From positions 310,001-374,000 of the forward strand of contig NZ_CP020739.1 in assembly GCF_002097715.1 (NCBI RefSeq): a stretch of 64,000 bases of DNA. The letters run 5' to 3'. The stretch comes from Burkholderia ubonensis subsp. mesacidophila. GTDB lineage: Bacteria > Pseudomonadota > Gammaproteobacteria > Burkholderiales > Burkholderiaceae. The position numbers were made by a program, and so were the translations under genes. Under the pieces are notes generated by a model. It was not told the origin of the DNA, ran no database searches, and saw only the letters and a list, made by a program, of their open reading frames with translations. Positions 1 through 64,000 of the stretch are shown in pieces; positions within the stretch are counted from its first letter, which is position 1; the number at the start of each line of letters is the position of its first letter.

Positions 1-70
1 TGGTACGGGTTTTTCCTGATTAGTTACTCTGAAATTTTTTCCGGCAAGGCCGAGTTTCTGGAATGCCTGG

Positions 71-976
71 TTATCGTTTTCGAGGCATCCGCTTCAGCAA
101 CCACTCCCGGAATCGCGCCACGGCTGCCGTATCGCGACGATCATCGGGCCAGACCAGCTGATACGCGCCGCCGAAGCTTGCGCTTGCATCCGACGCCAGC
201 ACCAGATCATTGCTTTCAACCAATGGCGTGATCATCTGGTTCCAGCCGAGGAGGACGCCGTGGCCTCGCACCGCAAGCTGCAGCAATACCGGATAGCTAT
301 TGGCGGTGATCGTACGCAATGGCTTGTACGTGATCTCGCTGTCGCATAGATGAAACCAGTCGCGCCAACTCATCCATTGACGCTGCTGTTCCTCCGCGAC
401 CAGCAATGTCGAACTCATCAATTCGTGCGGCAATACGCGCCGGCGACCCAGGTAGTCCGGCGCACAATAGGCGTGCACCTCTTCCTCGATGACGCGAATG
501 CCGCTCATGCCGGGGGGCGGCGCATCGCGAATGTAATAGACGCCGATGTCGAATTCGGCAGGATTCAGGTTGAAAACGCCCTCCCGCACCAGGATGCGGA
601 CCGCCACGCTCGGAAACTCGCGGCTGAATTCGGCAATGATAGGAGTCAGGAACATGCTGGCCGTGCCGGCTGCGCATGCAATCGTGATGCTATGGGGCGT
701 CGGCTCCTTCATGACGAGCGCCGTGGCCTCCGAGCAGCAAACGAGCATGTCGTGAATCCGGTCGGCATAGGCTTGCCCGGCGCGCGTCAAATGCAGCGCC
801 TTGGCGTCTCGCACGAACAACTGCATGCCAAGAAAACTCTCCAGCTTGACAACCTGCTTGCTGACCGCGCCTTGCGTCACGTTCAGTTCCTCGGCTGCGC
901 GCGTGAAGTTGCCATGCCGGGCGGCGGCATCGAAGAAGACAAGGCATTGCAGAGGCGGAATCGGGTGAATTCTCAT
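71..976 (-). CDS. LysR-family transcriptional regulator (GcvA-like)
   Basis: This 301-residue protein has the LysR layout: an N-terminal winged helix-turn-helix (about residues 1-65, with FFDAAARHGNFTRAAEELNV and TQGAVSKQV) and a C-terminal periplasmic-binding-like effector domain. The beginning MRIHPIPPLQCLVFFDAA is typical of the GcvA/AmpR-like subgroup. The open frame continues 22 codons upstream, but that stretch has no family similarity, so the ATG at 976 is preferred. No gene lies divergently within 500 bp, so its target cannot be read from position. The effector is unknown. Confidence 0.9.
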   Translation of the reverse strand: MRIHPIPPLQCLVFFDAAARHGNFTRAAEELNVTQGAVSKQVVKLESFLGMQLFVRDAKALHLTRAGQAYADRIHDMLVCCSEATALVMKEPTPHSITIACAAGTASMFLTPIIAEFSREFPSVAVRILVREGVFNLNPAEFDIGVYYIRDAPPPGMSGIRVIEEEVHAYCAPDYLGRRRVLPHELMSSTLLVAEEQQRQWMSWRDWFHLCDSEITYKPLRTITANSYPVLLQLAVRGHGVLLGWNQMITPLVESNDLVLASDASASFGGAYQLVWPDDRRDTAAVARFREWLLKRMPRKR

Positions 977-1865
977 GCTCGTTCCATAAGGCGTGGATTG
1001 ACCGACGTGCGATCGCAAGCGTATCCAGGCGCTTGACGGCACGTCTTTCAGCGATCGAAAAAATGGTCGTTCAGACGAAGCGTTCTTCGAAGGAGCTTCC
1101 TGTCGCCGTCGACCGATAACAGGTCGGCTTCCTCCGAAACCCGGTATGTCGCGATGAATGAAACAGCCGGGTAATGTGTTTCTTGTCGGTGTGCGGCACG
1201 CTATCGGAACGGGTCCGAATAATCAAGGACCGTTGATGCGAATCATCCTGAATGCATACTCTACGTCGGCACTTCATAATGCCGGCGAATGGTGCGGCAA
1301 GATGCGCGAGAGTGTATAAAAAAGATAAATATTTTATTTTAATATTTAAAAATATTGAATTATCGAGATGCCGTAAATTGACGACACGGCAATGCCATTT
1401 GTTATACAGGTCAATTCGCTGAATTTACGCGACCTTTGTTGCTTCCCGGGCACGACGCTTTTCAATCGTCGGTACGATTTACCTGTTCGACGAGTCCGTC
1501 GTCGGACGAGGGAATGCCATCGCCGCTGATCGACCTGCCGGCGCGCGGCACCCATGCCCGCCGTCGTCGCGGCACTCAACTCTTCTCCGAACCTGTCGTT
1601 AACCCGAGATGGTCCCCTCAGGGTATTTGCGACCCGAGGCGTGGACCAGGTTGATACGGGATCGTCAAATGCGCCATCGAGGCCAGTGTGCCGTGTTCGC
1701 CGCCGCGACGCGCCGAGCGATCGGTCAATTTTTCCTGTTTGCGAGGTCGTTGGATCCGCAGCCGTCGACGGCACGTGCGAGCGCACACCGCTTGCCGCGA
1801 CGCGCCAGCCCGCCGGCTGCCGGACCGAAGCTCGCCGACGAGGGTTCACTGTCTTTGGTCTGAGC
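977..1865. other. 889-bp intergenic region with an AT-rich island
   Basis: No gene is supported here. Open frames on both strands (for example 1071-1277 minus) lack a ribosome site and family-like composition. A block at about 1313-1370 is almost entirely A and T (runs of TAAATATTTTATT type) inside GC-rich DNA. It could hold a promoter or a site for an H-NS-like protein, but it lies about 500 bp from the next start codon. Confidence 0.5.
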
Positions 1866-4412
1866 ATGTATCCGAGCAACTACGATGTTCCCGTTGCGCG
1901 CCTCGTTGCGCGTCCGATACTTTCCTGCACGCGCACCACGCCGGTGCGCGAGGTCGCCCGGCGCATATTCGCCGAGCGTTGCAGTTCGATCGTCGTGATG
2001 GAGGAAGGCGAGGTCGTCGGCATCTGGACCGAGCAGGACGCGCTGGCGGCTGGAGACAGCCCGCAGGCGCTCGACCGGCCGGTCGGCGAAGTGATGAGCA
2101 GCCCGGTGCTGACGCTGGAGGCCAGTACGCCGCTCGGTGAAGCGGCGGTGAAGTTCAAGCAGTCGGGCGTCCGTCACTTCGTGGTCGTCAGGGACGGCGC
2201 GGCGATCGGCGTGTTGACCCAGACCGACGTCGTGGTGAACCAGGGGGCCGAGTTCTTCCTGCGCCTGAAGCCGATCGAATCGATCCGAGTTCATTCGCCC
2301 GTCACGGTGCCCGAGCATGTCGCGCTGCATGAGGTCGTCGCGCGGATGCGCGTGGAGAAGCTCGATGCCGTCCTCGTCGCCTACGACGATGGCGAGCACG
2401 GCATCCTGACCGAGCGCGACATCGTCCGGCTGATTGCGGGGGGCGGCTTGCAGGGTGCCGTCGGCGAGCACGCGAGCAAGCCGCTGCAGATGCTGGCCAC
2501 GAAGCAGAGCCTGTATGCGGCCCACCGCTACATGATGCAGCAGAACATGCGCCATGTCGGCATTCGCGACGACGACGGCGCCCTCACCGGGCTGCTCAGT
2601 TTTGCGGACGTCCTGCAGGGCATCGAGCACGAATACGTCAACGAGCTTCGCAGCGCCTTGCGCGAGCGCGACGAAGCGCTCGGCCTCGCGCGCTTCAACC
2701 TGCGCATGGCGGACCGGGTGTTCGAATCGGCGCTCGAGGGCATCATGGTGACCGACCGGCACGCCCGGATCGAGCGCGTGAACCAGGCGTTCACGCGCCT
2801 GACCGGGTACACGGAGGACGAAGTGGTCGGGCGCGACCCGAGCCTGCTGAGTTCGGGCCGCCAGACGCCGGACTTCTATCAGAAGCTATGGCATGCGCTC
2901 ACGACCGACGGCCACTGGCAAGGCGAAATCTGGAACCGGCGGAAAACCGGCGAGCTGTTCCTCGAATACCTGACGATCACCAGCATTCGCGACAACGACG
3001 GCAAGATTTCGCACTACGCGGCGATCTTCTCCGACATCACTCAGCGGCGCCAGGCGGAGGAACGGCTCGGCTATCTCGCTACGCACGACGTGCTCACCGG
3101 CCTCGCGAACCGGACGCTGTTCGAGGAGCGGCTGGCGCATGCGATCGTGCAGGCGAAGCGGGGCGGCCGCAAGGTCGCGGTGATGTATCTCGATCTCGAC
3201 CGCTTCAAGCTCGTCAACGACACGCTCGGCCACAGCGCCGGCGACGAAGTGCTGAAGGTGGTGGCCGGCCGGATCACCGCGGGCGTGCGCGCGAGCGACA
3301 CGGTGGCGCGCATGGGCGGGGACGAATTCGCGCTCGTGCTCGAGGAGTTCGACGATGTACGCGACGTCGGGCGGATCGCGCGCAAGCTACTGGATGAAGT
3401 GGGGCGGGCGATCGACATCGGCGGCCGCGAGATCTTCGTGACGCCGAGCATCGGCATCAGCATCTATCCCGACGACGGCACCGAGGCGGAGCAATTGATG
3501 CTGCTCGCGGATCAGGCGATGTACGGCGCGAAGAGCCGGGGCAGGAACGTCTTCCAGTTCTTCGAGAGCAAGATGACGTCGTCGGCGATGGAGCAGCTCG
3601 AAACGCTCGGCGAACTGCACCGCGCGCTCGAGCAGAACGAATTCCGTCTCTTCTACCAACCGCAATACGATCTGACGAGCGGCCGGATCGTCGGCGTCGA
3701 GGCGCTGCTGCGCTGGCTGCATCCGCACAAGGGGCTCGTGCCGCCGGGCGACTTCATCGGGCTCGCGGAACGATCCGCGCTGATCGTGCCGATCGGCAAG
3801 TGGGTGCTGCGCGAAGCTTGCCGGCAGGCGCGCCGGTGGCTCGACGAGGGCTTCGAGTTCGGCCGCATCGCGGTGAACGTGTCGGCGAGGCAGTGCTTCG
3901 CCGACAGCTTCCTCGCCGACCTGACGACCATTCTCAGCGAGACCGCGTTGCCGCCCGAATACCTGCAGCTCGAATTGCTCGAAAGCATGGCGATGAACAC
4001 GCGCGAGGAAATCGGGATTCTGCTGCGGGAGCTGGCGACCCGGGGGATCAGCCTCGCGATCGACGATTTCGGCACCGGCTATTCGTCGCTGGTGTATCTG
4101 AAGGACCTGCCGGTCGATACGCTGAAGATCGACCGGTCGTTTCTCGCCGACTGCGGCACGGACAGCCCGGACGACGCGATCGTGCGCGCGATTGTCGCAA
4201 TGGGGCGCGCGCTCGGTCTCGACGTCGTCATGGAGGGCGTGGAGACGGAGAAGCAGCTGGCGTTTCTGCAGGAGATCGGCTGTCACCAGGTGCAAGGGTT
4301 CCTGCTGGCGCGGCCGCAGCCGGCCGAACAGCTGGTCGGGATTTCGCAGGGCCGCGGTGAAGGCCGCGAGGCAGCCGGAGACGATTGCGGGGCGGAACTG
4401 CTGGCCGAGTGA
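1866..4412 (+). CDS. CBS(x4)-PAS-GGDEF-EAL c-di-GMP turnover protein
   Basis: This is an 848-residue soluble signalling protein with no membrane helix. Residues 1-255 hold four CBS repeats, a regulatory fold that often binds adenosyl nucleotides. A PAS domain follows (about 275-395), then a diguanylate cyclase domain with intact GGDEF at 484-488. An RxxD inhibitory site (RASD) lies five residues before the GGDEF motif. The EAL phosphodiesterase domain starts with EAL at 612-614 and keeps NVSARQ, DDFGTGYSS, KIDRSF and MEGVET. Both catalytic sites look complete, so it may make or degrade c-di-GMP depending on the CBS and PAS signals. The frame is open from 1554, but the CBS domain begins right at the ATG at 1866. 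It is monocistronic. Confidence 0.93.
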   Translation: MYPSNYDVPVARLVARPILSCTRTTPVREVARRIFAERCSSIVVMEEGEVVGIWTEQDALAAGDSPQALDRPVGEVMSSPVLTLEASTPLGEAAVKFKQSGVRHFVVVRDGAAIGVLTQTDVVVNQGAEFFLRLKPIESIRVHSPVTVPEHVALHEVVARMRVEKLDAVLVAYDDGEHGILTERDIVRLIAGGGLQGAVGEHASKPLQMLATKQSLYAAHRYMMQQNMRHVGIRDDDGALTGLLSFADVLQGIEHEYVNELRSALRERDEALGLARFNLRMADRVFESALEGIMVTDRHARIERVNQAFTRLTGYTEDEVVGRDPSLLSSGRQTPDFYQKLWHALTTDGHWQGEIWNRRKTGELFLEYLTITSIRDNDGKISHYAAIFSDITQRRQAEERLGYLATHDVLTGLANRTLFEERLAHAIVQAKRGGRKVAVMYLDLDRFKLVNDTLGHSAGDEVLKVVAGRITAGVRASDTVARMGGDEFALVLEEFDDVRDVGRIARKLLDEVGRAIDIGGREIFVTPSIGISIYPDDGTEAEQLMLLADQAMYGAKSRGRNVFQFFESKMTSSAMEQLETLGELHRALEQNEFRLFYQPQYDLTSGRIVGVEALLRWLHPHKGLVPPGDFIGLAERSALIVPIGKWVLREACRQARRWLDEGFEFGRIAVNVSARQCFADSFLADLTTILSETALPPEYLQLELLESMAMNTREEIGILLRELATRGISLAIDDFGTGYSSLVYLKDLPVDTLKIDRSFLADCGTDSPDDAIVRAIVAMGRALGLDVVMEGVETEKQLAFLQEIGCHQVQGFLLARPQPAEQLVGISQGRGEGREAAGDDCGAELLAE

Positions 4413-4542
4413 GCGCGTGCGGGGGGATCGCTGCGCGGTCGGCCTCGGCGCGATTTTCCCGGTCCTGCTACGATTTCCCCGCAGCACCGTACGCGCCGCT
4501 CCCGCAAACGTCACTGTCTCCCCCAACCGCAAGGACTCGCAC

Positions 4543-5094
4543 ATGACCTCGCCCCTCTACGACATCCCCGTGAACGCCATCGACGGCACCCCGACCACGT
4601 TGCGCCCGTTCGAAGGCAAAGTGCTGCTGGTGGTCAACGTCGCGTCGAAATGCGGGCTGACGCCGCAATACGAAGGCCTCGAAGCCCTCTACGAAGACAA
4701 GCGCGCACGCGGCCTCGAAGTCCTCGCGTTCCCCGCGAACAACTTCAAGGGCCAGGAGCCGGGCACCAATGACGAAATCCAGGCATTCTGCAGCGCGACG
4801 TTCGGCGTGAAGTTTCCGCTGTTCGCGAAGATCTCGGTCGTCGGCGACGATCAGCATCCGCTCTATCGCACGCTCACGCAGGCGCAGCCACAGGCCACGG
4901 GCGACGGTCCGTTCCGCGAGCGGCTGAAGGGGTACGGGATCGAGCCGAATCCGGCGCCCGACGTGCTGTGGAACTTCGAGAAATTCCTGGTGAGCCGCGA
5001 CGGCAAGGTGGTCGCGCGCTTCGCGCCGAACGTCGGCGCGGACGACCCCGCGCTCGTCGCCGCGATCGACGCCGAACTGGCGCGCGCGCAGTAA
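4543..5094 (+). CDS. Glutathione peroxidase family protein (thiol peroxidase)
   Basis: This 183-residue enzyme reduces hydroperoxides. It has the GPx signature with a cysteine in place of selenocysteine (Cys37 in NVASKCGLTPQ), the FPANNFKGQEPG block (Gln71) and WNFEKFLV with the conserved Trp and Asn. Members with Cys in this position mostly use thioredoxin rather than glutathione, so the physiological reductant is uncertain. There is no signal peptide, so it is cytosolic. The start is the ATG following CTCGCAC; the open frame extends upstream into the preceding gene but without similarity. It stands alone and is convergent with the next gene. Confidence 0.93.
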   Translation: MTSPLYDIPVNAIDGTPTTLRPFEGKVLLVVNVASKCGLTPQYEGLEALYEDKRARGLEVLAFPANNFKGQEPGTNDEIQAFCSATFGVKFPLFAKISVVGDDQHPLYRTLTQAQPQATGDGPFRERLKGYGIEPNPAPDVLWNFEKFLVSRDGKVVARFAPNVGADDPALVAAIDAELARAQ

Positions 5095-5102
5095 GCGCAA
5101 CC

Positions 5103-5132
5103 CGCATGCGCCGCAACCGCGCGGCGCATGCG
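5103..5132. terminator. Perfect hairpin between convergent genes
   Basis: Two perfectly complementary 12-base arms (5103-5114 and 5121-5132, GC-rich, CGCATGCGCCGC type) enclose a six-base loop, midway between two convergent stop codons. It probably serves as a bidirectional terminator, although no T-run follows on either strand. Confidence 0.55.
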
Positions 5133-5146
5133 TTCACGCTACCGCG

Positions 5147-6166
5147 TCAGGGCTTCGACGTAAGCCGCCCGATCATCGCGTTCACGGCGGCCATCTGCAC
5201 GCCGGCCTTCACCGCGTAATCCTTGCCGGTATAGCCGAACCAGTCCCAGCAGCCTTGCGGGTTGTTCGGCTGGGTGGACGCGTCGACCTGCGGATACAGC
5301 ACCACGATGTTGTTGGTGTCGGCCCAGCGGTTGTAGCTGGTCTTCTGGTAGAAGTCGTCGCCGACGACGCTCGCCGATTGCTTGCAGCCGTGGAACGCGA
5401 CATGGACCCGGCACGCGGTGCCCTGCGTGCACGCCTGCGGCACGTACGCATAGGCCTGCTCGGCCATCCCGGTCGCGGCGCCGGCGAACTCGCGCTGGTT
5501 GAACGCGATGATCTTGCCGGTGAGCTGGTCGGCCGGCCGCTTCAGCGTGCCGTAAATGAACGTCAGCAGCGCGCCCGGCTGGTCATAGCTTTCTTTGTCG
5601 ACCGTGCAATGGTTGATGTAGGGCGCGGCCGTGATCGGGCAGTTGTTGCCGAAATTCGGCGTAATCAGCGCATGTCCGGCCGGGACCGTCTTCACGTACT
5701 GGAGATTGTCGGCCGGCACGCCGGCGTCCTTGAAGAACGATACGGTCGTGTCGACGGCCCGCTGATGCACCACCGTATCCTTGGTGCCGCTGAACACGTA
5801 GACGCGGTCGTTCTGCAGGCCGGTGAGCGGATCGATCTCGCCGCGCGCAGCGAAGTTCTTTGCGTCACGCAGCAATCGCGCGGGATTGGGCAGCACGCCC
5901 GGAAGCATTCCCATGCATTTGCTGGTGTTGGCCAGCTTGCCGGCGGCGCAGTAGTAAGGGCCGCCGGCGACGATCCCCGAGCCGATCACGGAGTCGGAGT
6001 AGGCGACCTGGTACTGGACGGCCATGAACGCGCCGGACGACAGCCCGGAGACCGACGTATGGGCGGGATCGGCGCCCAGCGCGGGCAGCGGATCGACGGC
6101 AAAGGCGAGACGGGAACACAACGCGGTGCCGAGCAGGGCAACCGTCAGGGTGCGGTGGAATTTCAC
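5147..6166 (-). CDS. Secreted polyhydroxybutyrate depolymerase-like hydrolase
   Basis: This 339-residue alpha/beta hydrolase has a Sec signal peptide (about residues 1-23, cleaved after LAFA). A lipase-box serine lies near the mature N-terminus (GLSSG, Ser43). FHGCKQS and the CWDWFGY block near the C-terminus are typical of the short extracellular/periplasmic PHB depolymerase (esterase) family. Several cysteines suggest disulfides. The start is a GTG at 6166 with AGGAG eight bases upstream; the frame is open further 5' but no better ribosome site exists. It would release hydroxybutyrate oligomers outside the cytoplasm. Other short-chain esters are possible substrates. Confidence 0.85.
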   Translation of the reverse strand: MKFHRTLTVALLGTALCSRLAFAVDPLPALGADPAHTSVSGLSSGAFMAVQYQVAYSDSVIGSGIVAGGPYYCAAGKLANTSKCMGMLPGVLPNPARLLRDAKNFAARGEIDPLTGLQNDRVYVFSGTKDTVVHQRAVDTTVSFFKDAGVPADNLQYVKTVPAGHALITPNFGNNCPITAAPYINHCTVDKESYDQPGALLTFIYGTLKRPADQLTGKIIAFNQREFAGAATGMAEQAYAYVPQACTQGTACRVHVAFHGCKQSASVVGDDFYQKTSYNRWADTNNIVVLYPQVDASTQPNNPQGCWDWFGYTGKDYAVKAGVQMAAVNAMIGRLTSKP

Positions 6167-6709
6167 GGCAATACTCCTGTTTCGTCGAGGGTTCGAATGC
6201 ACGAAGCGTTCATGGGCGCAGCAGTCGAATGCCTGGCTGCTGCGTTTGTCACGACACAAGCAGATACGATTGCGTGAATCTTGAAGCGGCGCATCGAAGC
6301 GCCGGACGGCGGCCGGCCCGGGCACGCGGGCCGGCTTGTCCGGCTGAGGATATTGCCATCGCATGGATGACGGTTTCGAGGCGGCGCGCGAGACGTGCCG
6401 AAGTTGCCGCGCGCAGCCGGGTTGTCACGCACGCCGGACGGTGGAAAGCGGGGGCAATCCCCCGCGAGGACTGTGCATGAAAAACGATTGTTGAGGCACC
6501 TGCTTGCTTTGACAGGTGCGACGATCGTTCGTATTCGGTGTCGGGATGGGTGCGGGCTGGAAATCGCATCGGGTGATTCGTCCTTCACCGGCCGCATGAT
6601 CCGGAGTGGCGGAATGATGAGGTCGATTGAACAGCGGATATGCTCTATGTCACGCGCAGTGCCGTTTCGTCAGCGTTCGACATATCGGACCACTTTATCT
6701 TGGAGGTGG
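6167..6709. other. 543-bp intergenic region upstream of the depolymerase
   Basis: No coding region is supported on either strand. A 9-bp inverted repeat (GCCGGCCCG at 6312-6320 with CGGGCCGGC at 6327-6335) is visible. The segment next to 6166 must carry the depolymerase promoter, but no clear hexamers were recognised. Confidence 0.4.
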
Positions 6710-7213
6710 TCATTCTCCCTTTGATGCCTTCAGGCATGCAATGTAAGCGGTTCTTGTGCCGAGTTGGTCCGCCGCCTGCGGATGCGCGCCAAACAAGATT
6801 TGCAGGTATGGAGCGTAGTTGCGTACGTAACATGCGTCGACGCGCTGGACCGGAGCGCCGACTATCTTCGCGACGCAGGCATCATGCCTTTGTCGAACTT
6901 CGTCTGGAATCGCGGCTTCTTTGATGCCATAGAACCTGACGATGATTCCGTCGATTTCGGGATTGCTTGCCATTTGATCCGCCAATTGCGCACGCAACTG
7001 GTTAAGGGTTACGCCGTCCGCCCGTTGCCTCGCTAGGCCCTGTTCAAACATTGAATTTGCGAGGCAGGGGGTGATGTGGACCCACAGTGGATCGATGCCG
7101 GTCATGCGGCTCAATTCTTCTTCCGTCATGTCAGCGTTTTGCGCAAATGCCGGTGGCGTGATCAGGCAAGTGGCGCAAGTCAATAGAGCGAGAAGCAAGC
7201 GGGTGTGACGCAT
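6710..7213 (-). CDS. Small secreted protein of unknown function
   Basis: This 167-residue protein begins with a clear signal peptide (MRHTRLLLALLTCATCLITP, cleaved near AFA-QNA) and has a mature region of about 143 residues. The mature part contains four cysteines (TPCLAN, HDACVAK, DACYVRN, YIACLK), which could form two disulfides, consistent with a periplasmic or outside location. The start at 7213 is chosen because the signal peptide begins there; 30 extra upstream codons are in frame but look non-coding. No family is recognised and it has no operon partner. Confidence 0.7.
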   Translation of the reverse strand: MRHTRLLLALLTCATCLITPPAFAQNADMTEEELSRMTGIDPLWVHITPCLANSMFEQGLARQRADGVTLNQLRAQLADQMASNPEIDGIIVRFYGIKEAAIPDEVRQRHDACVAKIVGAPVQRVDACYVRNYAPYLQILFGAHPQAADQLGTRTAYIACLKASKGE

Positions 7214-7762
7214 GTCTTTGTGTGGCGCGAAATGAGGATTGGTCGGGATTGGCGAGATCTTCGCGAAAGCACCGAGCACTGCAATCCACGATTGGGACAT
7301 CATATGTCGGGGCTTCGGTCACCCAAATCAGGTGCGCCGTTCGTCCTTCGCCGGAAGCGGGAAGGGTGGGCTTGAACGTAAAGCGGTACCTTGGTCTTAC
7401 GGCCGTTGCAACGGGAACTTGAGCCGAATGGAGTCCCGACGCACACGCCGAAGGCCTAGCGACCTCTTCAGGGCGGATCCGCGAGGATGGTCAGCCCCAA
7501 GCAGCGAATGTTGGCGATTCCCCGCAATTGTCGAGCGATCACTTTGGGCTGCGGCTTTAACCCAGACATGGGACGCGAGGCTTTAAATCGCGCTTCATAC
7601 ACCGAACCCAACAGATTCTTCCCATCTCGCGGGCGCCCATATCGAACCACCCGGCGTTTGTGCAGGACCGGTGCCCGGCCTCACTCTCTTCGTCGACCGA
7701 GCGCATGATGGATGTGGCGTCGTTTCAGCGACTTCGAAGCCAGTCCGGCAGACGCACCGCCT
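7214..7762. other. 549-bp intergenic region, nothing recognised
   Basis: The region lies between the secreted unknown and the end of the histidine kinase gene. Short open frames (for example a 60-codon one at 7468-7650 minus) have no ribosome site and no recognisable family. The base composition is less GC-biased than in the flanking genes, so decayed sequence is possible, but nothing identifies its source. Confidence 0.4.
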
Positions 7763-8851
7763 TCAGCCTTGAACCCGCTCCGGCATCCGCGCCGACGCCA
7801 GATCGTCGGGCCACTGCAATTCGAACACCGTGCCGCCGCTCGCGGACGGACGGCACGCCGCCTGCCCGCCGTGCGCATTCGCAATGGCCGCCACGACGGC
7901 CAGCCCGAGGCCGGTGCCCTTGCCGGAGCGCGCACCGTCGGCCCGCCTGAACGCCTCGAACACGTGCGGCGCGAAGTCGGCGGGGATGCCCGGGCCATCG
8001 TCCTCGACGCTCAGATGGCATCGCCCTTGCTCGACGCGCGTCCGGATGCGGATCGCACCGGGCACCGCGTGCAGCCGCGCGTTTTCGAGCAGCGCCAGCA
8101 GCGCTTGCCGGATCCGGACCGGGTCGCAGCGCATGGGGCGCTCGTCCAGGTCCAGCACCGCGTGCTGGCCCGCCGCCTTGAGCGCGTCGTCGAACACCGC
8201 GACGACGGCCTCGACGTCGGCGGCCAAGTCGGCCTCCTGCACCTGGAGGTTCAGATGGCCGCTTTCCGCCAGGCCGACCACGCGCAGGTCCTCGATCAGC
8301 CGCCCGAGACCCTCGACCTGGGTCAGCAGCCGGCGGAACTGCGATTCATCCGAAGGGAACACCCCGTCGGCCAGGCCCTGCAACCGCCCGCGCAGGATGG
8401 TGACGGGCGTGCGCAGCTCGTGGGCGATCGCGGCATTCCAGAATGCCCGCTCCGCGGTCACGCGTTGCAGCTCGCTCGCGAGCGCGTTGAAGTCGTCGGC
8501 CAGCAGCGCCGCTTCATGCAGCGAGCGGTCGCCCGCGACCGCGCGTGCGTCGAGATCGCCCTGCGCGACGCGGCGGATGCCGTTCGCCACCGAGTTGAGC
8601 GGCACCAGGATGCGGCGCGCCAGCCTGATCGCCATCAGAACGGCCAGCGCGAGGCCGAGCAGCGTGGTGGTGATCAGCCACGCCCACTCCGGCCCGGTCG
8701 GCACCCAGCCCATTTGCGCGCATAGCTTGGGCCAGTAACGGAATGTCAGAAAGTAAAAAACATAGGACGTCGATATGAGCAGCGCCGCCACGCCGAACGC
8801 GATGGTCGCCATCGACAGCGCGATCTGGCGGCTCATTCCCTCCAGCTTCAT
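7763..8851 (-). CDS. Sensor histidine kinase next to an RND pump (BaeS-like)
   Basis: This 362-residue membrane kinase has two transmembrane helices (about residues 10-32 and 57-77), a very short periplasmic loop and a HAMP domain. The HisKA box is FWNAAIAHELRTPVTIL with the phospho-acceptor His. The HATPase_c domain has N (LLENARLHA), G1 (DDGPGIP) and G2 (GKGTGLGLAV) boxes. Its start codon overlaps the stop of the response regulator by ATGA, so the two are translationally coupled. The small sensor loop suggests sensing of envelope or membrane stress. It probably controls the divergent efflux operon at 9717-15563; this is inferred from position. Confidence 0.92.
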   Translation of the reverse strand: MKLEGMSRQIALSMATIAFGVAALLISTSYVFYFLTFRYWPKLCAQMGWVPTGPEWAWLITTTLLGLALAVLMAIRLARRILVPLNSVANGIRRVAQGDLDARAVAGDRSLHEAALLADDFNALASELQRVTAERAFWNAAIAHELRTPVTILRGRLQGLADGVFPSDESQFRRLLTQVEGLGRLIEDLRVVGLAESGHLNLQVQEADLAADVEAVVAVFDDALKAAGQHAVLDLDERPMRCDPVRIRQALLALLENARLHAVPGAIRIRTRVEQGRCHLSVEDDGPGIPADFAPHVFEAFRRADGARSGKGTGLGLAVVAAIANAHGGQAACRPSASGGTVFELQWPDDLASARMPERVQG

Positions 8852-9618
8852 TCGACGCTCCACAGCTTGTAGCCGACGCCGCGCACGCTGCACGGGATGC
8901 CCTTGACGCCGAGATCCTCCAGCTTCTTGCGCAGCTTGCTGATGTGGCTGTCCACGGTCCGCTCCATCGCGTCGCCCTCCGGCAGGCAGGCGGTCATCAG
9001 TTCCGCGCGGCTGAACACGCGCTTGGGCGCGCGCGCCAGTTGCGTGAGCAACTTGAACTCGGTCAGGGTCAGCGTGAGGGCATGGCGCTGCTGCCCGACC
9101 TGCACCACGGCTTCGTAGTGGTCCAGATCGATTTCCAGCGGCGGCACGCGCAGCACGCGCTGCTCGCTGTCGTGCAACGCGGACATCGACCGGCGCAGCA
9201 CCGCCTGCGCGCGCGCGACGACTTCCGCGGGATTGAACGGCTTGACGACGTAATCGTCCGCACCGATGCGCAGTCCCATCAATTTGTCGAGGTCCTGATC
9301 GAGCGCCGTCAGCAGGATCACCGGGGTGCTGCCCCGGTGGCGGATCTCGGTCAGCACCTTCCAGCCGTCGACGTGCGGCATCTGCACGTCGAGCAGCACG
9401 AGGTCGGGCTTGACGGACAGGTGGAGATCCAGCGCGCGGCGCCCGTCGGCGGCGTGCACGGTGCGAAAACCGCTGCGCGCGAAGTAGGCGGCGAGGATGT
9501 CCGCGATCTCGGGCTCGTCCTCGGCAATGAGGATCAAGGGTTGGGCATGATGTGCCGCGCCGGGCGGCTGGGGGGGGGCGGACGTGACCACTATGTTGCA
9601 TCCATTCGGCAGCTCCAT
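8848..9618 (-). CDS. OmpR/PhoB-type response regulator
   Basis: This 256-residue regulator has a receiver domain (LILIAEDEPEIAD, phospho-Asp in LVLLDVQMP, Thr in ILLTALD, Lys in VVKPFNP). A winged-helix DNA-binding domain (about residues 155-253, ending SVRGVGYKLW) follows. About 25 Pro/Ala-rich residues precede the receiver and are encoded through a tract of nine consecutive C on the coding strand. ATG 9618 has GGAG eight bases upstream. It is the first gene of the regulator-kinase pair and is divergent from the RND operon by 98 bp, the classic arrangement for a local activator of the pump. Confidence 0.93.
   Translation of the reverse strand: MELPNGCNIVVTSAPPQPPGAAHHAQPLILIAEDEPEIADILAAYFARSGFRTVHAADGRRALDLHLSVKPDLVLLDVQMPHVDGWKVLTEIRHRGSTPVILLTALDQDLDKLMGLRIGADDYVVKPFNPAEVVARAQAVLRRSMSALHDSEQRVLRVPPLEIDLDHYEAVVQVGQQRHALTLTLTEFKLLTQLARAPKRVFSRAELMTACLPEGDAMERTVDSHISKLRKKLEDLGVKGIPCSVRGVGYKLWSVE
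9570..9578. repeat. Nine-base homopolymer (G on plus strand) inside the response-regulator gene
   Basis: Nine G in a row on the plus strand, read as C on the coding strand in codons for the Pro-rich N-terminal extension (PPQPP). A one-base slip would frameshift the regulator before its receiver domain. Confidence 0.9.
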
Positions 9619-9716
9619 CGAATCTCCATACTACCGTAGAAGAAACGCCATCGGGCGCACGCACACTGCCGCGTGTCAGGGTCGGCAATTGGCTGCCTGC
9701 ATCCCATGGAGTCCAA

Positions 9717-10877
9717 ATGAAGAATGAGAAACTGTGCCGCTACGGCGGCGTCTACGCGCTGGCGGCCGCATTGCTGGCTGGCTGCGGGAAATCCGACGCG
9801 CCGGCCGCACCGCCTGCGATCCCGGTCGCCGCGATGACCGTGGCGCCGGCCCCCCTGAAGCTGACCGAGGACCTGCCCGGCCGGATCGCGGCGGTGCGGA
9901 TCGCCGAGATCCGGCCGCAGGTCAGCGGCATCGTGCTGCACCGCATGTTCGAGCAGGGCACCGAGGTGCACGCCGGCCAGCCGTTGTTCCAGATCAACCC
10001 GGCGCCGTTCAAGGCCGACATGGACACCGCCGCGGCCGCGCTGCAGCGGGCCGACGCGGCGCTCGAGCGCGCCAAGGTGCAGACCGCGCGACTCAAGCCG
10101 CTGGTCGAAGTGGACGCGATCAGCCGCCAGGTCTATGACGATTCCGTGTCGCAGCGCGATCAGGCCGCGGCCGACGTCGCGCAGGCGCGCGCGACGCTGG
10201 CGCGCCGGCAGCTCGACCTGAAGTTCGCCACGGTGGAGGCGCCGATCACCGGCCGCATTGACCAGGCGCTCGTGACCGAAGGCGCGCTCGTCAGCAGCAC
10301 CGACACCGTGCCGATGGCGCGCATCCAGCAGATCGACCAGGTCTACGTCGACGTGCGCCAGCCGGCGTCGTCGCTGCAGCACCTGCGCGACACGCTGGCG
10401 TCGCAGGACGGCGGGAAGTCGAGCGCGGGCCTGCCGGTCGAGGTGCTGCGCGACGACGGCACGGCTTACGACGTGAAAGGCCGGATGCTGTTCTCCGGCG
10501 TGAACGTCGATGCCGGCACCGGCGACGTGCTGGTGCGCGTGCTGGTGGACAACTCGAAGCGGCTGCTGCTGCCGGGCATGTACGTGCGCGCCCGCATTCC
10601 GCGCGCGAACTACGCGAGCGCGCTGACGGTGCCGCAGCAGGCGGTGGTGCGCGCCGATGGCAAGCCGCAGGTGTGGGTGCTCGACGCGAAGAACCAGGTG
10701 CACCTGAAGCCGGTCGAGCTCGGCGAGCAGACGGGCCGCAGCTACCGCATCAAGTCGGGGCTGCAGGCGGGCCAGAAGGTCGTGGTGGAAGGGATGGAGC
10801 GCCTGACCGACGGCGCCCCGGTTGCCGCGAGCGCCTGGAAGTCGCCTGTTGCCGCAGCCGCCACGGCCGCGCGCTGA
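9717..10877 (+). CDS. RND efflux periplasmic adaptor (membrane fusion protein)
   Basis: This 386-residue MexA/AcrA-type adaptor has a lipoprotein signal (lipobox LLAG-Cys at about residue 23), placing it on the periplasmic face of the inner membrane. Next come a lipoyl/barrel-sandwich half (IRPQVSGIV, VHAGQPLFQI), an alpha-helical hairpin (about 95-165), a beta-barrel and the membrane-proximal domain. It bridges the pump and the outer-membrane channel encoded next. It is the first gene of a three-gene operon, with 20 bases to the pump gene. Confidence 0.95.
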   Translation: MKNEKLCRYGGVYALAAALLAGCGKSDAPAAPPAIPVAAMTVAPAPLKLTEDLPGRIAAVRIAEIRPQVSGIVLHRMFEQGTEVHAGQPLFQINPAPFKADMDTAAAALQRADAALERAKVQTARLKPLVEVDAISRQVYDDSVSQRDQAAADVAQARATLARRQLDLKFATVEAPITGRIDQALVTEGALVSSTDTVPMARIQQIDQVYVDVRQPASSLQHLRDTLASQDGGKSSAGLPVEVLRDDGTAYDVKGRMLFSGVNVDAGTGDVLVRVLVDNSKRLLLPGMYVRARIPRANYASALTVPQQAVVRADGKPQVWVLDAKNQVHLKPVELGEQTGRSYRIKSGLQAGQKVVVEGMERLTDGAPVAASAWKSPVAAAATAAR

Positions 10878-10897
10878 GTCACGGGGAGCGTCCTGCC

Positions 10898-13800
10898 ATG
10901 TCTCAATTCTTCATCCGGCGCCCGGTCTTCGCGTGGGTCGTCGCGCTCTTCATCATCCTGATGGGCGTGATCGCGATCCCGCAACTGCCGATCGCGCGCT
11001 ATCCGACGGTCGCGCCGCCGACCGTCACCATCAACGCGACCTACCCGGGCGCCACGCCGCAAACCATGAGCGACGGGGTGCTGAGCTTGATCGAACGGGA
11101 GCTGTCCGGCGTCAAGAATCTGCTCTACTACGAGTCGTCGGCCGACACGTCCGGCACCGCGAAGATCACCGTCACGTTCAAGCCCGGCACGGATCCGGCG
11201 CTCGCGCAGGTCGACGTGCAGAACAAGCTGAAGGCCGTCGAGCCACGCTTGCCCTCGGTCGTGCGGCAGAACGGCGTGATCGTCGAGTCGGCGTCGTCCG
11301 GCTTCCTGCTGTTCGTCGCCCTCAAGTCCGATAGCGGCCGTTTCGACGAAGGCGAGCTGTCCGATTACATGGCGCGCAACATCGTCGAGGAGCTGCGTCG
11401 CGTAGAGGGCGTGGGCCGCGTGCAGATGTTCGGGTCCGAACGGGCAATGCGCATCTGGGTCGATCCGTCCAGGCTGATCACCTACGGCCTGTCGATGAGC
11501 GACCTGACGGCCGCCATCAGCCAGCAGAACGTCCAGATCGCGCCGGGCAGCGTCGGCGCGTTGCCGGCCATGTCGGGGCAGCGGGTGACCGTGCCGCTGA
11601 CCGTGCAGGGCCAGCTGACGACGCCGGAACAGTTCGCCGCGATCGTGCTGCGCGCCAACGCGAACGGCTCCAAGGTCGTGCTGGGCGACGTCGCGCGGGT
11701 GGAGCTCGGCTCGCAGTCCTACAACTTCGTCAACACCGAGAGCGGCAAGCCTGCCGTCATCGCGGGCGTGCAGCTCTCGCCGGGCGGCAATGCGGTCAAG
11801 ACTGCGGACGCCGTGCGGGCGCGGCTGGCGGAGCTGCGCAAATCGATGCCGTCGGGCATGAGCGATTCGATCCCGTTCGACACCGCGCCCTTCGTCAAGA
11901 TCTCGATCGAGAAGGTGCTCCATACGCTGCTCGAGGCGATGGTGCTGGTGTTCCTGGTGATGTACCTGTTCCTGCAGAACGTGCGCTACACGCTGATCCC
12001 GGCCATCGTGGCGCCGGTCGCGATGCTCGGCACCTTCACGGTCATGCTGGCCTCCGGCTTCTCGATCAACGTGCTGACCATGTTCGGCATGGTGCTCGCG
12101 ATCGGCATCATCGTCGACGACGCGATCGTCGTGGTGGAGAACGTCGAGCGGCTGATGGCGGAGGAAGGCCTGTCGCCGAAGGACGCGACGGTCAAGGCGA
12201 TGAAGGAGATCACCGGCGCGATCATCGGCGTCACGCTGGTCCTGACCGCCGTGTTCCTGCCGATGGCGATGTCCAGCGGCTCGGTCGGCGTGATCTACCA
12301 GCAGTTCACGATGTCGATGGCGGTGTCCATCCTGTTCTCGGCGCTCCTCGCACTCACGCTGACGCCCGCGCTGTGCGCGACGATGCTCAAGCCGATCGCG
12401 CACGGGCACCACGAGAAGCGCGGCTTCTTCGGCTGGTTCAACCGCCGTTTCGACCGCATGACGCAGTGGTACGCGACGCGCGTCGGCCGGCTGATCGGCC
12501 GCGCGGGACGGGTGATGCTGCTGTTCGTCGCGATCTGCGGCGTGCTGGTGGTCGGCTTCCGCGAGCTGCCGTCGTCGTTCCTGCCCGAGGAGGATCAGGG
12601 CTACTTCATGACGGGCTTCCTGCTGCCGTCCGACTCGACGGTCGAGCGCACGCGGGATGTGGTCAAGACGCTCGAGCGGCATATCGCCTCGCGCCCCGGG
12701 ATCGAGTCCAGCATTTCGATCGTCGGCTACGGCTTCTCCGGCCTGGGCCCGAACGCGGCATTGAATTACGCGGTGCTCAAGGACTGGGACAAGCGTAACG
12801 GCGCGACGGCCATGGACGAAGCGATGCGGGCCCAGCAGGCGATGGCGGGCGTGACCGAAGGCTCGGTGATGAGCCTGATGCCGCCGGCGATCGACGAACT
12901 GGGCACCAGCTCGGGCTTCTCGATGCGCCTGCAGGACCGCGCAAACCAGGGCAATGCGGCGCTCAAGGCGGCCGAGGCCAGGCTGCTCGAGCTCGCGGCG
13001 CAAAGCAAGGTCGTGGTCGGCGTCTATCCGGACAGCCTGCCGGCCGGCGCGAGCATCCGCCTGGACATCGACCGGCAGAAGGCCGAGGCGCTGGGCGTGT
13101 CGTTCACGAGCATCAGCGACACGCTGTCCGGCGCGATGGGCTCGACCTACGTCAACGACTTCCCGAATGCGGGGCGCATGCAGCAGGTGATCATCCAGGC
13201 CGATGCGCCGGCACGGATGCAGATCGACAGCGTGATGAAGCTCTACGTGCGCAACGTGAGCGGCGGTATGGTGCCGTTGTCCGAAGTGGTCCGGCCGGTC
13301 TGGTCCGATACGCCGCTGCAGATGGTGCGCTACCAGGGCTACCCGTCCGCGCGCATCTCGGGCATGGCCGCGCCTGGCTACTCGAGCGGCGCGGCAATGG
13401 ACGAGATGGAACGTCTGGCCAAGCAGTTGCCGCCGGGCTTCTCGGTCGCGTGGACGGGCCAGTCGCTGCAGGAGCGCCAGTCCGCGTCGGAGGCGCCGAT
13501 GCTGATGGCGCTGTCGATGATCGTGGTGTTCCTGGTGCTGGCCGCGCTCTACGAGAGCTGGTCGATCCCGCTGTCGGTGATGCTGGTCGTGCCGCTGGGC
13601 CTGATCGGCGCGATCGGCGCGGTGATGCTCCGCGGGCTGCCCAACGACGTGTACTTCAAGGTCGGGATGATCACGGTGATCGGCCTGTCCGCGAAGAACG
13701 CGATCCTGATCGTCGAATTCGCGAAGCAGTTGCGCGAGGAAGGCAAAGGGCTTCTGGAAGCGGCCGTGGAGGCGTCGCGGCTGCGCCTGCGTCCGATCCT

Positions 13801-14041
13801 GATGACGTCGCTGGCGTTCGGCCTGGGCGTGGTGCCGCTGATGATCGCGACGGGCGCGAGCGCCGAAACGCAGCACGCGATCGGCACCGGCGTGTTCGGC
13901 GGGATGGTGACCGCGACGGTGCTGGCGATCTTCTTCGTGCCGGTGTTCTTCGTGTTCGTGATGGGCTTCCAGGAGCGCGTCGGGGCATGGCGGGCATCCC
14001 GCAGGAAAGTCGTGGCCGTGAGCCAAGAAACGGAAGGTTAA
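10898..14041 (+). CDS. RND multidrug efflux pump, inner-membrane (HAE1/AcrB family)
   Basis: At 1047 residues it has the full length of an AcrB-type proton/drug antiporter. It begins MSQFFIRRPVFAWVVALFII, with a first helix at once and two large periplasmic loops. The proton-relay aspartates are present in TM4 (GIIVDDAIVVVENVE), with the matching Lys in TM10 (GLSAKNAILIVEF). The ATG at 10898 follows GGGGAGCG. The stop is four bases before the next start, so the operon is tight. Several RND pumps occur in Burkholderia and the sequence alone does not say which drugs this one exports. Confidence 0.96.
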   Translation: MSQFFIRRPVFAWVVALFIILMGVIAIPQLPIARYPTVAPPTVTINATYPGATPQTMSDGVLSLIERELSGVKNLLYYESSADTSGTAKITVTFKPGTDPALAQVDVQNKLKAVEPRLPSVVRQNGVIVESASSGFLLFVALKSDSGRFDEGELSDYMARNIVEELRRVEGVGRVQMFGSERAMRIWVDPSRLITYGLSMSDLTAAISQQNVQIAPGSVGALPAMSGQRVTVPLTVQGQLTTPEQFAAIVLRANANGSKVVLGDVARVELGSQSYNFVNTESGKPAVIAGVQLSPGGNAVKTADAVRARLAELRKSMPSGMSDSIPFDTAPFVKISIEKVLHTLLEAMVLVFLVMYLFLQNVRYTLIPAIVAPVAMLGTFTVMLASGFSINVLTMFGMVLAIGIIVDDAIVVVENVERLMAEEGLSPKDATVKAMKEITGAIIGVTLVLTAVFLPMAMSSGSVGVIYQQFTMSMAVSILFSALLALTLTPALCATMLKPIAHGHHEKRGFFGWFNRRFDRMTQWYATRVGRLIGRAGRVMLLFVAICGVLVVGFRELPSSFLPEEDQGYFMTGFLLPSDSTVERTRDVVKTLERHIASRPGIESSISIVGYGFSGLGPNAALNYAVLKDWDKRNGATAMDEAMRAQQAMAGVTEGSVMSLMPPAIDELGTSSGFSMRLQDRANQGNAALKAAEARLLELAAQSKVVVGVYPDSLPAGASIRLDIDRQKAEALGVSFTSISDTLSGAMGSTYVNDFPNAGRMQQVIIQADAPARMQIDSVMKLYVRNVSGGMVPLSEVVRPVWSDTPLQMVRYQGYPSARISGMAAPGYSSGAAMDEMERLAKQLPPGFSVAWTGQSLQERQSASEAPMLMALSMIVVFLVLAALYESWSIPLSVMLVVPLGLIGAIGAVMLRGLPNDVYFKVGMITVIGLSAKNAILIVEFAKQLREEGKGLLEAAVEASRLRLRPILMTSLAFGLGVVPLMIATGASAETQHAIGTGVFGGMVTATVLAIFFVPVFFVFVMGFQERVGAWRASRRKVVAVSQETEG

Positions 14042-14045
14042 TGTC

Positions 14046-15563
14046 ATGCGATTGCTAGTTCTTCCCCTTGCCGTTGCGCTGGCCCTGTCGGCCTGCTCGA
14101 TGGCGCCCAGGCTGGTGAAGCCCGAACTGCCGGTGCCGGTCGCCTACACGACGGCCGGCGCCCAGGCCGACACGCGCGCGAACGCGGCCGACCTGGGCTG
14201 GCGCACGATGTTCGGCGACCCGCGGTTGCAGCGCCTGATCGAATTGGCGCTGGACAACAACCGCGACCTGCGGATCGCGGTGCTCAACGTGCAGGCGGCC
14301 GAGGCGCAGTACGGCATCCAGCGTGCCGCGCGGCTGCCGTCCATCGATGCCACGGGCAGCTTCACGCGCCAGCGCACGCCGGCCAACGCCGACCTGAATC
14401 CGCCCATGCCCGAGTCGATTCAGCAGCAGTACGGCGTCAACGTCGGGATCAACGCGTTCGAGATCGACCTGTTCGGCCGCGTGAAGTCGTTGTCGGACGC
14501 CGCGTTTGCGCGCTACCTGGCGACCGATCAGGGCCGCCGGGCCGCGCAGATCTCGCTCGTCGGCGCGGTGGCGGACGCGTACTTCGCCGAGCGCCTCGCG
14601 CAGGAGCAGCGCGCGCTGTCCGAACGCACGCTGGGCGACTGGCAGCAGTCGCTGGATCTTGCGCGCAAGCTCAAGGAGGCGCGTCAGGCCAGCGGCGTGG
14701 ACATCGCGCAGGCCGAAGGGCAGGTCGCCAGCGCGGCCGCGGACCTGGAGGCGCGCTCGCGCGCCGTATCGCAGGCGCGCAACGCGCTGCGCCTGCTGGT
14801 CGGCACCGAGCTGCCCAAGGACCTGCCCGCACCGCTGCCGCTGGAAAAGCAGCCGGTCGTGACCCAGCTGCCGGCCGGCCTGCCGTCCGACCTGCTGATC
14901 CGCCGGCCGGACATCCAGCAGGCCGAGCAGAACCTGGTCGCCGCCAATGCCGACATCGGCGCGGCGCGCGCCGCGTTCTTCCCGCGGCTGTCGCTGACCA
15001 CGACGCTCGGCTTCATCAGCCCGGGGTTCGGCAGCCTGTTCAACGGCGACCACCGTGCGTGGGCTTTCTCGCCGCAGGTCACGCTGCCGATCTTCCAGGG
15101 CGGCAGGCTGCGCTCCGAGCTGCGGCTGTCCGAGGTGCGCAAGTCCAGCGCGGTGGCCGAGTACGAACGGGCGATCCAGGTCGCGTTCCGGGAAGTCGCG
15201 GACGGCCTGGCCGGCAGCGAAACCTTCGATCGCCAGCTCGAGGCGCAGACCCGGGTGGTCGCCAGCGCCGAGCGCCGCACCAACCTGTCCAACCTGCGCT
15301 ATCGCGCGGGCATCGAAGGGCGGCTGGAACTGCTCGATTCGCAGCGGCAGCTCTATGCGGCGCGACAGACGCTGCTGGACCTGCGGCGCGACGAGTTCGG
15401 CAATGCCGTCGCGCTCTACAAGGCGCTTGGCGGCGGGCTGACGGACAAGGACGCCGCGCCGGCCGCCGCCGCGACGCAGCCGGGCCGGCCCGCTGCCGGG
15501 GCGGCCGCGACCCCGGCTCCGGCGAATCCGCCGGCATCGGGCGGTGCGCAGACGGCCGGCTGA
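14046..15563 (+). CDS. RND efflux outer-membrane factor lipoprotein (NodT/OprM family)
   Basis: This 505-residue outer-membrane channel has a lipoprotein signal (LALSAC, Cys at about residue 17) and two TolC-type repeats of coiled-coil and strand. Family motifs include GWRTMFGDPRLQRLIELAL, LDLARKLKEARQASGVD and LLIRRPDIQQAEQNL. The last about 35 residues are Ala/Pro/Gly-rich and probably disordered. As the third gene of the operon it completes the tripartite pump. The hairpin at 15670 lies about 105 bases after the stop. Confidence 0.95.
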   Translation: MRLLVLPLAVALALSACSMAPRLVKPELPVPVAYTTAGAQADTRANAADLGWRTMFGDPRLQRLIELALDNNRDLRIAVLNVQAAEAQYGIQRAARLPSIDATGSFTRQRTPANADLNPPMPESIQQQYGVNVGINAFEIDLFGRVKSLSDAAFARYLATDQGRRAAQISLVGAVADAYFAERLAQEQRALSERTLGDWQQSLDLARKLKEARQASGVDIAQAEGQVASAAADLEARSRAVSQARNALRLLVGTELPKDLPAPLPLEKQPVVTQLPAGLPSDLLIRRPDIQQAEQNLVAANADIGAARAAFFPRLSLTTTLGFISPGFGSLFNGDHRAWAFSPQVTLPIFQGGRLRSELRLSEVRKSSAVAEYERAIQVAFREVADGLAGSETFDRQLEAQTRVVASAERRTNLSNLRYRAGIEGRLELLDSQRQLYAARQTLLDLRRDEFGNAVALYKALGGGLTDKDAAPAAAATQPGRPAAGAAATPAPANPPASGGAQTAG

Positions 15564-15669
15564 GTCCGGGCTTTCCGGTACACGTGCAGCGGTCGCCCGA
15601 TACCGGCGCGGCCGCTGCCCGGTGTATCGACGACGTTCCGGAAGGAACGGCATGCGTCGGAAGTCTGAA

Positions 15670-15696
15670 GACAGGGGAATACCCTGTCTTTTTTTT
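15670..15696 (+). terminator. Intrinsic terminator, cassette copy 1
   Basis: The stem GACAGGG (15670-15676) pairs with CCCTGTC (15682-15688) around loop GAATA, followed by eight T. It would end the RND operon. The same hairpin recurs at 36523 (identical stem and loop), and near-copies occur at 19524 and 30101, each followed by the same promoter-like element. Confidence 0.85.
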
Positions 15697-15712
15697 CGTC
15701 TCCTGAAGTGGG

Positions 15713-15744
15713 TATCATGACCTATGTTTTGTAACATGTACTAG
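15713..15744 (+). promoter_or_regulatory. Conserved promoter/operator element, copy 1 (subtype I)
   Basis: The element contains TCATGACCTATGTTT and, 23 bases after the start of CATGAC, the block TACTAG (15739-15744). ATGACC (15717-15722) matches a -35 hexamer at four of six positions, with TACTAG as a weak -10 candidate 16 bases on. It also contains ATGTT-N4-AACAT as an inverted repeat. It stands about 140 bases before the first amine dehydrogenase gene. Three further copies have identical spacing. Confidence 0.65.
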
Positions 15745-15884
15745 TTTCGGTAGCGGGCAAGGGCTGGCGGACATTTCGGCCCGGCAGGAAACCCGATGCT
15801 GGCGCCGGGACGATTGCGACGGATTCGTGAGTGCAAATCGGGCTCGCCGACTGCATCTTTTTTCATAGTCCTAACAAACACGCC

Positions 15885-17369
15885 ATGACCAAGAAGTCTT
15901 CCCTCAGCAGTTCGGCCGACCTGCGGCGCAGGCAATGGCTCAAGTACGCCGGCGCGACGGCTGCGGTCGGCGGCCTGGCGCTCGCCGCCCGGCCGGCAAG
16001 CGCCGGCGACGCAAAAGCCGCCGGCAAGCCGGGCGATGTGCTCGACGTCGTCATCATCGGCGCGGGGCTGGCCGGCTTGACCGCCGCGCGGGACCTGTGC
16101 CTCGCGGGCAGCGAATCCTTCCTGGTCCTGGAAGCGCGGGACCGCGTCGGGGGCCGCACGCTCAACCACAACATCGACGGCGGATACGTGACGGAAGTCG
16201 GGGGCCAGTGGATCGGGCCCGGCCAGACCGCCGTCGCGAATCTCGCCCGCGAGCTGGAAGTCGACACGTTCCCGAGCTACTACGACGGCAAGACGGTGCT
16301 GCTCGGCGGCGACGGCCGGATGGAGATGGACCTGAAGGGCACCTTCGGCACCGACGAAGCCGTGACGTCGAAGCTCAGCAAGTTGTCGCGCGACGTGCCG
16401 TCGGGTGCGCCGTGGACCTCGACCAAGGCCGGCGAGCTCGACAGGCTGTCGGTCGGCGACTGGCTGGCGAAGCAGGACATCAAGCCTGAAGACCAGGCCG
16501 GCTGGAATGCGTCGATCTCCCTGTCCGGCGGCACGATGCCCGCGAAGATGGGGCTCCTGCATTTCCTGTCGATGATCAACTCCGCCGCGTGCGACTACAC
16601 GCAGCTCGATTCGATCAAGCACAGCGCGCAGGAAACCCGGTTCGTCGGCGGCTCGCAGATCCTCAGCATCAAGATGGCGCAGCAACTGGGCGACAAGGTG
16701 CGGCTCTCGACGCCGGTCCGCCGGATCTCCGGCTGGAATACCGACGTCGTCACGCTGCATACCGACGGTGCGGAAATCCGCGCGCGCAAGGTCATCGTGG
16801 CCATCCATCCGGCCCTGTGCAACCGGGTGCAGTTCGATCCGCCGCTGCCGGTCGCGCGGGCCGCGCTGCAGCGCGCATGGCCCGGCCATTCGCCGGCGCG
16901 CAAGACGGCGATGGTCTACCGCCGCCCGTTCTGGCGCGACAAGGGGCTGAACGGCCACATCTTCCAAGCCGACGGGCCGATCTTCTGGGCCTACGACAAT
17001 TCGCCGCCGGGCGGCGAGATCGGCGTCATCAACGCGTTCATCAAGAACGCGATGGCGCCGTCTGAACCGCAGGCGGCGAAGCGCATGCTGGCGGACCTCT
17101 ATGCGCAGGCGTGGGGCAGCGAGGCGTTGTCCCCGGTGGCGTTCCACGACCACGACTGGGGCCGGGACGACCCCTGGTCGATCACCTGCGTCTCGGCGAT
17201 TCCGCCGGGCTTCTGGAGCACGCATGGCGCGGCGCTGCATCCGCCGTGCGGCAACCTGATCTGGTCGGGCACCGAGACCGCGAACATCTGGGCAGGCTAC
17301 ATGGACGGCGCGGTGCGCTCCGGCCATCAGGGCGCCCTGCAGGCGCTGAATGCGCTGCGTCAGGCCTGA
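15885..17369 (+). CDS. Tat-exported flavin amine oxidase/dehydrogenase, copy 1
   Basis: This 494-residue FAD enzyme belongs to the monoamine/putrescine oxidase family. A twin-arginine signal (RRRQWLKYAG at about residues 14-23, then a hydrophobic stretch to ARPASA) indicates folded export to the periplasm. The FAD Rossmann motif follows (VVIIGAGLAGLTAARDL), then LEARDRVGGRT, GGQWIGPGQT and the C-terminal FAD block SGTETANIWAGYMDGAV. The next gene encodes a diheme cytochrome c. In the known case of nicotine oxidoreductase NicA2 a flavin amine oxidase passes electrons to a cytochrome c instead of oxygen, and the pairing suggests the same here. ATG 15885 gives the Tat signal; a GTG at 15831 is possible. 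A close paralogue lies at 27930. The amine substrate is unknown. Confidence 0.88.
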   Translation: MTKKSSLSSSADLRRRQWLKYAGATAAVGGLALAARPASAGDAKAAGKPGDVLDVVIIGAGLAGLTAARDLCLAGSESFLVLEARDRVGGRTLNHNIDGGYVTEVGGQWIGPGQTAVANLARELEVDTFPSYYDGKTVLLGGDGRMEMDLKGTFGTDEAVTSKLSKLSRDVPSGAPWTSTKAGELDRLSVGDWLAKQDIKPEDQAGWNASISLSGGTMPAKMGLLHFLSMINSAACDYTQLDSIKHSAQETRFVGGSQILSIKMAQQLGDKVRLSTPVRRISGWNTDVVTLHTDGAEIRARKVIVAIHPALCNRVQFDPPLPVARAALQRAWPGHSPARKTAMVYRRPFWRDKGLNGHIFQADGPIFWAYDNSPPGGEIGVINAFIKNAMAPSEPQAAKRMLADLYAQAWGSEALSPVAFHDHDWGRDDPWSITCVSAIPPGFWSTHGAALHPPCGNLIWSGTETANIWAGYMDGAVRSGHQGALQALNALRQA

Positions 17370-17380
17370 GGAGCGCGAAA

Positions 17381-18037
17381 ATGAAAAAAATCGTACTGCT
17401 TTCCATTGCCGCGATCGTCGTGGTGCTGCTCGGCATTTTCGGTCCCACTTTGCTCGATCTCTATCGGCTTCAGCAGTTCGTCGCGACGACGGCCGAGGCC
17501 AACCAGGCCGACGGCGGCGCGTGGCCGCGCCTGACCGACGCCTGCATCGGGTGTCATGGCGCCAAGGGCACGTCGCTCCACCAGGGGTATCCGAGCCTCG
17601 CGGGCCAGCCGGCGGCCTACGTGGCCGCGCAGCTTCACGATTTCGCGAGCGGGCAGCGCGCCGATCCGAACATGGCGCCGCTGGCGATGACCATGAGCGA
17701 GGACGAGATCAAGCGGCTGGCCGACTATTACGCGAAGCAGCCGGCCGTCGCGAACCGCTACTTCGAACCGGACGCCCGCCTGCGCGCGAAAGGCGAGCAG
17801 CTGGTGACGGCCGGCGCGTGCGCCGCGTGCCACGGTGCGCGGCTGACGGGCCAGGCCCAGTTCCCGCGCCTCGCCGGCCAGGGGCGCGACTATCTGCTGA
17901 AGCAGCTCGATGCGTTCGCCGCCGGCACGCGCAACGAGGCCACCGGCACGATGAAGCGCGTCACCGCGGCCATGTCGCCCGAAGACCGGGACGCTGTCGC
18001 CACCTATCTGGCAAGCGTCGATCCGGCGAAGCAATGA
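17381..18037 (+). CDS. Membrane-anchored diheme cytochrome c, copy 1
   Basis: This 218-residue protein has one N-terminal membrane anchor (about residues 4-24) and two class I cytochrome c domains with heme sites CIGCH (Cys55, Cys58) and CAACH (Cys147, Cys150). It is of the c4-like diheme type, facing the periplasm. It starts 11 bases after the amine dehydrogenase with GAGGAG before the ATG, so the two are co-translated. It is the probable electron acceptor of that enzyme and would pass electrons to a terminal oxidase. A second copy of the pair is at 27930-30092. Confidence 0.9.
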   Translation: MKKIVLLSIAAIVVVLLGIFGPTLLDLYRLQQFVATTAEANQADGGAWPRLTDACIGCHGAKGTSLHQGYPSLAGQPAAYVAAQLHDFASGQRADPNMAPLAMTMSEDEIKRLADYYAKQPAVANRYFEPDARLRAKGEQLVTAGACAACHGARLTGQAQFPRLAGQGRDYLLKQLDAFAAGTRNEATGTMKRVTAAMSPEDRDAVATYLASVDPAKQ

Positions 18038-18071
18038 TGCATTCAACACAATCGGCACCAGGAGTCTAGTC

Positions 18072-18761
18072 ATGGATCTCAGAGAAATCGTCCTTTGTCT
18101 TGCCAGTATCCTGCTGGCGTCGACCACCGGCATCTACGGTGTGAAGTTCCTCAGGAGGCGCAACTATCTGCTCGGGATCGAGTGGCTGGTCGTCACGGTA
18201 TCCGCGTCGAATGCGCTGCTCTTCTTCGCGACCGGCTCGCCGTTTTGCTACGGCGTCTCGCACTTCCTGGATGCGTTTTCCCGCGGCTTCGGCATGCCGG
18301 TGATCGCCGTTGCGGGCCTGATGGCCGTGACCCACCACTACAAGCCGTCGGTTCGTCAGGACGTCATCCTGTTCGGGGTCGCCGTCGTGGGCACGACCAT
18401 CCTGATGACGACCGATTTCATCGACGGGATTCTCCCGTACTTCTACGTCGTGATGTGGACGCTGCTGGCGCTTTATCTTGCGTACTTCGTCAAGCGGCTG
18501 CTGAACGCGGGACAGACGTTCCATGCGCTGACCACGCTCGTGGCGCTGGTTTCGTCGCTGGCCATTGCGTATATCTACGATTTCTACAAGATCCCGGGAG
18601 AGGAGCACAACATCGTGTTCAACTTCTACACGCTTGCGCTGCTCACGTGGTCTTACCTGGTCGTGTCCCTCTCTCACGCCTATTGGGCGCTGGAGATGGC
18701 GTCAAAGCCCGTCATGGGCGAAACGGGGATTAGCTTCGTTCACCAAAACAGGTCGACATAA
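18072..18761 (+). CDS. Seven-helix integral membrane protein of unknown function
   Basis: This 229-residue protein has about seven hydrophobic segments (near residues 5-24, 33-53, 65-86, 98-116, 121-144, 152-172 and 185-208) and short loops. No transporter or enzyme motif is recognised. Histidines occur in or near several helices (GVSHFLDAF, VTHHYK, QTFHAL, SLSHAYW), which could matter for heme or proton chemistry, though this is speculative. It sits between cytochrome c and a TetR gene in the first operon and has no copy in the second amine-dehydrogenase set. The start follows GGAGTCTAGTC. Confidence 0.75.
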   Translation: MDLREIVLCLASILLASTTGIYGVKFLRRRNYLLGIEWLVVTVSASNALLFFATGSPFCYGVSHFLDAFSRGFGMPVIAVAGLMAVTHHYKPSVRQDVILFGVAVVGTTILMTTDFIDGILPYFYVVMWTLLALYLAYFVKRLLNAGQTFHALTTLVALVSSLAIAYIYDFYKIPGEEHNIVFNFYTLALLTWSYLVVSLSHAYWALEMASKPVMGETGISFVHQNRST

Positions 18762-18786
18762 CTAATGTGAAGTGCTGCAGAGAAGA

Positions 18787-19455
18787 ATGATGGATCAACC
18801 CTCGCACCTGGTCGGCGATTCGCGATCCGTGCCCGCGGCAACGAAGCGCTTGAACCGCGCACAGAGCAGGAACCAGACACGCGAACGTCTGCTGAGCGCC
18901 GCACGCACGATCTTCCTGAAGAAGGGCTGCGCTGCCGCGAGCGTCGAGGACATCGCCGTGGAGGCTGGCCACACGCGCGGCGCGTTCTACTCGAACTTCC
19001 GCAGCAAGACGGAACTGTTCGTCGAGTTGCTCGAGCGCGATCACGACGAGGCCATGGCGGAGCTGGAGCGGATCTTCACGGCGGGCGGCACGCGCGACGA
19101 AGTGGAGCGGAAGGTGCTCGCCTACTACCGGCAGCGCTATCGTCGGCACGAGACGTTCCTGATGTGGACGGAGGCGAAACTGCAGGCGGCGCGCGATGTG
19201 CGGTTCCGCACGCCATTCAATGCGTTCATGAGAAAGCGGCAGGAACGGACGACGGCCTGCATCCGCGCGTTCGCGGAGCGCACGCGGGCGCCGCTGCGGC
19301 TGCCGGCGGAAGTGCTGGCGCTGGGCCTGATGGAGCTGTGCGACGGCGTGCAGTCTCGTTATGCGGTCGATCCGCAATGCGTGACGAACGCGCTGGCCGA
19401 CGCGGTGCTGGCCGGTTTCTTTGCCTGTACGGTATTCGATCGCGTGCCCGAGTGA
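18787..19455 (+). CDS. TetR-family transcriptional regulator 1
   Basis: This 222-residue regulator has an N-terminal TetR helix-turn-helix (about residues 28-75: RERLLSAARTIFLKKGCAAA, VEDIAVEAGHTRGAFYSNFRSK) and an all-helical ligand domain. The ATG at 18787 is preferred over a GTG at 18772. It is the last gene of the first operon, so it would be autoregulated by the promoter element at 15713. It is one of two TetR proteins in the cluster, and one of the two subtypes of the four-copy promoter element may be its operator. Its ligand may be a CoA ester or the pathway amine. Confidence 0.9.
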   Translation: MMDQPSHLVGDSRSVPAATKRLNRAQSRNQTRERLLSAARTIFLKKGCAAASVEDIAVEAGHTRGAFYSNFRSKTELFVELLERDHDEAMAELERIFTAGGTRDEVERKVLAYYRQRYRRHETFLMWTEAKLQAARDVRFRTPFNAFMRKRQERTTACIRAFAERTRAPLRLPAEVLALGLMELCDGVQSRYAVDPQCVTNALADAVLAGFFACTVFDRVPE

Positions 19456-19523
19456 TTGCGCGCCGTGTCGGCGGCCGCCGTCCGCCTTGCCCGTTCTTGC
19501 CGCTCGATCCGCAAGCCGGGCAG

Positions 19524-19550
19524 GACAGGGAATACCCCGTCTTTTTCTTT
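19524..19550 (+). terminator. Terminator-like hairpin, cassette copy 2
   Basis: GACAGGG (19524-19530) and CCCCGTC (19535-19541) pair with one A-C mismatch around AATA, followed by TTTTTCTTT. It lies 68 bases after the TetR 1 stop and is a diverged copy of the hairpin at 15670. Confidence 0.7.
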
Positions 19551-19560
19551 GCCTATGTTT

Positions 19561-19596
19561 TTGTCACTATGACCTAACATTGTCACAGTGTTCTAA
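19561..19596 (+). promoter_or_regulatory. Conserved promoter/operator element, copy 2 (subtype II)
   Basis: TTGTCACTATGACCTAACATTG begins the element (read in two parts: TTGTCAC, then TATGACCTAACATTG), with TTCTAA at 19591-19596 at the same 23-base offset as in the other copies. The inner part AACATTGT-C-ACAGTGTT is a near-perfect 8+8 inverted repeat, a good candidate TetR operator. It lies about 60 bases before the dioxygenase start. Confidence 0.65.
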
Positions 19597-19654
19597 GAGG
19601 GGCGGCCTGACGCACACGTGACCGGGCTGACATTTCACTAACAGGAGATGACCG

Positions 19655-20488
19655 ATGGATGAAGCCAAGCGCAAGGCCTTCGCAGAGGACGGAGCGGTTC
19701 TGATCGAAGGCGTGCTCAACGAGGAACAGCTCGCCGCATGCCGTGCGGCATTCGACTGGGGTATCGAGAATCCCGGGCCGATGGCCTCCAGCATCCTCGA
19801 CGGCACGGTGGCCAAGTCGCATGTCGACAACGCCAATCCGTACGCGAAGGAGCGGCTCGACGACCTGGTCAGCCAACTGCCGCTCGGCAAGCTGTTCGCC
19901 GATCTGTGGGGCTCGAAGAACGTCTGGTTTTTCGCCGAGGAGCTCTTCCTGAAGAAGGGCGGCAAGGGCGCGCGCTCGCTGTGGCACCAGGACACGTCGT
20001 ACCTGCCGTGGCAAGGGATGCACTTCGGCAACGCATGGATCAGCTTCGAGGCCGTGCCGAAGCGCAATGCGCTGGAGATTGTCCGCGGCTCGCATCGCGG
20101 CACGCGCCATGACGGCACCACGTTCCAGAACGCCGACGATCCCACCGAGCCGCTGCATGGCGGCGGCGTGTGGCCGCGCATGCCGGATATCGAAGCCGAG
20201 CGCCGCGCCGACCCGAATGCCTACGACGTCATGTCGTGGGCGACGAAGCCGGGCGACGTGCTGCTGCTGCATCCCGGCGTGCTGCATGGCGGCGGAGTGG
20301 TCGATCCTGAGTTTCCGGACCGCCACACGCTCGTGCTGCGTTTCTTCGGCGACGACGCGACGTTCAGCCCGCTTCCCGAAAACAGCGCCTCGGGCTTCAC
20401 GCCGGCCGGCATCCTGTTCGTCGAGGAACTGGCGTCGCTGAAAGCCGGCGATCCGTTCCGCGCCCCCTGTTTCCGTCAACTCGTCTGA
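19655..20488 (+). CDS. Phytanoyl-CoA dioxygenase family protein (Fe(II)/2-oxoglutarate)
   Basis: This 277-residue cytosolic enzyme of the PhyH fold has the metal-binding HxD (WHQDTSYLPW), a distal His (LLLHPGVLHGGG) and the 2-oxoglutarate Arg (LVLRFFGDD). Members hydroxylate lipid-like or alkaloid-like substrates, with or without CoA. AGGAG precedes the ATG. It is the first gene of the long second operon (19655-30092), so it probably acts early in the pathway by hydroxylating an alkyl carbon. The actual substrate cannot be read from sequence. Confidence 0.87.
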   Translation: MDEAKRKAFAEDGAVLIEGVLNEEQLAACRAAFDWGIENPGPMASSILDGTVAKSHVDNANPYAKERLDDLVSQLPLGKLFADLWGSKNVWFFAEELFLKKGGKGARSLWHQDTSYLPWQGMHFGNAWISFEAVPKRNALEIVRGSHRGTRHDGTTFQNADDPTEPLHGGGVWPRMPDIEAERRADPNAYDVMSWATKPGDVLLLHPGVLHGGGVVDPEFPDRHTLVLRFFGDDATFSPLPENSASGFTPAGILFVEELASLKAGDPFRAPCFRQLV

Positions 20489-20505
20489 ACAAAGAGGTTC
20501 ATCTC

Positions 20506-20919
20506 ATGGCAACCACCAACAAACGTCAATCGATCGTTCCCGCCGCGTTCCAGCCATGGTACGACGCGTACCACTTCGCGCCGGCGACGCGCGTGGGCGA
20601 CACGATCTGGGTGTCCGGCCAGGTCGGCATCGGCGCGGACATGCAACCCGGCAACGGCGTGCAGGAGCAGGCTCGCATCGCGTTCGAATCGCTGAAGATG
20701 ATTCTCGCGGAGGCGGGCGCGAGCCTCGCGGACGTCGTCGAACTGACGACCTACCACACGAACCTGCAGGGCGAAACCGAAGCCTTCGCGGCGATCAAGG
20801 ATGAGTATTTTCCGAACCGCTATCCGTCGTGGACCGCGGTCGGGGTGACGCAGCTCGCGCTGCCCGGCCTGTGCGTCGAGATTCGCGCGGTGGCGGTGGC
20901 CGGGTCCGGCGACGCCTGA
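20506..20919 (+). CDS. RidA/YjgF family protein
   Basis: This 137-residue protein has the RidA signature (IWVSGQVGIG, QARIAFESLKMILAEAGASL, VGVTQLALPGLCVEIRAVAV) and lacks a signal peptide. Classical RidA hydrolyses reactive enamines and imines to ketones plus ammonia, using an Arg in the motif before the C-terminal strand. Here the matching position reads LCVEIRAV, with the Arg in EIRA. It begins 17 bases after the dioxygenase. In a cluster with three amine-type flavoenzymes, hydrolysis of an imine or enamine product is the natural role; this is inferred from context. Confidence 0.88.
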   Translation: MATTNKRQSIVPAAFQPWYDAYHFAPATRVGDTIWVSGQVGIGADMQPGNGVQEQARIAFESLKMILAEAGASLADVVELTTYHTNLQGETEAFAAIKDEYFPNRYPSWTAVGVTQLALPGLCVEIRAVAVAGSGDA

Positions 20920-21198
20920 TCCGGTTTTCCGGCGGTTGGCGCGGCCGGGGCGACATCCGGGCGGGTTGTCGCTCCGGTCTGCATGAAAGGCGGTGCGGGA
21001 TCCGTCAGGGTTGACAGGAAGGAGGACGGAGCGCTTATGGCGTGATGCAGGCGGACTTGAACGCGTAATCTTGAAATATCGCAATCCTGATCGTTGTGAA
21101 CGAAAGGCGCGGCGAACCGGGATGCAGCGGAAGGTTGTCAGGAAGTGGTGCGGTCGGGAAGCCGACCGGCGAATGAATGCGGAATCGGAAGGAGAACC

Positions 21199-22563
21199 AT
21201 GATGAAGATGCACCAGATCGGAGCCGTGTCGGCCATCGCGGCGGCTTTGTTGGTTTTGACCGGGGCGGCCGTCGCGGACGACCTCACGCCGTCGGGCGCC
21301 GAACGCGGCGCGAGCAAGGACGGCGCGGTGCCGGCGTATACGGGCAAGCAGTCGCCCGAGGCTGGCTGGGAGTGGGGGAAGGTGCGTGCCGATTTCTGGA
21401 AGCACAAGAACGAGAAGCCGCTTTATTCCATCGACGCCGCGAACGTCGACAAGTATGCCGACAAGCTTTCGCCGGGCCAGATCGCGCTGATCAAGCAGAA
21501 GAAGGGCTACCGGATGGACGTGTATCCGTCCCATCGCGAATGCCAGCTGCCGGAGGTCGCGGAGCAGAACTCGAAGGCGAATCTGACGGCGGCGAAGCTG
21601 GATTCGAGCGGCGTGAGCCTGGCGTCCGCCGAGTTGCCGGGCGTGGCGTTTCCGCAGCCGAAAAGCGGCGTGGAAGCGATCCTGAACTACGAAATGCGGT
21701 ACCGCGGCGAAGGGGTCGAGTGGGCGCAGACGGTGACCTCCGTTTCCCCGCGACCGGGCGGCAGCGAGTGGATCGACGCGACCGGCCCGCAGACGTACTT
21801 TTTCCCGTCGGCCAAGCTCGGCAAGAACTCGCCGCAGGACGTGAACCAGCTCAGCGCCGCCGTCTACTTCCAGATGAATTCGCCTGCGGCGCTGGCCGGG
21901 CAGGCTTTCGTGCAGCGTCAGTATTTCGACAAGGACTCGGAGACGTACTACTACTTCCCCGGCCAGCGGCGCGTGAGACGCATGCCGGCCTACACGCACG
22001 ATGCGCCGCTGATCGGCTTCGAGAATCAGTATCTGATCGACGAAGGGAACATGGTCAACGGCTCGCTCGACCGGTTCAACTGGAAGCTCGTCGGCAAGAA
22101 GGAAATGATCGTGCCGTACAACGCGTTCGGCATGTACAAGTACAAGAGCAACCTGCGCGACGTCGCCACGCCTGACGGCATCGCTGCGGCCAGCCGGCGC
22201 TACGAGACGCACCGCGTCTGGGTCGTCGAGGCGACGGTCAAGCCGAGCGCGCGCCACGTCGCGTCGAAGAAGGTGTTCTATCTGGACGAGGACAGCTGGC
22301 TCGCGCTCGTCGGCGAGGACTACGACGCGCAGGGCAAGCTGTGGAAGGTGCGCGAAAGCTACCCGATTCCGGTATGGGAGCTCGGCGGAACCTGCGACAA
22401 CGAGCCGCTCGCGCAGTACGACATGATCAACGGCCGTTACGTATTCGACGCGTCGTCCATCGGCCAGGGCAAGGACATTCGCTATTACGAGAAGGCCAGC
22501 GATCCGCGCTTCAAGACCGATTTCTACTCGGCTGAATCGCTGCGCTCGGTCAGCGAGCGCTGA
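21199..22563 (+). CDS. DUF1329 outer-membrane-associated lipid-handling protein
   Basis: This 454-residue protein has a signal peptide (to about residue 28, AAVADD) and the DUF1329 fold, a relative of LolA/LolB-type lipid carriers. YEMRYRGEGVEW and the repeated Tyr-rich block YYYFPGQRRVRRMP are typical. AAGGAG precedes ATG 21199. The 279-bp gap from RidA contains a possible TTGACA at 21011-21016, so an internal promoter is possible. DUF1329 genes are often followed by DUF1302 and MMPL genes, as here, and the set is thought to move hydrophobic compounds through the envelope. Confidence 0.88.
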   Translation: MMKMHQIGAVSAIAAALLVLTGAAVADDLTPSGAERGASKDGAVPAYTGKQSPEAGWEWGKVRADFWKHKNEKPLYSIDAANVDKYADKLSPGQIALIKQKKGYRMDVYPSHRECQLPEVAEQNSKANLTAAKLDSSGVSLASAELPGVAFPQPKSGVEAILNYEMRYRGEGVEWAQTVTSVSPRPGGSEWIDATGPQTYFFPSAKLGKNSPQDVNQLSAAVYFQMNSPAALAGQAFVQRQYFDKDSETYYYFPGQRRVRRMPAYTHDAPLIGFENQYLIDEGNMVNGSLDRFNWKLVGKKEMIVPYNAFGMYKYKSNLRDVATPDGIAAASRRYETHRVWVVEATVKPSARHVASKKVFYLDEDSWLALVGEDYDAQGKLWKVRESYPIPVWELGGTCDNEPLAQYDMINGRYVFDASSIGQGKDIRYYEKASDPRFKTDFYSAESLRSVSER

Positions 22564-22645
22564 AGGCAAGGTCGTTCAATACATAAATAGAACAGCCGAC
22601 GTGCGCTGACGCGCCGTCGGCCTCCAGGTTTGGGTGAGGTGGGCG

Positions 22646-24490
22646 ATGAAAGCGAAGATGATCGTTAGGCATGCTACGGTTTCGATTGCTGTTCTGGGTG
22701 CGGCCACGTCGAGCGCATACGGCTATGAGTTCACGACGGGGTTCAACGATCTCCAGGGATCGTGGGTGACCAATCTGACGGCAGGCATGGGGATCCGGAC
22801 CAAGAACCCGAGCTGCTCGCTGACCGGTGATCCGAACGCCCACGGCTGCGGCGCGGCGGCCAATACCAACCAGTGGGGATTCGCCGACAACGGCGACCTG
22901 AACTACCGCAAGGGGCAGCCGTTCAGCACGTATATCAGCGCGACCAGCGAGCTGCTGCTGAAGATGCCGAGCGAAGGGCTGAAGTTCATGGTGCGCGGCA
23001 CCGGGATGTACGATTTCATGGCGAAGAACACCGATCGCACGCCGCTGTCGAGCACCGCGGCGGCGCAGGTGGTCTACAACGCGCAATTGCTCGACCTGTG
23101 GGCGGAGAAGGATTTCACGATCGGCGGGCGCAATGCGCACGTGCGGCTCGGCAACCAGGTGATCAACTGGGGCGAGAGCATGTTCGCGCAGAACGGCATC
23201 AATTCGACCAATTCGCTCGACACCCAGAAGCTGCTGATTCCGGGCTCGCAGCTCAAGCAGGCGCTGCTGCCGGCGCCGATGCTGAGCTTTGCCGCCGACC
23301 TGTCCCACGGCTTCAGCACCGAGGCGTACTACCAGTTCCAGTGGAACGGCAACCGCTATCCGCCGGTCGGCTCGTACTGGTCGATCACGAACAGCTTCGG
23401 CCGCGGCGCGGAGCCGTTCACGGTCAACACGAACAACCTCAACGTGGCCGGCCCGAGCGCGGGCACGATCGCGAACGCGATCGGCGGGCAGGGCGCGGCA
23501 GGCAATCAGGGCACGCTAGACGGGATCAAGAACGGCCTCGTCAACGGCACCTTCGCCGGGCCGCCGTTCAACGACATCGGCATTCCGGTCTCGACGCAGC
23601 TGCCGGCGAAGTACCGGCCGCAGTTCGGCGTGAAGTTCAACTACTCGCCGAGCTCGTTCGACGCGAACTTCGCGTTCTACTACGAGAACTACATCGACAA
23701 GTCGCCGGTGCTGGCCTCGCTGGCGAACGGCACGTCGCAGTGGTCGTATCTCGGCAGCCGCCAGCTGTTCGGCGTCAGCGCGAACTTCGGGCTGGGCCCG
23801 TGGGCGATCGGCACCGAGCTGTCGTACCGGCCGCGCGACGCCGTCGCGCTGTCGAGCTGCTTCGGCGCCGGCGGTCCGCTCGACCTGAACACGAACGCCG
23901 TGCAGGGCATCAACTGCAAGCAGTGGGCCGACAAGAAGAAGTTCCAGCTCGACGTCAACGGCCTGCTGGCGCTGACTCGCAGCGAGTACCCGTTCCTCAA
24001 GCTGCTCGGCGCGGATACCGCCAACCTGACATGGGAACTGACGTGGATCCATTACCCGGGCCTGAACGCCAACGGCGTCACGCGCACGATCGACGGGCAG
24101 ACCGTCACGCAGGTGCCGGCGGCCGGCTATCTGCCGTGGCTGAACAACGCGTCGGGGCTCGGCTATCCGATCGTGGCGGCGCAGGGCACCGCGAGCTCGG
24201 TGGGCGCGACGATCGATTTCAACTGGACCTATGACGGAACGCTGATCCACGGCTGGCAGGTCACGCCCGGCGTGACCTTCTCCGACGGGCTGTACGGCTA
24301 CACGCCGACGTTCACGGGGAACTACATGCAGGGCGCGAAATCGGTGAACGTCTACGTGCTGTTCAACAAGAATCCGCCCACCTGGCAGGCGGGCATCAAC
24401 TTCACGGCGTTCTTCGGCGGGCACCAGACGGTCGGGCAGCCGTACGCGGATCGCAATTTCGTCGGGCTGTTCGTCACCCGGAATTTCTGA
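22646..24490 (+). CDS. DUF1302 outer-membrane porin-like protein
   Basis: This 614-residue protein has a signal peptide (about residues 1-25, SSAYG-YEF) and then many alternating polar/hydrophobic strands rich in aromatic residues and Asn/Gly. It ends in Phe (FVGLFVTRNF), as outer-membrane beta-barrels do. The family is DUF1302. GGTGAGG precedes ATG 22646. It is the probable outer-membrane channel for the hydrophobic substrate of the cluster, working with the DUF1329 protein before it and the MMPL protein after it. Confidence 0.9.
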   Translation: MKAKMIVRHATVSIAVLGAATSSAYGYEFTTGFNDLQGSWVTNLTAGMGIRTKNPSCSLTGDPNAHGCGAAANTNQWGFADNGDLNYRKGQPFSTYISATSELLLKMPSEGLKFMVRGTGMYDFMAKNTDRTPLSSTAAAQVVYNAQLLDLWAEKDFTIGGRNAHVRLGNQVINWGESMFAQNGINSTNSLDTQKLLIPGSQLKQALLPAPMLSFAADLSHGFSTEAYYQFQWNGNRYPPVGSYWSITNSFGRGAEPFTVNTNNLNVAGPSAGTIANAIGGQGAAGNQGTLDGIKNGLVNGTFAGPPFNDIGIPVSTQLPAKYRPQFGVKFNYSPSSFDANFAFYYENYIDKSPVLASLANGTSQWSYLGSRQLFGVSANFGLGPWAIGTELSYRPRDAVALSSCFGAGGPLDLNTNAVQGINCKQWADKKKFQLDVNGLLALTRSEYPFLKLLGADTANLTWELTWIHYPGLNANGVTRTIDGQTVTQVPAAGYLPWLNNASGLGYPIVAAQGTASSVGATIDFNWTYDGTLIHGWQVTPGVTFSDGLYGYTPTFTGNYMQGAKSVNVYVLFNKNPPTWQAGINFTAFFGGHQTVGQPYADRNFVGLFVTRNF

Positions 24491-24507
24491 GTTGAAGGGG
24501 GCATGCT

Positions 24508-26868
24508 GTGCTCAATCGTCTAGTCAGCCGTCTGGAACGGTTCTTCTTCGGCCATCGTGCGTTCGTGCTCGTCGCGATCGGCCTGTTCACCGCCGTCATG
24601 GCCGTGTTCGCCGTGCAGTTGCGGATGGACGCCGGCTTCGAGAAGCAGATGCCGATCGGCCATGAATACATCCAAACATTCCAGAAGTACCGGGCCGACC
24701 TGCTCGGCGCGAACCGGATCACCGTCGTCGTGCGCGCCCGGAAAGGTTCGATCTGGACACCCGACGGATTGACGCGGCTGTACAAGGTGACGCAGGCGGT
24801 CACCTACCTGCCGAACGTGGACCGGATCGGCGTGCGCTCGCTGTGGACGCCGAACGCGTTCGTCAACGAGATCACCGACGAAGGGTTCCGCGCAGAGCCG
24901 ATCATCTCGGGCAACATCACCCCCGACCAGCTGACGCCCGGGATCGTCACGAAGATCCGCCATGCGACGACGCTCGGCGGCTACGTCGGCACGCTCGTCT
25001 CGCACGAAGAAGACAGCGCGATGATCACGGCCGAGCTGAACGAGCGCGATCGCGCGGGCAAGGTGCTCGACTACGTCGCGTTCAACCACCTGCTCGAACA
25101 GCAGATCCGCAAGCCGTTCGAGGATGCCGGCTACGAGATCCAGATCATCGGTTTCGCGAAGCAGATCGGCGACATCGCCGACGGCGCGAAGGCCGTGCTC
25201 GGCTTCTGCGCGATCGCTTTGTTGCTCACCGCGCTGGCTGTCTACTGGTACTGCCATTCGCTGCGCTTCACGGTGCTGCTGATCCTCTGCTCGCTGACGT
25301 CGCTCGTCTGGCAGTTCGGCACGCTGAAGCTGTTGGGCTTCGGCCTCGATCCGCTCGCGGTGCTGGTGCCGTTCCTGGTGTTCGCGATCGGCGTGTCGCA
25401 CGGCGTGCAGCAGGTCAACTTCATCGTGCGCGAGATCTCGCACGGGCACAGCTCGTATGAAGCGGCGCGCCGCAGCTTCAGCGGCCTGCTGATTCCGGGC
25501 GTGCTGGCGCTCATCACCGCATTCGTGTCGTTCATCACGCTGCTGCTGATTCCGATCCCGATGGTGCGCGAGCTCGCGATCACCGCATCGCTCGGCGTCG
25601 CATACAAGATCGTCACGAACCTGATCCTGCTGCCGGTCGCGGCATCGTGCTTCAACTTCAAGAAGACCTATGCCGACAACTCGCTGAAGCGCGCGCAGCA
25701 GCGCGCCAGGCCGCTGCGCGTGCTGGCGAAGGTGGCCGAACCGAAATATGCGGGCCTCACGCTCGGACTGACGCTGGTGGTGTTCGCGATCGCGGCGTGG
25801 CAAAGCCGCGACCGCGTGATCGGCACGCTGCAGCCGGGCGCGCCGGAGCTGCGCGCGGATGCGCGCTTCAACCGCGACGCGACGTCGATCGCGGGCAGCT
25901 ACGACATGGGCCTCGACTGGCTGACGGTCGCGATCGAGTCGAGCGGCAAGGCGTGCGACAACCCGGCGGTCGGGCTGTATGAGGACGAGTTTTCCGCCGC
26001 GATGCGCACCGAGCCGGGCGTCGTATCGGTGCAGTCGTATGCCGGCATGCTGCGCACCTACAACCAGGGCTATAACGAAGACTTTCCGAAGATGAACGTC
26101 GTGCCGATCGACCCGGAGAACTACGGCGCGGTGTCGGTGGACACTGGCCGGATCAAGGGCTTCATGAAAGCCGACTGCAGCATGACGGCCGTGCACCTGT
26201 TCCTCACCGATCACAAGGCGACGACGATCAACCGGATTCTCGACGACGTGAAGCAATACCGCGCGTCGCATGCGTTCCCGGGGATCACCGTCCGTCTCGC
26301 CGCGGGCAATGCGGGCGTGCTCGCCGCCACCAACGACGAAGTGGCGAAGAGCGAGCTGCCGATGATGCTGTACGTGTACGCGGCGATCCTGATCCTCGTA
26401 TTCCTCGCGTACCGCGACTGGCGCGCAATGCTCGCGTGCTGCCTGCCGCTGTCGGTGGCGACCTTCATCGGCTACGGGTTCATGAAGGAACTGCAGATCG
26501 GGCTGACGGTGGCGACGCTGCCGGTGATGGTGCTGGCCGTCGGCATCGGCGTCGACTACGCGTTCTACATCTACAACCGGCTGCAGGTGCATCTGGCGGG
26601 CGGCCAGACCATCGTGAAGGCGGTGCAGCACGCGATGCTCGAGGTGGGCGTGGCGACGATCTTCACGGCGATCACGCTGGCGATCGGCGTGGCGACGTGG
26701 AGCTTCTCGGCGCTGAAGTTCCAGGCCGACATGGGCAAGCTGCTGGCGTTCATGTTCGTCGTGAACCTGCTGATGGCGATGACCGCGTTGCCGGCGCTCG
26801 CCTCGGTGCTGGAACGCTGGTTCCCGCGCCGCAAGCCGGCGCGCGCGCCGGGCCTGTTCAGCCATTGA
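24508..26868 (+). CDS. MMPL/RND-superfamily lipid-type transporter
   Basis: This 786-residue inner-membrane protein starts with GTG. It has two repeats of one helix, a large periplasmic loop (about residues 45-230 and 430-605) and five helices, giving about 12 helices as in the MMPL/HAE-2 family. Sterol-sensing-like segments PFLVFAIGVSHGVQQ and LAVGIGVDYAFYIYNRL carry the charged or polar residues of the proton path. Unlike the pump at 10898 it has no adaptor gene. Position after DUF1329/DUF1302 suggests movement of a hydrophobic substrate between membrane and periplasm; the direction is unknown. The last residues are basic. Confidence 0.9.
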   Translation: MLNRLVSRLERFFFGHRAFVLVAIGLFTAVMAVFAVQLRMDAGFEKQMPIGHEYIQTFQKYRADLLGANRITVVVRARKGSIWTPDGLTRLYKVTQAVTYLPNVDRIGVRSLWTPNAFVNEITDEGFRAEPIISGNITPDQLTPGIVTKIRHATTLGGYVGTLVSHEEDSAMITAELNERDRAGKVLDYVAFNHLLEQQIRKPFEDAGYEIQIIGFAKQIGDIADGAKAVLGFCAIALLLTALAVYWYCHSLRFTVLLILCSLTSLVWQFGTLKLLGFGLDPLAVLVPFLVFAIGVSHGVQQVNFIVREISHGHSSYEAARRSFSGLLIPGVLALITAFVSFITLLLIPIPMVRELAITASLGVAYKIVTNLILLPVAASCFNFKKTYADNSLKRAQQRARPLRVLAKVAEPKYAGLTLGLTLVVFAIAAWQSRDRVIGTLQPGAPELRADARFNRDATSIAGSYDMGLDWLTVAIESSGKACDNPAVGLYEDEFSAAMRTEPGVVSVQSYAGMLRTYNQGYNEDFPKMNVVPIDPENYGAVSVDTGRIKGFMKADCSMTAVHLFLTDHKATTINRILDDVKQYRASHAFPGITVRLAAGNAGVLAATNDEVAKSELPMMLYVYAAILILVFLAYRDWRAMLACCLPLSVATFIGYGFMKELQIGLTVATLPVMVLAVGIGVDYAFYIYNRLQVHLAGGQTIVKAVQHAMLEVGVATIFTAITLAIGVATWSFSALKFQADMGKLLAFMFVVNLLMAMTALPALASVLERWFPRRKPARAPGLFSH

Positions 26869-26899
26869 CGCCCGCGAACCCTTCGACAGAGACACTGCC

Positions 26900-27865
26900 A
26901 TGATCAAGACGCTTGTTGCCTGTATCGCGCTCTGCGCCGCCGCGGCCGCCCTCGCGCAAACCCCCGGAACGGTCGCGGACTGGGCCGCGAAGCCGGCTCA
27001 TACGTGGGCCGTGCCGGCCCACATGATGCTGACGGACGCGACGCGCGCCGGCACGCGCATCGTCGCCGTCGGCGAGCACGGGATCGTTCTGCTTTCGGAC
27101 GACGACGGGCATGCGTGGCGGCAGGCCCACAACGTGCCCGTTTCCGCGACGCTGTCCGCAGTCACCTTCGCCGATGCGAAACACGGCTGGGCGGTCGGCC
27201 AGTGGGGCGTGATACTCGCGACCGACGACGGCGGCGAGACGTGGGCAAAGCAGCGCATCGACACCTCGGTCGACCAGCCGCTGTTCTCCGTCAACTTCAC
27301 GAGCGCGCAGGACGGCATCGCGGTCGGCCTGTGGTCGCTGATGCTGCAGACCCGTGACGGCGGCAAGACGTGGAACAAGGTGACGTTGCCGAAACCGCCG
27401 GGCGGCGGGAAGGCGGACCGCAACCTGTACCGCATCTTCGGCGACGGCAAGAACGCGCTTTACATCGTGTCGGAGCAGGGGACGGTGCTCAAGTCGACCG
27501 ACGGCGGCGCGAACTGGACCTATCTCGCGACCGGCGGCAAGGGCACGTTGTGGACCGGCGTGGCGCTGCCCGACGGCCGGATCGTCGTGGCCGGCCTGCT
27601 CGGCAGCATGTTCCAGAGCAGCGACGGCGGCGCGAGCTGGTCGCCGCTGAATCCGGCGACGAAGAGCTCGATCACCGGTCTCGTCGCGACCGGGAACGGG
27701 CTGATCGGCGTCGGGCTCGACGGGCTGGTGCTGAAGCAGCCGGCGGCCGGCGCGCCGTTCGACGTCACCCAGCGTCCGGACCGCTCGGCGCTGACCGCCG
27801 CGCTGGCCGGCGCGGGCGGCAAACCGATTCTGTTTTCGCAGGACGGCGTACTGGCGTCACCCTGA
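26900..27865 (+). CDS. YCF48/BNR-repeat beta-propeller, periplasmic
   Basis: This 321-residue protein has a signal peptide (about residues 1-19, AALAQ) and repeated Asp-box-like turns (DDDGHAWRQ, DDGGETWAK, RDGGKTWNK, TDGGANWTY, SDGGASWSP), one per propeller blade. It resembles photosystem II assembly factor YCF48 in fold only. Such genes regularly follow DUF1329-DUF1302-MMPL genes and are presumed to be an assembly or docking factor for that envelope complex. The molecular role is unknown. It is separated from the transporter by 31 bases. Confidence 0.85.
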   Translation: MIKTLVACIALCAAAAALAQTPGTVADWAAKPAHTWAVPAHMMLTDATRAGTRIVAVGEHGIVLLSDDDGHAWRQAHNVPVSATLSAVTFADAKHGWAVGQWGVILATDDGGETWAKQRIDTSVDQPLFSVNFTSAQDGIAVGLWSLMLQTRDGGKTWNKVTLPKPPGGGKADRNLYRIFGDGKNALYIVSEQGTVLKSTDGGANWTYLATGGKGTLWTGVALPDGRIVVAGLLGSMFQSSDGGASWSPLNPATKSSITGLVATGNGLIGVGLDGLVLKQPAAGAPFDVTQRPDRSALTAALAGAGGKPILFSQDGVLASP

Positions 27866-27929
27866 GCCGGTACGCATGCCTGCATGTCGTTGATCAGTCA
27901 TCCAGATGAAAACCGTTGGAGCATGAGAA

Positions 27930-29408
27930 ATGGAGCGGAAACGCAAACCGGACACCCAGGCCCGGCGTCGGATCCTGCGCCTCGCGGCGATGGGCGCCGT
28001 GTCGCTGGCCGCGGGCGAGGTATCGCTGGCGGAGGGCGTCACGACGACATCCGCGGACCGCGACGTGCTGGACGTCGCGATCATCGGCGCCGGCCTGGCG
28101 GGGCTGACGGCCGCGCGCGACCTGAAGCGGGCGGGCTGCAACGCGTTCGTCGTGCTGGAGGCGCGCGATCGCGTCGGCGGGCGGACGTACAACCATGACC
28201 TGAAAAACGGCGTCGTATCCGAAGCCGGCGGCCAGTGGATCGGCCCCGGCCAGACCGCGATCGCCGATCTGGCGCGCGAGCTAGAGGTCGACACCTTCCC
28301 GACCTACTACGCGGGCAAGTCCGTCATTCTGGCGGGCGACGCGCGGGTCGCGCAGGATCTGCACGGTGGCACCGGCGGCGACGAGGCGATCGGCGCGAAG
28401 CTCGGCGAACTGGCGCGCGGCGTGCCGTCCGGCGCACCGTGGAATGCGCAGCGCGCAGCGGAGCTCGACAAGCTCACGTACGGTGAATGGCTGGCGAGGC
28501 AAGGCGTGAAATACGAGGACGGGTACTTTCTCGGGCTGGCCGCGAAACTGTCGCTCGGCGGGGCGCCCGCGCAGCTCGGGCTATTGCACTACCTGTCGGT
28601 GATCAACAGCGCCGACTGCGATTACAGCAAGCTGGAGTCGATCAAGGGCGGCGCGCAGGAAACGCGCTTCGTCGGCGGCTCGCAGGTGCTCGGCATCAGG
28701 ATGGCGAACCAGCTCGGCGACAAGGTGCGCCAGTCGTGCCCGGTGCGCAGGATCTCCGGCTGGGATCGCGACGTCGTCGAACTGCACACCGATCAGGGCG
28801 TCGTGCGCGCGCGCCGGGTGATCCTCGCGCTGAATCCGGCGCTGTGCAACCAGATCGTGTTCGATCCGCCGTTGCCGGAGGGGCGTTCGCAGTTGCAGAA
28901 GCGCTGGCCCGCGAATGCGCCGATGCGCAAGACGGTGCATGTCTACGACAAGCCGTTCTGGCGCGACGACGGCTACAGCGGACAGATCTTCCAGGTCGGC
29001 GGGCCGGTGTTTCTCGCCTACGACAACTCGCCGCCGGACGCGTCGGTCGGCGTGTTGAGCGCATTCGTCGCGCCGGGCGCGCTGCCCGCGGAGCCGAAGG
29101 CCGCCGAGCGGACGCTGTCGGCCGTCTATGCGAAGGCGTTCGGCAACAAGGCGCTGCATCCGGCGCAATTCCACGACTACGACTGGGGGCGGGTCGATCC
29201 GTGGACGCTGCAATGCATCCATCCGATTCCGCCGGGCTTCTGGACGAAGTGGGGCAAGTTCCTCCAACCCGAGGTGGGCCGGCTGATCTGGTCGGGCACC
29301 GAGACCGCCGACATCTGGGCCGGCTCGATGGACGGCGCCGTGCGTTCCGGTCACCGGGCCGCGCTGCAGGCGCTGGGCAAGCTCGCACGGCACAGCGTGG
29401 AGGTTTGA
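27930..29408 (+). CDS. Tat-exported flavin amine oxidase/dehydrogenase, copy 2
   Basis: This 492-residue protein is a clear paralogue of the protein at 15885. It shares long identical stretches around GGQWIGPGQTA, LARELEVDTFP, QETRFVGGSQ and SGTETADIWAG. A twin-arginine signal (RRRILRLAAMG, about residues 12-22) is followed by a hydrophobic stretch, so it is exported folded. The FAD motif is VAIIGAGLAGLTAARDL. The stop is directly followed by the start of a second diheme cytochrome c gene, repeating the arrangement at 15885-18037. Two paralogous enzymes in one regulon suggest two successive amine oxidations or two related amines. Confidence 0.88.
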   Translation: MERKRKPDTQARRRILRLAAMGAVSLAAGEVSLAEGVTTTSADRDVLDVAIIGAGLAGLTAARDLKRAGCNAFVVLEARDRVGGRTYNHDLKNGVVSEAGGQWIGPGQTAIADLARELEVDTFPTYYAGKSVILAGDARVAQDLHGGTGGDEAIGAKLGELARGVPSGAPWNAQRAAELDKLTYGEWLARQGVKYEDGYFLGLAAKLSLGGAPAQLGLLHYLSVINSADCDYSKLESIKGGAQETRFVGGSQVLGIRMANQLGDKVRQSCPVRRISGWDRDVVELHTDQGVVRARRVILALNPALCNQIVFDPPLPEGRSQLQKRWPANAPMRKTVHVYDKPFWRDDGYSGQIFQVGGPVFLAYDNSPPDASVGVLSAFVAPGALPAEPKAAERTLSAVYAKAFGNKALHPAQFHDYDWGRVDPWTLQCIHPIPPGFWTKWGKFLQPEVGRLIWSGTETADIWAGSMDGAVRSGHRAALQALGKLARHSVEV

Positions 29409-30092
29409 ATGAAACGGGCAATGATCATCGGCGCCGTGGTGGCGGTCATGGGGCTGGTCGGCGCGGGTGTGCTGTACGGACGCGACATCCTGGACGGGAT
29501 GCGCTTCGAGAAGGCGATGAGCCGGATCGGCGAGGCGGACCGGGCGAACGCCGGGCCATGGCCGCAGCCGCAGGAGACTTGCTTCTTCTGTCACGGCCAG
29601 CACGGGCAGTCGCTCAATGCGTGGTATCCGGCGCTATCGGGCCAGCCCGACGCGTACCTCGCGGCGCAACTGCGCGCATTCGCCCGCGACGCGCGCCACA
29701 ACGCATACATGGGACCGCTCGCGCGGGATCTCGACGATGCGCAGATCAACGCGATGGCCGCGTATTTCGCGAAGCAGACCCCGACTCGCAACGAGGCCGT
29801 TCCGTTCGACGCGGCGCTTGCAAAGCGTGGCATGGAACTGATCCAGGCGCGGAGCTGCCAGGCCTGCCATGGCGCGACGCTGATGGGCAAGGATCAGGCG
29901 CCGCGTCTCGCGGGCCAGGGCGAGAGCTATCTGGCGACCCAGCTTGCCGCGTTCAAGTCAGGCGCACGCCATGACCCGAGCGGCGTGATGAATGGCGTGG
30001 CCGCGACGTTGTCGGACGAAGACGTCCGGGCAGCGGCCCACTACCTCGCCGGCATCTCGCCGGGCGCGCGCGTCGACGTCGCGGCGCGATAG
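29409..30092 (+). CDS. Membrane-anchored diheme cytochrome c, copy 2
   Basis: This 227-residue protein has an N-terminal anchor (about residues 5-24) and two heme sites, CFFCH (Cys58, Cys61) and CQACH (Cys150, Cys153). Layout and local sequence (SGQP-AY-AAQL, PRLAGQG) parallel the cytochrome at 17381. Its ATG follows the preceding TGA with no gap, so it is tightly coupled to amine dehydrogenase copy 2 and is the probable electron acceptor. It is the last gene of the second operon. Confidence 0.9.
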   Translation: MKRAMIIGAVVAVMGLVGAGVLYGRDILDGMRFEKAMSRIGEADRANAGPWPQPQETCFFCHGQHGQSLNAWYPALSGQPDAYLAAQLRAFARDARHNAYMGPLARDLDDAQINAMAAYFAKQTPTRNEAVPFDAALAKRGMELIQARSCQACHGATLMGKDQAPRLAGQGESYLATQLAAFKSGARHDPSGVMNGVAATLSDEDVRAAAHYLAGISPGARVDVAAR

Positions 30093-30100
30093 TTCGGCAG

Positions 30101-30123
30101 GACCGGGAATACCCTGTCTTTTT
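30101..30123 (+). terminator. Terminator-like hairpin, cassette copy 3
   Basis: GACCGGG (30101-30107) and CCCTGTC (30112-30118) pair with one mismatch around AATA, followed by five T and CTTCG. It begins nine bases after the cytochrome stop and is a diverged copy of the hairpin at 15670. Confidence 0.7.
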
Positions 30124-30137
30124 CTTCGCTCTTATTT

Positions 30138-30173
30138 TTGTCACTATGACCTAACATTGGTATTGTGTTCTAC
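30138..30173 (+). promoter_or_regulatory. Conserved promoter/operator element, copy 3 (subtype II)
   Basis: TTGTCAC then TATGACCTAACATTGG, with TTCTAC at 30168-30173. The first 23 bases of the core match the element at 19561 exactly, and the spacing is the same. The inner inverted repeat is weaker than in copy 2. The reductase gene starts 87 bases after the last block. Confidence 0.65.
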
Positions 30174-30205
30174 AAAGATGAACCGACCGCCGCGCGACGC
30201 GGCAT

Positions 30206-30247
30206 CGACTCACGTTTGATGGACCCGACTTTCAACGACTCACGTTT
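30206..30247 (+). repeat. 12-bp direct repeat in the leader of the third operon
   Basis: CGACTCACGTTT occurs at 30206-30217 and again at 30236-30247, exactly 30 bases apart, between the promoter element and the start codon. It may come from a local duplication; no function is assigned. Confidence 0.6.
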
Positions 30248-30259
30248 CAGGAGACAACC

Positions 30260-31390
30260 ATGGCAAAGCACCCCGTCGTCGTCTATGGCGCAAGCGGCTA
30301 CACCGGCATGTTGATCATGGACTGGCTGATCGACCAGAACATTCCGTTCACGGCGGTCGCGCGCAATGCGGGCCGCGCGAAGGACATGATGGCGCAGCGC
30401 GTCGTGCGCCTCGAATCGGCGGAATACGAGATCATCGAGGCGGAACACGACGTCGATTCGCTCGTCAACGCATTCCGCGGCGCGAAGGTGGTGTGCAACA
30501 CCGTCGGGCCGTTCGCCAGTTTCGGGCTCGTCGGCGTCGAAGCCGCGCTGAAGGCCGGCTGCCACCATCTCGACACGACGGGCGAGCAGTCCTACATCCG
30601 CAACGTGCGCGACCAGTTCGGCGACCTGTATCGGCAGGCCGGCCTGCTCGTGTCGTCGTCGAATGCGTACATGTACACGTTCGCCGAAATCGCCGCTGAG
30701 CTGGCGCTCGAAACGCCCGGCGTCGATGCGCTGGAAACCGCGACGCTGACGCGCGGCCCGCGCGGCGCGGCGGGGGTGAGCGTGGGCTCGACGGCCACGA
30801 TCTTCGACGGCTCCCGTCACGAATCCTGCTACCTGTGGGAGAAAAAGCTCACCCCCCACGCGCCGGATGCGTCGTTCAACGTCGCCGCGCCCGAGTTCAT
30901 GCAGCCGGTGTTCTGCCTGCCGTGGGGCGGCACGTCGCTGCCTGTCTACTTCGAGCGCGATCCGCGCGTGCGCAGCTGCATTTCGTGCGTGGGCTTCTAC
31001 GACAACAACGTCATGCAGCTCGTTCACCAGTTCGGGCAGAAATGGGAAGCCGAATACAAGCACCTGCCGCGCGAGCACCAGGACGCGATCTTGAAGCAGG
31101 TCGTCGATTCGACTACGCCGTCGATGCCGCCGCGCGAGCGCACGACGATCCAGCGCAGCGTCGATTTCGCGATCGGCCGCGGCCAGCTCGCGTCGGTGCG
31201 CGCGACCGTGCACGGGATCACGCCGTACATCTCGACCGGCGCGATTCATGCGGCCGGCGCGATCAAGCTCCTCGACGGCGAAACGGCGAAGGTCGGCTTC
31301 GCGTCCGGCTCGAAGGCGTTCGGGCACCGCTACCTGCTCGGCTTCCTCGAGCAGCGCGGGCTGGCGCGCGCGACCGTGACGCAGCTGTGA
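30260..31390 (+). CDS. Saccharopine dehydrogenase-like NAD(P)-binding protein
   Basis: This 376-residue protein has an N-terminal Rossmann domain (VVVYGASGYTGMLIMDWL) followed by a saccharopine-dehydrogenase-like half (VVCNTVGPF, HHLDTTGEQ). Relatives include trans-acting enoyl reductases and other NADPH-dependent reductases, so it may reduce a C=C, C=O or C=N bond in the pathway. ATG 30260 follows CAGGAGAC. It is the first gene of the third operon, 40 bases before an acyl-CoA ligase. The exact reaction is unknown. Confidence 0.75.
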   Translation: MAKHPVVVYGASGYTGMLIMDWLIDQNIPFTAVARNAGRAKDMMAQRVVRLESAEYEIIEAEHDVDSLVNAFRGAKVVCNTVGPFASFGLVGVEAALKAGCHHLDTTGEQSYIRNVRDQFGDLYRQAGLLVSSSNAYMYTFAEIAAELALETPGVDALETATLTRGPRGAAGVSVGSTATIFDGSRHESCYLWEKKLTPHAPDASFNVAAPEFMQPVFCLPWGGTSLPVYFERDPRVRSCISCVGFYDNNVMQLVHQFGQKWEAEYKHLPREHQDAILKQVVDSTTPSMPPRERTTIQRSVDFAIGRGQLASVRATVHGITPYISTGAIHAAGAIKLLDGETAKVGFASGSKAFGHRYLLGFLEQRGLARATVTQL

Positions 31391-31429
31391 TCGCCGCCGG
31401 GCCAGTGCAGACTCAGGGGAACAAGCGAA

Positions 31430-32983
31430 ATGGCAATCATTGATTTCTTCGACCGCGGGTGGCGCATCAATCCCCACGGCATCGCCTATATCCAGGACGA
31501 GCGCAGCCATTCGTTCCAGGAGATCGGCGAGCTGTCCTGCCGCATCGCCAACGGGCTGATCGACAGCGGGTTCGCAAAGGAAGCGAAGGCGGCGGTGTGG
31601 GCGGACAACGACGTGATCGGCTGGGCCTGCGCGCTCGGGATGTGGCGCGCCGGGATGGCCTACATTCCCGTCAACGGGCGCAACACGCCTGCGGAGAACC
31701 AGTACGTGCTCGACGCGTTCGACTGCGAGGCGCTGTTCTTCACCCGGGCGTTCGCGGCGGTGCTCGACGCGCTGCGTCCGAGCCTGCCGAAGGTCAGACT
31801 GTGGGTGTGCATCGACGCCGACCTGCCGTGGGCGCCGTCCCTCGCGACGTGGAGCGCGGGGCAGCCGTCGACGATGCCCCGCGTCGCCTACGACATGGAC
31901 GACGTCGTGACGCTGTCGGCCACCGGCGGGACGACCGGCGCGCCGAAGGGCGTGATGAACACGCATCGCGCGTTCCAGACTTACTTCGCGCAATTCATGA
32001 TGGCGTTCCCGTACGGCGCCGAGCGCCCGGTGAATCTCGCCGCGGCGCCGATGACGCACACCGCGGGGATGATGTCGCTGCCGTGCACCGCGCGCGGCGG
32101 CACCGTGGTCGTGCTCACGAAGCCCGATCCGGCGCTGCTGCTCGGCGCGATCGCGAAGCACCGCGTCACCGAGTTCTTCCTGCCGCCGACGGTCATCTAT
32201 CGGCTGCTCGACATCCCCGGCATCGAGCAGCAGGATTTCTCGTCGCTCAAGTACTTCCTCTATGGCGCCGCGCCGATGTCGGTGGAGAAGCTCAAGCGCG
32301 CGATCGAGGTGTTCGGCCCGGTGATGGCCGGCGGTTACGGGCAGACCGAAGCCGCCGCATCGATTTCTAACCTGGCGCCGGCCGAGCATTTCGTCGACGG
32401 CACGATCGCGTCCGACGAGCGGCTGTCGTCGGTCGGCCGCCCGAACCCGCTGATCCGCGTCGAGATCATCGGCGATCAGGGCGAGGTCCTGCCGCAAGGC
32501 GGGACCGGCGAGATCTGCGTGCGCGGCGACCTCGTGATGAAGGGCTACTACAACGCGCCCGACAAGACCGCCGAGACGATCGTCGACGGCTGGCTGCACA
32601 CCGGCGACATTGGCCACATCGACGCCGAAGGCTACCTGCACATCACCGACCGCAAGAAGGACATGATCATCAGCGGCGGCTTCAACGTGTATCCGAGCGA
32701 GGTCGAGCAGGTGATCTGGGCGCACCCGGCGGTGCAGGACTGCGCGGTGATCGGCGTGCCCGACGACAAGTGGGGCGAGGCGGTGAAGGCGGTGGTGGAG
32801 CTCAATGTTGGCCAGAGCGTGAGCGCCGAGGAGCTCGTCGCGCTGTGCAAGGAGAAGCTCGGCTCGGTGAAGGCGCCGAAGAGCGTGGAGTTCGTCGCCG
32901 CGCTGCCGCGCAGCACGGTCGGCAAGGTGCTGAAGAAAGACCTGCGCGAGCGGTACTGGCAGGGCCTGCAACGCAAGATCTGA
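31430..32983 (+). CDS. Acyl-CoA ligase (ANL superfamily)
   Basis: This 517-residue enzyme has the AMP-binding P-loop (SATGGTTGAPKGV, about residue 162), GGYGQTEAA, the hinge region GWLHTGDIGHID and DRKKDMIISGGFNVYPSEVE. The catalytic Lys is near the C-terminus (STVGKVLKKDLRERY). It would activate a carboxylate to its CoA ester through an acyl-adenylate, feeding the thiolase encoded 14 bases downstream and the acyl-CoA dehydrogenases of the fourth operon. Long- or medium-chain specificity cannot be told from these motifs. Confidence 0.93.
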   Translation: MAIIDFFDRGWRINPHGIAYIQDERSHSFQEIGELSCRIANGLIDSGFAKEAKAAVWADNDVIGWACALGMWRAGMAYIPVNGRNTPAENQYVLDAFDCEALFFTRAFAAVLDALRPSLPKVRLWVCIDADLPWAPSLATWSAGQPSTMPRVAYDMDDVVTLSATGGTTGAPKGVMNTHRAFQTYFAQFMMAFPYGAERPVNLAAAPMTHTAGMMSLPCTARGGTVVVLTKPDPALLLGAIAKHRVTEFFLPPTVIYRLLDIPGIEQQDFSSLKYFLYGAAPMSVEKLKRAIEVFGPVMAGGYGQTEAAASISNLAPAEHFVDGTIASDERLSSVGRPNPLIRVEIIGDQGEVLPQGGTGEICVRGDLVMKGYYNAPDKTAETIVDGWLHTGDIGHIDAEGYLHITDRKKDMIISGGFNVYPSEVEQVIWAHPAVQDCAVIGVPDDKWGEAVKAVVELNVGQSVSAEELVALCKEKLGSVKAPKSVEFVAALPRSTVGKVLKKDLRERYWQGLQRKI

Positions 32984-32997
32984 ATCGGGCGACCCAC

Positions 32998-34239
32998 ATG
33001 AGCAACATCTATATCGCCGGCATCGCGATGACCGTATTCGGCCGGCACGTCGAGCGCAGCGTCGACGACCTGGCGGGCGAGGCGCTGCGCGGCGCGCTGC
33101 GTGACGCCGGCTGCGGCGCCGACGCGATCGGCGCGGCATTCTACGCCGGCATCACCAACGGGCAGCTTCAGGGCCAGTTGTCGATCCCGGGCCAGGTCGT
33201 GTTCAGCAAGATCGGCATCGAAGGCGTGCCGGTGTTCAACGTCGAGAATGCGTGCGCGTCCGGCAGCACCGCGGTGCATCTGGCCGTGCGGCATCTCGAG
33301 GCGGGCGCGTGCGACGTCGCGCTCGCGCTCGGCGCGGAAAAGATGAACGTCGAGGACAAGGCGCGCTCGTTTGCACTGTTCGAGGCGGGCTGGGACGTGT
33401 CCCGCGTCGACGAGAACTTCGCGACGCTCGCGAGGATGGGCGACGGCATCGAGCCACCTCCCGGATCGGAATCGGACCGGCCGTACAGCCGCTTCATGAA
33501 GATCTATGCGGCGATGTGCCGGTATCACATGCGGACCTACGGCACGACCCAGCGCCAGATTGCGGCCGTGTCGTCGAAGAACCACCTGCATTCGGTGCAC
33601 AACCCGCATTCGCAGTTCCGCAAGCCGTTCACGATCGACGAGGTGCTCGCCGCGCCGCCGATCACCTATCCGATCACGCTGCCGATGTGCGCGCCGGTGT
33701 CGGACGGCGCGGCCGCCGCGATCCTCTGCACCGAGGAAGGCTTGCGGCGCATCGGCGCCGATCGCAGCCGCTGCATCCGGATCGCAGCCAGCGTGATCCG
33801 CAGCTTCACGCATCGGCGCATCGACGAGCCGGACAAGAGCATCGGCCGCCGCGCCGCGCTGCAGGCCTACGAACAGGCGGGCGTGGGGCCGGAGGACATG
33901 GATGTCGCCGAGGTGCACGACGCGTCCGCGATGGGCGAGATCATCCAGGCCGAGAACCTCGCGCTCGTGCCGTTCGGCGAGGGCGGGCCGGCCGCCGAGC
34001 GCGGCGAGTTCACGCTCGGCGGACGCATCCCGATCAACACGTCCGGCGGCCTCGAATCCAAGGGTCATCCGCTCGGCGCGACGGGGATTGGTCAGCTCTG
34101 CGAACTGGTCACGCAACTGCGTGGGGAAGCCGGCGCGCGGCAGGTGCAGGGCGCGCGCCATGCGATTCAGGAAAACGGCGGCGGGTTGCAGGGTGTCGAG
34201 GAAGCGGCGCTCGCCGTTCATATTCTGAGCAGGGACTGA
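32998..34239 (+). CDS. Thiolase family protein (SCP-x type)
   Basis: This 413-residue thiolase-fold enzyme has its nucleophilic Cys at residue 86 (NVENACASGSTA). HDASAMGE and GGLESKGHPLGATG follow, the pattern of sterol-carrier-protein-x-like thiolases rather than classic FadA. This class cleaves 3-ketoacyl-CoA with branched or bulky side chains. The open frame continues upstream through the ligase gene but similarity starts at ATG 32998. It sits between the ligase and a flavin oxidoreductase in the third operon. Confidence 0.9.
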   Translation: MSNIYIAGIAMTVFGRHVERSVDDLAGEALRGALRDAGCGADAIGAAFYAGITNGQLQGQLSIPGQVVFSKIGIEGVPVFNVENACASGSTAVHLAVRHLEAGACDVALALGAEKMNVEDKARSFALFEAGWDVSRVDENFATLARMGDGIEPPPGSESDRPYSRFMKIYAAMCRYHMRTYGTTQRQIAAVSSKNHLHSVHNPHSQFRKPFTIDEVLAAPPITYPITLPMCAPVSDGAAAAILCTEEGLRRIGADRSRCIRIAASVIRSFTHRRIDEPDKSIGRRAALQAYEQAGVGPEDMDVAEVHDASAMGEIIQAENLALVPFGEGGPAAERGEFTLGGRIPINTSGGLESKGHPLGATGIGQLCELVTQLRGEAGARQVQGARHAIQENGGGLQGVEEAALAVHILSRD

Positions 34240-34250
34240 CGGAGGCAGGC

Positions 34251-35588
34251 ATGGGCAAGGAGTTGGACCAATATCGGCCGCTCGGCGGGTGGGTGGAGAA
34301 GCCGGACGATCCGCAGCCGCCGCTGGAAGGCGACGTCGCCCCGGACGCGATCGTCGTCGGCGCCGGCTTCGCCGGCCTGTCCACCGCGCTGGAGCTGGCC
34401 GCGCGCGGCGCGAAGGTCGTCGTCCTCGAACGCGAGTTCGCCGGCTTTGGCGCGAGCGGGCGCAATGCCGGTTATCTCGCGGGCGGCCAGGGGCTCGAAT
34501 ACGACCTGTTCGTCAAGCGCGTGGGCCGCGAGCAGGCGAAGCAGATCGTCGGCTTCTACGACGCAGGCGTCGCCTACGTCGAACGAAAGCTCGCCGAATA
34601 CGGGATCGACTGCGATTACAACGCGTCGGGGATCATTCGCGCGGGCGTCCATCCTTCGCAGGAGGAGAAGCTGCGCGAGAGCATGCAAACCGGCATCGCG
34701 CTCGGCTCCCCCGCCGAGTTCCTGGATCATGCGGCGATGCGCGCGCGCGGGATTCCGCCGGCGTTCCTGTTCGGTTGCCACATTCCGGGCGGCGGCACGC
34801 TGGATCCCGGCAAGTACGTGATGGGGCTGCGCCGTGCGGCGCTTCGCGCGGGCGTGACGCTCCACGAGAACACGGCGCTGGAGTCGTATGAAGCGGGGCC
34901 GGCGGTCAAGGTGCGGACCGCGCGCGGCAGCGCGAGCGCGCCGTTCCTGGTGCTCGCGACCAACGCGTATACGCCGCAGCTCGGCCTGCTCGGCGACAAG
35001 GTGATGCCGCTGCGCGTCTCGGCGATCGAGACCGAGCCGCTGTCGGCCGCGCAACTGGCATCGCTGGGCTGGCCGCGGCGCGAAGGCATCGTGACCTCGC
35101 ACTTCACGATGGAAAGCCACCGCCTGACCGCGCGCAACACGCTCGTGCTGACGACGAAGCGGCTTCACTACGTGTACGGGTCGCAGACGCCGAACGTGCC
35201 GGACAACGCCGCCTATCGCGAGCTGGCGGATGCGTTGCACGAGCGCTTCCCGACCTTGCGCGGTCTCGCGATCCGGGCGTGCTGGAGCGGCTATATCTCG
35301 CTCGCGGCCGATGCGCTGCCGGTGGTCGGCGAAACCGGCGAGCAGCGCAACATCTTCTACACGGCCGGCTGTTCCGGACACGGCGTCGGCACCCAGTCGC
35401 TGATGGGCGAATTGCTTGCGCAACGCATCCAGGGCGACGAGCCGCCGCACCTTGCCGCGTTGCGCCACAAGACGCCGTCGATGGCGCCCGAGCCGCTGCG
35501 CTGGTGCGCGATCCGTGCGGCGCTGGGCGTGGCGAACCTGCTCGATGCGCGTGTGAATCGCAAGGCGCGCGCCGCCGCGCGGGGGTAG
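34251..35588 (+). CDS. FAD-dependent oxidoreductase, DAO family
   Basis: This 445-residue flavoprotein has an N-terminal FAD motif (IVVGAGFAGLSTALELAARG), GASGRNAGYLAGGQG and a C-terminal YTAGCSGHGVG block. It is typical of the DAO group that includes gamma-glutamylputrescine oxidase and other amine/imino-acid oxidases. It has no signal peptide and is cytosolic, unlike the two Tat-exported amine dehydrogenases. GGAGG precedes ATG 34251, 11 bases after the thiolase. It probably oxidises a secondary or primary amine intermediate inside the cell. Confidence 0.87.
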   Translation: MGKELDQYRPLGGWVEKPDDPQPPLEGDVAPDAIVVGAGFAGLSTALELAARGAKVVVLEREFAGFGASGRNAGYLAGGQGLEYDLFVKRVGREQAKQIVGFYDAGVAYVERKLAEYGIDCDYNASGIIRAGVHPSQEEKLRESMQTGIALGSPAEFLDHAAMRARGIPPAFLFGCHIPGGGTLDPGKYVMGLRRAALRAGVTLHENTALESYEAGPAVKVRTARGSASAPFLVLATNAYTPQLGLLGDKVMPLRVSAIETEPLSAAQLASLGWPRREGIVTSHFTMESHRLTARNTLVLTTKRLHYVYGSQTPNVPDNAAYRELADALHERFPTLRGLAIRACWSGYISLAADALPVVGETGEQRNIFYTAGCSGHGVGTQSLMGELLAQRIQGDEPPHLAALRHKTPSMAPEPLRWCAIRAALGVANLLDARVNRKARAAARG

Positions 35589-35814
35589 CAATGCGCGCGC
35601 CGGCTGGGTGCACGGAACGGACGACACTGGTCATCAGGCCAGCTGGCTCCCGGCCTGTCGAAACGAAGGAGAACCGAGCGCCCGGACAGGCCGACGGGGT
35701 GTAAGCCGCTTGTTGGAAAATGCGACCGGCATCGGGTATAGTCATCTGCGCCCGCCGAAACGCGGGCGCCTTGATTTCGACGAGGCCGGAACGCCACCAT
35801 GACGACGGAAAGCG

Positions 35815-36492
35815 ATGACAGTGCCTATTGAGCAGCGCAGCAGCAGGAAACCGCGCACATCGAGCGCAGCAGCATCCGCAGCGAACGGTACCGACGGTTT
35901 GCGGGCCCAGGGCCTGCGCACACGCAACACCATCATTCGCGTTGCCAGAAAGCTCCTGCTCGACGGCGGCCCGCTGGAATTCTCGCAGCGCGCGGTCGCC
36001 GCCGCCGCGGGAATCAGCGTCAGCAACCTCCAGTACTATTTTCCGACGCGGCCGGCCGTCTTGCGGGCGGTCATCGCACCGGTCGTCGAAGGGTATCTGA
36101 ACGACCTGAAGCAGGCGATCGACAACGACACGTCGCCCCACGCTGCGCTGGATGCGATCATGAAGCGATCGCTTCGTGATGCGAAAGACATCAAGTACAC
36201 GACATTGTTCAGGCACTTCCTGTCGTTTGCAGCGACCGATCCCGAGTGCGCCCAGCTGCTCAAGGAATGGTACGACACGCTGTCGCACGATCTCGCCCAG
36301 CTGATCCGCGCCGTCAATCCGGCATGCGGTGCAGCCGAGAGCAGGCAAATCGCGTCGCTGCTCATCGCGCTGGCCGACGGGCTGGCGCTGCAATACGGCA
36401 CGGGGCGCGACGCGCAGCCGCCCGAGGCGCGCTACATGGAGACCGCGCATTACCTCGTGTACGGGAAGCCGCCGAGCGCCAAAGGCAAGTAG
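35815..36492 (+). CDS. TetR-family transcriptional regulator 2
   Basis: This 225-residue regulator has about 35 basic/Ala-Ser residues and then a TetR helix-turn-helix (about residues 38-85: TRNTIIRVARKLLLDGGPLE, AVAAAAGISVSNLQYYFPTR) and a helical ligand domain. It is preceded by a 226-bp gap and followed by cassette copy 4. A 10-codon frame (35799-35831) overlaps its start but is probably chance. It is the second TetR of the cluster and a candidate for reading one subtype of the repeated promoter element. The ribosome site is weak (GGAAAGCG). Confidence 0.88.
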   Translation: MTVPIEQRSSRKPRTSSAAASAANGTDGLRAQGLRTRNTIIRVARKLLLDGGPLEFSQRAVAAAAGISVSNLQYYFPTRPAVLRAVIAPVVEGYLNDLKQAIDNDTSPHAALDAIMKRSLRDAKDIKYTTLFRHFLSFAATDPECAQLLKEWYDTLSHDLAQLIRAVNPACGAAESRQIASLLIALADGLALQYGTGRDAQPPEARYMETAHYLVYGKPPSAKGK

Positions 36493-36522
36493 CGGTCGAG
36501 CGCGTCGGCGGCATCCGCAAGA

Positions 36523-36549
36523 GACAGGGGAATACCCTGTCTTTTTTTT
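36523..36549 (+). terminator. Intrinsic terminator, cassette copy 4
   Basis: GACAGGG (36523-36529) pairs perfectly with CCCTGTC (36535-36541) around GAATA, followed by eight T. Stem, loop and T-run are identical to the hairpin at 15670 although it lies 21 kb away. Confidence 0.85.
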
Positions 36550-36560
36550 CGTTCTCGTGT

Positions 36561-36596
36561 TTGTCATCATGACCTATGTTTGGTAGTAAGTACTAG
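36561..36596 (+). promoter_or_regulatory. Conserved promoter/operator element, copy 4 (subtype I)
   Basis: TTGTCAT then CATGACCTATGTTTGG, with TACTAG at 36591-36596, the same layout as the element at 15713. GTCAT-C-ATGAC forms a perfect short palindrome over the -35 candidate. The acyl-CoA dehydrogenase gene starts 66 bases after TACTAG. Confidence 0.65.
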
Positions 36597-36661
36597 GCTT
36601 GGAATGGCCGGCGGCATCCGCTATCCGGCCGTCATGCTTCCATGTGAGGAGGAGAACCGAG

Positions 36662-37951
36662 ATGATTCGTCTGAATAAATCCGTGGGCTTGCCGACGGTC
36701 GGGCTGACCGGTTTCGAGACGCCGCTGACCGAAGAGGAAAGTGCGATCCAGAGCACGGTGCACCGCTTCGCGCGCGACGTGCTGCGGCCGATCGGCAAGG
36801 AGCTCGACCGCATGTCGCCCGAGGAGGTGATCGCGCCCGGATCGCCGTACTGGGCCGCGATGATGGAGAGCGCGAAGCTCGGGCTCGATCCGCAGCTGAT
36901 CGCGCAGTTTCCGCCGGAGGTCGCGATCCGCATCGAATCGCTGATCGGCGAGGAGCTCGGCTGGGGCGATTCGGGCCTCGCCGTGTCGCTCGGCGCCGCG
37001 ACCATGCCGCTGATGATGGCGCAGTCGGTCGGCAACCCGGAACTGATCGACATGTGTACGGGCAAGGTCGGCTGCTGGATGAACACGCAGCCCGATCGCG
37101 GCTCGGACGCCGCGATCCTGTATCGCCCGGAACTCAGCGCCAACGGCAAGCAGCCGACCGGCAACGTCACCGCGAAGGTCGGCGCCGACGAGATCGTGAT
37201 CAACGGCCAGAGCTCGGCATGGGTGTCGAACGGCTCGGTCGCGCAGGTCGCGCTCGCGTACATGGCGGCGGACTACGGCGACGGCTTCTACGGCAGCGGC
37301 GAACAGGGCGCGTTCACCCACGGCATCGGCATGATCGTTCCGCTCGACCTGCCGGGCGTGTCGCGCGGCAAGCCGCTCGACAAGATCGGCCAGCGCGCGT
37401 TGCCGCAGGGCGAGATCTATTTCGACAACGTCAAGGTGCCGAAGCGCTTTGCGGTCGCGCTGAAAGACGAGTACCTCGGCAACCTGGCGTCGACCTGGTC
37501 GTACGGCGGCACGCACATGTGCCAGGTGTTCGTCGGGGCGGCCCGCGCGGCGTTCGAGCTTGCGCTCGCGTATTGCCACGAGCGCAAGCAGGGCGGCGCG
37601 CTGCTGATCGACCACCAGATGACGCATCTGCGCCTGGGCGAGATGCTGCGCCGGCTGGAGATGGCGCGCGCGATCGCCCGCCGCAGCCTCGCCTTCTCGC
37701 GGATGGCGCCGCAGGGCCACCCGTACGCGACCGCGCAGGCCAAGGTGAGCGTGACCGAGGAAGCGATGAAGATCACGCATGAAGCATTCCAGCTGTTCGG
37801 CGGCAACGGCACCACGCGCGAATTCCCGATCGAGAAGCTGTTCCGCGACGTGCGTTCCGCATTGATCGAAGACGGCGAGAACTACGTGCTCACGTCGCGC
37901 CTCGGCGTGCTCGCAGGCAAGCTCTATCAGGAAGGTTGGGCGCGCGAATAA
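36662..37951 (+). CDS. Acyl-CoA dehydrogenase 1
   Basis: This 429-residue enzyme has the three-domain ACAD fold: helical N-terminus (TEEESAIQSTVHRFARDV), beta-domain (WMNTQPDRGSD, INGQSSAWVSNGS) and C-terminal helical domain (QMTHLRLGEML, FQLFGGNGTTREFPIEKLFRDVR). It oxidises an acyl-CoA to 2-enoyl-CoA and hands electrons to ETF, whose genes follow at 38222-39920. GGAGGAGAACCGAG precedes ATG 36662. It is the first gene of the fourth operon. Substrate chain cannot be deduced. Confidence 0.92.
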   Translation: MIRLNKSVGLPTVGLTGFETPLTEEESAIQSTVHRFARDVLRPIGKELDRMSPEEVIAPGSPYWAAMMESAKLGLDPQLIAQFPPEVAIRIESLIGEELGWGDSGLAVSLGAATMPLMMAQSVGNPELIDMCTGKVGCWMNTQPDRGSDAAILYRPELSANGKQPTGNVTAKVGADEIVINGQSSAWVSNGSVAQVALAYMAADYGDGFYGSGEQGAFTHGIGMIVPLDLPGVSRGKPLDKIGQRALPQGEIYFDNVKVPKRFAVALKDEYLGNLASTWSYGGTHMCQVFVGAARAAFELALAYCHERKQGGALLIDHQMTHLRLGEMLRRLEMARAIARRSLAFSRMAPQGHPYATAQAKVSVTEEAMKITHEAFQLFGGNGTTREFPIEKLFRDVRSALIEDGENYVLTSRLGVLAGKLYQEGWARE

Positions 37952-38221
37952 GGACCGCGCGTTCGTGGCAGGGCTTCCGGCCGGTGCGAAGCCGGAGCCC
38001 TGGTGAATAAGATCAGGAATTCGTAGTAACTGGCGATTCGCCGTGTTCGCGCGGCTTGGCATCGCGCGTCTGCGCAGGACGTTTTCGTCAGGCTCCGCCT
38101 TCCCGGGACGACTATTCGCCGAGCACCGGAACGGCCGCGCGCAATCGCTCGCGTTTCCTGACGCTGGAGCAGGCGCGGGCGGCGGACGAACCCGATCGAC
38201 GCAATTGAATCAGGAGAAGCG

Positions 38222-38971
38222 ATGAAAGTGCTGGTGGCGGTGAAGCGCGTCGTGGATGCGAACGTGAAGGTGCGCGTGAAGGCGGATGAATCGGGCGCCG
38301 ATCTCGCGAGCGTGAAGATGTCGATGAACCCGTTCGACGAGATCGCCGTTGAAGAAGCGGTGCGCCTGAAGGAAGCGGGCGTGGCGACGGAAATCGTCGC
38401 GGTGTCGGTCGGCGTCGCGCAAGCGCAGGAAACGCTGCGCACGGCGCTTGCGATCGGCGCGGATCGCGCGATCCTCGTCGAATCGAACGACGGCGTCGAG
38501 CCGCTCGCCGTCGCGAAGATCCTGAAGGCGCTGGTCGACAAGGAGCAGCCGCAGCTGGTGATCCTCGGCAAGCAGGCGATCGACGACGATTCGAACCAGA
38601 CCGGCCAGATGTTGGCTGCGCTGGCGGGCCTGCCGCAGGCGACGTTCGCGTCGAAGGTGACGATCGCCGACGGCCGTGCGACCGTTGCGCGTGAAGTCGA
38701 CGGCGGCGCGGAAACGCTGTCGCTGACGCTGCCGGCCGTGGTCACGACCGACCTGCGCCTGAACGAGCCGCGCTACGTGACGCTGCCGAACATCATGAAG
38801 GCGAAGAAGAAGCCGCTGGACACGGTGAAGCCGGAAGACCTCGGGGTCGACGTTGCGCCGCGCCTGAAGACGCTGAAGGTGGTCGAGCCGCCGAAGCGCG
38901 CAGCCGGCGTGAAGGTGCCGGACGTGAAGACGCTGGTCGAGAAGCTGAAGACCGAAGCCAAGGTGCTGTAA
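38222..38971 (+). CDS. etfB: Electron transfer flavoprotein, beta subunit
   Basis: This 249-residue EtfB begins [20 protein letters not shown]. It contains the ETF beta signature region ([25 protein letters not shown], split here as [13 protein letters not shown] then [11 protein letters not shown]) and binds AMP. It forms the dimer with EtfA encoded 16 bases on and carries electrons from the acyl-CoA dehydrogenases to ETF-quinone oxidoreductase. A 270-bp gap with no gene precedes it, so it may have its own promoter besides element 4. AGGAG precedes the ATG. Confidence 0.96.
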
Positions 38972-38987
38972 GAGGGAGCGGAAAGAA

Positions 38988-39920
38988 ATGACGATTCTGG
39001 TGATTGCAGAACACGACAACGCGTCGATCAAGGCCGCGACGCTGAACACGGTGGCGGCGGCGCAGAAGATCGGCGGCGACATTCACGTGCTGGTCGCGGG
39101 CCACAACGCACAAGCCGCTGCGGATGCGGCGGCGAAGATCGCAGGCGCCGGCAAGGTGCTGCTGGCCGACGCGCCGCAACTGGCCGCAGGCCTCGCGGAA
39201 AACGTCGAGGCGACCGCGCTGAACATCGCGAAGGATTACTCGCACATCCTCGCGCCGGCGACCGCCTACGGCAAGAACATCGCGCCGCGCATCGCGGCGA
39301 AGCTCGACGTCGCGCAGATCTCGGACATCACGGCGGTCGATTCGGCCGACACGTTCGAGCGGCCGATCTACGCAGGCAACGCAATCGCGACCGTGCAATC
39401 GAGCGATCCGGTGAAGGTGATCACGGTGCGTGCGACGGGCTTCGATCCGGTTGCGGCCGAAGGCGGCAGCGCAGCGGTCGAGAAGATCGAAGCCGCGGCA
39501 GACGCAGGCAAGTCGCAGTTCGTGAGCCGTGAAGTGACGAAGCTGGACCGTCCGGAGCTGACGTCGGCAAGCATCATCGTGTCGGGCGGCCGAGGTCTGG
39601 GCAGCGGCGAGAACTACACGAAGGTGCTGGAGCCGCTGGCCGACAAGCTGCAGGCGGCGCTGGGCGCATCGCGCGCCGCGGTCGACGCGGGCTACGTGCC
39701 GAACGATTATCAAGTTGGCCAGACCGGCAAGATCGTCGCGCCGCAGCTGTACATCGCGGTCGGCATCTCGGGCGCGATCCAGCACCTGGCGGGCATGAAG
39801 GATTCGAAGGTGATCGTCGCGATCAACAAGGATCCGGAAGCGCCGATCTTCAGCGTCGCGGACTACGGCCTCGTCGGCGATCTGTTCACGCTCGTGCCGG
39901 AGCTGGCGGCCGCGCTCTGA
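38988..39920 (+). CDS. etfA: Electron transfer flavoprotein, alpha subunit
   Basis: This 310-residue EtfA starts [20 protein letters not shown]. The C-terminal FAD domain has [31 protein letters not shown] and the end block [16 protein letters not shown]. It pairs with EtfB. The 254-bp stretch after the stop contains no gene and ends in AT-richer sequence, which may mark a new transcription start for the following block. Confidence 0.96.
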
Positions 39921-40174
39921 CCGCACGCGCGACGCGTGCAGTCGTGACGTCACCGGTCGGGTGCGGCGCAACGAAAGGCGAGCCGCAGGTTGCGAGCCCT
40001 GTCATGAAAACGGTTCCACGCGTCGTGCCGATCGACTTCCAGCCGCTCACCCCAACGCTGCTCCCGACCGGTCACTCGGGAATTCACATCATGAATACTG
40101 GTCGATTCAACAAATAAATTTCAAAAATGCACGCCCGGCCGCTAATCTGAACGCCACACTTGGATGAGCATGCG

Positions 40175-40849
40175 ATGGCTGAACTCTATCTGGTACGGCA
40201 CGGACAGGCGTCGTTCGGCACGGAGAACTACGACCGGCTCTCCGCGCTCGGCGAACGGCAAAGCGTCTGGCTCGGCGAATACTTCGCGCAGCAGGACATC
40301 GTGTTCGACCGCGTGATCTGCGGCACGCTGGCGCGCCACGCGCAGACGGTCGACGCGATCCTGCGCGGGATGGGCCGCGAGGACGTCGGCTGCGACCGGC
40401 ATCCGGGCCTGAACGAATACGACTTCGAAGGGCTGTTCGCCGCGGCCGCCGCCGACTATCCGGAGCTCGCGCGGCTCGCGGCCGGATCGATGAAGGAGCA
40501 TTTCCGCGCGCTGCGGCAACTGCTGCAGCTGTGGTCGGAGGACATGCTGAGCGGGCCCGTGCCCGAAACGTGGGCGCAGTTCCAGCAGCGCGTCGCCGAC
40601 GCGCGCGCCGCGATCCGGCAAGGCGGCGGGCAGCGCGTGCTCGCGGTGAGCTCGGGCGGGCCGATCGCCGTCACCGTGCAGCAGGTGCTCGCGGCGCCGC
40701 CGTCGAGCGCGATCGCGCTGAACCTGCAGATCCGCAACAGCGCCATCTCGCAGTATTTCTTCAACGCCGATGCGTTCAACCTGGCGTCGTTCAACGGCAT
40801 CCCGCATCTGCAGGACCCCGAACGACATGCCTTCCGGACCTACGGCTGA
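40175..40849 (+). CDS. Histidine phosphatase family protein
   Basis: This 224-residue protein has the phosphoglycerate-mutase-like RHG motif (LYLVRHGQASFG, His at about residue 8) and the second conserved His region (AVSSGGPIAVT, in which the usual His appears replaced by Gly-Gly). It may be a phosphatase of a small phospho-metabolite. Position directly before a 4-hydroxyacyl-CoA-kinase-like gene suggests a proofreading or salvage role. ATG 40175 is preferred; an in-frame ATG at 40160 is possible. The altered second motif lowers certainty about activity. Confidence 0.82.
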   Translation: MAELYLVRHGQASFGTENYDRLSALGERQSVWLGEYFAQQDIVFDRVICGTLARHAQTVDAILRGMGREDVGCDRHPGLNEYDFEGLFAAAAADYPELARLAAGSMKEHFRALRQLLQLWSEDMLSGPVPETWAQFQQRVADARAAIRQGGGQRVLAVSSGGPIAVTVQQVLAAPPSSAIALNLQIRNSAISQYFFNADAFNLASFNGIPHLQDPERHAFRTYG

Positions 40850-40874
40850 CCCACCTCACGGAACGATCGCGACG

Positions 40875-41906
40875 ATGACGAACTCACCGCAGCAACTCGA
40901 TATCGCCAGGCTGACGCAGTATCTGGAACAACACATCCCCGGTTTCGAGGGGCCCGTCGACGCGGAGAAGTTCGCCGGCGGCCAGTCGAACCCGACCTTC
41001 CTGCTGAACGCGAAGAGCGGCCGCTACGTGCTCCGGCGGCAGCCGCCGGGCGAGCTGCTGAAGTCCGCGCATGCGGTGGACCGCGAATTCCGGATCCTCA
41101 CCGCGCTGTCGGGCACCGCCGTGCCGGTCGCGCGTCCGTATCACCTGTGCGAGGACCGCGACGTGATCGGCAGCCTGTTCTACGTGATGAGCTACGAGGA
41201 CGGACGGATCTTCTGGAGCCCCGCGCTGCCCGACCTGCCTAAGGCTGATCGCGCGATCTGCTACGACGCGGTGCTGCAGACGATGGTCGCGCTGCACGAG
41301 GTCGACGTCGACGCGGCCGGCCTGTCCGACTACGGGCGTCCCGGCAATTATTTCGAGCGCCAGATCGGCGTGTGGACGAAGCAGTATCGCGCGGCGGAAA
41401 CGGAGCGGCTCGACGCGATGGAGACGCTGATCGACTGGCTGCCGAAGGCTTGCCCGGCCGACGCCGGCCGGCCGGCGCTCGTGCACGGCGACTTCCGGAT
41501 CGACAACCTGATGTTCGAGCGCGACAGCTACCGCGTGAAGGCGGTGCTCGACTGGGAGCTGTCGACGCTCGGCAATCCGCTCGCCGATCTCGCGTATTTC
41601 TGCATGTGCCTGCGGCTGCCGTCCGCCGGCAACGTGCCGGGGCTCGCAGGCGAGGATCGCGACGCGCTCGGCATTCCGCACGAAGCGCAGATCGTCGCGC
41701 GCTATTGCGCGCTGCGCGGCATCGCGCCGATCGAGAACTGGCATTTCTATCTCGCGTTCAGCTTCTTCCGGCTCGCCGCGATCGCGCAGGGCGTGAAGGC
41801 CCGCGCGCTGAAGGGCAACGCGTCGAGCACGAAGGCGCGCGAAGTCGGCGAAATGGCGGGGCGGCTCGCCGAGGAAGCCGTGCGCGTGATCGACGCCCAT
41901 CGCTGA
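40875..41906 (+). CDS. Phosphotransferase, LvaA/ACAD11-kinase type
   Basis: This 343-residue protein has an aminoglycoside-phosphotransferase fold: FAGGQSNPTFLL near the N-terminus, the catalytic loop HGDFRIDNLMF and the metal-binding VLDWELSTLGNPLADLA. In ACAD10/11 and in LvaA of Pseudomonas putida this kinase family phosphorylates 4-hydroxyacyl-CoA. A dedicated acyl-CoA dehydrogenase homologue then removes phosphate and yields an ordinary beta-oxidation intermediate. The matching dehydrogenase is at 43564. This implies a gamma-hydroxylated or lactone-type intermediate in the pathway. Confidence 0.85.
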   Translation: MTNSPQQLDIARLTQYLEQHIPGFEGPVDAEKFAGGQSNPTFLLNAKSGRYVLRRQPPGELLKSAHAVDREFRILTALSGTAVPVARPYHLCEDRDVIGSLFYVMSYEDGRIFWSPALPDLPKADRAICYDAVLQTMVALHEVDVDAAGLSDYGRPGNYFERQIGVWTKQYRAAETERLDAMETLIDWLPKACPADAGRPALVHGDFRIDNLMFERDSYRVKAVLDWELSTLGNPLADLAYFCMCLRLPSAGNVPGLAGEDRDALGIPHEAQIVARYCALRGIAPIENWHFYLAFSFFRLAAIAQGVKARALKGNASSTKAREVGEMAGRLAEEAVRVIDAHR

Positions 41907-41965
41907 ACGACCTGAAGCCGACGCGGCACGCGCCGCGCGCACATACATACATGGAGGAGCAATAA

Positions 41966-42730
41966 ATGGCAACGAATCTGTTCGACCTGACGGGGAAGAT
42001 CGCGCTCGTGACCGGCGCGAGCCGCGGGATCGGCGAGGAAATCGCGAAGCTGCTCGCGGAGCAGGGTGCGCACGTGATCGTGTCGAGCCGCAAGATCGAC
42101 GACTGCCGCGCGGTCGCCGACGAGATCGTCGCGGCGGGCGGCAAGGCCGAGGCGCTGGCCTGCCACGTGGGCCGGATGGAGGACATCGCCGCCGCGTTCG
42201 AGCAGATCCGAGGCAAGCATGGGCGCCTCGACATCCTCGTCAACAACGCCGCCGCGAATCCGTACTTCGGCCACATCCTCGATACCGATCTCGCGGCCTA
42301 CGACAAGACCGTCGAGGTGAACATCCGCGGCTATTTCTTCATGTCGGTCGAGGCCGGCAAGCTGATGCGGGCGCAGGGCGGCGGCGCGATCGTCAATACC
42401 GCGTCGGTGAACGCGCTGCAGCCGGGCGACCGGCAGGGCATCTACTCGATCACGAAGGCGGCGGTCGTCAACATGACGCGCGCATTCGCGAAGGAATGCG
42501 GGCCGCTCGGGATTCGCGTGAACGCGCTGCTGCCGGGACTTACGAAGACCAAGTTCGCCGGCGCGCTGTTCGACGATCCGTCGATCTACGAAACCTGGAA
42601 GGCGAAGATTCCGCTGCGCCGTCACGCGGAGCCGCGCGAAATGGCCGGCACCGTGCTGTACCTCGTGTCGGACGCGTCGAGCTATACGAACGGCGAGTGC
42701 ATCGTCGTCGACGGCGGCCTGACGATCTGA
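41966..42730 (+). CDS. Short-chain dehydrogenase/reductase 1
   Basis: This 254-residue SDR has the cofactor motif TGASRGIG, NNAA and the catalytic Ser with YSITK. AGGAGCAATAA precedes the ATG. It probably oxidises or reduces a hydroxyacyl-CoA or alcohol. In several bacteria a related SDR sits between the ACAD11-type kinase and dehydrogenase genes, as here. It is followed after seven bases by a second SDR. Confidence 0.9.
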   Translation: MATNLFDLTGKIALVTGASRGIGEEIAKLLAEQGAHVIVSSRKIDDCRAVADEIVAAGGKAEALACHVGRMEDIAAAFEQIRGKHGRLDILVNNAAANPYFGHILDTDLAAYDKTVEVNIRGYFFMSVEAGKLMRAQGGGAIVNTASVNALQPGDRQGIYSITKAAVVNMTRAFAKECGPLGIRVNALLPGLTKTKFAGALFDDPSIYETWKAKIPLRRHAEPREMAGTVLYLVSDASSYTNGECIVVDGGLTI

Positions 42731-42737
42731 GCGCGCG

Positions 42738-43496
42738 ATGAGGCTCGACAGCTACGCAGGCCAGGTCGCGCTGATCACCGGCGCCGCGAGCGGCTTCGGC
42801 GCGCTGCTGGCGAGCGAGCTCGCGGCGACGGGCGCGCGGCTCGTGCTCGGCGACCTGAACGCCGACGGGCTCGAACGCGCGGCCGCGCCGCTGCGCGCGG
42901 CGGGCGCGGAGGTGGTCGCGCAGCGCTGCGACGTGCGCGTGGAGGCCGACGTCGCCGCGCTCGTCGGTGCGGCGGTTGCGCGCTTCGGCCGGCTCGACGT
43001 CGGCGTGAACAACGCGGGCATCGCGCCGCCGATGAAGGCGCTGATCGACACCGACGAAGCCGATCTCGACCTGAGCTTCGCGGTCAATGCGAAGGGTGTG
43101 TTCTTCGGGATGAAGCACCAGATCCGCCAGATGCTCACGCAGGGCGGCGGCGTGATCCTGAACGTCGCGTCGATGGCGGGCCTCGGCGGCGCGCCGAAGC
43201 TGGCCGCCTATGCGGCGTCGAAGCACGCGGTCGTCGGGCTCACGAAGACGGCGGCCGTCGAATACGCGCGCCGCGGCATCCGCGTGAACGCGATCTGCCC
43301 GTTCTACAGCGCGACGCCGATGGTGACCGACAGCGACATCGGCGACAAGCAGGATTTTCTCGCGCAAGGCGCGCCGATGAAGCGCCTCGGCCGGCCGGAG
43401 GAAGTGGTCGCGACGATGCTGATGCTGTGCGCAAAGGAAAACGCCTACATGACCGGCCAAGCCGTCGCCGTCGACGGCGGCGTGTCGGCCCTCTGA
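42738..43496 (+). CDS. Short-chain dehydrogenase/reductase 2
   Basis: This 252-residue SDR has TGAASGFG, NNAG, the catalytic Ser in NVASMAGLGG and YAASKH, with the C-terminal YMTGQAVAVDGG. It resembles 3-hydroxyacyl-CoA dehydrogenase-type SDRs, which would supply the third step of beta-oxidation. The start is seven bases after the preceding stop, so the two are cotranscribed. Substrate unknown. Confidence 0.9.
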   Translation: MRLDSYAGQVALITGAASGFGALLASELAATGARLVLGDLNADGLERAAAPLRAAGAEVVAQRCDVRVEADVAALVGAAVARFGRLDVGVNNAGIAPPMKALIDTDEADLDLSFAVNAKGVFFGMKHQIRQMLTQGGGVILNVASMAGLGGAPKLAAYAASKHAVVGLTKTAAVEYARRGIRVNAICPFYSATPMVTDSDIGDKQDFLAQGAPMKRLGRPEEVVATMLMLCAKENAYMTGQAVAVDGGVSAL

Positions 43497-43563
43497 GGAC
43501 GCGATCAGGGTTCCGATCAGTCGATAGCCGGGAAATTCACCCCCTCATTTCAGGACCAGAAAC

Positions 43564-44826
43564 ATGAACTTCGAATACTCGCCCAAAGTCAAGGAAATGC
43601 AGGCGCGCCTGCTGGCGTTCTTCGATCAACACATCTATCCGAACGAGCATCGCTTCGAACAGGAGGTGGCCGCGAATCGCCGCGCGGGCAATGCATGGGT
43701 GCCGACCACGGTGATCGAGGAACTGAAGCCGCTGGCGCGCGAAGCGGGCCTGTGGAACCTGTTCCTGCCGCGCTCGTCGCGCGCGCCGGAAGGCCTGTCG
43801 AACCTGGAATACGCGCCGCTCTGCGAGATCATGGGCCGGGTGCCCTGGGCCGCGGAAGTGTTCAACTGCTCCGCGCCGGACACCGGCAACATGGAGACGC
43901 TCGAACGCTATGCGTCCGACGCGCTGAAGGACCGCTGGCTCGAGCCGCTGCTGCGCGGCGAGATTCGCTCGGCGTTCCTGATGACCGAGCCGGCGGTGGC
44001 GTCGTCGGACGCGACCAACATCGAATGCCGGATCGAGCGCCAGGGCGACGAGTACGTGATCAACGGCCGCAAATGGTGGTCGTCGGGCGGCGGCGATCCG
44101 CGCTGCGCGGTCTACATCGTGATGGGCAAGACCGACCCGGATGCGGGCCGCCACGAGCAGCAATCGATGATCCTGGTGCCGGCCGACACGCCGGGCATCA
44201 CCGTGCTGCGCCACCTGCCGGTGTTCGGCTACGACGACGCGCCGCACGGCCACATGGAGATCGACCTGAAGGACGTGCGCGTGCCCGTGTCGAACCTCCT
44301 GCTGGGCGAAGGCCGCGGCTTCGAGATCGCGCAAGGCCGCCTCGGGCCGGGCCGCATCCACCACTGCATGCGCAGCATCGGCATCGCCGAGCGCGCGCTG
44401 GAGCTGATGTGCAAGCGCCTGACGTCGCGCGTCGCGTTCGGCAAGCCGCTCGCGCAGCACAGCGTGTGGCACGAGCGCATCGCCGAAGCGCGCTGCATGA
44501 TCGAGCAGGCGCGCCTGCTGACGCTGAAGGCCGCGTACATGATGGACACCGTCGGCAACAAGGTCGCGAAGGCCGAGATCGCGATGATCAAGGTGGTGGC
44601 GCCGAACATCGCGTGCCAGATCATCGACTGGGCGATCCAGGCGCACGGCGGCGCCGGCGTGTCGGACGACTTTCCGCTGGCGTACGCGTACGCGCTCCAG
44701 CGCACGCTGCGCTTTGCCGACGGCCCGGACGAAGTGCATCGCGCGGCCATCGCCAAGCTCGAACTCGCGAAGCACCTGCACCGGCTCGGCGGCGTGGCCG
44801 ACATGCCGGTCACGCGCGGCGCATAA
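43564..44826 (+). CDS. Acyl-CoA dehydrogenase 2 (ACAD11-type)
   Basis: This 420-residue protein begins [20 protein letters not shown], the form found in the ACAD11 dehydrogenase domain and its bacterial stand-alone partners. ACAD motifs include [25 protein letters not shown] and the C-terminal [15 protein letters not shown]. Together with the kinase at 40875 it probably converts a phosphorylated 4-hydroxyacyl-CoA to a 2-enoyl-CoA or 3-hydroxyacyl-CoA. It is the last gene of the catabolic block, before a long hairpin at 44896. Confidence 0.9.
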
Positions 44827-44895
44827 CGCAGGTGGCATGCGAGACGCCCGACTGTATCGGTCATGCCGGCGCGATAACGCAGGTTTATTTACAAT

Positions 44896-44936
44896 CCGGT
44901 CGATGCGATGGCGCCTGGGCGCCGTCGCATGACCGG
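44896..44936. repeat. Long inverted repeat after the catabolic block
   Basis: Arms 44896-44915 and 44918-44936 pair over about 18 bases (core ATGCGATGGCGCC with GGCGCCGTCGCAT) around a two-base loop. It may terminate the fourth operon or be a regulator site for the following gene; no T-run follows. Confidence 0.5.
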
Positions 44937-44980
44937 TTGCGGTCAGCGGTAGACGTCCCACTTGCAACGGAGGCATCGCC

Positions 44981-45304
44981 ATGATCACTGAAATCGTCTT
45001 CTTCAAGCTCGAGCCGGACGTGGATGCCGCCACGCTCCTGGCGCGTTACGAAACCACGGCGGCGAAATGGGCGCAAAACCCCGACTTGCTGCATAAATGG
45101 TACTTCCACGACGAGGTCGCCAACGAAGGCGGCGGAGTGTATATCTGGCGTACCCGCGAGGCGGCCGCGCGATGGCATGGCGCCGAATACAGGGCGATGG
45201 TCGAAAGGGTCTATGGCCATCCGCCTGAGATTCGCGTGCTCGACACCCTCATCCATGTCGATGCGGCGCAACAGAAGTACGAAATCGTCGACAAGACAGC
45301 CTGA
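44981..45304 (+). CDS. Small dimeric alpha-beta-barrel protein (YdhR/ABM-like)
   Basis: This 107-residue protein begins MITEIVFFKLEPDVDAATLL. It contains a GGGVYIWRTREAAARWHG block typical of small dimeric alpha/beta-barrel proteins (YdhR-like putative monooxygenases). GGAGG precedes the ATG. Such proteins act on small hydrophobic or quinone-like molecules or detoxify by-products. It lies between the catabolic block and a LysR gene. Assignment is by fold-level resemblance only. Confidence 0.65.
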   Translation: MITEIVFFKLEPDVDAATLLARYETTAAKWAQNPDLLHKWYFHDEVANEGGGVYIWRTREAAARWHGAEYRAMVERVYGHPPEIRVLDTLIHVDAAQQKYEIVDKTA

Positions 45305-45374
45305 CTCGATTGAGCGTCCCGGCATGGACGCCAGCGCGGCGCACGCCTTAAGATGCCGGCGAGGAGGCGACGCG

Positions 45375-46271
45375 ATGCGTTTATCGAAGCTGGACCTGAA
45401 CCTGTTCGTCGTATTCGAGGCGATCTACGACAAGCGCAACCTGACGCGCGCGGCTGAAGTGCTGAGCATCACGCAGCCGGCCGTCAGCAATGCGCTCGCG
45501 CGGATGCGCAAGGCGCTGAACGACCCGCTGTTCGTGAGCACGCCGGCGGGCATGAAGCCGACGCCGATGGCCGAGAACATCATCGGCCGCGTGCGCGAGG
45601 CGCTGCAGCTGCTCGACTCCAGCGTGCACGAGGGCGACGTGTTCGATCCCGCGTCGTCCACGCGCGTGTTCCGGCTGAGCATGAGCGACCTGACCGAGGC
45701 GCTGGTGCTGCCGGCGCTCGGCGAGCTGCTGCAGCAGCAGGCGCCCGGCATGCACGTGCACAGCTACTACACCGATCGCCGCGAGGTGGCGACCGCGCTG
45801 GCGAACGGCTCCGTCGACATCGCGGTCGACGCGCCGCTGATCGACGATCCGTACCTGCACCAGGCGCAGGTCGAACGCGACCGCTACGCGTGCATGATTC
45901 GCGAAGATCATCCGTTCAAGGGCGAGGTGCTGACGCTGGACGACTACCTGGCGATGGGGCACATCCACGTGTCGAGCCGCCGCACCGGCGCCGGCCACGT
46001 CGACGCGGAACTCGCCCGCCTCGGCCGGCGCCGCAACATCCAGATGCGCGTCCAGCACTACATGGTCGCGCCGCTGATCGCGATGCGCGGCGATCTCGCG
46101 CTGACCGCGCCGGTCCGGCTGCTGCGCCGTTATCCGGCGCGCATTCTCGAACTGCCGTTCGAGTTGCCCGCCCTCGAATACTGCTGCTACTGGCATCGCA
46201 GCGCCGACCGCGACCAGGCCAACCAGTGGCTGCGCGAACAGTTGATCCGGTTGATGCGGGACGTCGGCTGA
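45375..46271 (+). CDS. LysR-family transcriptional regulator 2 (NodD/LinR-like)
   Basis: This 298-residue regulator begins MRLSKLDLNLFVVFEAIYDK. It has the helix-turn-helix NLTRAAEVLSITQPAVSNAL and an effector domain, as in the NodD/SyrM/LeuO-like group. GAGGAGG lies about nine bases before ATG 45375. It is on the same strand as the barrel protein at 44981 and may control that gene or the nearby catabolic block. Aromatic effectors are common in this group. Confidence 0.92.
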   Translation: MRLSKLDLNLFVVFEAIYDKRNLTRAAEVLSITQPAVSNALARMRKALNDPLFVSTPAGMKPTPMAENIIGRVREALQLLDSSVHEGDVFDPASSTRVFRLSMSDLTEALVLPALGELLQQQAPGMHVHSYYTDRREVATALANGSVDIAVDAPLIDDPYLHQAQVERDRYACMIREDHPFKGEVLTLDDYLAMGHIHVSSRRTGAGHVDAELARLGRRRNIQMRVQHYMVAPLIAMRGDLALTAPVRLLRRYPARILELPFELPALEYCCYWHRSADRDQANQWLREQLIRLMRDVG

Positions 46272-46408
46272 CGAAGCCAAAAAGGCAAGCGTATTGAAGA
46301 TGCGGCCTTTCATGCGCCATTTGAGCGGATTTAGCCGTTATTTCATTGCCGTTTCATGACGCGGCTCAATCGACGCGAGTCAGTAGAGCGCCGGTCAATT
46401 ATGTTCAC

Positions 46409-46436
46409 TTGACACATTTCCCGCCGGAGCGAGAAT
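46409..46436 (+). promoter_or_regulatory. Candidate sigma-70 promoter of the binding-protein gene
   Basis: A perfect -35 hexamer TTGACA (46409-46414) is followed after 16 bases by GAGAAT (46431-46436, four of six matches to TATAAT). The gene starts 100 bases later. Confidence 0.4.
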
Positions 46437-46535
46437 TCTGAGATTGCCGGCGCCGTTCCGAGATAGATGGCGGGCGTCAATCGGCAATCCATTGAGACGC
46501 AGATCAAAGCGTCGTCCACATTTTAGGAAACAAAG

Positions 46536-47690
46536 ATGAGACAACAAAAAGCGCTCAAGACGCGCAAGCACATGCTGATCGGAGTTGCGGCCGTTCTGTC
46601 GTCGGTGGCTGTCGCCGATGCGATGGCGGACCAGACTGTCCGGATCGGCAGCGTCGAACCGCTGACGGGCGGGATTGCCCACCTCGGCAAGGACAACGAG
46701 AACGGCGCGCGTCTCGCCATCGAAGAGATCAACGCGAAGGGCCTCACGATCGGCGGCCAGAAGATCACGCTGCAGCTCGACGGCCAGGATGACGCCGCCG
46801 ACCCGCGCCAGGCGACGCAGGTCGCGCAGAAGCTCGTCGACAACAAGGTCGTCGCGGTGATCGGCCACCTGAACTCGGGCACGTCGATCCCGGCGTCGAA
46901 GATCTACAGCGACGCGGGCATCCTGCAGATCTCGCCGTCGGCGACCAACCCGACGTACACGCAGCAGGGCTTCAAGACGACGTACCGCGTCGTCGCGACC
47001 GACGCGCAGCAGGGCCCGGCGCTCGCGGCCTATGCGCAATCGAAGGGCATCAAGAGCGTCGCGGTGGTCGACGATTCGACCGCCTATGGCCAGGGCCTCG
47101 CGAACGAATTCGAGAAGAAGGCGAAGGCGCTCGGCCTGAAGGTCACGTCGCATGACGCGACGAACGACAAGGCGGTCGACTTCCGCGCGATCCTGACCAA
47201 GATCAAGGGCGAGAACCCGGACGCGATCATGTACGGCGGCATGGACGCGACGGGCGGCCCGTTCGCGAAGCAGGCGAAGCAGCTCGGCCTGCGCGCGAAG
47301 ATCTTCTCGGGCGACGGCGTGTGCACGGAGCAGCTGTCCGACCTCGCGGGCGAAGCGGCGTCGAACGTGGTCTGCTCGCAGGCCGGCGCGGCGCTCGAGA
47401 AGATGCCGGGCGGCGCGGCGTTCCGGGCGAAGTACGAGAAGCGCTTCGGCCAGGTCATCAAGTTCGATGCGCCGTTCGCGTATGACGCGGTGTACATCAT
47501 CGTCGACGCGATGAAGCGCTCGAACTCGACCGATCCGGCGAAGATCCTGGCCGCGATGCCGGCGACGAACTACGCGGGCGTGATCGGCACGACGAACTTC
47601 GACGCGAAGGGCGACCTGAAGCACGGCGTGATCTCGCTGTACGGCTACAAGAGCGGCAAGAAGACCTTCCTCGACGAAGTGAAGATGTAA
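46536..47690 (+). CDS. Branched-chain amino-acid-type ABC substrate-binding protein (LivJ/K family)
   Basis: This 384-residue periplasmic protein has a signal peptide (to about residue 31, DAMA-DQTV) and the Peripla_BP_6 fold (VRIGSVEPLTGGIAHLGKD, VIGHLNSGTSIPASKIY). The ligand is probably a branched-chain or other amino acid. TTTTAGGAAAC precedes ATG 46536. No permease or ATPase gene is adjacent, so it must work with a transporter encoded elsewhere or deliver signal. A strong hairpin follows ten bases after the stop. Confidence 0.92.
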   Translation: MRQQKALKTRKHMLIGVAAVLSSVAVADAMADQTVRIGSVEPLTGGIAHLGKDNENGARLAIEEINAKGLTIGGQKITLQLDGQDDAADPRQATQVAQKLVDNKVVAVIGHLNSGTSIPASKIYSDAGILQISPSATNPTYTQQGFKTTYRVVATDAQQGPALAAYAQSKGIKSVAVVDDSTAYGQGLANEFEKKAKALGLKVTSHDATNDKAVDFRAILTKIKGENPDAIMYGGMDATGGPFAKQAKQLGLRAKIFSGDGVCTEQLSDLAGEAASNVVCSQAGAALEKMPGGAAFRAKYEKRFGQVIKFDAPFAYDAVYIIVDAMKRSNSTDPAKILAAMPATNYAGVIGTTNFDAKGDLKHGVISLYGYKSGKKTFLDEVKM

Positions 47691-47699
47691 AGCGGCGTT

Positions 47700-47727
47700 C
47701 GCCGGCAATCCGCGCGGATTGCCGGCG
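47700..47727 (+). terminator. Strong hairpin after the binding-protein gene
   Basis: Two perfect 12-base arms (47700-47711 and 47716-47727, CGCCGGCAATCC type) around GCGC, ten bases after the stop codon. It lacks a clear T-run but is a likely terminator or 3' mRNA stabiliser. Confidence 0.7.
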
Positions 47728-47971
47728 ATTCATGTCCGCACGCACCGGTGCGGCACGGCCCGGCGACGCCGTCACCGATTCAAAAAGAGAAATAAAAAGT
47801 CGAATCGGCAATTGGAATGAAATTATGGGCGGCTTGCATTCCGTCCCGCTGACTTGCAGTCGCATTTAATGCCACCTATATATATTTCGTAAGCGTTTCC
47901 TGTCGCGCGGGCATGCGGCGGGCACATCGCCGGACAGGTCGTTGTCACCGTGTGCCGAAGAGGAACGTAGC

Positions 47972-49171
47972 ATGGGCGCCAGTGCGTTTTCGGCATGGTC
48001 TTTTTCCGTTCGCGCGAGCTGGCGAGGAACGCTGCTGGTCGCGTGTCTCGTCGCGATGCCGGCCCCCACCGCGTGCTTCGCGGCGGACCCCGGCGTGACC
48101 GACGACGCGATCCGCCTCGGCATGGTCAACGCGCAGACGGGCGGCGCGGGCGGCCTCGGACGCGGGCTGCGCATCGGGGCGCAAGCCGTGTTCGACGATG
48201 CGAACGCGCGCGGCGGCGTGCACGGCAGGAAGATCGACCTCGTCGTCGCCGACGATCGCTACGAGCCCGACCGGACCATCGACGGCACGCTGGAGATGAT
48301 CGAACAGCGTCACGTGTTCGCGCTGTTCGGCTACATCGGCACGCCGACGACCATGGCGGTGCTGCCGATCATCAAGGACACCGGCATTCCGCTCGTCGGC
48401 GCGCTCACCGGCGCGATGGCGCTGCGCAAGCCGGTGATTCCGGAGCTCTTCACCATCCGCGCCAGCTATGAGGACGAGACGCGCGCGCTGGTCGACCATT
48501 TCATCGCGCACGACGGCGCAAAACGCTTCGCCGTGTTCTATCAGGACGACGCCTTCGGGCTCGCGTTGCTGGCGGGCACGCGGCTGGCGCTGCAGCGTCA
48601 TGGCCTGGAGGTCGTCGCGACGGGCACCTTCCGGCGCGGGACGACGGCGGTCGACACGGGTCTCGCGTCGGTGCTGGAGGGCCGGCCGGACGTCGTCATC
48701 ATGGGCGGCCCCTATGCGCCGATCGCCGCGTTCATGCGCGACGCGCGCCGCGAGGGCCTCAAGGCCCGGCTCGCGGCGGTGTCCTTCGTCGGCACCGACG
48801 ACCTGCTGCGCCTCGTGGGCGCCGACGGCGAGGGCATGCTGATCTCGCAGGTCGTGCCGCTCCCGCAGAGCGACCGCGACGTGGTCCGGGACTGCACACG
48901 GCTGATCGAGCGGCATTTTCCGGGGGAGCGCGCGGGCGTGGCGAACCTCGAGGGCTGCATCGACGCGAAGATCATGCTGATCGGACTCGAACGCGCGGGC
49001 CCGTCGCCGACCCGGGCGACCCTGATGCAGGCGCTCGAATCGATCCGGCACCTCGACCTGGGCGGTCTGGTGGCCGACCTGGGCGCGGACCATCATCAGG
49101 CGCTGAACGCGGTGTTCCTCACCGAAATCGCGCACGGACAGCTCACGCCCCTGGACGCGCCGGCCAGGTAA
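47972..49171 (+). CDS. Periplasmic ligand-binding protein, probable sensor partner
   Basis: This 399-residue protein has a signal peptide (to about residue 36, ACFA-ADPG) and the Peripla_BP_6 fold (IRLGMVNAQTGGAGGLGRG, FALFGYIGTPTTMAVLP). The ATG at 47972 follows AGAGGAAC. The next gene, 45 bases on, encodes a hybrid histidine kinase with a TorS-like N-terminus and no transporter gene follows. By analogy with the TorT-TorS pair it probably binds a small ligand, such as an amino acid, and presents it to the kinase. The ligand is unknown. Confidence 0.85.
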   Translation: MGASAFSAWSFSVRASWRGTLLVACLVAMPAPTACFAADPGVTDDAIRLGMVNAQTGGAGGLGRGLRIGAQAVFDDANARGGVHGRKIDLVVADDRYEPDRTIDGTLEMIEQRHVFALFGYIGTPTTMAVLPIIKDTGIPLVGALTGAMALRKPVIPELFTIRASYEDETRALVDHFIAHDGAKRFAVFYQDDAFGLALLAGTRLALQRHGLEVVATGTFRRGTTAVDTGLASVLEGRPDVVIMGGPYAPIAAFMRDARREGLKARLAAVSFVGTDDLLRLVGADGEGMLISQVVPLPQSDRDVVRDCTRLIERHFPGERAGVANLEGCIDAKIMLIGLERAGPSPTRATLMQALESIRHLDLGGLVADLGADHHQALNAVFLTEIAHGQLTPLDAPAR

Positions 49172-49216
49172 CGCATTTGGATGGCCGCGCGGGCCATCCC
49201 GATCCCGGAGGGGTGC

Positions 49217-52200
49217 ATGGACATCAAGGCCAAGCTTGTCGCCAGCACCAGCCTGATGCTGCTCGGCGTGCTGGCGATCTCCGCGACCAGCCTGCTTGCC
49301 GTGCACGGCATTGCCTCCGGCGTGCGCACGCTGACGACGGAATCGCTGCCGTTGCAGGTGCGCAGCAACGAACTCCAGCGCGCGTACGCCGAGCTCGCGG
49401 CGGATTTCAGGCGGCTCGAGCAGGCGCAGGACGCGTACGAGCAGGAAGACGCGACGTCGGCGATCGAAACGCAATTGCAGCGGATCGCGACCGTCACGGC
49501 CGCCGTGCGCGCGATCGACATGCACGCCATCGACGAACCGTACGACCACCTGCAGGCGATGCTCCAGTCGATGAACGAAGGCGTCGGCGAGCGTCTGCGG
49601 GACAAGGCGCAGCTCGACGTGGACAGTTTGCTGGTCGCGCGCGCCCAGGCACGGAGCGAGGCGTTGCTGACGGCGATCGGCAAGGAGACCGAACGGATGG
49701 ACAGCCAGGCCGACACGGCGGTGAGCGACGCGCTGGCGGCCAATATCGCGTTCAACCGGACGATTCATGCGCTCGACCAGGTCCGCGCGACCGTCAAGGA
49801 CATCATCACCCTCGTCGATAACGTCGACGACGCGCCGAACCGATACCGGCTCGCGCCGCTGCGGGAGCGGATGAAGGCCGCCTTCGACGGTGTGCGCAAT
49901 GCGATGGCGCTCGCTGCGCCGAACGTCGATGCCGGTGCGACGCGCGATGTCGCGAATGCGCTCGAGCGCGTGGCGGCCGATATCCTCGACGGCAACGAGA
50001 GCCTCATCGCACTGCGCGGCAGGATGTTCGCGGAGCCGGCCGCCGCCGCGCGCTACCACGCAAAGGTGGACCAGGTCTCGAAGGCGCTCGATGCGCTGGA
50101 CATGAAGCTGGCGGAAATCGTCGATCCGTTCGCGTTGCGGATCGTCAAGGCGCGACAGCGTCTCGATGAAGCGATCGCCTTCCAGCGGCGAGCGGCCCGG
50201 ATCAATTACCTGTCGGCGGTCGTCAAAGGGGGCGTCGAGGAATTGACGGCAGGCGTCCGCATGGTCGCGCAAAGCGAAGGCACGCAACAGCTCAAGCGTG
50301 CCGATGACGAGATACAGGAGGATATCGGCAACCTTGCCGCCTCGACGAACGCGCTGCGGGAGGCGCTCGTCGCCAACAGGCAGGGCACACTGGGCCGCGC
50401 GCAGGGTGTGGCTCCGCTGGCCGCGGAGCTGATCGGAGCCGCACGCCACGTCCTGGCGGTGAAGTCGCACATGCTGTCCAACGACGCGAGCATGCAGCGC
50501 ATCGTCGCGGAGGTCGACACGACCGCGAATCGCCTCGCGGCCGATGCGGAACAGGAGGTCGTGCGCGTCGACCTGCAGCAGCGCGGGATCGTGTCGCGGG
50601 TCTACCGCTCGATGGCGGTCGCGGTCGCCATGATTGTCGCCGTGGCGCTGCTGCTCGCCGTCTTCGGTCTCGCGATCAGCCGTCGCATCGGCACGTCGAT
50701 CTCGCGCCCGCTGTCGAACCTGACGCGCACGATGGCGCGCATTCACGGCGGCAGCGACCTGTCGCTGCGCGTGCGTCACCAGGGCACCGACGAAGTCGCG
50801 ACGCTGATCGCCGGCTTCAACACGATGCTCGATGAAATCGAACGGCGCGACGTCGAATTGCAGGCCGCGATCGCGGCGGCGGAAGCCGCGAATTCGGCGA
50901 AGTCGGAATTCCTCGCGCGGATGAGCCACGAAATCCGCACGCCGATGAACGGCGTGCTCGGCATGACCGAACTGCTGCAGCGCACGCGGCTCACCGCGAA
51001 GCAGCGGAACTTCGTCGACACCGTGTATCGGTCCGGCCAGACGCTCCTGACCATCATCGACGACATCCTGGATTTCTCGAAGATCGAGGCCGGCAAGCTG
51101 GTGCTGGAGCACGTCGCGTTCAACCTGTACCAGCTGCTCGACGACGTCGTCTCGCTGCTCGAACCCACCGCCACGCGCAAGGCGCTCGCGCTGCGGTTCC
51201 GCAAGCAGGGCCCGGTGCCGGAATGGGTGCGCGGCGACCCGGTCCGGCTGCGGCAGATCCTGACGAACCTGGTCGGCAACGCGATCAAGTTCACCGAGCG
51301 CGGGCAGGTCGAGCTGGCCGTCTCGTATTCGGACCACGGCCTCGTCACGTTCACGATCGCCGACAGCGGCATCGGCATCGCGCCGGACGTGTCCGCGCAA
51401 CTGTTCAAGCCGTTCCAGCAGGCCGACAGCTCGACCGCCCGCAAATATGGCGGGACCGGGCTCGGGCTCGTGATTTCCCGCCAGCTGGCCGAGATGATGG
51501 GCGGCGCGCTCGGCGTCGAATCCGCGCCCGGCCTCGGCTCGGTGTTCACCGTGACGGCGCGGCTCGAGCCGGCAGGCGGCGCGGCCGGCGCGCTCGAGGG
51601 CGCCAGACGGTCGCTGGCCGGGCTGAAGGTGCTGATCGCGGACGACAGCGAGACCGATCGCCGCGTGCTCGTCGAGCATGCGATCGAATGGCAACTGCGC
51701 GTCGCCACGGCCAGCGGCGGCGATGACGCGCTGGCGCAGCTGCGGGCCGCCGCTGCCGACGGGCAACCGTTCGACCTGGCGATCGTCGATGTGCGGATGC
51801 CGGGCATGGACGGCATCTCGCTCGTGCGGCATATCCGCCACGATCCCGCGCTGCGCGCGCTCCGGATCATCACGCTGACCGCGTTCGAGAGGATGGACAG
51901 CATCCAGGTCGCGCACGAGCTCGGCATCGACGCCCGCCTGACCAAGCCGCTGCACGGGGCGGACCTGTACGCGTGCATCGCGTCGGCGATGCGCGTGACG
52001 CCGCCCCGGCTGCCGTCGGCGGCGCCGGTCTGCGCCGACGCCGAGCCGGACGACGGTCCGCCGCGCGGCGCGGCGTCGGCGCGGGTGCTGCTGGTCGAGG
52101 ACAACGCGGTCAACCAGCAGATCACGCTGGCGATGCTGGAAGACACGGGCTACGACGTGGCGGTGGCCGAGAACGGCCGGCAGGCGCTGGAGCGGCTGGC

Positions 52201-52918
52201 GAACGAACGGTTCGACGTCGTGCTGATGGACTGCCAGATGCCGCTGATGGACGGTTTCGAAGCGACGCAGTTGCTGCGGCGGCGCGAGGCGGAGACGGGC
52301 GCGCCGCGCCTGCCCGTGATCGCGTTGACGGCCAATGCGATCAGCGGCGACCGGGAACGGTGTCTCGCCGCCGGCATGGACGACTACCTGAGCAAGCCGT
52401 TCCGTCGCGACGCGCTGCTGAAGCTGCTCGCACACTTTTCCCGCGACGCTGCGCCGGCAGCGATCGCGGTGGCCGCGAGCGACGACGCAATCGACGCGGC
52501 CATCGACGCGGCGAGCGCCGCCACGGATGCCGATGCGGATGACGCGGACGACGACGCGAACGTGATCGACCGCAACGCGCTCGACGCATTGCGCGCGCTG
52601 CAGCGGCCCGGCCGCCCCGACGTCCTGACCCGGATCATCGACCAGTTCACGCTCGATGCGCCGCGGCTGATCGGCGATATGCACGCGGCCGTCGCGGCGG
52701 GCGACGCCGTCGCACTCAAGATTGCCGCGCACACGCTGAAATCTAGCAGCGCGAATGTCGGCGCCCACCGGCTGTCGGCGCGTTGCCGCGAGATCGAGCA
52801 GTTCGCGCGCGCCGCCGAAGTCGCCGCGGCGGCGGACCTGATCGCGGGCACGGACGCCGAATTCGGGCGGGCGCAGGCCGCATTGAGAACGGAACGGGTC
52901 GCCGGATCGGCGGCTTGA
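49217..52918 (+). CDS. TorS-like hybrid sensor histidine kinase
   Basis: This 1233-residue kinase has TM1 (about residues 5-27), a long helical periplasmic domain (to about 465), TM2, HAMP, HisKA with phospho-His571 (ARMSHEIRTPMNG) and HATPase (NLVGNAIKF, DSGIGIAP, GGTGLGLVIS). Two receivers (Asp858 in IVDVRMPG, Asp1005 in LMDCQMPL) and a C-terminal HPt (His1172 in AAHTLKSSS) complete it. The internal His-Asp-His chain can phosphorylate a separate response regulator, most likely the next gene. ATG 49217 has GGAGG just before it; the frame is open 12 codons further up. The large helical sensor plus the upstream binding protein suggests TorT-TorS-style sensing. Confidence 0.92.
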   Translation: MDIKAKLVASTSLMLLGVLAISATSLLAVHGIASGVRTLTTESLPLQVRSNELQRAYAELAADFRRLEQAQDAYEQEDATSAIETQLQRIATVTAAVRAIDMHAIDEPYDHLQAMLQSMNEGVGERLRDKAQLDVDSLLVARAQARSEALLTAIGKETERMDSQADTAVSDALAANIAFNRTIHALDQVRATVKDIITLVDNVDDAPNRYRLAPLRERMKAAFDGVRNAMALAAPNVDAGATRDVANALERVAADILDGNESLIALRGRMFAEPAAAARYHAKVDQVSKALDALDMKLAEIVDPFALRIVKARQRLDEAIAFQRRAARINYLSAVVKGGVEELTAGVRMVAQSEGTQQLKRADDEIQEDIGNLAASTNALREALVANRQGTLGRAQGVAPLAAELIGAARHVLAVKSHMLSNDASMQRIVAEVDTTANRLAADAEQEVVRVDLQQRGIVSRVYRSMAVAVAMIVAVALLLAVFGLAISRRIGTSISRPLSNLTRTMARIHGGSDLSLRVRHQGTDEVATLIAGFNTMLDEIERRDVELQAAIAAAEAANSAKSEFLARMSHEIRTPMNGVLGMTELLQRTRLTAKQRNFVDTVYRSGQTLLTIIDDILDFSKIEAGKLVLEHVAFNLYQLLDDVVSLLEPTATRKALALRFRKQGPVPEWVRGDPVRLRQILTNLVGNAIKFTERGQVELAVSYSDHGLVTFTIADSGIGIAPDVSAQLFKPFQQADSSTARKYGGTGLGLVISRQLAEMMGGALGVESAPGLGSVFTVTARLEPAGGAAGALEGARRSLAGLKVLIADDSETDRRVLVEHAIEWQLRVATASGGDDALAQLRAAAADGQPFDLAIVDVRMPGMDGISLVRHIRHDPALRALRIITLTAFERMDSIQVAHELGIDARLTKPLHGADLYACIASAMRVTPPRLPSAAPVCADAEPDDGPPRGAASARVLLVEDNAVNQQITLAMLEDTGYDVAVAENGRQALERLANERFDVVLMDCQMPLMDGFEATQLLRRREAETGAPRLPVIALTANAISGDRERCLAAGMDDYLSKPFRRDALLKLLAHFSRDAAPAAIAVAASDDAIDAAIDAASAATDADADDADDDANVIDRNALDALRALQRPGRPDVLTRIIDQFTLDAPRLIGDMHAAVAAGDAVALKIAAHTLKSSSANVGAHRLSARCREIEQFARAAEVAAAADLIAGTDAEFGRAQAALRTERVAGSAA

Positions 52919-52954
52919 GCAATGGGAGCAACGGGAGAAGGAGGGAACCCAGTC

Positions 52955-55525
52955 GTGAACGATCGAAATTCCGCTGCGCCGGTGATCCTGGTCATCGACG
53001 ACGACGTAATGACGCGCCTGCTGGTCGTGGAGACGCTCGAGCCCGACGGCTTTCGCGTCGAGGAAGCGGCGGCGCCGCAGGCCGGCATCGATGCGTTCCT
53101 GCGTCATCGCCCCGACCTGGTGCTGCTCGACGTCGAGATGCCGGGCGGCGACGGCTTCGAATGCTGCCGCCGGCTGCGCGCGCTGCCGGAAGGGCGACGC
53201 GTGCCGATCGTGATGCTGACCGGCAACGACGACGACGCGTCGATCGCGAGCGCGTTCGACGCCGGCGCGACCGATTTCGTGTCGAAGCCGATGCGCTGGA
53301 AGCTGCTCGGCTACCGGATCCGCTACCTGCTGCGGGCCGCCGCCACGCTCGAACGGCTGGCCACCGCCGAGACCAGCCTGACCCATGCGCAGGCGCTCGC
53401 GCACGTGGGCAACTGGGAGTGCCAGGCCGGCCGCGCGGACGGCTACTGGTCGCCGGAGCTGTACCGGATCCTCGGCCTCGACGCCGACCGCACGCCGCCC
53501 ACCTTCGACCGGCTGCTGCAGGCCGTGCCGGCCGACGAGCAGCCGTTGCTGATCCAGTCGTTCACGAGCCTGCGCACCGAAGGCGCCGCGTTCTCGCTCG
53601 AGCATCGGCTGATGCACGCGGACGGCACCGAGCGCCACGTGCTGCACCAGGCGGAATCGAGCCGCGACCCGAACCACGCGATCATCCTGCGCGGCATCGT
53701 GCAGGACATCACCGAGCGCAAGGCGCAGCAAGGGCGCATCGAATACCTGGCCAACCACGATGCGCTGACCGGCCTGCCCAACCGCAACCTGCTGAGCGAC
53801 CGCATGGAGCAGGCGCTGTCGCAGGCGCGGCGCACGGGGCAGATGGTCGCGGTGATGGTGCTCGACCTGGACCGCTTCAAGCACGTCAACGACACCTTCG
53901 GCCATTCGGTCGGCGACGCCCTGCTGCGGGCCGTCGCGGCGCGCCTCAAGGCGGCGGTGCGCGACGGCGACACGGTCGCGCGGCTCGGCGGCGACGAGTT
54001 CGTCGTGATGCTGGTCAACCTGTCGACGCCGGCGGATGCGGACGCGATCGCCCGCAAGATGCTCGGCACCTTCGTCGCGCCGTTCACGTTCGACACCCAT
54101 GACCTGCACGTGACGACGAGCGTCGGCGTCAGCCTCTGCCCGGTCGACGGCGCCGACACGGAGACGCTGCTGAGGACGGCCGACGCCGCGCTGTATTGCG
54201 CGAAGGAGCGCGGGCGCAATTGCTACAGCTTCTACACGCGCGAGCTCGGCGCCCGGGTGGACGAGCGGGCCGAGCTCGAGAACGCGCTGCACCAGGCCGT
54301 CGCGAACGACGAGCTGGCGCTGTACTACCAGCCGAAGGTCGATCTCAAGACCGGCCAGATCAGCGGCGTCGAGGCGCTGATTCGCTGGCGGCGTCCGGGC
54401 GTCGGCGTGATTCCGCCCGACCGCTTCATCCCGATCGCGGAAGAAACCGGGCTGATCGTGCCGATCGGGGAATGGGTGTTGCGCACCGCGTGCGCGCAGG
54501 CCGTCGCGTGGCAGCGGGAAGGGCATCCGCCGATCCCGGTCGCCGTCAACCTGTCGGCGCGCCAGTTCCGGCAGCAGAACGTGGCCGACAAGGTGCGCGC
54601 GACGCTCGACGAAACCGGCCTCGCGCCGGCGTGGCTCGAGCTCGAGCTGACCGAGAGCGTGCTGATGCAGGACCGCCGTGCGATCGTGCATACGCTGCGC
54701 GAACTGAAGGCGCTGGGCGTCGTGCTGTCGCTGGACGACTTCGGCACCGGCTATTCGAGCCTGTCGTATCTGAAGGACCTGCCGTTCGACGTCGTCAAGA
54801 TCGACAAGTCGTTCCTGAGCGACGTGACCACGAGCGCGGAAGGGGCGTCGCTGACGCGCTCGATCATCGCGATGGCGGAGTCGCTGAACATGGAGACGGT
54901 GGCCGAAGGCGTGGAGACGGAAGCGCAGTTGTCGTTCCTGAACCGGCATCGCTGCCATGCGATGCAGGGCTACTACTTCAGCCATCCGGTCACGGGCGCG
55001 GAAATCGCCGACATGCTGTCCGTCGGCGCGGAACTGCCGGATCATTGCCGGCGGCGCGAGCTGCTGCACCGGACGCTGCTGCTGGTCGACGCCGACCGCT
55101 CGGTCCTGCAACTGCTCCGGCGGGCGCTGAGCCGCGACGGCTACGAGATCCTCGGCGCGACCGCGCCCGACGATGCGCTCGACCTGCTCGCGCAGCATCG
55201 CGTGGGCGTGATCGTGTCGGACTTCCGCACGCCGGCCCGGTCCGGCGTCGACCTGCTGCAGCGGGTCAAGGCGCTGTATCCGGACGTCGTGCGCATCCTG
55301 TTGTCCGGTTATGCCGATGCGCAGTCGATCAGCGACGCGGTCGGCGCGGGGTCGGTGCAGAAGCACCTGACCCGGCCGTGGGACGTGGCGCTGCTGCGCA
55401 AGCACATCGCCGAGGCGTTCCGGCAATTCGAGCGCGGCGACGCGATGGTGTCGCCGCCGCAGGGCGGGACGGGCGCGGACGCCGCGCGCGACGGTTCGTC
55501 GCGGCAAGCCGTCCGCGATACTTGA
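52955..55525 (+). CDS. Response regulator REC-PAS-GGDEF-EAL-REC
   Basis: This 856-residue output protein has receiver 1 (phospho-Asp59, LLDVEMPG), PAS (about 130-255), GGDEF (345-349, with RxxD inhibitory site RDGD before it) and EAL (473-475, keeping NLSARQ, ELTESV, DDFGTGYSS and KIDKSF). A second receiver is at the C-terminus (Asp756, IVSDFRTP). GTG 52955 is chosen because AAGGAGG lies nine bases upstream; an ATG at 52922 is the alternative. It follows the hybrid kinase directly and would turn ligand sensing into c-di-GMP change. Both enzyme motifs are intact. Two receivers in one protein are unusual. Confidence 0.9.
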   Translation: MNDRNSAAPVILVIDDDVMTRLLVVETLEPDGFRVEEAAAPQAGIDAFLRHRPDLVLLDVEMPGGDGFECCRRLRALPEGRRVPIVMLTGNDDDASIASAFDAGATDFVSKPMRWKLLGYRIRYLLRAAATLERLATAETSLTHAQALAHVGNWECQAGRADGYWSPELYRILGLDADRTPPTFDRLLQAVPADEQPLLIQSFTSLRTEGAAFSLEHRLMHADGTERHVLHQAESSRDPNHAIILRGIVQDITERKAQQGRIEYLANHDALTGLPNRNLLSDRMEQALSQARRTGQMVAVMVLDLDRFKHVNDTFGHSVGDALLRAVAARLKAAVRDGDTVARLGGDEFVVMLVNLSTPADADAIARKMLGTFVAPFTFDTHDLHVTTSVGVSLCPVDGADTETLLRTADAALYCAKERGRNCYSFYTRELGARVDERAELENALHQAVANDELALYYQPKVDLKTGQISGVEALIRWRRPGVGVIPPDRFIPIAEETGLIVPIGEWVLRTACAQAVAWQREGHPPIPVAVNLSARQFRQQNVADKVRATLDETGLAPAWLELELTESVLMQDRRAIVHTLRELKALGVVLSLDDFGTGYSSLSYLKDLPFDVVKIDKSFLSDVTTSAEGASLTRSIIAMAESLNMETVAEGVETEAQLSFLNRHRCHAMQGYYFSHPVTGAEIADMLSVGAELPDHCRRRELLHRTLLLVDADRSVLQLLRRALSRDGYEILGATAPDDALDLLAQHRVGVIVSDFRTPARSGVDLLQRVKALYPDVVRILLSGYADAQSISDAVGAGSVQKHLTRPWDVALLRKHIAEAFRQFERGDAMVSPPQGGTGADAARDGSSRQAVRDT

Positions 55526-55535
55526 CGGACATCAA
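55522..55535 (+). promoter_or_regulatory. FNR/ANR-like box 1
   Basis: TTGACGGACATCAA matches TTGAT-N4-ATCAA with one mismatch, overlapping the stop codon before it. Its centre lies about 89 bases before the stress protein start at 55618. Confidence 0.6.
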
Positions 55536-55617
55536 CGTTCGAACCGCGCCGCCGCCGATGATGGTGACAGAGCCGGACGCGATGCAAGCGACCGGCCATT
55601 CACCCAGCGAGGTTCGC

Positions 55618-56094
55618 ATGTACACCAATATCATGGTTGCCGTGGACGGCAGCACGTCGTCGAAGCACGCGCTCGACGAAGCCCTGAAGATCGCGAAGCT
55701 CAGCGGCGCCCGCCTGTTTGCGGTCTACGTCGTCGACAAGTCGATCCTGTTCACCTATGCCGGCCGGATCGATCCGGACGCGCTGATCGAGGAAGCCCGG
55801 CGCGACGGCGTCGCGGTGCTGCGCGACGCCGAGCGGGTCATTGCGCAGGCGGCGGTGAACGGCGAAACGGAACTCGTCGAGACGGAGAGCATCGGCGAGG
55901 ACATCGCGGAGCGCCTGCAGCGCTACGTCGACGAGCACCACGTCGACCTGGCCGTGGTCGGCACGCACGGGCGGCGCGGCTTCCGGCGCATGGTCGTCGG
56001 CAGCGTCGCGGAGCGCTTCCTGCGCGGCTCGAAGTGCCCGGTCCTGCTGATGCGCAGCGATGACGCGCCGCGTGCAGCGGCCGCGGCGGCGTAG
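55618..56094 (+). CDS. Universal stress protein, single domain
   Basis: This 158-residue UspA-family protein has the nucleotide-binding motif GTHGRRGFRRMVVGS and the start MYTNIMVAVDGSTSS. It binds ATP and helps survival under energy or oxygen limitation. The ATG at 55618 is fixed by the family start; FNR-like box 1 lies upstream. It is the first gene of the low-oxygen-type island and is related to the protein at 60479. Confidence 0.94.
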   Translation: MYTNIMVAVDGSTSSKHALDEALKIAKLSGARLFAVYVVDKSILFTYAGRIDPDALIEEARRDGVAVLRDAERVIAQAAVNGETELVETESIGEDIAERLQRYVDEHHVDLAVVGTHGRRGFRRMVVGSVAERFLRGSKCPVLLMRSDDAPRAAAAAA

Positions 56095-56123
56095 CGCACG
56101 GCCCGCCGCCCCGAGCGGGCCGA

Positions 56124-56137
56124 TTGACCGAGGTCAA
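56124..56137 (+). promoter_or_regulatory. FNR/ANR-like box 2
   Basis: TTGACCGAGGTCAA is a perfect TTGAC-N4-GTCAA palindrome, centred about 81 bases before the gene at 56212. Confidence 0.6.
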
Positions 56138-56211
56138 CCGCGCGCGGGCCGGCGAATCCACGCTTTCGGCAACAGGCGGCCGACGCCGTGCCGCCGAACC
56201 AGGTGAGCATC

Positions 56212-56487
56212 ATGCAGATCTCGTTTCCTGTCGACCCCCCTGCGTATTGCGGGCCGGACCTCGTGCTGGCCTTTTCGGCGCTCGTCGAGGGCGGCCGCGT
56301 GCGGTGCGCGATCACGGCCGAGGCGCTCGAGGATCATTTCGGCGCCGCTTCGCCGCGCGAACAGGATCTTGCCGACGCGTTCGCGCGCCATCGTCCCGCG
56401 ATCGAGCAGGCGGCGCGCGACATGCTGGAAGCGATCGGCGGACGGCCCGTCCTGCTTCACAGCGGGGTTTTCCGGTTTTATGCGTGA
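56212..56487 (+). CDS. DUF1488-like small protein
   Basis: This 91-residue protein begins MQISFPVDPPAYCGPDLVLA. It resembles DUF1488 proteins (VRCAITAEALEDHFGA, AFARHRPAIEQAARDML), whose function is unknown. ATG 56212 has AGGTGAG just before it; an in-frame GTG at 56188 is possible. It has its own FNR-like box and is followed by another small unknown, so both are probably expressed at low oxygen. Confidence 0.75.
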   Translation: MQISFPVDPPAYCGPDLVLAFSALVEGGRVRCAITAEALEDHFGAASPREQDLADAFARHRPAIEQAARDMLEAIGGRPVLLHSGVFRFYA

Positions 56488-56517
56488 ACCCGTCGCGGGA
56501 TCGGCGAGGAGGCAGGG

Positions 56518-56757
56518 ATGACGCTTTCAGGCGAGCTTCACGAAGCGGACTGGTCGGTGGCGATCGAGACCGTCGCCGCCGACGGGGGCGGCTACCAGTG
56601 CCGGATCCATGTGACGCACCGGTCGCCCGATGGCGGCTGCGAACGCGTGTTTGCGCATGGCCGGATCTTCGCCACCGAGCGCGCGGCGGCGCTGGAAGGG
56701 TTGCGAACCGGCATGACGTGGATCGAGATGAAGCGGTCGGACACGTTCACGGTCTGA
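56518..56757 (+). CDS. Small unknown protein (79 residues)
   Basis: This 79-residue soluble protein has no signal peptide and is predicted mostly beta-stranded in its first half (WSVAIETVAADGGGYQCRIHV) with a helix at the end. GAGGAGGCAGGG precedes the ATG. It lies 30 bases after the DUF1488-like gene, so it is probably cotranscribed from box 2. No family is recognised. Confidence 0.7.
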   Translation: MTLSGELHEADWSVAIETVAADGGGYQCRIHVTHRSPDGGCERVFAHGRIFATERAAALEGLRTGMTWIEMKRSDTFTV

Positions 56758-56817
56758 CGCGCATCGCCTCGCTGCGACGCGGGCCAACGGCAACGCGCCG
56801 GCGTCCGGCGTCCGGCA

Positions 56818-57090
56818 TCACGCCGCTTCGAGCATCGCGAGCTGCAGTGCCTGCGCGAAGCGGGCCAGCGTCGCGATCGACCCCGTCACGCTTTCGTAGC
56901 GCTCGCGGCCGATCATCGCATCGAGCGTGACGAGCATGCCGGCGTCGCGCGCGAGCGCGACGAGTGCCAGCGTGTCGGGCAACGCGGGCGACCCTGCGGC
57001 AGGCGCCGCGGACGGCGCGGCGCAAGCGGTTGCATCCGTCTGGTACGTGGCCTGATAACCCGATTCGGAACGAAACGTAGCGTGAGACAT
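56818..57090 (-). CDS. Small unknown protein (90 residues)
   Basis: This 90-residue protein begins MSHATFRSESGYQATYQTDA. It has an Ala/Pro-rich middle and a helical C-terminal half (LALVALARDAGMLVTLDAMI, ATLARFAQALQLAMLEAA). AGGAG lies about ten bases before ATG 57090. It is convergent with the 79-residue gene and divergent from the alcohol dehydrogenase gene, sharing the motif-bearing gap at 57186. No family is recognised. Confidence 0.65.
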   Translation of the reverse strand: MSHATFRSESGYQATYQTDATACAAPSAAPAAGSPALPDTLALVALARDAGMLVTLDAMIGRERYESVTGSIATLARFAQALQLAMLEAA

Positions 57091-57185
57091 CGTGCTTCTC
57101 CTGGTCGCCCTGCGTCGTGGTGTCGCCGTGTATCCAGTATCGTTGGCGCCCCGGGGCGCTTCAATCAGGCGACCCCGAAGTTATC

Positions 57186-57222
57186 GTAGGAATCGCGCGG
57201 GCGCGATCAGCGGATTCCTACA
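57186..57222. promoter_or_regulatory. 37-bp motif GTAGG-N26-CCTAC, copy 1
   Basis: GTAGGAATC (57186-57194) and GATTCCTAC (57213-57221) form an inverted repeat. GTAGG to CCTAC is 31 bases start to start, about three helical turns. The right half GGATTCCTACA is repeated exactly at 59457-59467 with GTAGG at the same 31-base distance. Confidence 0.55.
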
Positions 57223-57348
57223 TGCGGCGTGCTTGGCCTGACCGGATGACGAAACCACCTCGTCGAGTTGCGCCGGGCCCCTAGCCTTGACGCGGATGCG
57301 GCGCGCATGATGGAAGGCGTGCGGGGGCGATCGAGCAGGGAGGACACG

Positions 57349-58338
57349 ATGCTTGCGATGATCTTCGATGGCGGCGCGCCGCAGTTGCGCGAGGCGCGCG
57401 TGCCGGACCCGTCGCCTGCGGCGGGGCAACTGCTGATCGACGTGCACGCGTGCGGGGTGTGCCGCACCGATCTCCACGTGGTCGACGGCGATTTGCCCGA
57501 TCCCCGGCTGCCGCTGATACCGGGGCACGAGATCGTCGGCACGGTGGCGGCGCTGGGCGACGGCGTGACGGGTTTCGCCGTCGGCGACCGGGTCGGCGTG
57601 CCGTGGCTCGGGCATACCTGCGGCCAATGCGCGTATTGCGTCGCCGGGCGGGAGAATCTGTGCGACGCGCCGGGCTTTACCGGCTATACGATCGACGGCG
57701 GCTATGCGGAGCGCACCGTGGCCGACAGCCGCTATTGCGTGCACCTGCCCGAACGCTATTCGGACCTTCAGGCGGCGCCGCTGCTGTGCGCCGGCCTGAT
57801 CGGCCATCGCACGCTGCGCATGGCGGGCGACGCGCGCCGGATCGGCATCTACGGGTTCGGCGCGGCGGCGCATCTCGTCGCGCAGGTCGCGCGGCTGGAG
57901 GGGCGGCAGGTGTTCGCGTTCACGCGGCCCGGCGATGCCGCCGCCCAGCAGCTCGCGCGACGGCTCGGGGCGGCGTGGGCGGGCGGCAGCGACGAGCCGC
58001 CGCCGGAAGCGCTGGACGCCGCGCTGATCTTCGCGCCGGTCGGCTCGCTTGTGCCGGTCGCGCTGCGCGCGGTCGACAAAGGGGGCATCGTCGTGTGCGG
58101 TGGCATTCACATGAGCGACATCCCGGCCTTTCCGTATGCGTGGCTGTGGGGCGAGCGGCGCATCGCGTCGGTGGCGAACCTGACGCGCGCGGATGCCGCG
58201 GCGTTCATGCGCGTTGCCGACACGATGCCGCTGCAGATCGAAGCGGTGCGCTATGCGCTGACGGACGCGAATCGCGCGCTCGACGACTTGCGCGCGGGGC
58301 GCGTGTCGGGCGCCGCGGTGCTCGCTACGCGCGGCTGA
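57349..58338 (+). CDS. Zinc-dependent alcohol dehydrogenase (AdhP/AdhA-like)
   Basis: This 329-residue MDR enzyme has catalytic zinc ligands in HACGVCRTDLH and GHE, the structural zinc four-Cys loop (CGQCAYCVAGRENLC) and a Rossmann domain with GIYGFGAAAH. It probably reduces aldehydes to alcohols (or the reverse) under oxygen limitation. GGGAGGA lies about five bases before ATG 57349; the second Met (57358) is too far from it. The gene stands alone on the plus strand, next to motif copy 1. Confidence 0.92.
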   Translation: MLAMIFDGGAPQLREARVPDPSPAAGQLLIDVHACGVCRTDLHVVDGDLPDPRLPLIPGHEIVGTVAALGDGVTGFAVGDRVGVPWLGHTCGQCAYCVAGRENLCDAPGFTGYTIDGGYAERTVADSRYCVHLPERYSDLQAAPLLCAGLIGHRTLRMAGDARRIGIYGFGAAAHLVAQVARLEGRQVFAFTRPGDAAAQQLARRLGAAWAGGSDEPPPEALDAALIFAPVGSLVPVALRAVDKGGIVVCGGIHMSDIPAFPYAWLWGERRIASVANLTRADAAAFMRVADTMPLQIEAVRYALTDANRALDDLRAGRVSGAAVLATRG

Positions 58339-58421
58339 TCGGCGCAGGCTTCGTTCGGGGTGGGGGGCGCGCGGCCGGTTGTGCGCCGGCCGCTTCGGTA
58401 CGTTTCGCGCAACGTGCGCGT

Positions 58422-59195
58422 TCAGACGCTCGCGAGGCCGTCCGCGTCGACGATGCGGATCTGCTTGCCCTGCGCCGCGAGCATCCCTTTGCGCTGGAAC
58501 TTCGACAGCATGCGGCTGACCGTTTCGAGCTTCATGCCGAGATAGCCGCCGATTTCGTCGCGCGTCATCCGCAGCACGAATTCGGCGGACGAGTAGCCGC
58601 GCACCTTGAAGCGCTCGGAAAGGTTCAGCAGGAACGCGGCGACGCGCTGTTCGGCCGTCATCGTGCCGAGCAGCAGCATCAGGCCCGATTCGCGCACGAT
58701 CTCGCCGCTCATCATCTGGTAGACGTGGTGCTGCATCGTCCGCACCTCGTGGCACAGCTGTTCGAGCTGGCCGAACGGGATGATGCAGACGGTGCTGTCC
58801 TCGAGCGCGATCGCGTCGCCGTTGTGACGGCCCGCATGCAGGCCGTCCAGCCCGAGCGGCTCGCCGACGATCTGGAAGCCCGTCACCTGCTCGCCGCCGT
58901 CGCGATGCATCACGATGGTCTTGAACGAGCCGGTGCGCACCGCGTAGATGCTGTGGAACGCGTCGCCCGAGCGGTAAAGCGCCTCGCCGCGCTTCACGTG
59001 ACGCGTCGTGCAGATCATCGCATCGACGCGCGCGAATTCCGCCGGCGTCAGCGCTTGCGGCATGCAGACGTTGCGCAGCGCGCAGGACGAACAACGGGAT
59101 GCGGTGCGCTTCGGCTGGTCTTCGCGGGTAACCGGGTACAGCGGCGTGACGGGGCGGGAGGGCGTGGCCGTCACGGCATCGGCATGGCTCAGCAT
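58422..59195 (-). CDS. CRP/FNR-family oxygen-sensing regulator (FNR/ANR type)
   Basis: This 257-residue regulator carries the FNR cysteines: Cys35, Cys38 and Cys44 (RCSSCALRNVC) and Cys137 (STVCIIPF, matching E. coli Cys122). It can therefore hold a [4Fe-4S] cluster. The DNA-recognition helix reads LETVSRM with the E-xx-SR pattern that reads TTGAT-type half sites. It would activate genes when oxygen is low. The FNR-like boxes listed in this window fit its specificity. It is monocistronic, with a 453-bp leader region carrying motif copy 2. Confidence 0.95.
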   Translation of the reverse strand: MLSHADAVTATPSRPVTPLYPVTREDQPKRTASRCSSCALRNVCMPQALTPAEFARVDAMICTTRHVKRGEALYRSGDAFHSIYAVRTGSFKTIVMHRDGGEQVTGFQIVGEPLGLDGLHAGRHNGDAIALEDSTVCIIPFGQLEQLCHEVRTMQHHVYQMMSGEIVRESGLMLLLGTMTAEQRVAAFLLNLSERFKVRGYSSAEFVLRMTRDEIGGYLGMKLETVSRMLSKFQRKGMLAAQGKQIRIVDADGLASV

Positions 59196-59648
59196 GATCT
59201 GCTCCAGTTCGTTGGGTCAGCGGCGATCGGGACCCGGGTAGGGTCGCGTCGTTCGTATTGCAAGCGGCGTCGATGGTCCGCCGTCTTCGTGAAAGAAAAT
59301 CCGTGCCGGTTTCACCCGCTTGAGCGATGCCGCCGTCCGGGTTCCAGGACGCGCGTGGCTATCCGGCTAGAACGGTGGTGAGTATGGAGCCTCCGGCATC
59401 CGGGCGAAATCAGCGTGGATTGAAGATGCGGTAGGCAACGTGGAAGCCGTGTAGGGGGATTCCTACAGGCGTGCGGCGTCATGCCGCAGGGAGGGCGGCG
59501 GCGAGGTCCTTGACGCATCGCGGGAAGCGACACCCGGAACGCGTCCGGATCGTCGAACGGCGCGTGCCGCGGCGAGTCGTCGCTGCGGCGCGCCGTCGTG
59601 CGGCAAGCGGAAGGCGGGGCGGCCCGATGCGGCTGCCCCGCGCCCGGG
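59196..59648. other. 453-bp intergenic region upstream of the FNR gene
   Basis: No protein gene is supported; the Arg-rich open frames here are composition artefacts. It carries the second copy of the 37-bp GTAGG/CCTAC motif. An unannotated RNA in this gap cannot be excluded. Confidence 0.4.
59431..59467. promoter_or_regulatory. 37-bp motif GTAGG-N26-CCTAC, copy 2
   Basis: GTAGG (59431-59435) and CCTAC (59462-59466) are 31 bases apart, as in copy 1, and the right half is GGATTCCTACA. An extra GTAGG at 59451 makes GTAGG-N6-CCTAC, one helical turn. No FNR-like box is evident in this gap. Confidence 0.55.
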
Positions 59649-60482
59649 TCAATGCGACATCAGCACCGGCACCGTCATGGTTTCCAGGATAGTGCGCGTC
59701 GCGCCGCCGAGCACGCGTTCATGCATCCGCGCGTGGCTGTACGCGCCCATCACGATGAGGTCGGCGTGCAGGTCGCTGGCCCGGTTGAGCAGCGTCGCGC
59801 CCGAGCCGATGTCGCCTTCGCGCGGCGTCGTCGAGAACGACGCGCGCACGCCGTGGCGTTCGAGGTACGCGGCGACGTCGACGCCCGCCGGCGTCTTGTC
59901 CGGATCGGGGCGCTTGCGCGCGATGGTTTCGACGTTGACGAAACGCGCGCGCATCAGCAGCGGCATCGCGTCGGCCACCGCCCGCGCGGCCTCGCGGCCG
60001 CCGTCCCAGCCGATCAGCACGTTTTCGCCGAGGGTCCGTACCCGGCCCGCGTACGGCACGACGATGGCCGGGCGTCCGCTGGCCATCACGACGTCTTCGA
60101 TGAAATGGCTGGCGATGTACGTCATGCGGTCGTGCGGGTTCAATTGGCCGAGCACCAGCAGATCCGCATGACGTGCATGCAGGATCGCGGCTTCGGTCGC
60201 GGGGCCGGCGGGCGCCCGCCATTCGACGCTGCGCCCCGCGCGTTCGGCCGCTTCGAGGAAGCGCGCCTCAGCCTGCTTGCGGCGTTCCTCGCACAGGCGC
60301 TCGTACACGCCGAGCTCGAGCGGCTCGCCGGGCCGGAACAACGGTTCGAGCAGGTCCTGGCAGACCACGTACAGGCCGATCAGGTGCGCGTTCCAGCGTC
60401 CCGCGAGATCGAGCGCGAGTTCGACGCGCGCGTGGCAGCGCGCGCTGTCGTCGAGATGGACGAGCAGGGTCTTGTAGCTCAT
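59649..60482 (-). CDS. Universal stress protein, tandem domain 1
   Basis: This 277-residue protein has two UspA-like halves. It begins MSYKTLLVHLDDSARCHARV, and the C-terminal half has GAYSHARMHERVLGG and ends TVPVLMSH. The ATG (60480-60482) overlaps the stop of the upstream stress protein by ATGA, so both are one operon. It is closely related to the protein at 61199. The start is not the longer upstream frame, because the family begins MSYK. Confidence 0.92.
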   Translation of the reverse strand: MSYKTLLVHLDDSARCHARVELALDLAGRWNAHLIGLYVVCQDLLEPLFRPGEPLELGVYERLCEERRKQAEARFLEAAERAGRSVEWRAPAGPATEAAILHARHADLLVLGQLNPHDRMTYIASHFIEDVVMASGRPAIVVPYAGRVRTLGENVLIGWDGGREAARAVADAMPLLMRARFVNVETIARKRPDPDKTPAGVDVAAYLERHGVRASFSTTPREGDIGSGATLLNRASDLHADLIVMGAYSHARMHERVLGGATRTILETMTVPVLMSH

Positions 60483-60982
60483 GACGGCTCCTTGTCGGTC
60501 GGCGCCGCGACGGTTTCGGCGGCAGGCTTCGGCGCGCAGCGCGCCGGAATCAACAGGACGGGGCACGTGGCGCCGCGCAGCACGCGCTCGGCGACGCTGC
60601 CGAGCACGAGGCGCCGGAAGCCGCGCCGGCCGTGCGTGCCCATCACGATCAGGTCGGCGCCCGTTTCCCGCGCGACGATCAGGATGCGGTCCGCGATGTC
60701 TTCGCCGTCCGGCTCGACGTTGGCGATTTGCGGCGTGCCGGACACGCCGCGCCCGGCCATCCGTCGCGCGGCGTCGTCGGTGACGCGCAGCCCTTCTTCG
60801 CGGAACGCGTCGATCAGGATCGACGGATCGTAGCCGAGCGGGTCATAGGCCGGCACGAAAAGGTCGACGACGTAGACGGGCGTAAGCCGCGCACCCGCCT
60901 CGGACGCGAGGGCCAGCGCGGCATCGAGTGCATGCGACGACGTTTCGCTGCCGTCGAGCGCGACGAGAATGTGCGAGTACAT
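60479..60982 (-). CDS. Universal stress protein, single domain 2
   Basis: This 167-residue UspA-family protein begins MYSHILVALDGSETSSHALD and has the nucleotide motif GTHGRRGFRRLVLGS. AGGGGAA precedes ATG 60982. It is the first gene of a two-gene stress-protein operon and is preceded by FNR-like box 3. It is similar to the protein at 55618, which suggests local duplication. Confidence 0.94.
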   Translation of the reverse strand: MYSHILVALDGSETSSHALDAALALASEAGARLTPVYVVDLFVPAYDPLGYDPSILIDAFREEGLRVTDDAARRMAGRGVSGTPQIANVEPDGEDIADRILIVARETGADLIVMGTHGRRGFRRLVLGSVAERVLRGATCPVLLIPARCAPKPAAETVAAPTDKEPS

Positions 60983-61041
60983 GGCGGTTCCCCTGGAGCG
61001 GCGCGGATGCCCTCATCATCGGCGCACGCGGGGCAATCGCG

Positions 61042-61055
61042 CTGATCTGGATCAA
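61042..61055 (-). promoter_or_regulatory. FNR/ANR-like box 3
   Basis: CTGATCTGGATCAA (read as TTGATCCAGATCAG on the minus strand) has one mismatch to TTGAT-N4-ATCAA. Its centre lies about 66 bases before the stress-protein start at 60982. Confidence 0.6.
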
Positions 61056-61198
61056 GCACTTCGGCCGTCGCTGCCGAGCCTGCCGGGCGACGCGCGATTC
61101 GCTCGCGCGGTACGGAGGAATGCTTATCGATGCAGGCATTTGACACCGATATGTCGAGACCGCCGGGCGGCGCGATCGACGCGCCCGCATCGACCCGC

Positions 61199-62038
61199 TC
61201 AGTGCGACATCAGGACCGGCAGCGTCATCGACTTCAGCACGGTGCGCGTCACGCCGCCCATCAGCAGCTCGCGCCAGCGCGAATGGCCGTAAGCGCCCAT
61301 CACGAGCAGATCGGTGCCGGTCTCGTACGCGCGCGACAGCAGCATGTCGCCGATCGACGCGCCGGCGCCGCACTCGATGTCGAGCACGTTGACGTCCGAT
61401 GCGTGCCGCGCGAGCATCAGCGCCGCATCCGCGCCCGGGATGCGCACGCCGGCGTCCGCGTGATTGCCGTTGCCGACGGTGATGACCGTCGTGCGCTTCG
61501 CCCGCTCGATGAAGGGCATTGCGTCGTGGGCGGCGCGCACGGCCTCGCGGCTGCCGTCCCACGCGACGAGCACGCGCTCGCCGAGCGTCGGATACTCGCC
61601 CGCATACGGGACGAACAGCACCGGCCTGCCGGCCGACAGCACGAGGTTCTCCTGGAACTGGTCGTCGATGTAGGTATCGGGATCGTCCGGATCGCCCTGG
61701 CCGACGATCACGAGGTCCGCATGGCGCGCCTGGCGCGGCACGACGAAGTTGGCGCGCGCCTCCGCGCCGATCCAGTTGCCGGACACCTTGGCCCGTGCCG
61801 TTTCCGCGTGAAACAGCCGCTCGAGCGCGGCATGGCATTGATTGCGCCGTTCGTCGCGCTCGCGGAAATAGTTGGCGGAACCGGCCATCACGTAGAACGA
61901 CGTCAGTTCCGGCGTATAGACTGAAAACAGGCCGGTCAGATGCGCGTCGAAACGCCGCGCGAGCCGCAACGCGAACTCGAGGCGCGAATGCGCGCGCCGG
62001 CTCGCGTCGAGATGCACGACGATGCTCTTGTAGCCCAT
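61199..62038 (-). CDS. Universal stress protein, tandem domain 2
   Basis: This 279-residue protein has two UspA halves (MGYKSIVVHLDASRRAHSRL and a C-terminal GAYGHSRWRELLMGG ending LPVLMSH) and is paralogous to the protein at 59649. It is transcribed alone, divergent from phaB; two FNR-like boxes lie in the divergent gap. Confidence 0.93.
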   Translation of the reverse strand: MGYKSIVVHLDASRRAHSRLEFALRLARRFDAHLTGLFSVYTPELTSFYVMAGSANYFRERDERRNQCHAALERLFHAETARAKVSGNWIGAEARANFVVPRQARHADLVIVGQGDPDDPDTYIDDQFQENLVLSAGRPVLFVPYAGEYPTLGERVLVAWDGSREAVRAAHDAMPFIERAKRTTVITVGNGNHADAGVRIPGADAALMLARHASDVNVLDIECGAGASIGDMLLSRAYETGTDLLVMGAYGHSRWRELLMGGVTRTVLKSMTLPVLMSH

Positions 62039-62105
62039 TGCGGTCGCTCCATCGACGGTGGATCCGTCAGTGCAATCCAGTCTACGAAGCAGCGTGCCGG
62101 TGCGC

Positions 62106-62119
62106 TTGACTCAGATCAA
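62106..62119 (-). promoter_or_regulatory. FNR/ANR-like box 4
   Basis: TTGACTCAGATCAA has one mismatch to the FNR consensus. Its centre lies about 74 bases before the stress-protein start at 62038. Confidence 0.6.
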
Positions 62120-62188
62120 CGGCGCCCGTGCGGCATCGACGCACAGTGGCGGGGCCGCCGCGCCGGGCGCCGGCCGGCGGCATGGAAC

Positions 62189-62202
62189 CTGATCCCGATC
62201 AA
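62189..62202 (+). promoter_or_regulatory. FNR/ANR-like box 5
   Basis: CTGATCCCGATCAA has one mismatch to the FNR consensus. Its centre lies about 103 bases before the phaB start at 62299. Confidence 0.6.
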
Positions 62203-62298
62203 CGGACCGGACCGAAACGGGGACGATGATGAACGATGTCAGCGTCACACCGCTCGATGGCTGCTGCGCGGACGGTGACGCGCCACTGGAGCGTGTCC

Positions 62299-63045
62299 AT
62301 GCGAAATGAGCGTGTCGCATTCGTTACCGGCGGAATGGGCGGCCTCGGCGCCGCGATCAGCCGCCGCCTGCATGCCGCCGGAATGACGGTGGCGGTGTCT
62401 CACTCCGAACAGAACGATCACGTCGCGACCTGGCTCACGCACGAGCGCGCCGCCGGCCGCATCTTTTACGCGTTCGAGGTCGACGTCGCCGATTTCGACT
62501 CGTGCCGGCAGTGCGGAAAGCGCGTGATCGACCAGCTCGGGCGCGTCGACGTGCTGGTCAACAACGCGGGCATCACCCGCGACGCCACGTTCGCGAAAAT
62601 GACGAAGTCGCAGTGGGACGCAGTGTTGCGCACCGACCTCGACGGCCTGTTCAATATGACGAAACCGTTCGTCGGCGGGATGATCGAGCGCGGTTTCGGC
62701 CGCATCGTCAACGTCGGCTCGGTGAACGGCTCGCGGGGCGCATACGGACAGACCAACTACGCGGCCGCGAAAGCCGGCGTGCACGGCTTCACGAAAGCGC
62801 TGGCGCTCGAACTCGCGAAACATGGCGTGACCGTCAATACCGTGTCGCCGGGCTATCTGGCGACGCCGATGGTCGAGTCCGTGCCGAAGGACGTGCTCGA
62901 CGCGAAGATCCTGCCGCAGATTCCGGTCGGCCGCCTCGGGGCGCCCGACGAGATCGCGGCGCTCGTCGCGTTCCTGTGCTCGGACGAAGGCGCGTTCGCG
63001 ACCGGTGCCGATTTTGCCGTCAACGGCGGGATGCATATGAGGTGA
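62299..63045 (+). CDS. phaB: Acetoacetyl-CoA reductase (PhaB/PhbB)
   Basis: This 248-residue SDR has TGGMGGLG, NNAGITRD, the catalytic Ser in VGSVNG, Tyr/Lys in NYAAAKAG and SPGYLATPMVE. This pattern is characteristic of NADPH-dependent acetoacetyl-CoA reductases that make 3-hydroxybutyryl-CoA. ATG 62299 begins the family similarity; an in-frame ATG lies at 62236. The PHA synthase gene follows 11 bases later. Under low oxygen PHB synthesis is a sink for reducing power, matching its place among hypoxia-type genes. Confidence 0.92.
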   Translation: MRNERVAFVTGGMGGLGAAISRRLHAAGMTVAVSHSEQNDHVATWLTHERAAGRIFYAFEVDVADFDSCRQCGKRVIDQLGRVDVLVNNAGITRDATFAKMTKSQWDAVLRTDLDGLFNMTKPFVGGMIERGFGRIVNVGSVNGSRGAYGQTNYAAAKAGVHGFTKALALELAKHGVTVNTVSPGYLATPMVESVPKDVLDAKILPQIPVGRLGAPDEIAALVAFLCSDEGAFATGADFAVNGGMHMR

Positions 63046-63056
63046 AAGTCATCGCC

Positions 63057-64000
63057 ATGCACGATTCTGCCGCACCCCATCCCGCGGCCCGCGACGCGGC
63101 CTCTACTGCCGACGCGCGCCGCCAGCCGCGCGCGGACGCAGGCAAGCGCCCCGATGCGACGCCCGCCGAGCAATGGAGCCGCGCGGTGCACGGGAGCCTC
63201 GCCGCGATGACGTTCGGCCTGTCGCCGGTATCGCTGGCGCTCGCCGTGGTCGACTGGGGCGCGCATCTCGCGGTGTCGCCGGGCAAGTGCTTCGAGCTGG
63301 CGACGCAGGCGTCGCTCGCGGCCGCGTCGTGGCCGGCCGGCGCGTTCGCCGCTCGCGACGACAGCGACGACAGCGATCTCGCGGTGCATGCGGGGGAAGC
63401 CGATCCCCGTTTCGCCGCGCCCGCGTGGTCGAACTGGCCGTTCCGGCTCTATCGCGACGGCTTTCTCGCGACCCAGCGCTGGTGGCAGGAGGCGACGCGG
63501 GGCGTGCCGGGCGTCGAGCGGCATCACGAGGAGCTGGTCGGATTCGCGGCGCGGCAGTGGCTCGACGCCTGTTCGCCCGGCAATTTCGTCGCGACCAATC
63601 CGGTCGTGCTCGAAGCGACGGCCCGCACGGGCGGCGCGAACCTCGCGGCAGGCATCCGGCACTGGCTCGAGGACGCGCATGCGACGGCCGAGCGCATGCG
63701 CGGCTTGCATGCGCGCAACGCGCCTGCGTACCTGCCGGGGCGCGACGTGGCGATCACGCCGGGCCGGGTCGTATGGCGCAATGAACTGTGCGAACTGCTG
63801 CAGTACGAACCGATGACGCCGGCCGTCGCGCGCGAGCCGATCCTGATCGTGCCGTCGTGGATCATGAAGTACTACATCCTCGACCTGCAGCCGCACAATT
63901 CGCTGATCCGCTTCCTGGTGCAGTCGGGCCACACCGTGTTCGCGATCTCGTGGCGCAACCCGGGCGCGGAAGCGCGCGACCTCGGCCTCGACGACTACGT
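63057..64000 (+). CDS. phaC: Class I PHA/PHB synthase, 5' part
   Basis: The gene runs off the right edge; 314 complete codons are visible from ATG 63057. About 45 polar, probably disordered residues precede the PHA synthase N-terminal region (PAWSNWPFRLYRDGFLATQR, PGNFVATNPVVLEAT, NELCELLQYEP, ILIVPSWIMKYYILDLQPHN). The synthase polymerises 3-hydroxybutyryl-CoA onto storage granules. The catalytic cysteine lies beyond the window. It follows phaB in the same operon. Confidence 0.93.
   Translation, partial: MHDSAAPHPAARDAASTADARRQPRADAGKRPDATPAEQWSRAVHGSLAAMTFGLSPVSLALAVVDWGAHLAVSPGKCFELATQASLAAASWPAGAFAARDDSDDSDLAVHAGEADPRFAAPAWSNWPFRLYRDGFLATQRWWQEATRGVPGVERHHEELVGFAARQWLDACSPGNFVATNPVVLEATARTGGANLAAGIRHWLEDAHATAERMRGLHARNAPAYLPGRDVAITPGRVVWRNELCELLQYEPMTPAVAREPILIVPSWIMKYYILDLQPHNSLIRFLVQSGHTVFAISWRNPGAEARDLGLDDY

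Follow-up and report, generated by a model that had tools for sequence, protein, structure and literature searches.

Paired operators that serve a local TetR-family repressor are exemplified by tetO1/tetO2, and TetR operators are usually palindromes. A second point of reference is the DUF1302/PF07044/COG1033/COG4447 gene block, which belongs to the predicted regulons of AphS, AphR or AphT in Betaproteobacteria (PMC6449761). In Burkholderia sp. 383, AphR is the predicted regulator of this four-gene block and of PhyH, which lie in adjacent operons (PMC6449761). The main text of that article has zero occurrences of 'TetR' and of 'direct repeat'. Among the literature titles and abstract openings searched, none describes a cassette like the one reported below; literature matching the motif letters included none on Burkholderia, judged by title, and for DUF5938 no literature was found.

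Here, a 64,000-nucleotide stretch of the Burkholderia ubonensis subsp. mesacidophila genome (the window) was analysed, in which a two-part cassette recurs four times. The sequence features described below make it probable (at roughly 0.7) that these cassettes belong to an autoregulated local regulon of the TetR-family protein TetR2, in which tandem operators cover the promoter and a dyad and T-tract are built in upstream.

A cassette at the head of four operons

The operons and their genes are as follows:

15885..19455, + strand: operon 1
15885-17369: FAD amine oxidase (operon 1)
Frame ending about 18037: cytochrome c-like gene (operon 1)
18072-18761: protein without a family (operon 1)
18772-19455: TetR1 (operon 1)
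19655..30092, + strand: operon 2, with PhyH, RidA, DUF1329, DUF1302, MMPL/RND, Ycf48-like, FAD amine oxidase 2 and cytochrome c
30260..36492, + strand: operon 3, with DUF5938 oxidoreductase, acyl-CoA ligase, thiolase, DAO oxidoreductase and, as last gene, TetR2
35815..36492, + strand: TetR2, TetR_N with BetI-type TetR_C_6, proposed regulator of the four cassettes
36662..44826 at least, + strand: operon 4, with acyl-CoA dehydrogenase, ETF beta, ETF alpha, an ORF (40160-40849), APH-type kinase, two SDRs and acyl-CoA dehydrogenase

Together, the four operons probably encode a pathway of amine breakdown. The cassettes lie at 15670-15744, 19524-19596, 30101-30173 and 36523-36596, coordinates that the initial annotation had given and that direct sequence look-up bore out. 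Each consists of an upstream hairpin-like part and a downstream element:

15670..15696, + strand: cassette 1 hairpin, GACAGGG-GAATA-CCCTGTC with T8
15709..15743, + strand: cassette 1 tandem half-sites (15709-15724, 15728-15743; 19-bp period)
19524..19546, + strand: cassette 2 interrupted hairpin, GAC-A-GGG-AATA-CCC-C-GTC with T5
19561..19595, + strand: cassette 2 tandem half-sites (19561-19576, 19580-19595)
30101..30123, + strand: cassette 3 interrupted hairpin, GAC-C-GGG-AATA-CCC-T-GTC with T5
30138..30172, + strand: cassette 3 tandem half-sites (30138-30153, 30157-30172)
36523..36549, + strand: cassette 4 hairpin, identical to that of cassette 1, T8
36561..36595, + strand: cassette 4 tandem half-sites (36561-36576, 36580-36595)

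Both parts are specific to these places. The core motif ATGACCTANNNTTN9TNCTA matches exactly at 15717, 19569, 30146 and 36569, and even with up to three mismatches only these four sites are found in the window, a number reached in 0/100 dinucleotide shuffles (mean 0.39). The hairpin pattern, likewise with up to three mismatches, leads back to these four positions, with a shuffle mean of 0. In the whole genome (7.84 Mb), the core motif has four exact matches; allowing two mismatches adds two more, with nine for a reversed-pattern control. The 35-bp tandem pattern with up to three mismatches (control 0) and the hairpin with its T-run, at the stringency searched, return the four cassettes only. 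At these stringencies, the scattered copies that would have spoken against a dedicated regulon were not found in the genome, and a dispersed repeat or MITE, which would be expected beside unrelated genes, was rejected. An Rfam scan of 14000-48000 gave no match at the gathering threshold. Since the cassette is restricted to the cluster and heads each of its four operons, as first proposed, the operons very likely form a shared regulon.

The downstream element as tandem half-sites

The downstream part had been described as 'ATGACCTA…T(A/T)CTA', with the T(A/T)CTA block 23 bases after an initial C/T. The offset is correct in the four copies, and comparison with relatives resolves the element into a tandem pair of 16-bp half-sites with the consensus TTGKYA-NN-RTGWYCTA and a period of 19 bp; the second half-site of cassette 4 (36580-36595) deviates from this consensus at two positions. 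The comparison drew on 108 distinct matches, from which six loci were removed before counting, four as chance matches (L005, L006, L023, L113) and two as sites without a hairpin from a different type of cluster (L054, L061). The resulting 102 copies are not independent, near-duplicate species being among them, and retain the hairpin-less rows L094, L095 and L074 at 9791. In their summed symmetry, the 19-bp direct repeat is strongest (5.51, or 0.290 per pair; next shift 2.60), followed by palindromes centred at 9.0 (3.02, 0.168 per pair) and -1.0 (2.20, 0.244 per pair). Per column, the palindrome at -1 comes near the direct repeat, so the first site is possibly palindromic. In one Cupriavidus locus (L085), the half-sites occur in swapped order.

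The reading of T(A/T)CTA as a promoter box was not sustained; the block ends the second half-site of the direct repeat. In three of the four Burkholderia groups, conservation falls just past CTA, SD and start regions apart. Candidate -10 boxes compete at four positions spaced by about 10 bp (-4, 15, 6 and 25, with mean scores of 6.49, 5.58, 4.51 and 3.08 by an E. coli matrix), and the promoter is thus not fixed. A simple sigma-70 scan of 15500-35499 gave a single site (TTGTCA-17-TATTGT, located in copy 3), where shuffles gave 1.8. A map of transcription starts has been published for B. cenocepacia J2315 (PMC4603805) and may include those of the four operons, provided that this strain carries the cluster.

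The initial annotation further suggested that the cassette had been copied to build the regulon. For the element, recent copying is not seen: similarity among orthologous positions across Burkholderia is 0.81-0.92, but only 0.59-0.78 between different positions. The hairpin part is an exception, with higher similarity between positions 1 and 4 (0.89) than among the orthologues of position 1 (0.75).

The upstream dyad and T-tract

The 7-bp hairpin first reported is continuous in copies 1 and 4, in which GACAGGG-GAATA-CCCTGTC and the following eight T are identical as claimed, whereas the stem is broken after GGG/CCC in copies 2 and 3. Together, the hairpin and the element make up one rigid unit. 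The distance from loop to element is 38-40 nt in 95/102 copies, GGG, exactly four A/T and CCC (GGG-WWWW-CCC) are found in 94 with the loop AATA in 82, and positions -26 to -23 are 93-97% T, while the outer stem is often broken. Such a pattern would be expected if the dyad and T-tract acted as DNA, either as an UP element or as the site of a second protein, an activator, at about -55 to -70 relative to the start, and not as an RNA hairpin. The arms, which do not covary, point in the same direction: a register-fair shuffle of 33 unique variants gave 5.73 pairs against 5.70, a value reached by 2071/5000 shuffles. An apparent covariation (5.50 vs 4.78, 0/2000) was rejected as proof of an RNA hairpin, as the register had been chosen per sequence and hairpin-less rows included; it was gone under equal registers. 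This DNA-level alternative also agrees with the persistence of the dyad where no co-directional gene lies upstream (see below), but fits less well with the 8/102 copies that lack the exact core, with the few variants, for example L092 and L100, that keep pairing via changes on both sides, and with the finding of no second regulator common to all clusters compared, among genes matched to window proteins. It is a serious possibility, if not quite an even one.

A less favourable balance emerges for the original proposal, in which an intrinsic terminator ends the operon before and was copied together with a separate promoter. Copies 1 and 4 are strong hairpins with T8 (-16.5 kcal/mol with z -4.3 and -17.2 kcal/mol with z -4.7), copy 1 was also detected by a generic terminator scan of 15500-35499 (a range without copy 4), and full 7/7 pairing is possible in 50 of the 94 anchored copies. 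Copies 2 and 3, however, are interrupted and fold at -10.4 kcal/mol (z -0.9) and -9.0 kcal/mol (z -0.8), energies equalled by 33/200 and 42/200 shuffles, respectively; the scan missed both and showed no overall excess in its range (9 sites vs 11.9 in shuffles). Gene order in the window agrees with the claim that each copy ends the operon before, with a co-directional gene upstream of all four cassettes, yet the hairpin is retained at 10 loci of relatives where the gene before it points the other way. Among 11 cassettes that stand first in their cluster, this gene was divergent in L143, L150, L157, L158, L159 and L160 (confirmed by Pfam for L143 and L158 only); four had a same-strand ORF and one was not called. 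In Cupriavidus, L080, L083, L084 and L085 keep the hairpin next to a divergent gene identified by tblastn, the sites of L084 and L085 having three mismatches and lying outside the 102. Retention at the divergent loci, arms without covariation and the GGG-WWWW-CCC core in 94/102 copies together argue that the hairpin is not merely the terminator of the previous operon. With the constant 38-40 nt spacing as a further objection, the terminator proposal appears unlikely.

TetR2 as candidate regulator

TetR2 combines a TetR helix-turn-helix with a ligand-binding C-terminal domain (Pfam TetR_N, 6.8e-7; TetR_C_6, 5.7e-10). Within Burkholderia, the element (up to one mismatch) occurs in 29/29 genomes with a TetR2 orthologue (E<1e-70) and in 1/36 without, the sole exception (G047) carrying a lone match with no hairpin. 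Family-wide, the figures are 43/43 with TetR2 and 80/355 without, the latter inspected among the matches listed. Nine genomes of the genus have TetR2 and the element in the absence of a DUF5938 relative (E<=1e-20), so the element follows TetR2 and not the DUF5938 gene. The recognition segment GIS[VI]SNLQYYFPT is present in 39/39 aligned TetR2 orthologues. At two further loci (L094, L095), hairpin-less element-like sites accompany DUF5938 genes, with no close TetR2 within the fetched stretch. As the genomes are related, the co-occurrence is not independent, and both TetR2 and element could have been inherited with the cluster.

AraC-type activators bind two-box half-sites in direct repeats, which the element resembles, and its invariant spacing would fit an ECF sigma factor. 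AraC repeats are, however, usually about 21 bp apart, neither family turned up in the Pfam search of window genes (part of the ORFs), and no AraC-family gene is linked to the sites among these or in the scanned part of the relatives' neighbours; together with the co-occurrence of TetR2 and element, this renders both candidates improbable. TetR1, although a TetR gene located in operon 1, is strongly disfavoured as regulator, since G003, G031 and G033 keep four elements each with no cluster TetR1 match, and a relative (E<=1e-20, up to 45 candidates scored per genome) occurs in 65/65 genomes, 35 of which lack the element.

Proposed model and comparison with known systems

In the preferred TetR2 model, each cassette would be a module of about 75 bp, rigid in layout, that acts as a regulated promoter. 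The downstream part is predicted to be a tandem operator of two 16-bp half-sites at 19 bp that overlaps the core promoter. This operator is most likely bound by TetR2 (35815-36492), which would repress the four operons until a metabolite of the pathway, perhaps the amine substrate or an acyl-CoA, releases it. Operon 3 is itself preceded by a cassette and ends with the TetR2 gene, so the circuit would be autoregulated. At constant distance, the upstream part of the module would be the GGG-WWWW-CCC dyad with its T-tract, serving either as a hairpin that shields the promoter against read-through or at the DNA level as part of the promoter (protein-bound, or as a UP-like T-tract). Sequence, geometry, conservation, co-occurrence with TetR2 and persistence without a co-directional upstream gene are the observed side of this model; from here, we infer TetR2 binding, repression over activation, the inducer, the transcript start and the role of the dyad. 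Tentatively, the terminator-like hairpin might be a component that the regulated promoter cannot do without, kept at a set distance from a tandem TetR operator regardless of the upstream context; the two would then form a single control unit that recurs throughout the regulon and is conserved in several genera of the Burkholderiaceae.

An uncharacterised catabolic regulon, found in several genera of the Burkholderiaceae, gains a candidate regulator and operator. For genome annotation, it is relevant that a terminator-looking sequence can be kept at fixed promoter spacing without an upstream gene reading in.

The AphS, AphR and AphT regulons contain the same four-gene block as the present locus, but under other regulators (PMC6449761). 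TetR2 shares TetR_N and TetR_C_6 with BetI-type regulators, yet scores far below the NCBI BetI equivalog cut-off (42.6 vs 201.3 bits), and its target genes are different. As in tetO1/tetO2-type systems, the putative repressor gene lies inside its own regulon, with a predicted operator over the promoter and two sites per promoter. Unlike tetO1/tetO2, the clearest summed symmetry here is a 19-bp direct repeat, and a hairpin-like dyad stands at a fixed distance on all four operators.

A Conserved Putative Promoter Module Confined to the Cluster

All four cassettes that the initial annotation placed at operon heads are present as described. The source genome (7.84 Mb in four contigs) contains four exact matches to the conserved element, every one in the window, positions 310001–374000 of contig C3; allowing 2 mismatches adds 2 matches genome-wide, versus 9 for a reversed control. 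The hairpin-plus-T-run pattern, searched genome-wide at up to two mismatches, recovers these four copies alone (control: 0).

Across the loci collected, 108 distinct element matches were obtained, of which 102 copies were aligned after six loci had been dropped. The distance from hairpin loop to element is 38 nt in 18 copies, 39 nt in 61 and 40 nt in 16, while in the remaining 7 the loop pattern found no loop. Between orthologous Burkholderia copies, compared by position, identity is 0.75–0.98 for hairpin and T-tract and 0.81–0.92 for the element, as against 0.58–0.73 for the spacer, 0.41–0.57 for the upstream flank and 0.45–0.49 for the downstream flank in three groups (0.79 in the ACAD1 group). 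Past the CTA, conservation falls in three of the four groups, Shine–Dalgarno and start regions excepted. Across different positions the element is only 0.59–0.78 identical, and the four positions are therefore old; the hairpin part is less clear-cut, since position 1 resembles position 4 (0.89) more than it resembles itself across genomes (0.75). The cassette is a real, conserved and rigid module, most likely a promoter.

TetR2 as the Candidate Regulator

The idea that the four operons form a regulon holds, and the module probably serves a local regulon centred on TetR2, one of the two TetR regulators encoded in the cluster. TetR2 orthologues (E<1e-70) occur in 29 of 65 Burkholderia genomes, all 29 with the element at no more than one mismatch, versus one of the 36 genomes without TetR2, which has a single match lacking the hairpin. 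In a family survey of 398 genomes, each of the 43 with TetR2 (E<=1e-40) carries at least one element match. One or more matches also occur in 80 of the 355 others, and the reversed control likewise matches in many genomes; inspection covered part of the matches of this survey, the single match of genome G145 not being among them. Nine genomes of the genus have TetR2 and the element without a DUF5938 relative, and G047 has DUF5938 relatives with neither TetR2 nor a proper cassette. The TetR2 recognition segment is identical, except for V/I, in 39 of 39 orthologues. These patterns are all correlations along a phylogeny.

Further TetR proteins were encountered. In genome G048, the contig that holds locus L061 also encodes a second TetR2 relative. 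Eight genomes (G018, G019, G022, G049, G053, G057, G058, G061) hold a second cluster type with two TetR2 paralogues and no DUF5938 relative; in G049, G053, G058 and G061 one paralogue has a TGA within the matched frame. At nine loci (L062, L073, L074, L077, L078, L079, L090, L094, L097) a distant TetR, 25–30% identical to TetR2 and sharing its NLQYYF segment, lies near DUF5938 genes and may serve hairpin-less element-like sites. TetR1 (18772–19455) appears dispensable; most of the Burkholderia genomes searched carry a relative with ~55–62% identity that is not part of the cluster, so that TetR1 may derive from a resident regulator.

Role of the Hairpin

The reading of the hairpin as terminator of the preceding operon needs revision. 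Copies 1 and 4 fold strongly, and the first cassettes of L143 (= L007), L150 and L157 have the full 7-bp stem; copies 2 and 3 are not clearly beyond shuffled sequences. The core of GGG, four A/T and CCC is kept in 94 of 102 copies (AATA in 82), and positions −26 to −23 of the T-tract are 93–97% T. A first, seemingly positive test for arm covariation was dropped, as the best register had been picked per sequence. When registers were handled identically in data and shuffles, no covariation was seen among 33 unique variants (on average 5.73 of 7 positions paired versus 5.70 shuffled, reached by 2071 of 5000 shuffles). The hairpin is also retained where no gene reads into it. Upstream of the first cassette, L143 has a divergent response regulator, L158 a divergent histidine kinase, and L150, L157, L159 and L160 an ORF on the opposite strand as judged by GC3 (11 loci checked; same-strand ORF in four, one without a clear call). 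At L080, L083, L084 and L085, the gene pointing away from the cassette encodes amine oxidase 2. This persistence without a co-directional upstream gene makes a plain terminator an incomplete account, and a DNA-level role of the dyad and T-tract is now the stronger alternative. Hairpin and element are separable, since sites of another cluster type (L061, L094, L095) keep the element alone.

Tandem Half-Sites and Promoter Placement

Self-comparison of the base profile of the 102 copies peaks at a 19-bp shift (sum 5.51, 0.290 per pair; second-best shift by sum, 2.60). The underlying half-sites match TTGKYA-NN-RTGWYCTA:

15709 and 15728, + strand, half-sites of cassette 1
19561 and 19580, + strand, half-sites of cassette 2
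30138 and 30157, + strand, half-sites of cassette 3
36561 and 36580, + strand, half-sites of cassette 4

Seven of these eight match with at most one mismatch (0.09 expected in the window); that at 36580 has two. The best palindrome scores, 3.02 at centre 9.0 (0.168 per pair) and 2.20 at centre −1.0 (0.244 per pair), indicate an imperfect palindrome also in the first half-site. The reading of the T(A/T)CTA block as a promoter box needs revision, the block being part of this tandem repeat. In L085 (Cupriavidus numazuensis) the half-site order is reversed, with TTGTCATGATGTTCTA first and TTGGTAACGTGACCTA second, which is unexpected if the element were a simple −35/−10 pair.

Sigma-70 scoring with an E. 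coli matrix yields four candidate −10 positions ~10 bp apart (−4, 6, 15, 25). The published B. cenocepacia consensus (TAnAAT with a weak TTGCC; PMC4603805) singles out none of them. Most likely, the promoter overlaps the element, because nothing common to the four groups was seen downstream. Separately, four Cupriavidus loci (L080 at 1460–1700, L083, L084, L085; minus strand) share a near-consensus sigma-70 promoter with identical hexamers, TTGACT-17-TATATT, upstream of amine oxidase 2, the divergently oriented gene; an imperfect half-site lies alongside, its final TA forming the start of the −10.

Gene Content and Comparison with Known Systems

Products of the cluster include two FAD amine oxidases, cytochromes c, a DAO oxidoreductase and ETF; a DUF5938 oxidoreductase, an acyl-CoA ligase, a thiolase, acyl-CoA dehydrogenases and SDRs; as well as PhyH, RidA, DUF1329, DUF1302, an MMPL/RND transporter and a Ycf48-like protein. 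Amine oxidase 1 best matches monoamine oxidase 8p84 in the PDB (E 2.3e-86), followed by putrescine oxidases. A catabolic pathway from some amine to acyl-CoA is a fair inference. Among the closest named matches of the DUF5938 protein is that of Burkholderia ubonensis LMG 20358 (96%). The hydrophobic-looking 229-aa protein at 18072–18761, without Pfam or NCBIfam match, is present in most clusters compared (two copies in L158), where it sits beside either a TetR gene or a pair of amine oxidase and cytochrome c genes. The ORF first assigned to 17350–18069 was read in an incorrect frame, and comparison with a cytochrome c-like gene of relatives points to the frame of 17111–18037.

Repressor regulons are well known, and the present system would be a variant of them. 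Its unusual feature in comparison is the dyad and T-tract held at a fixed distance from the element.
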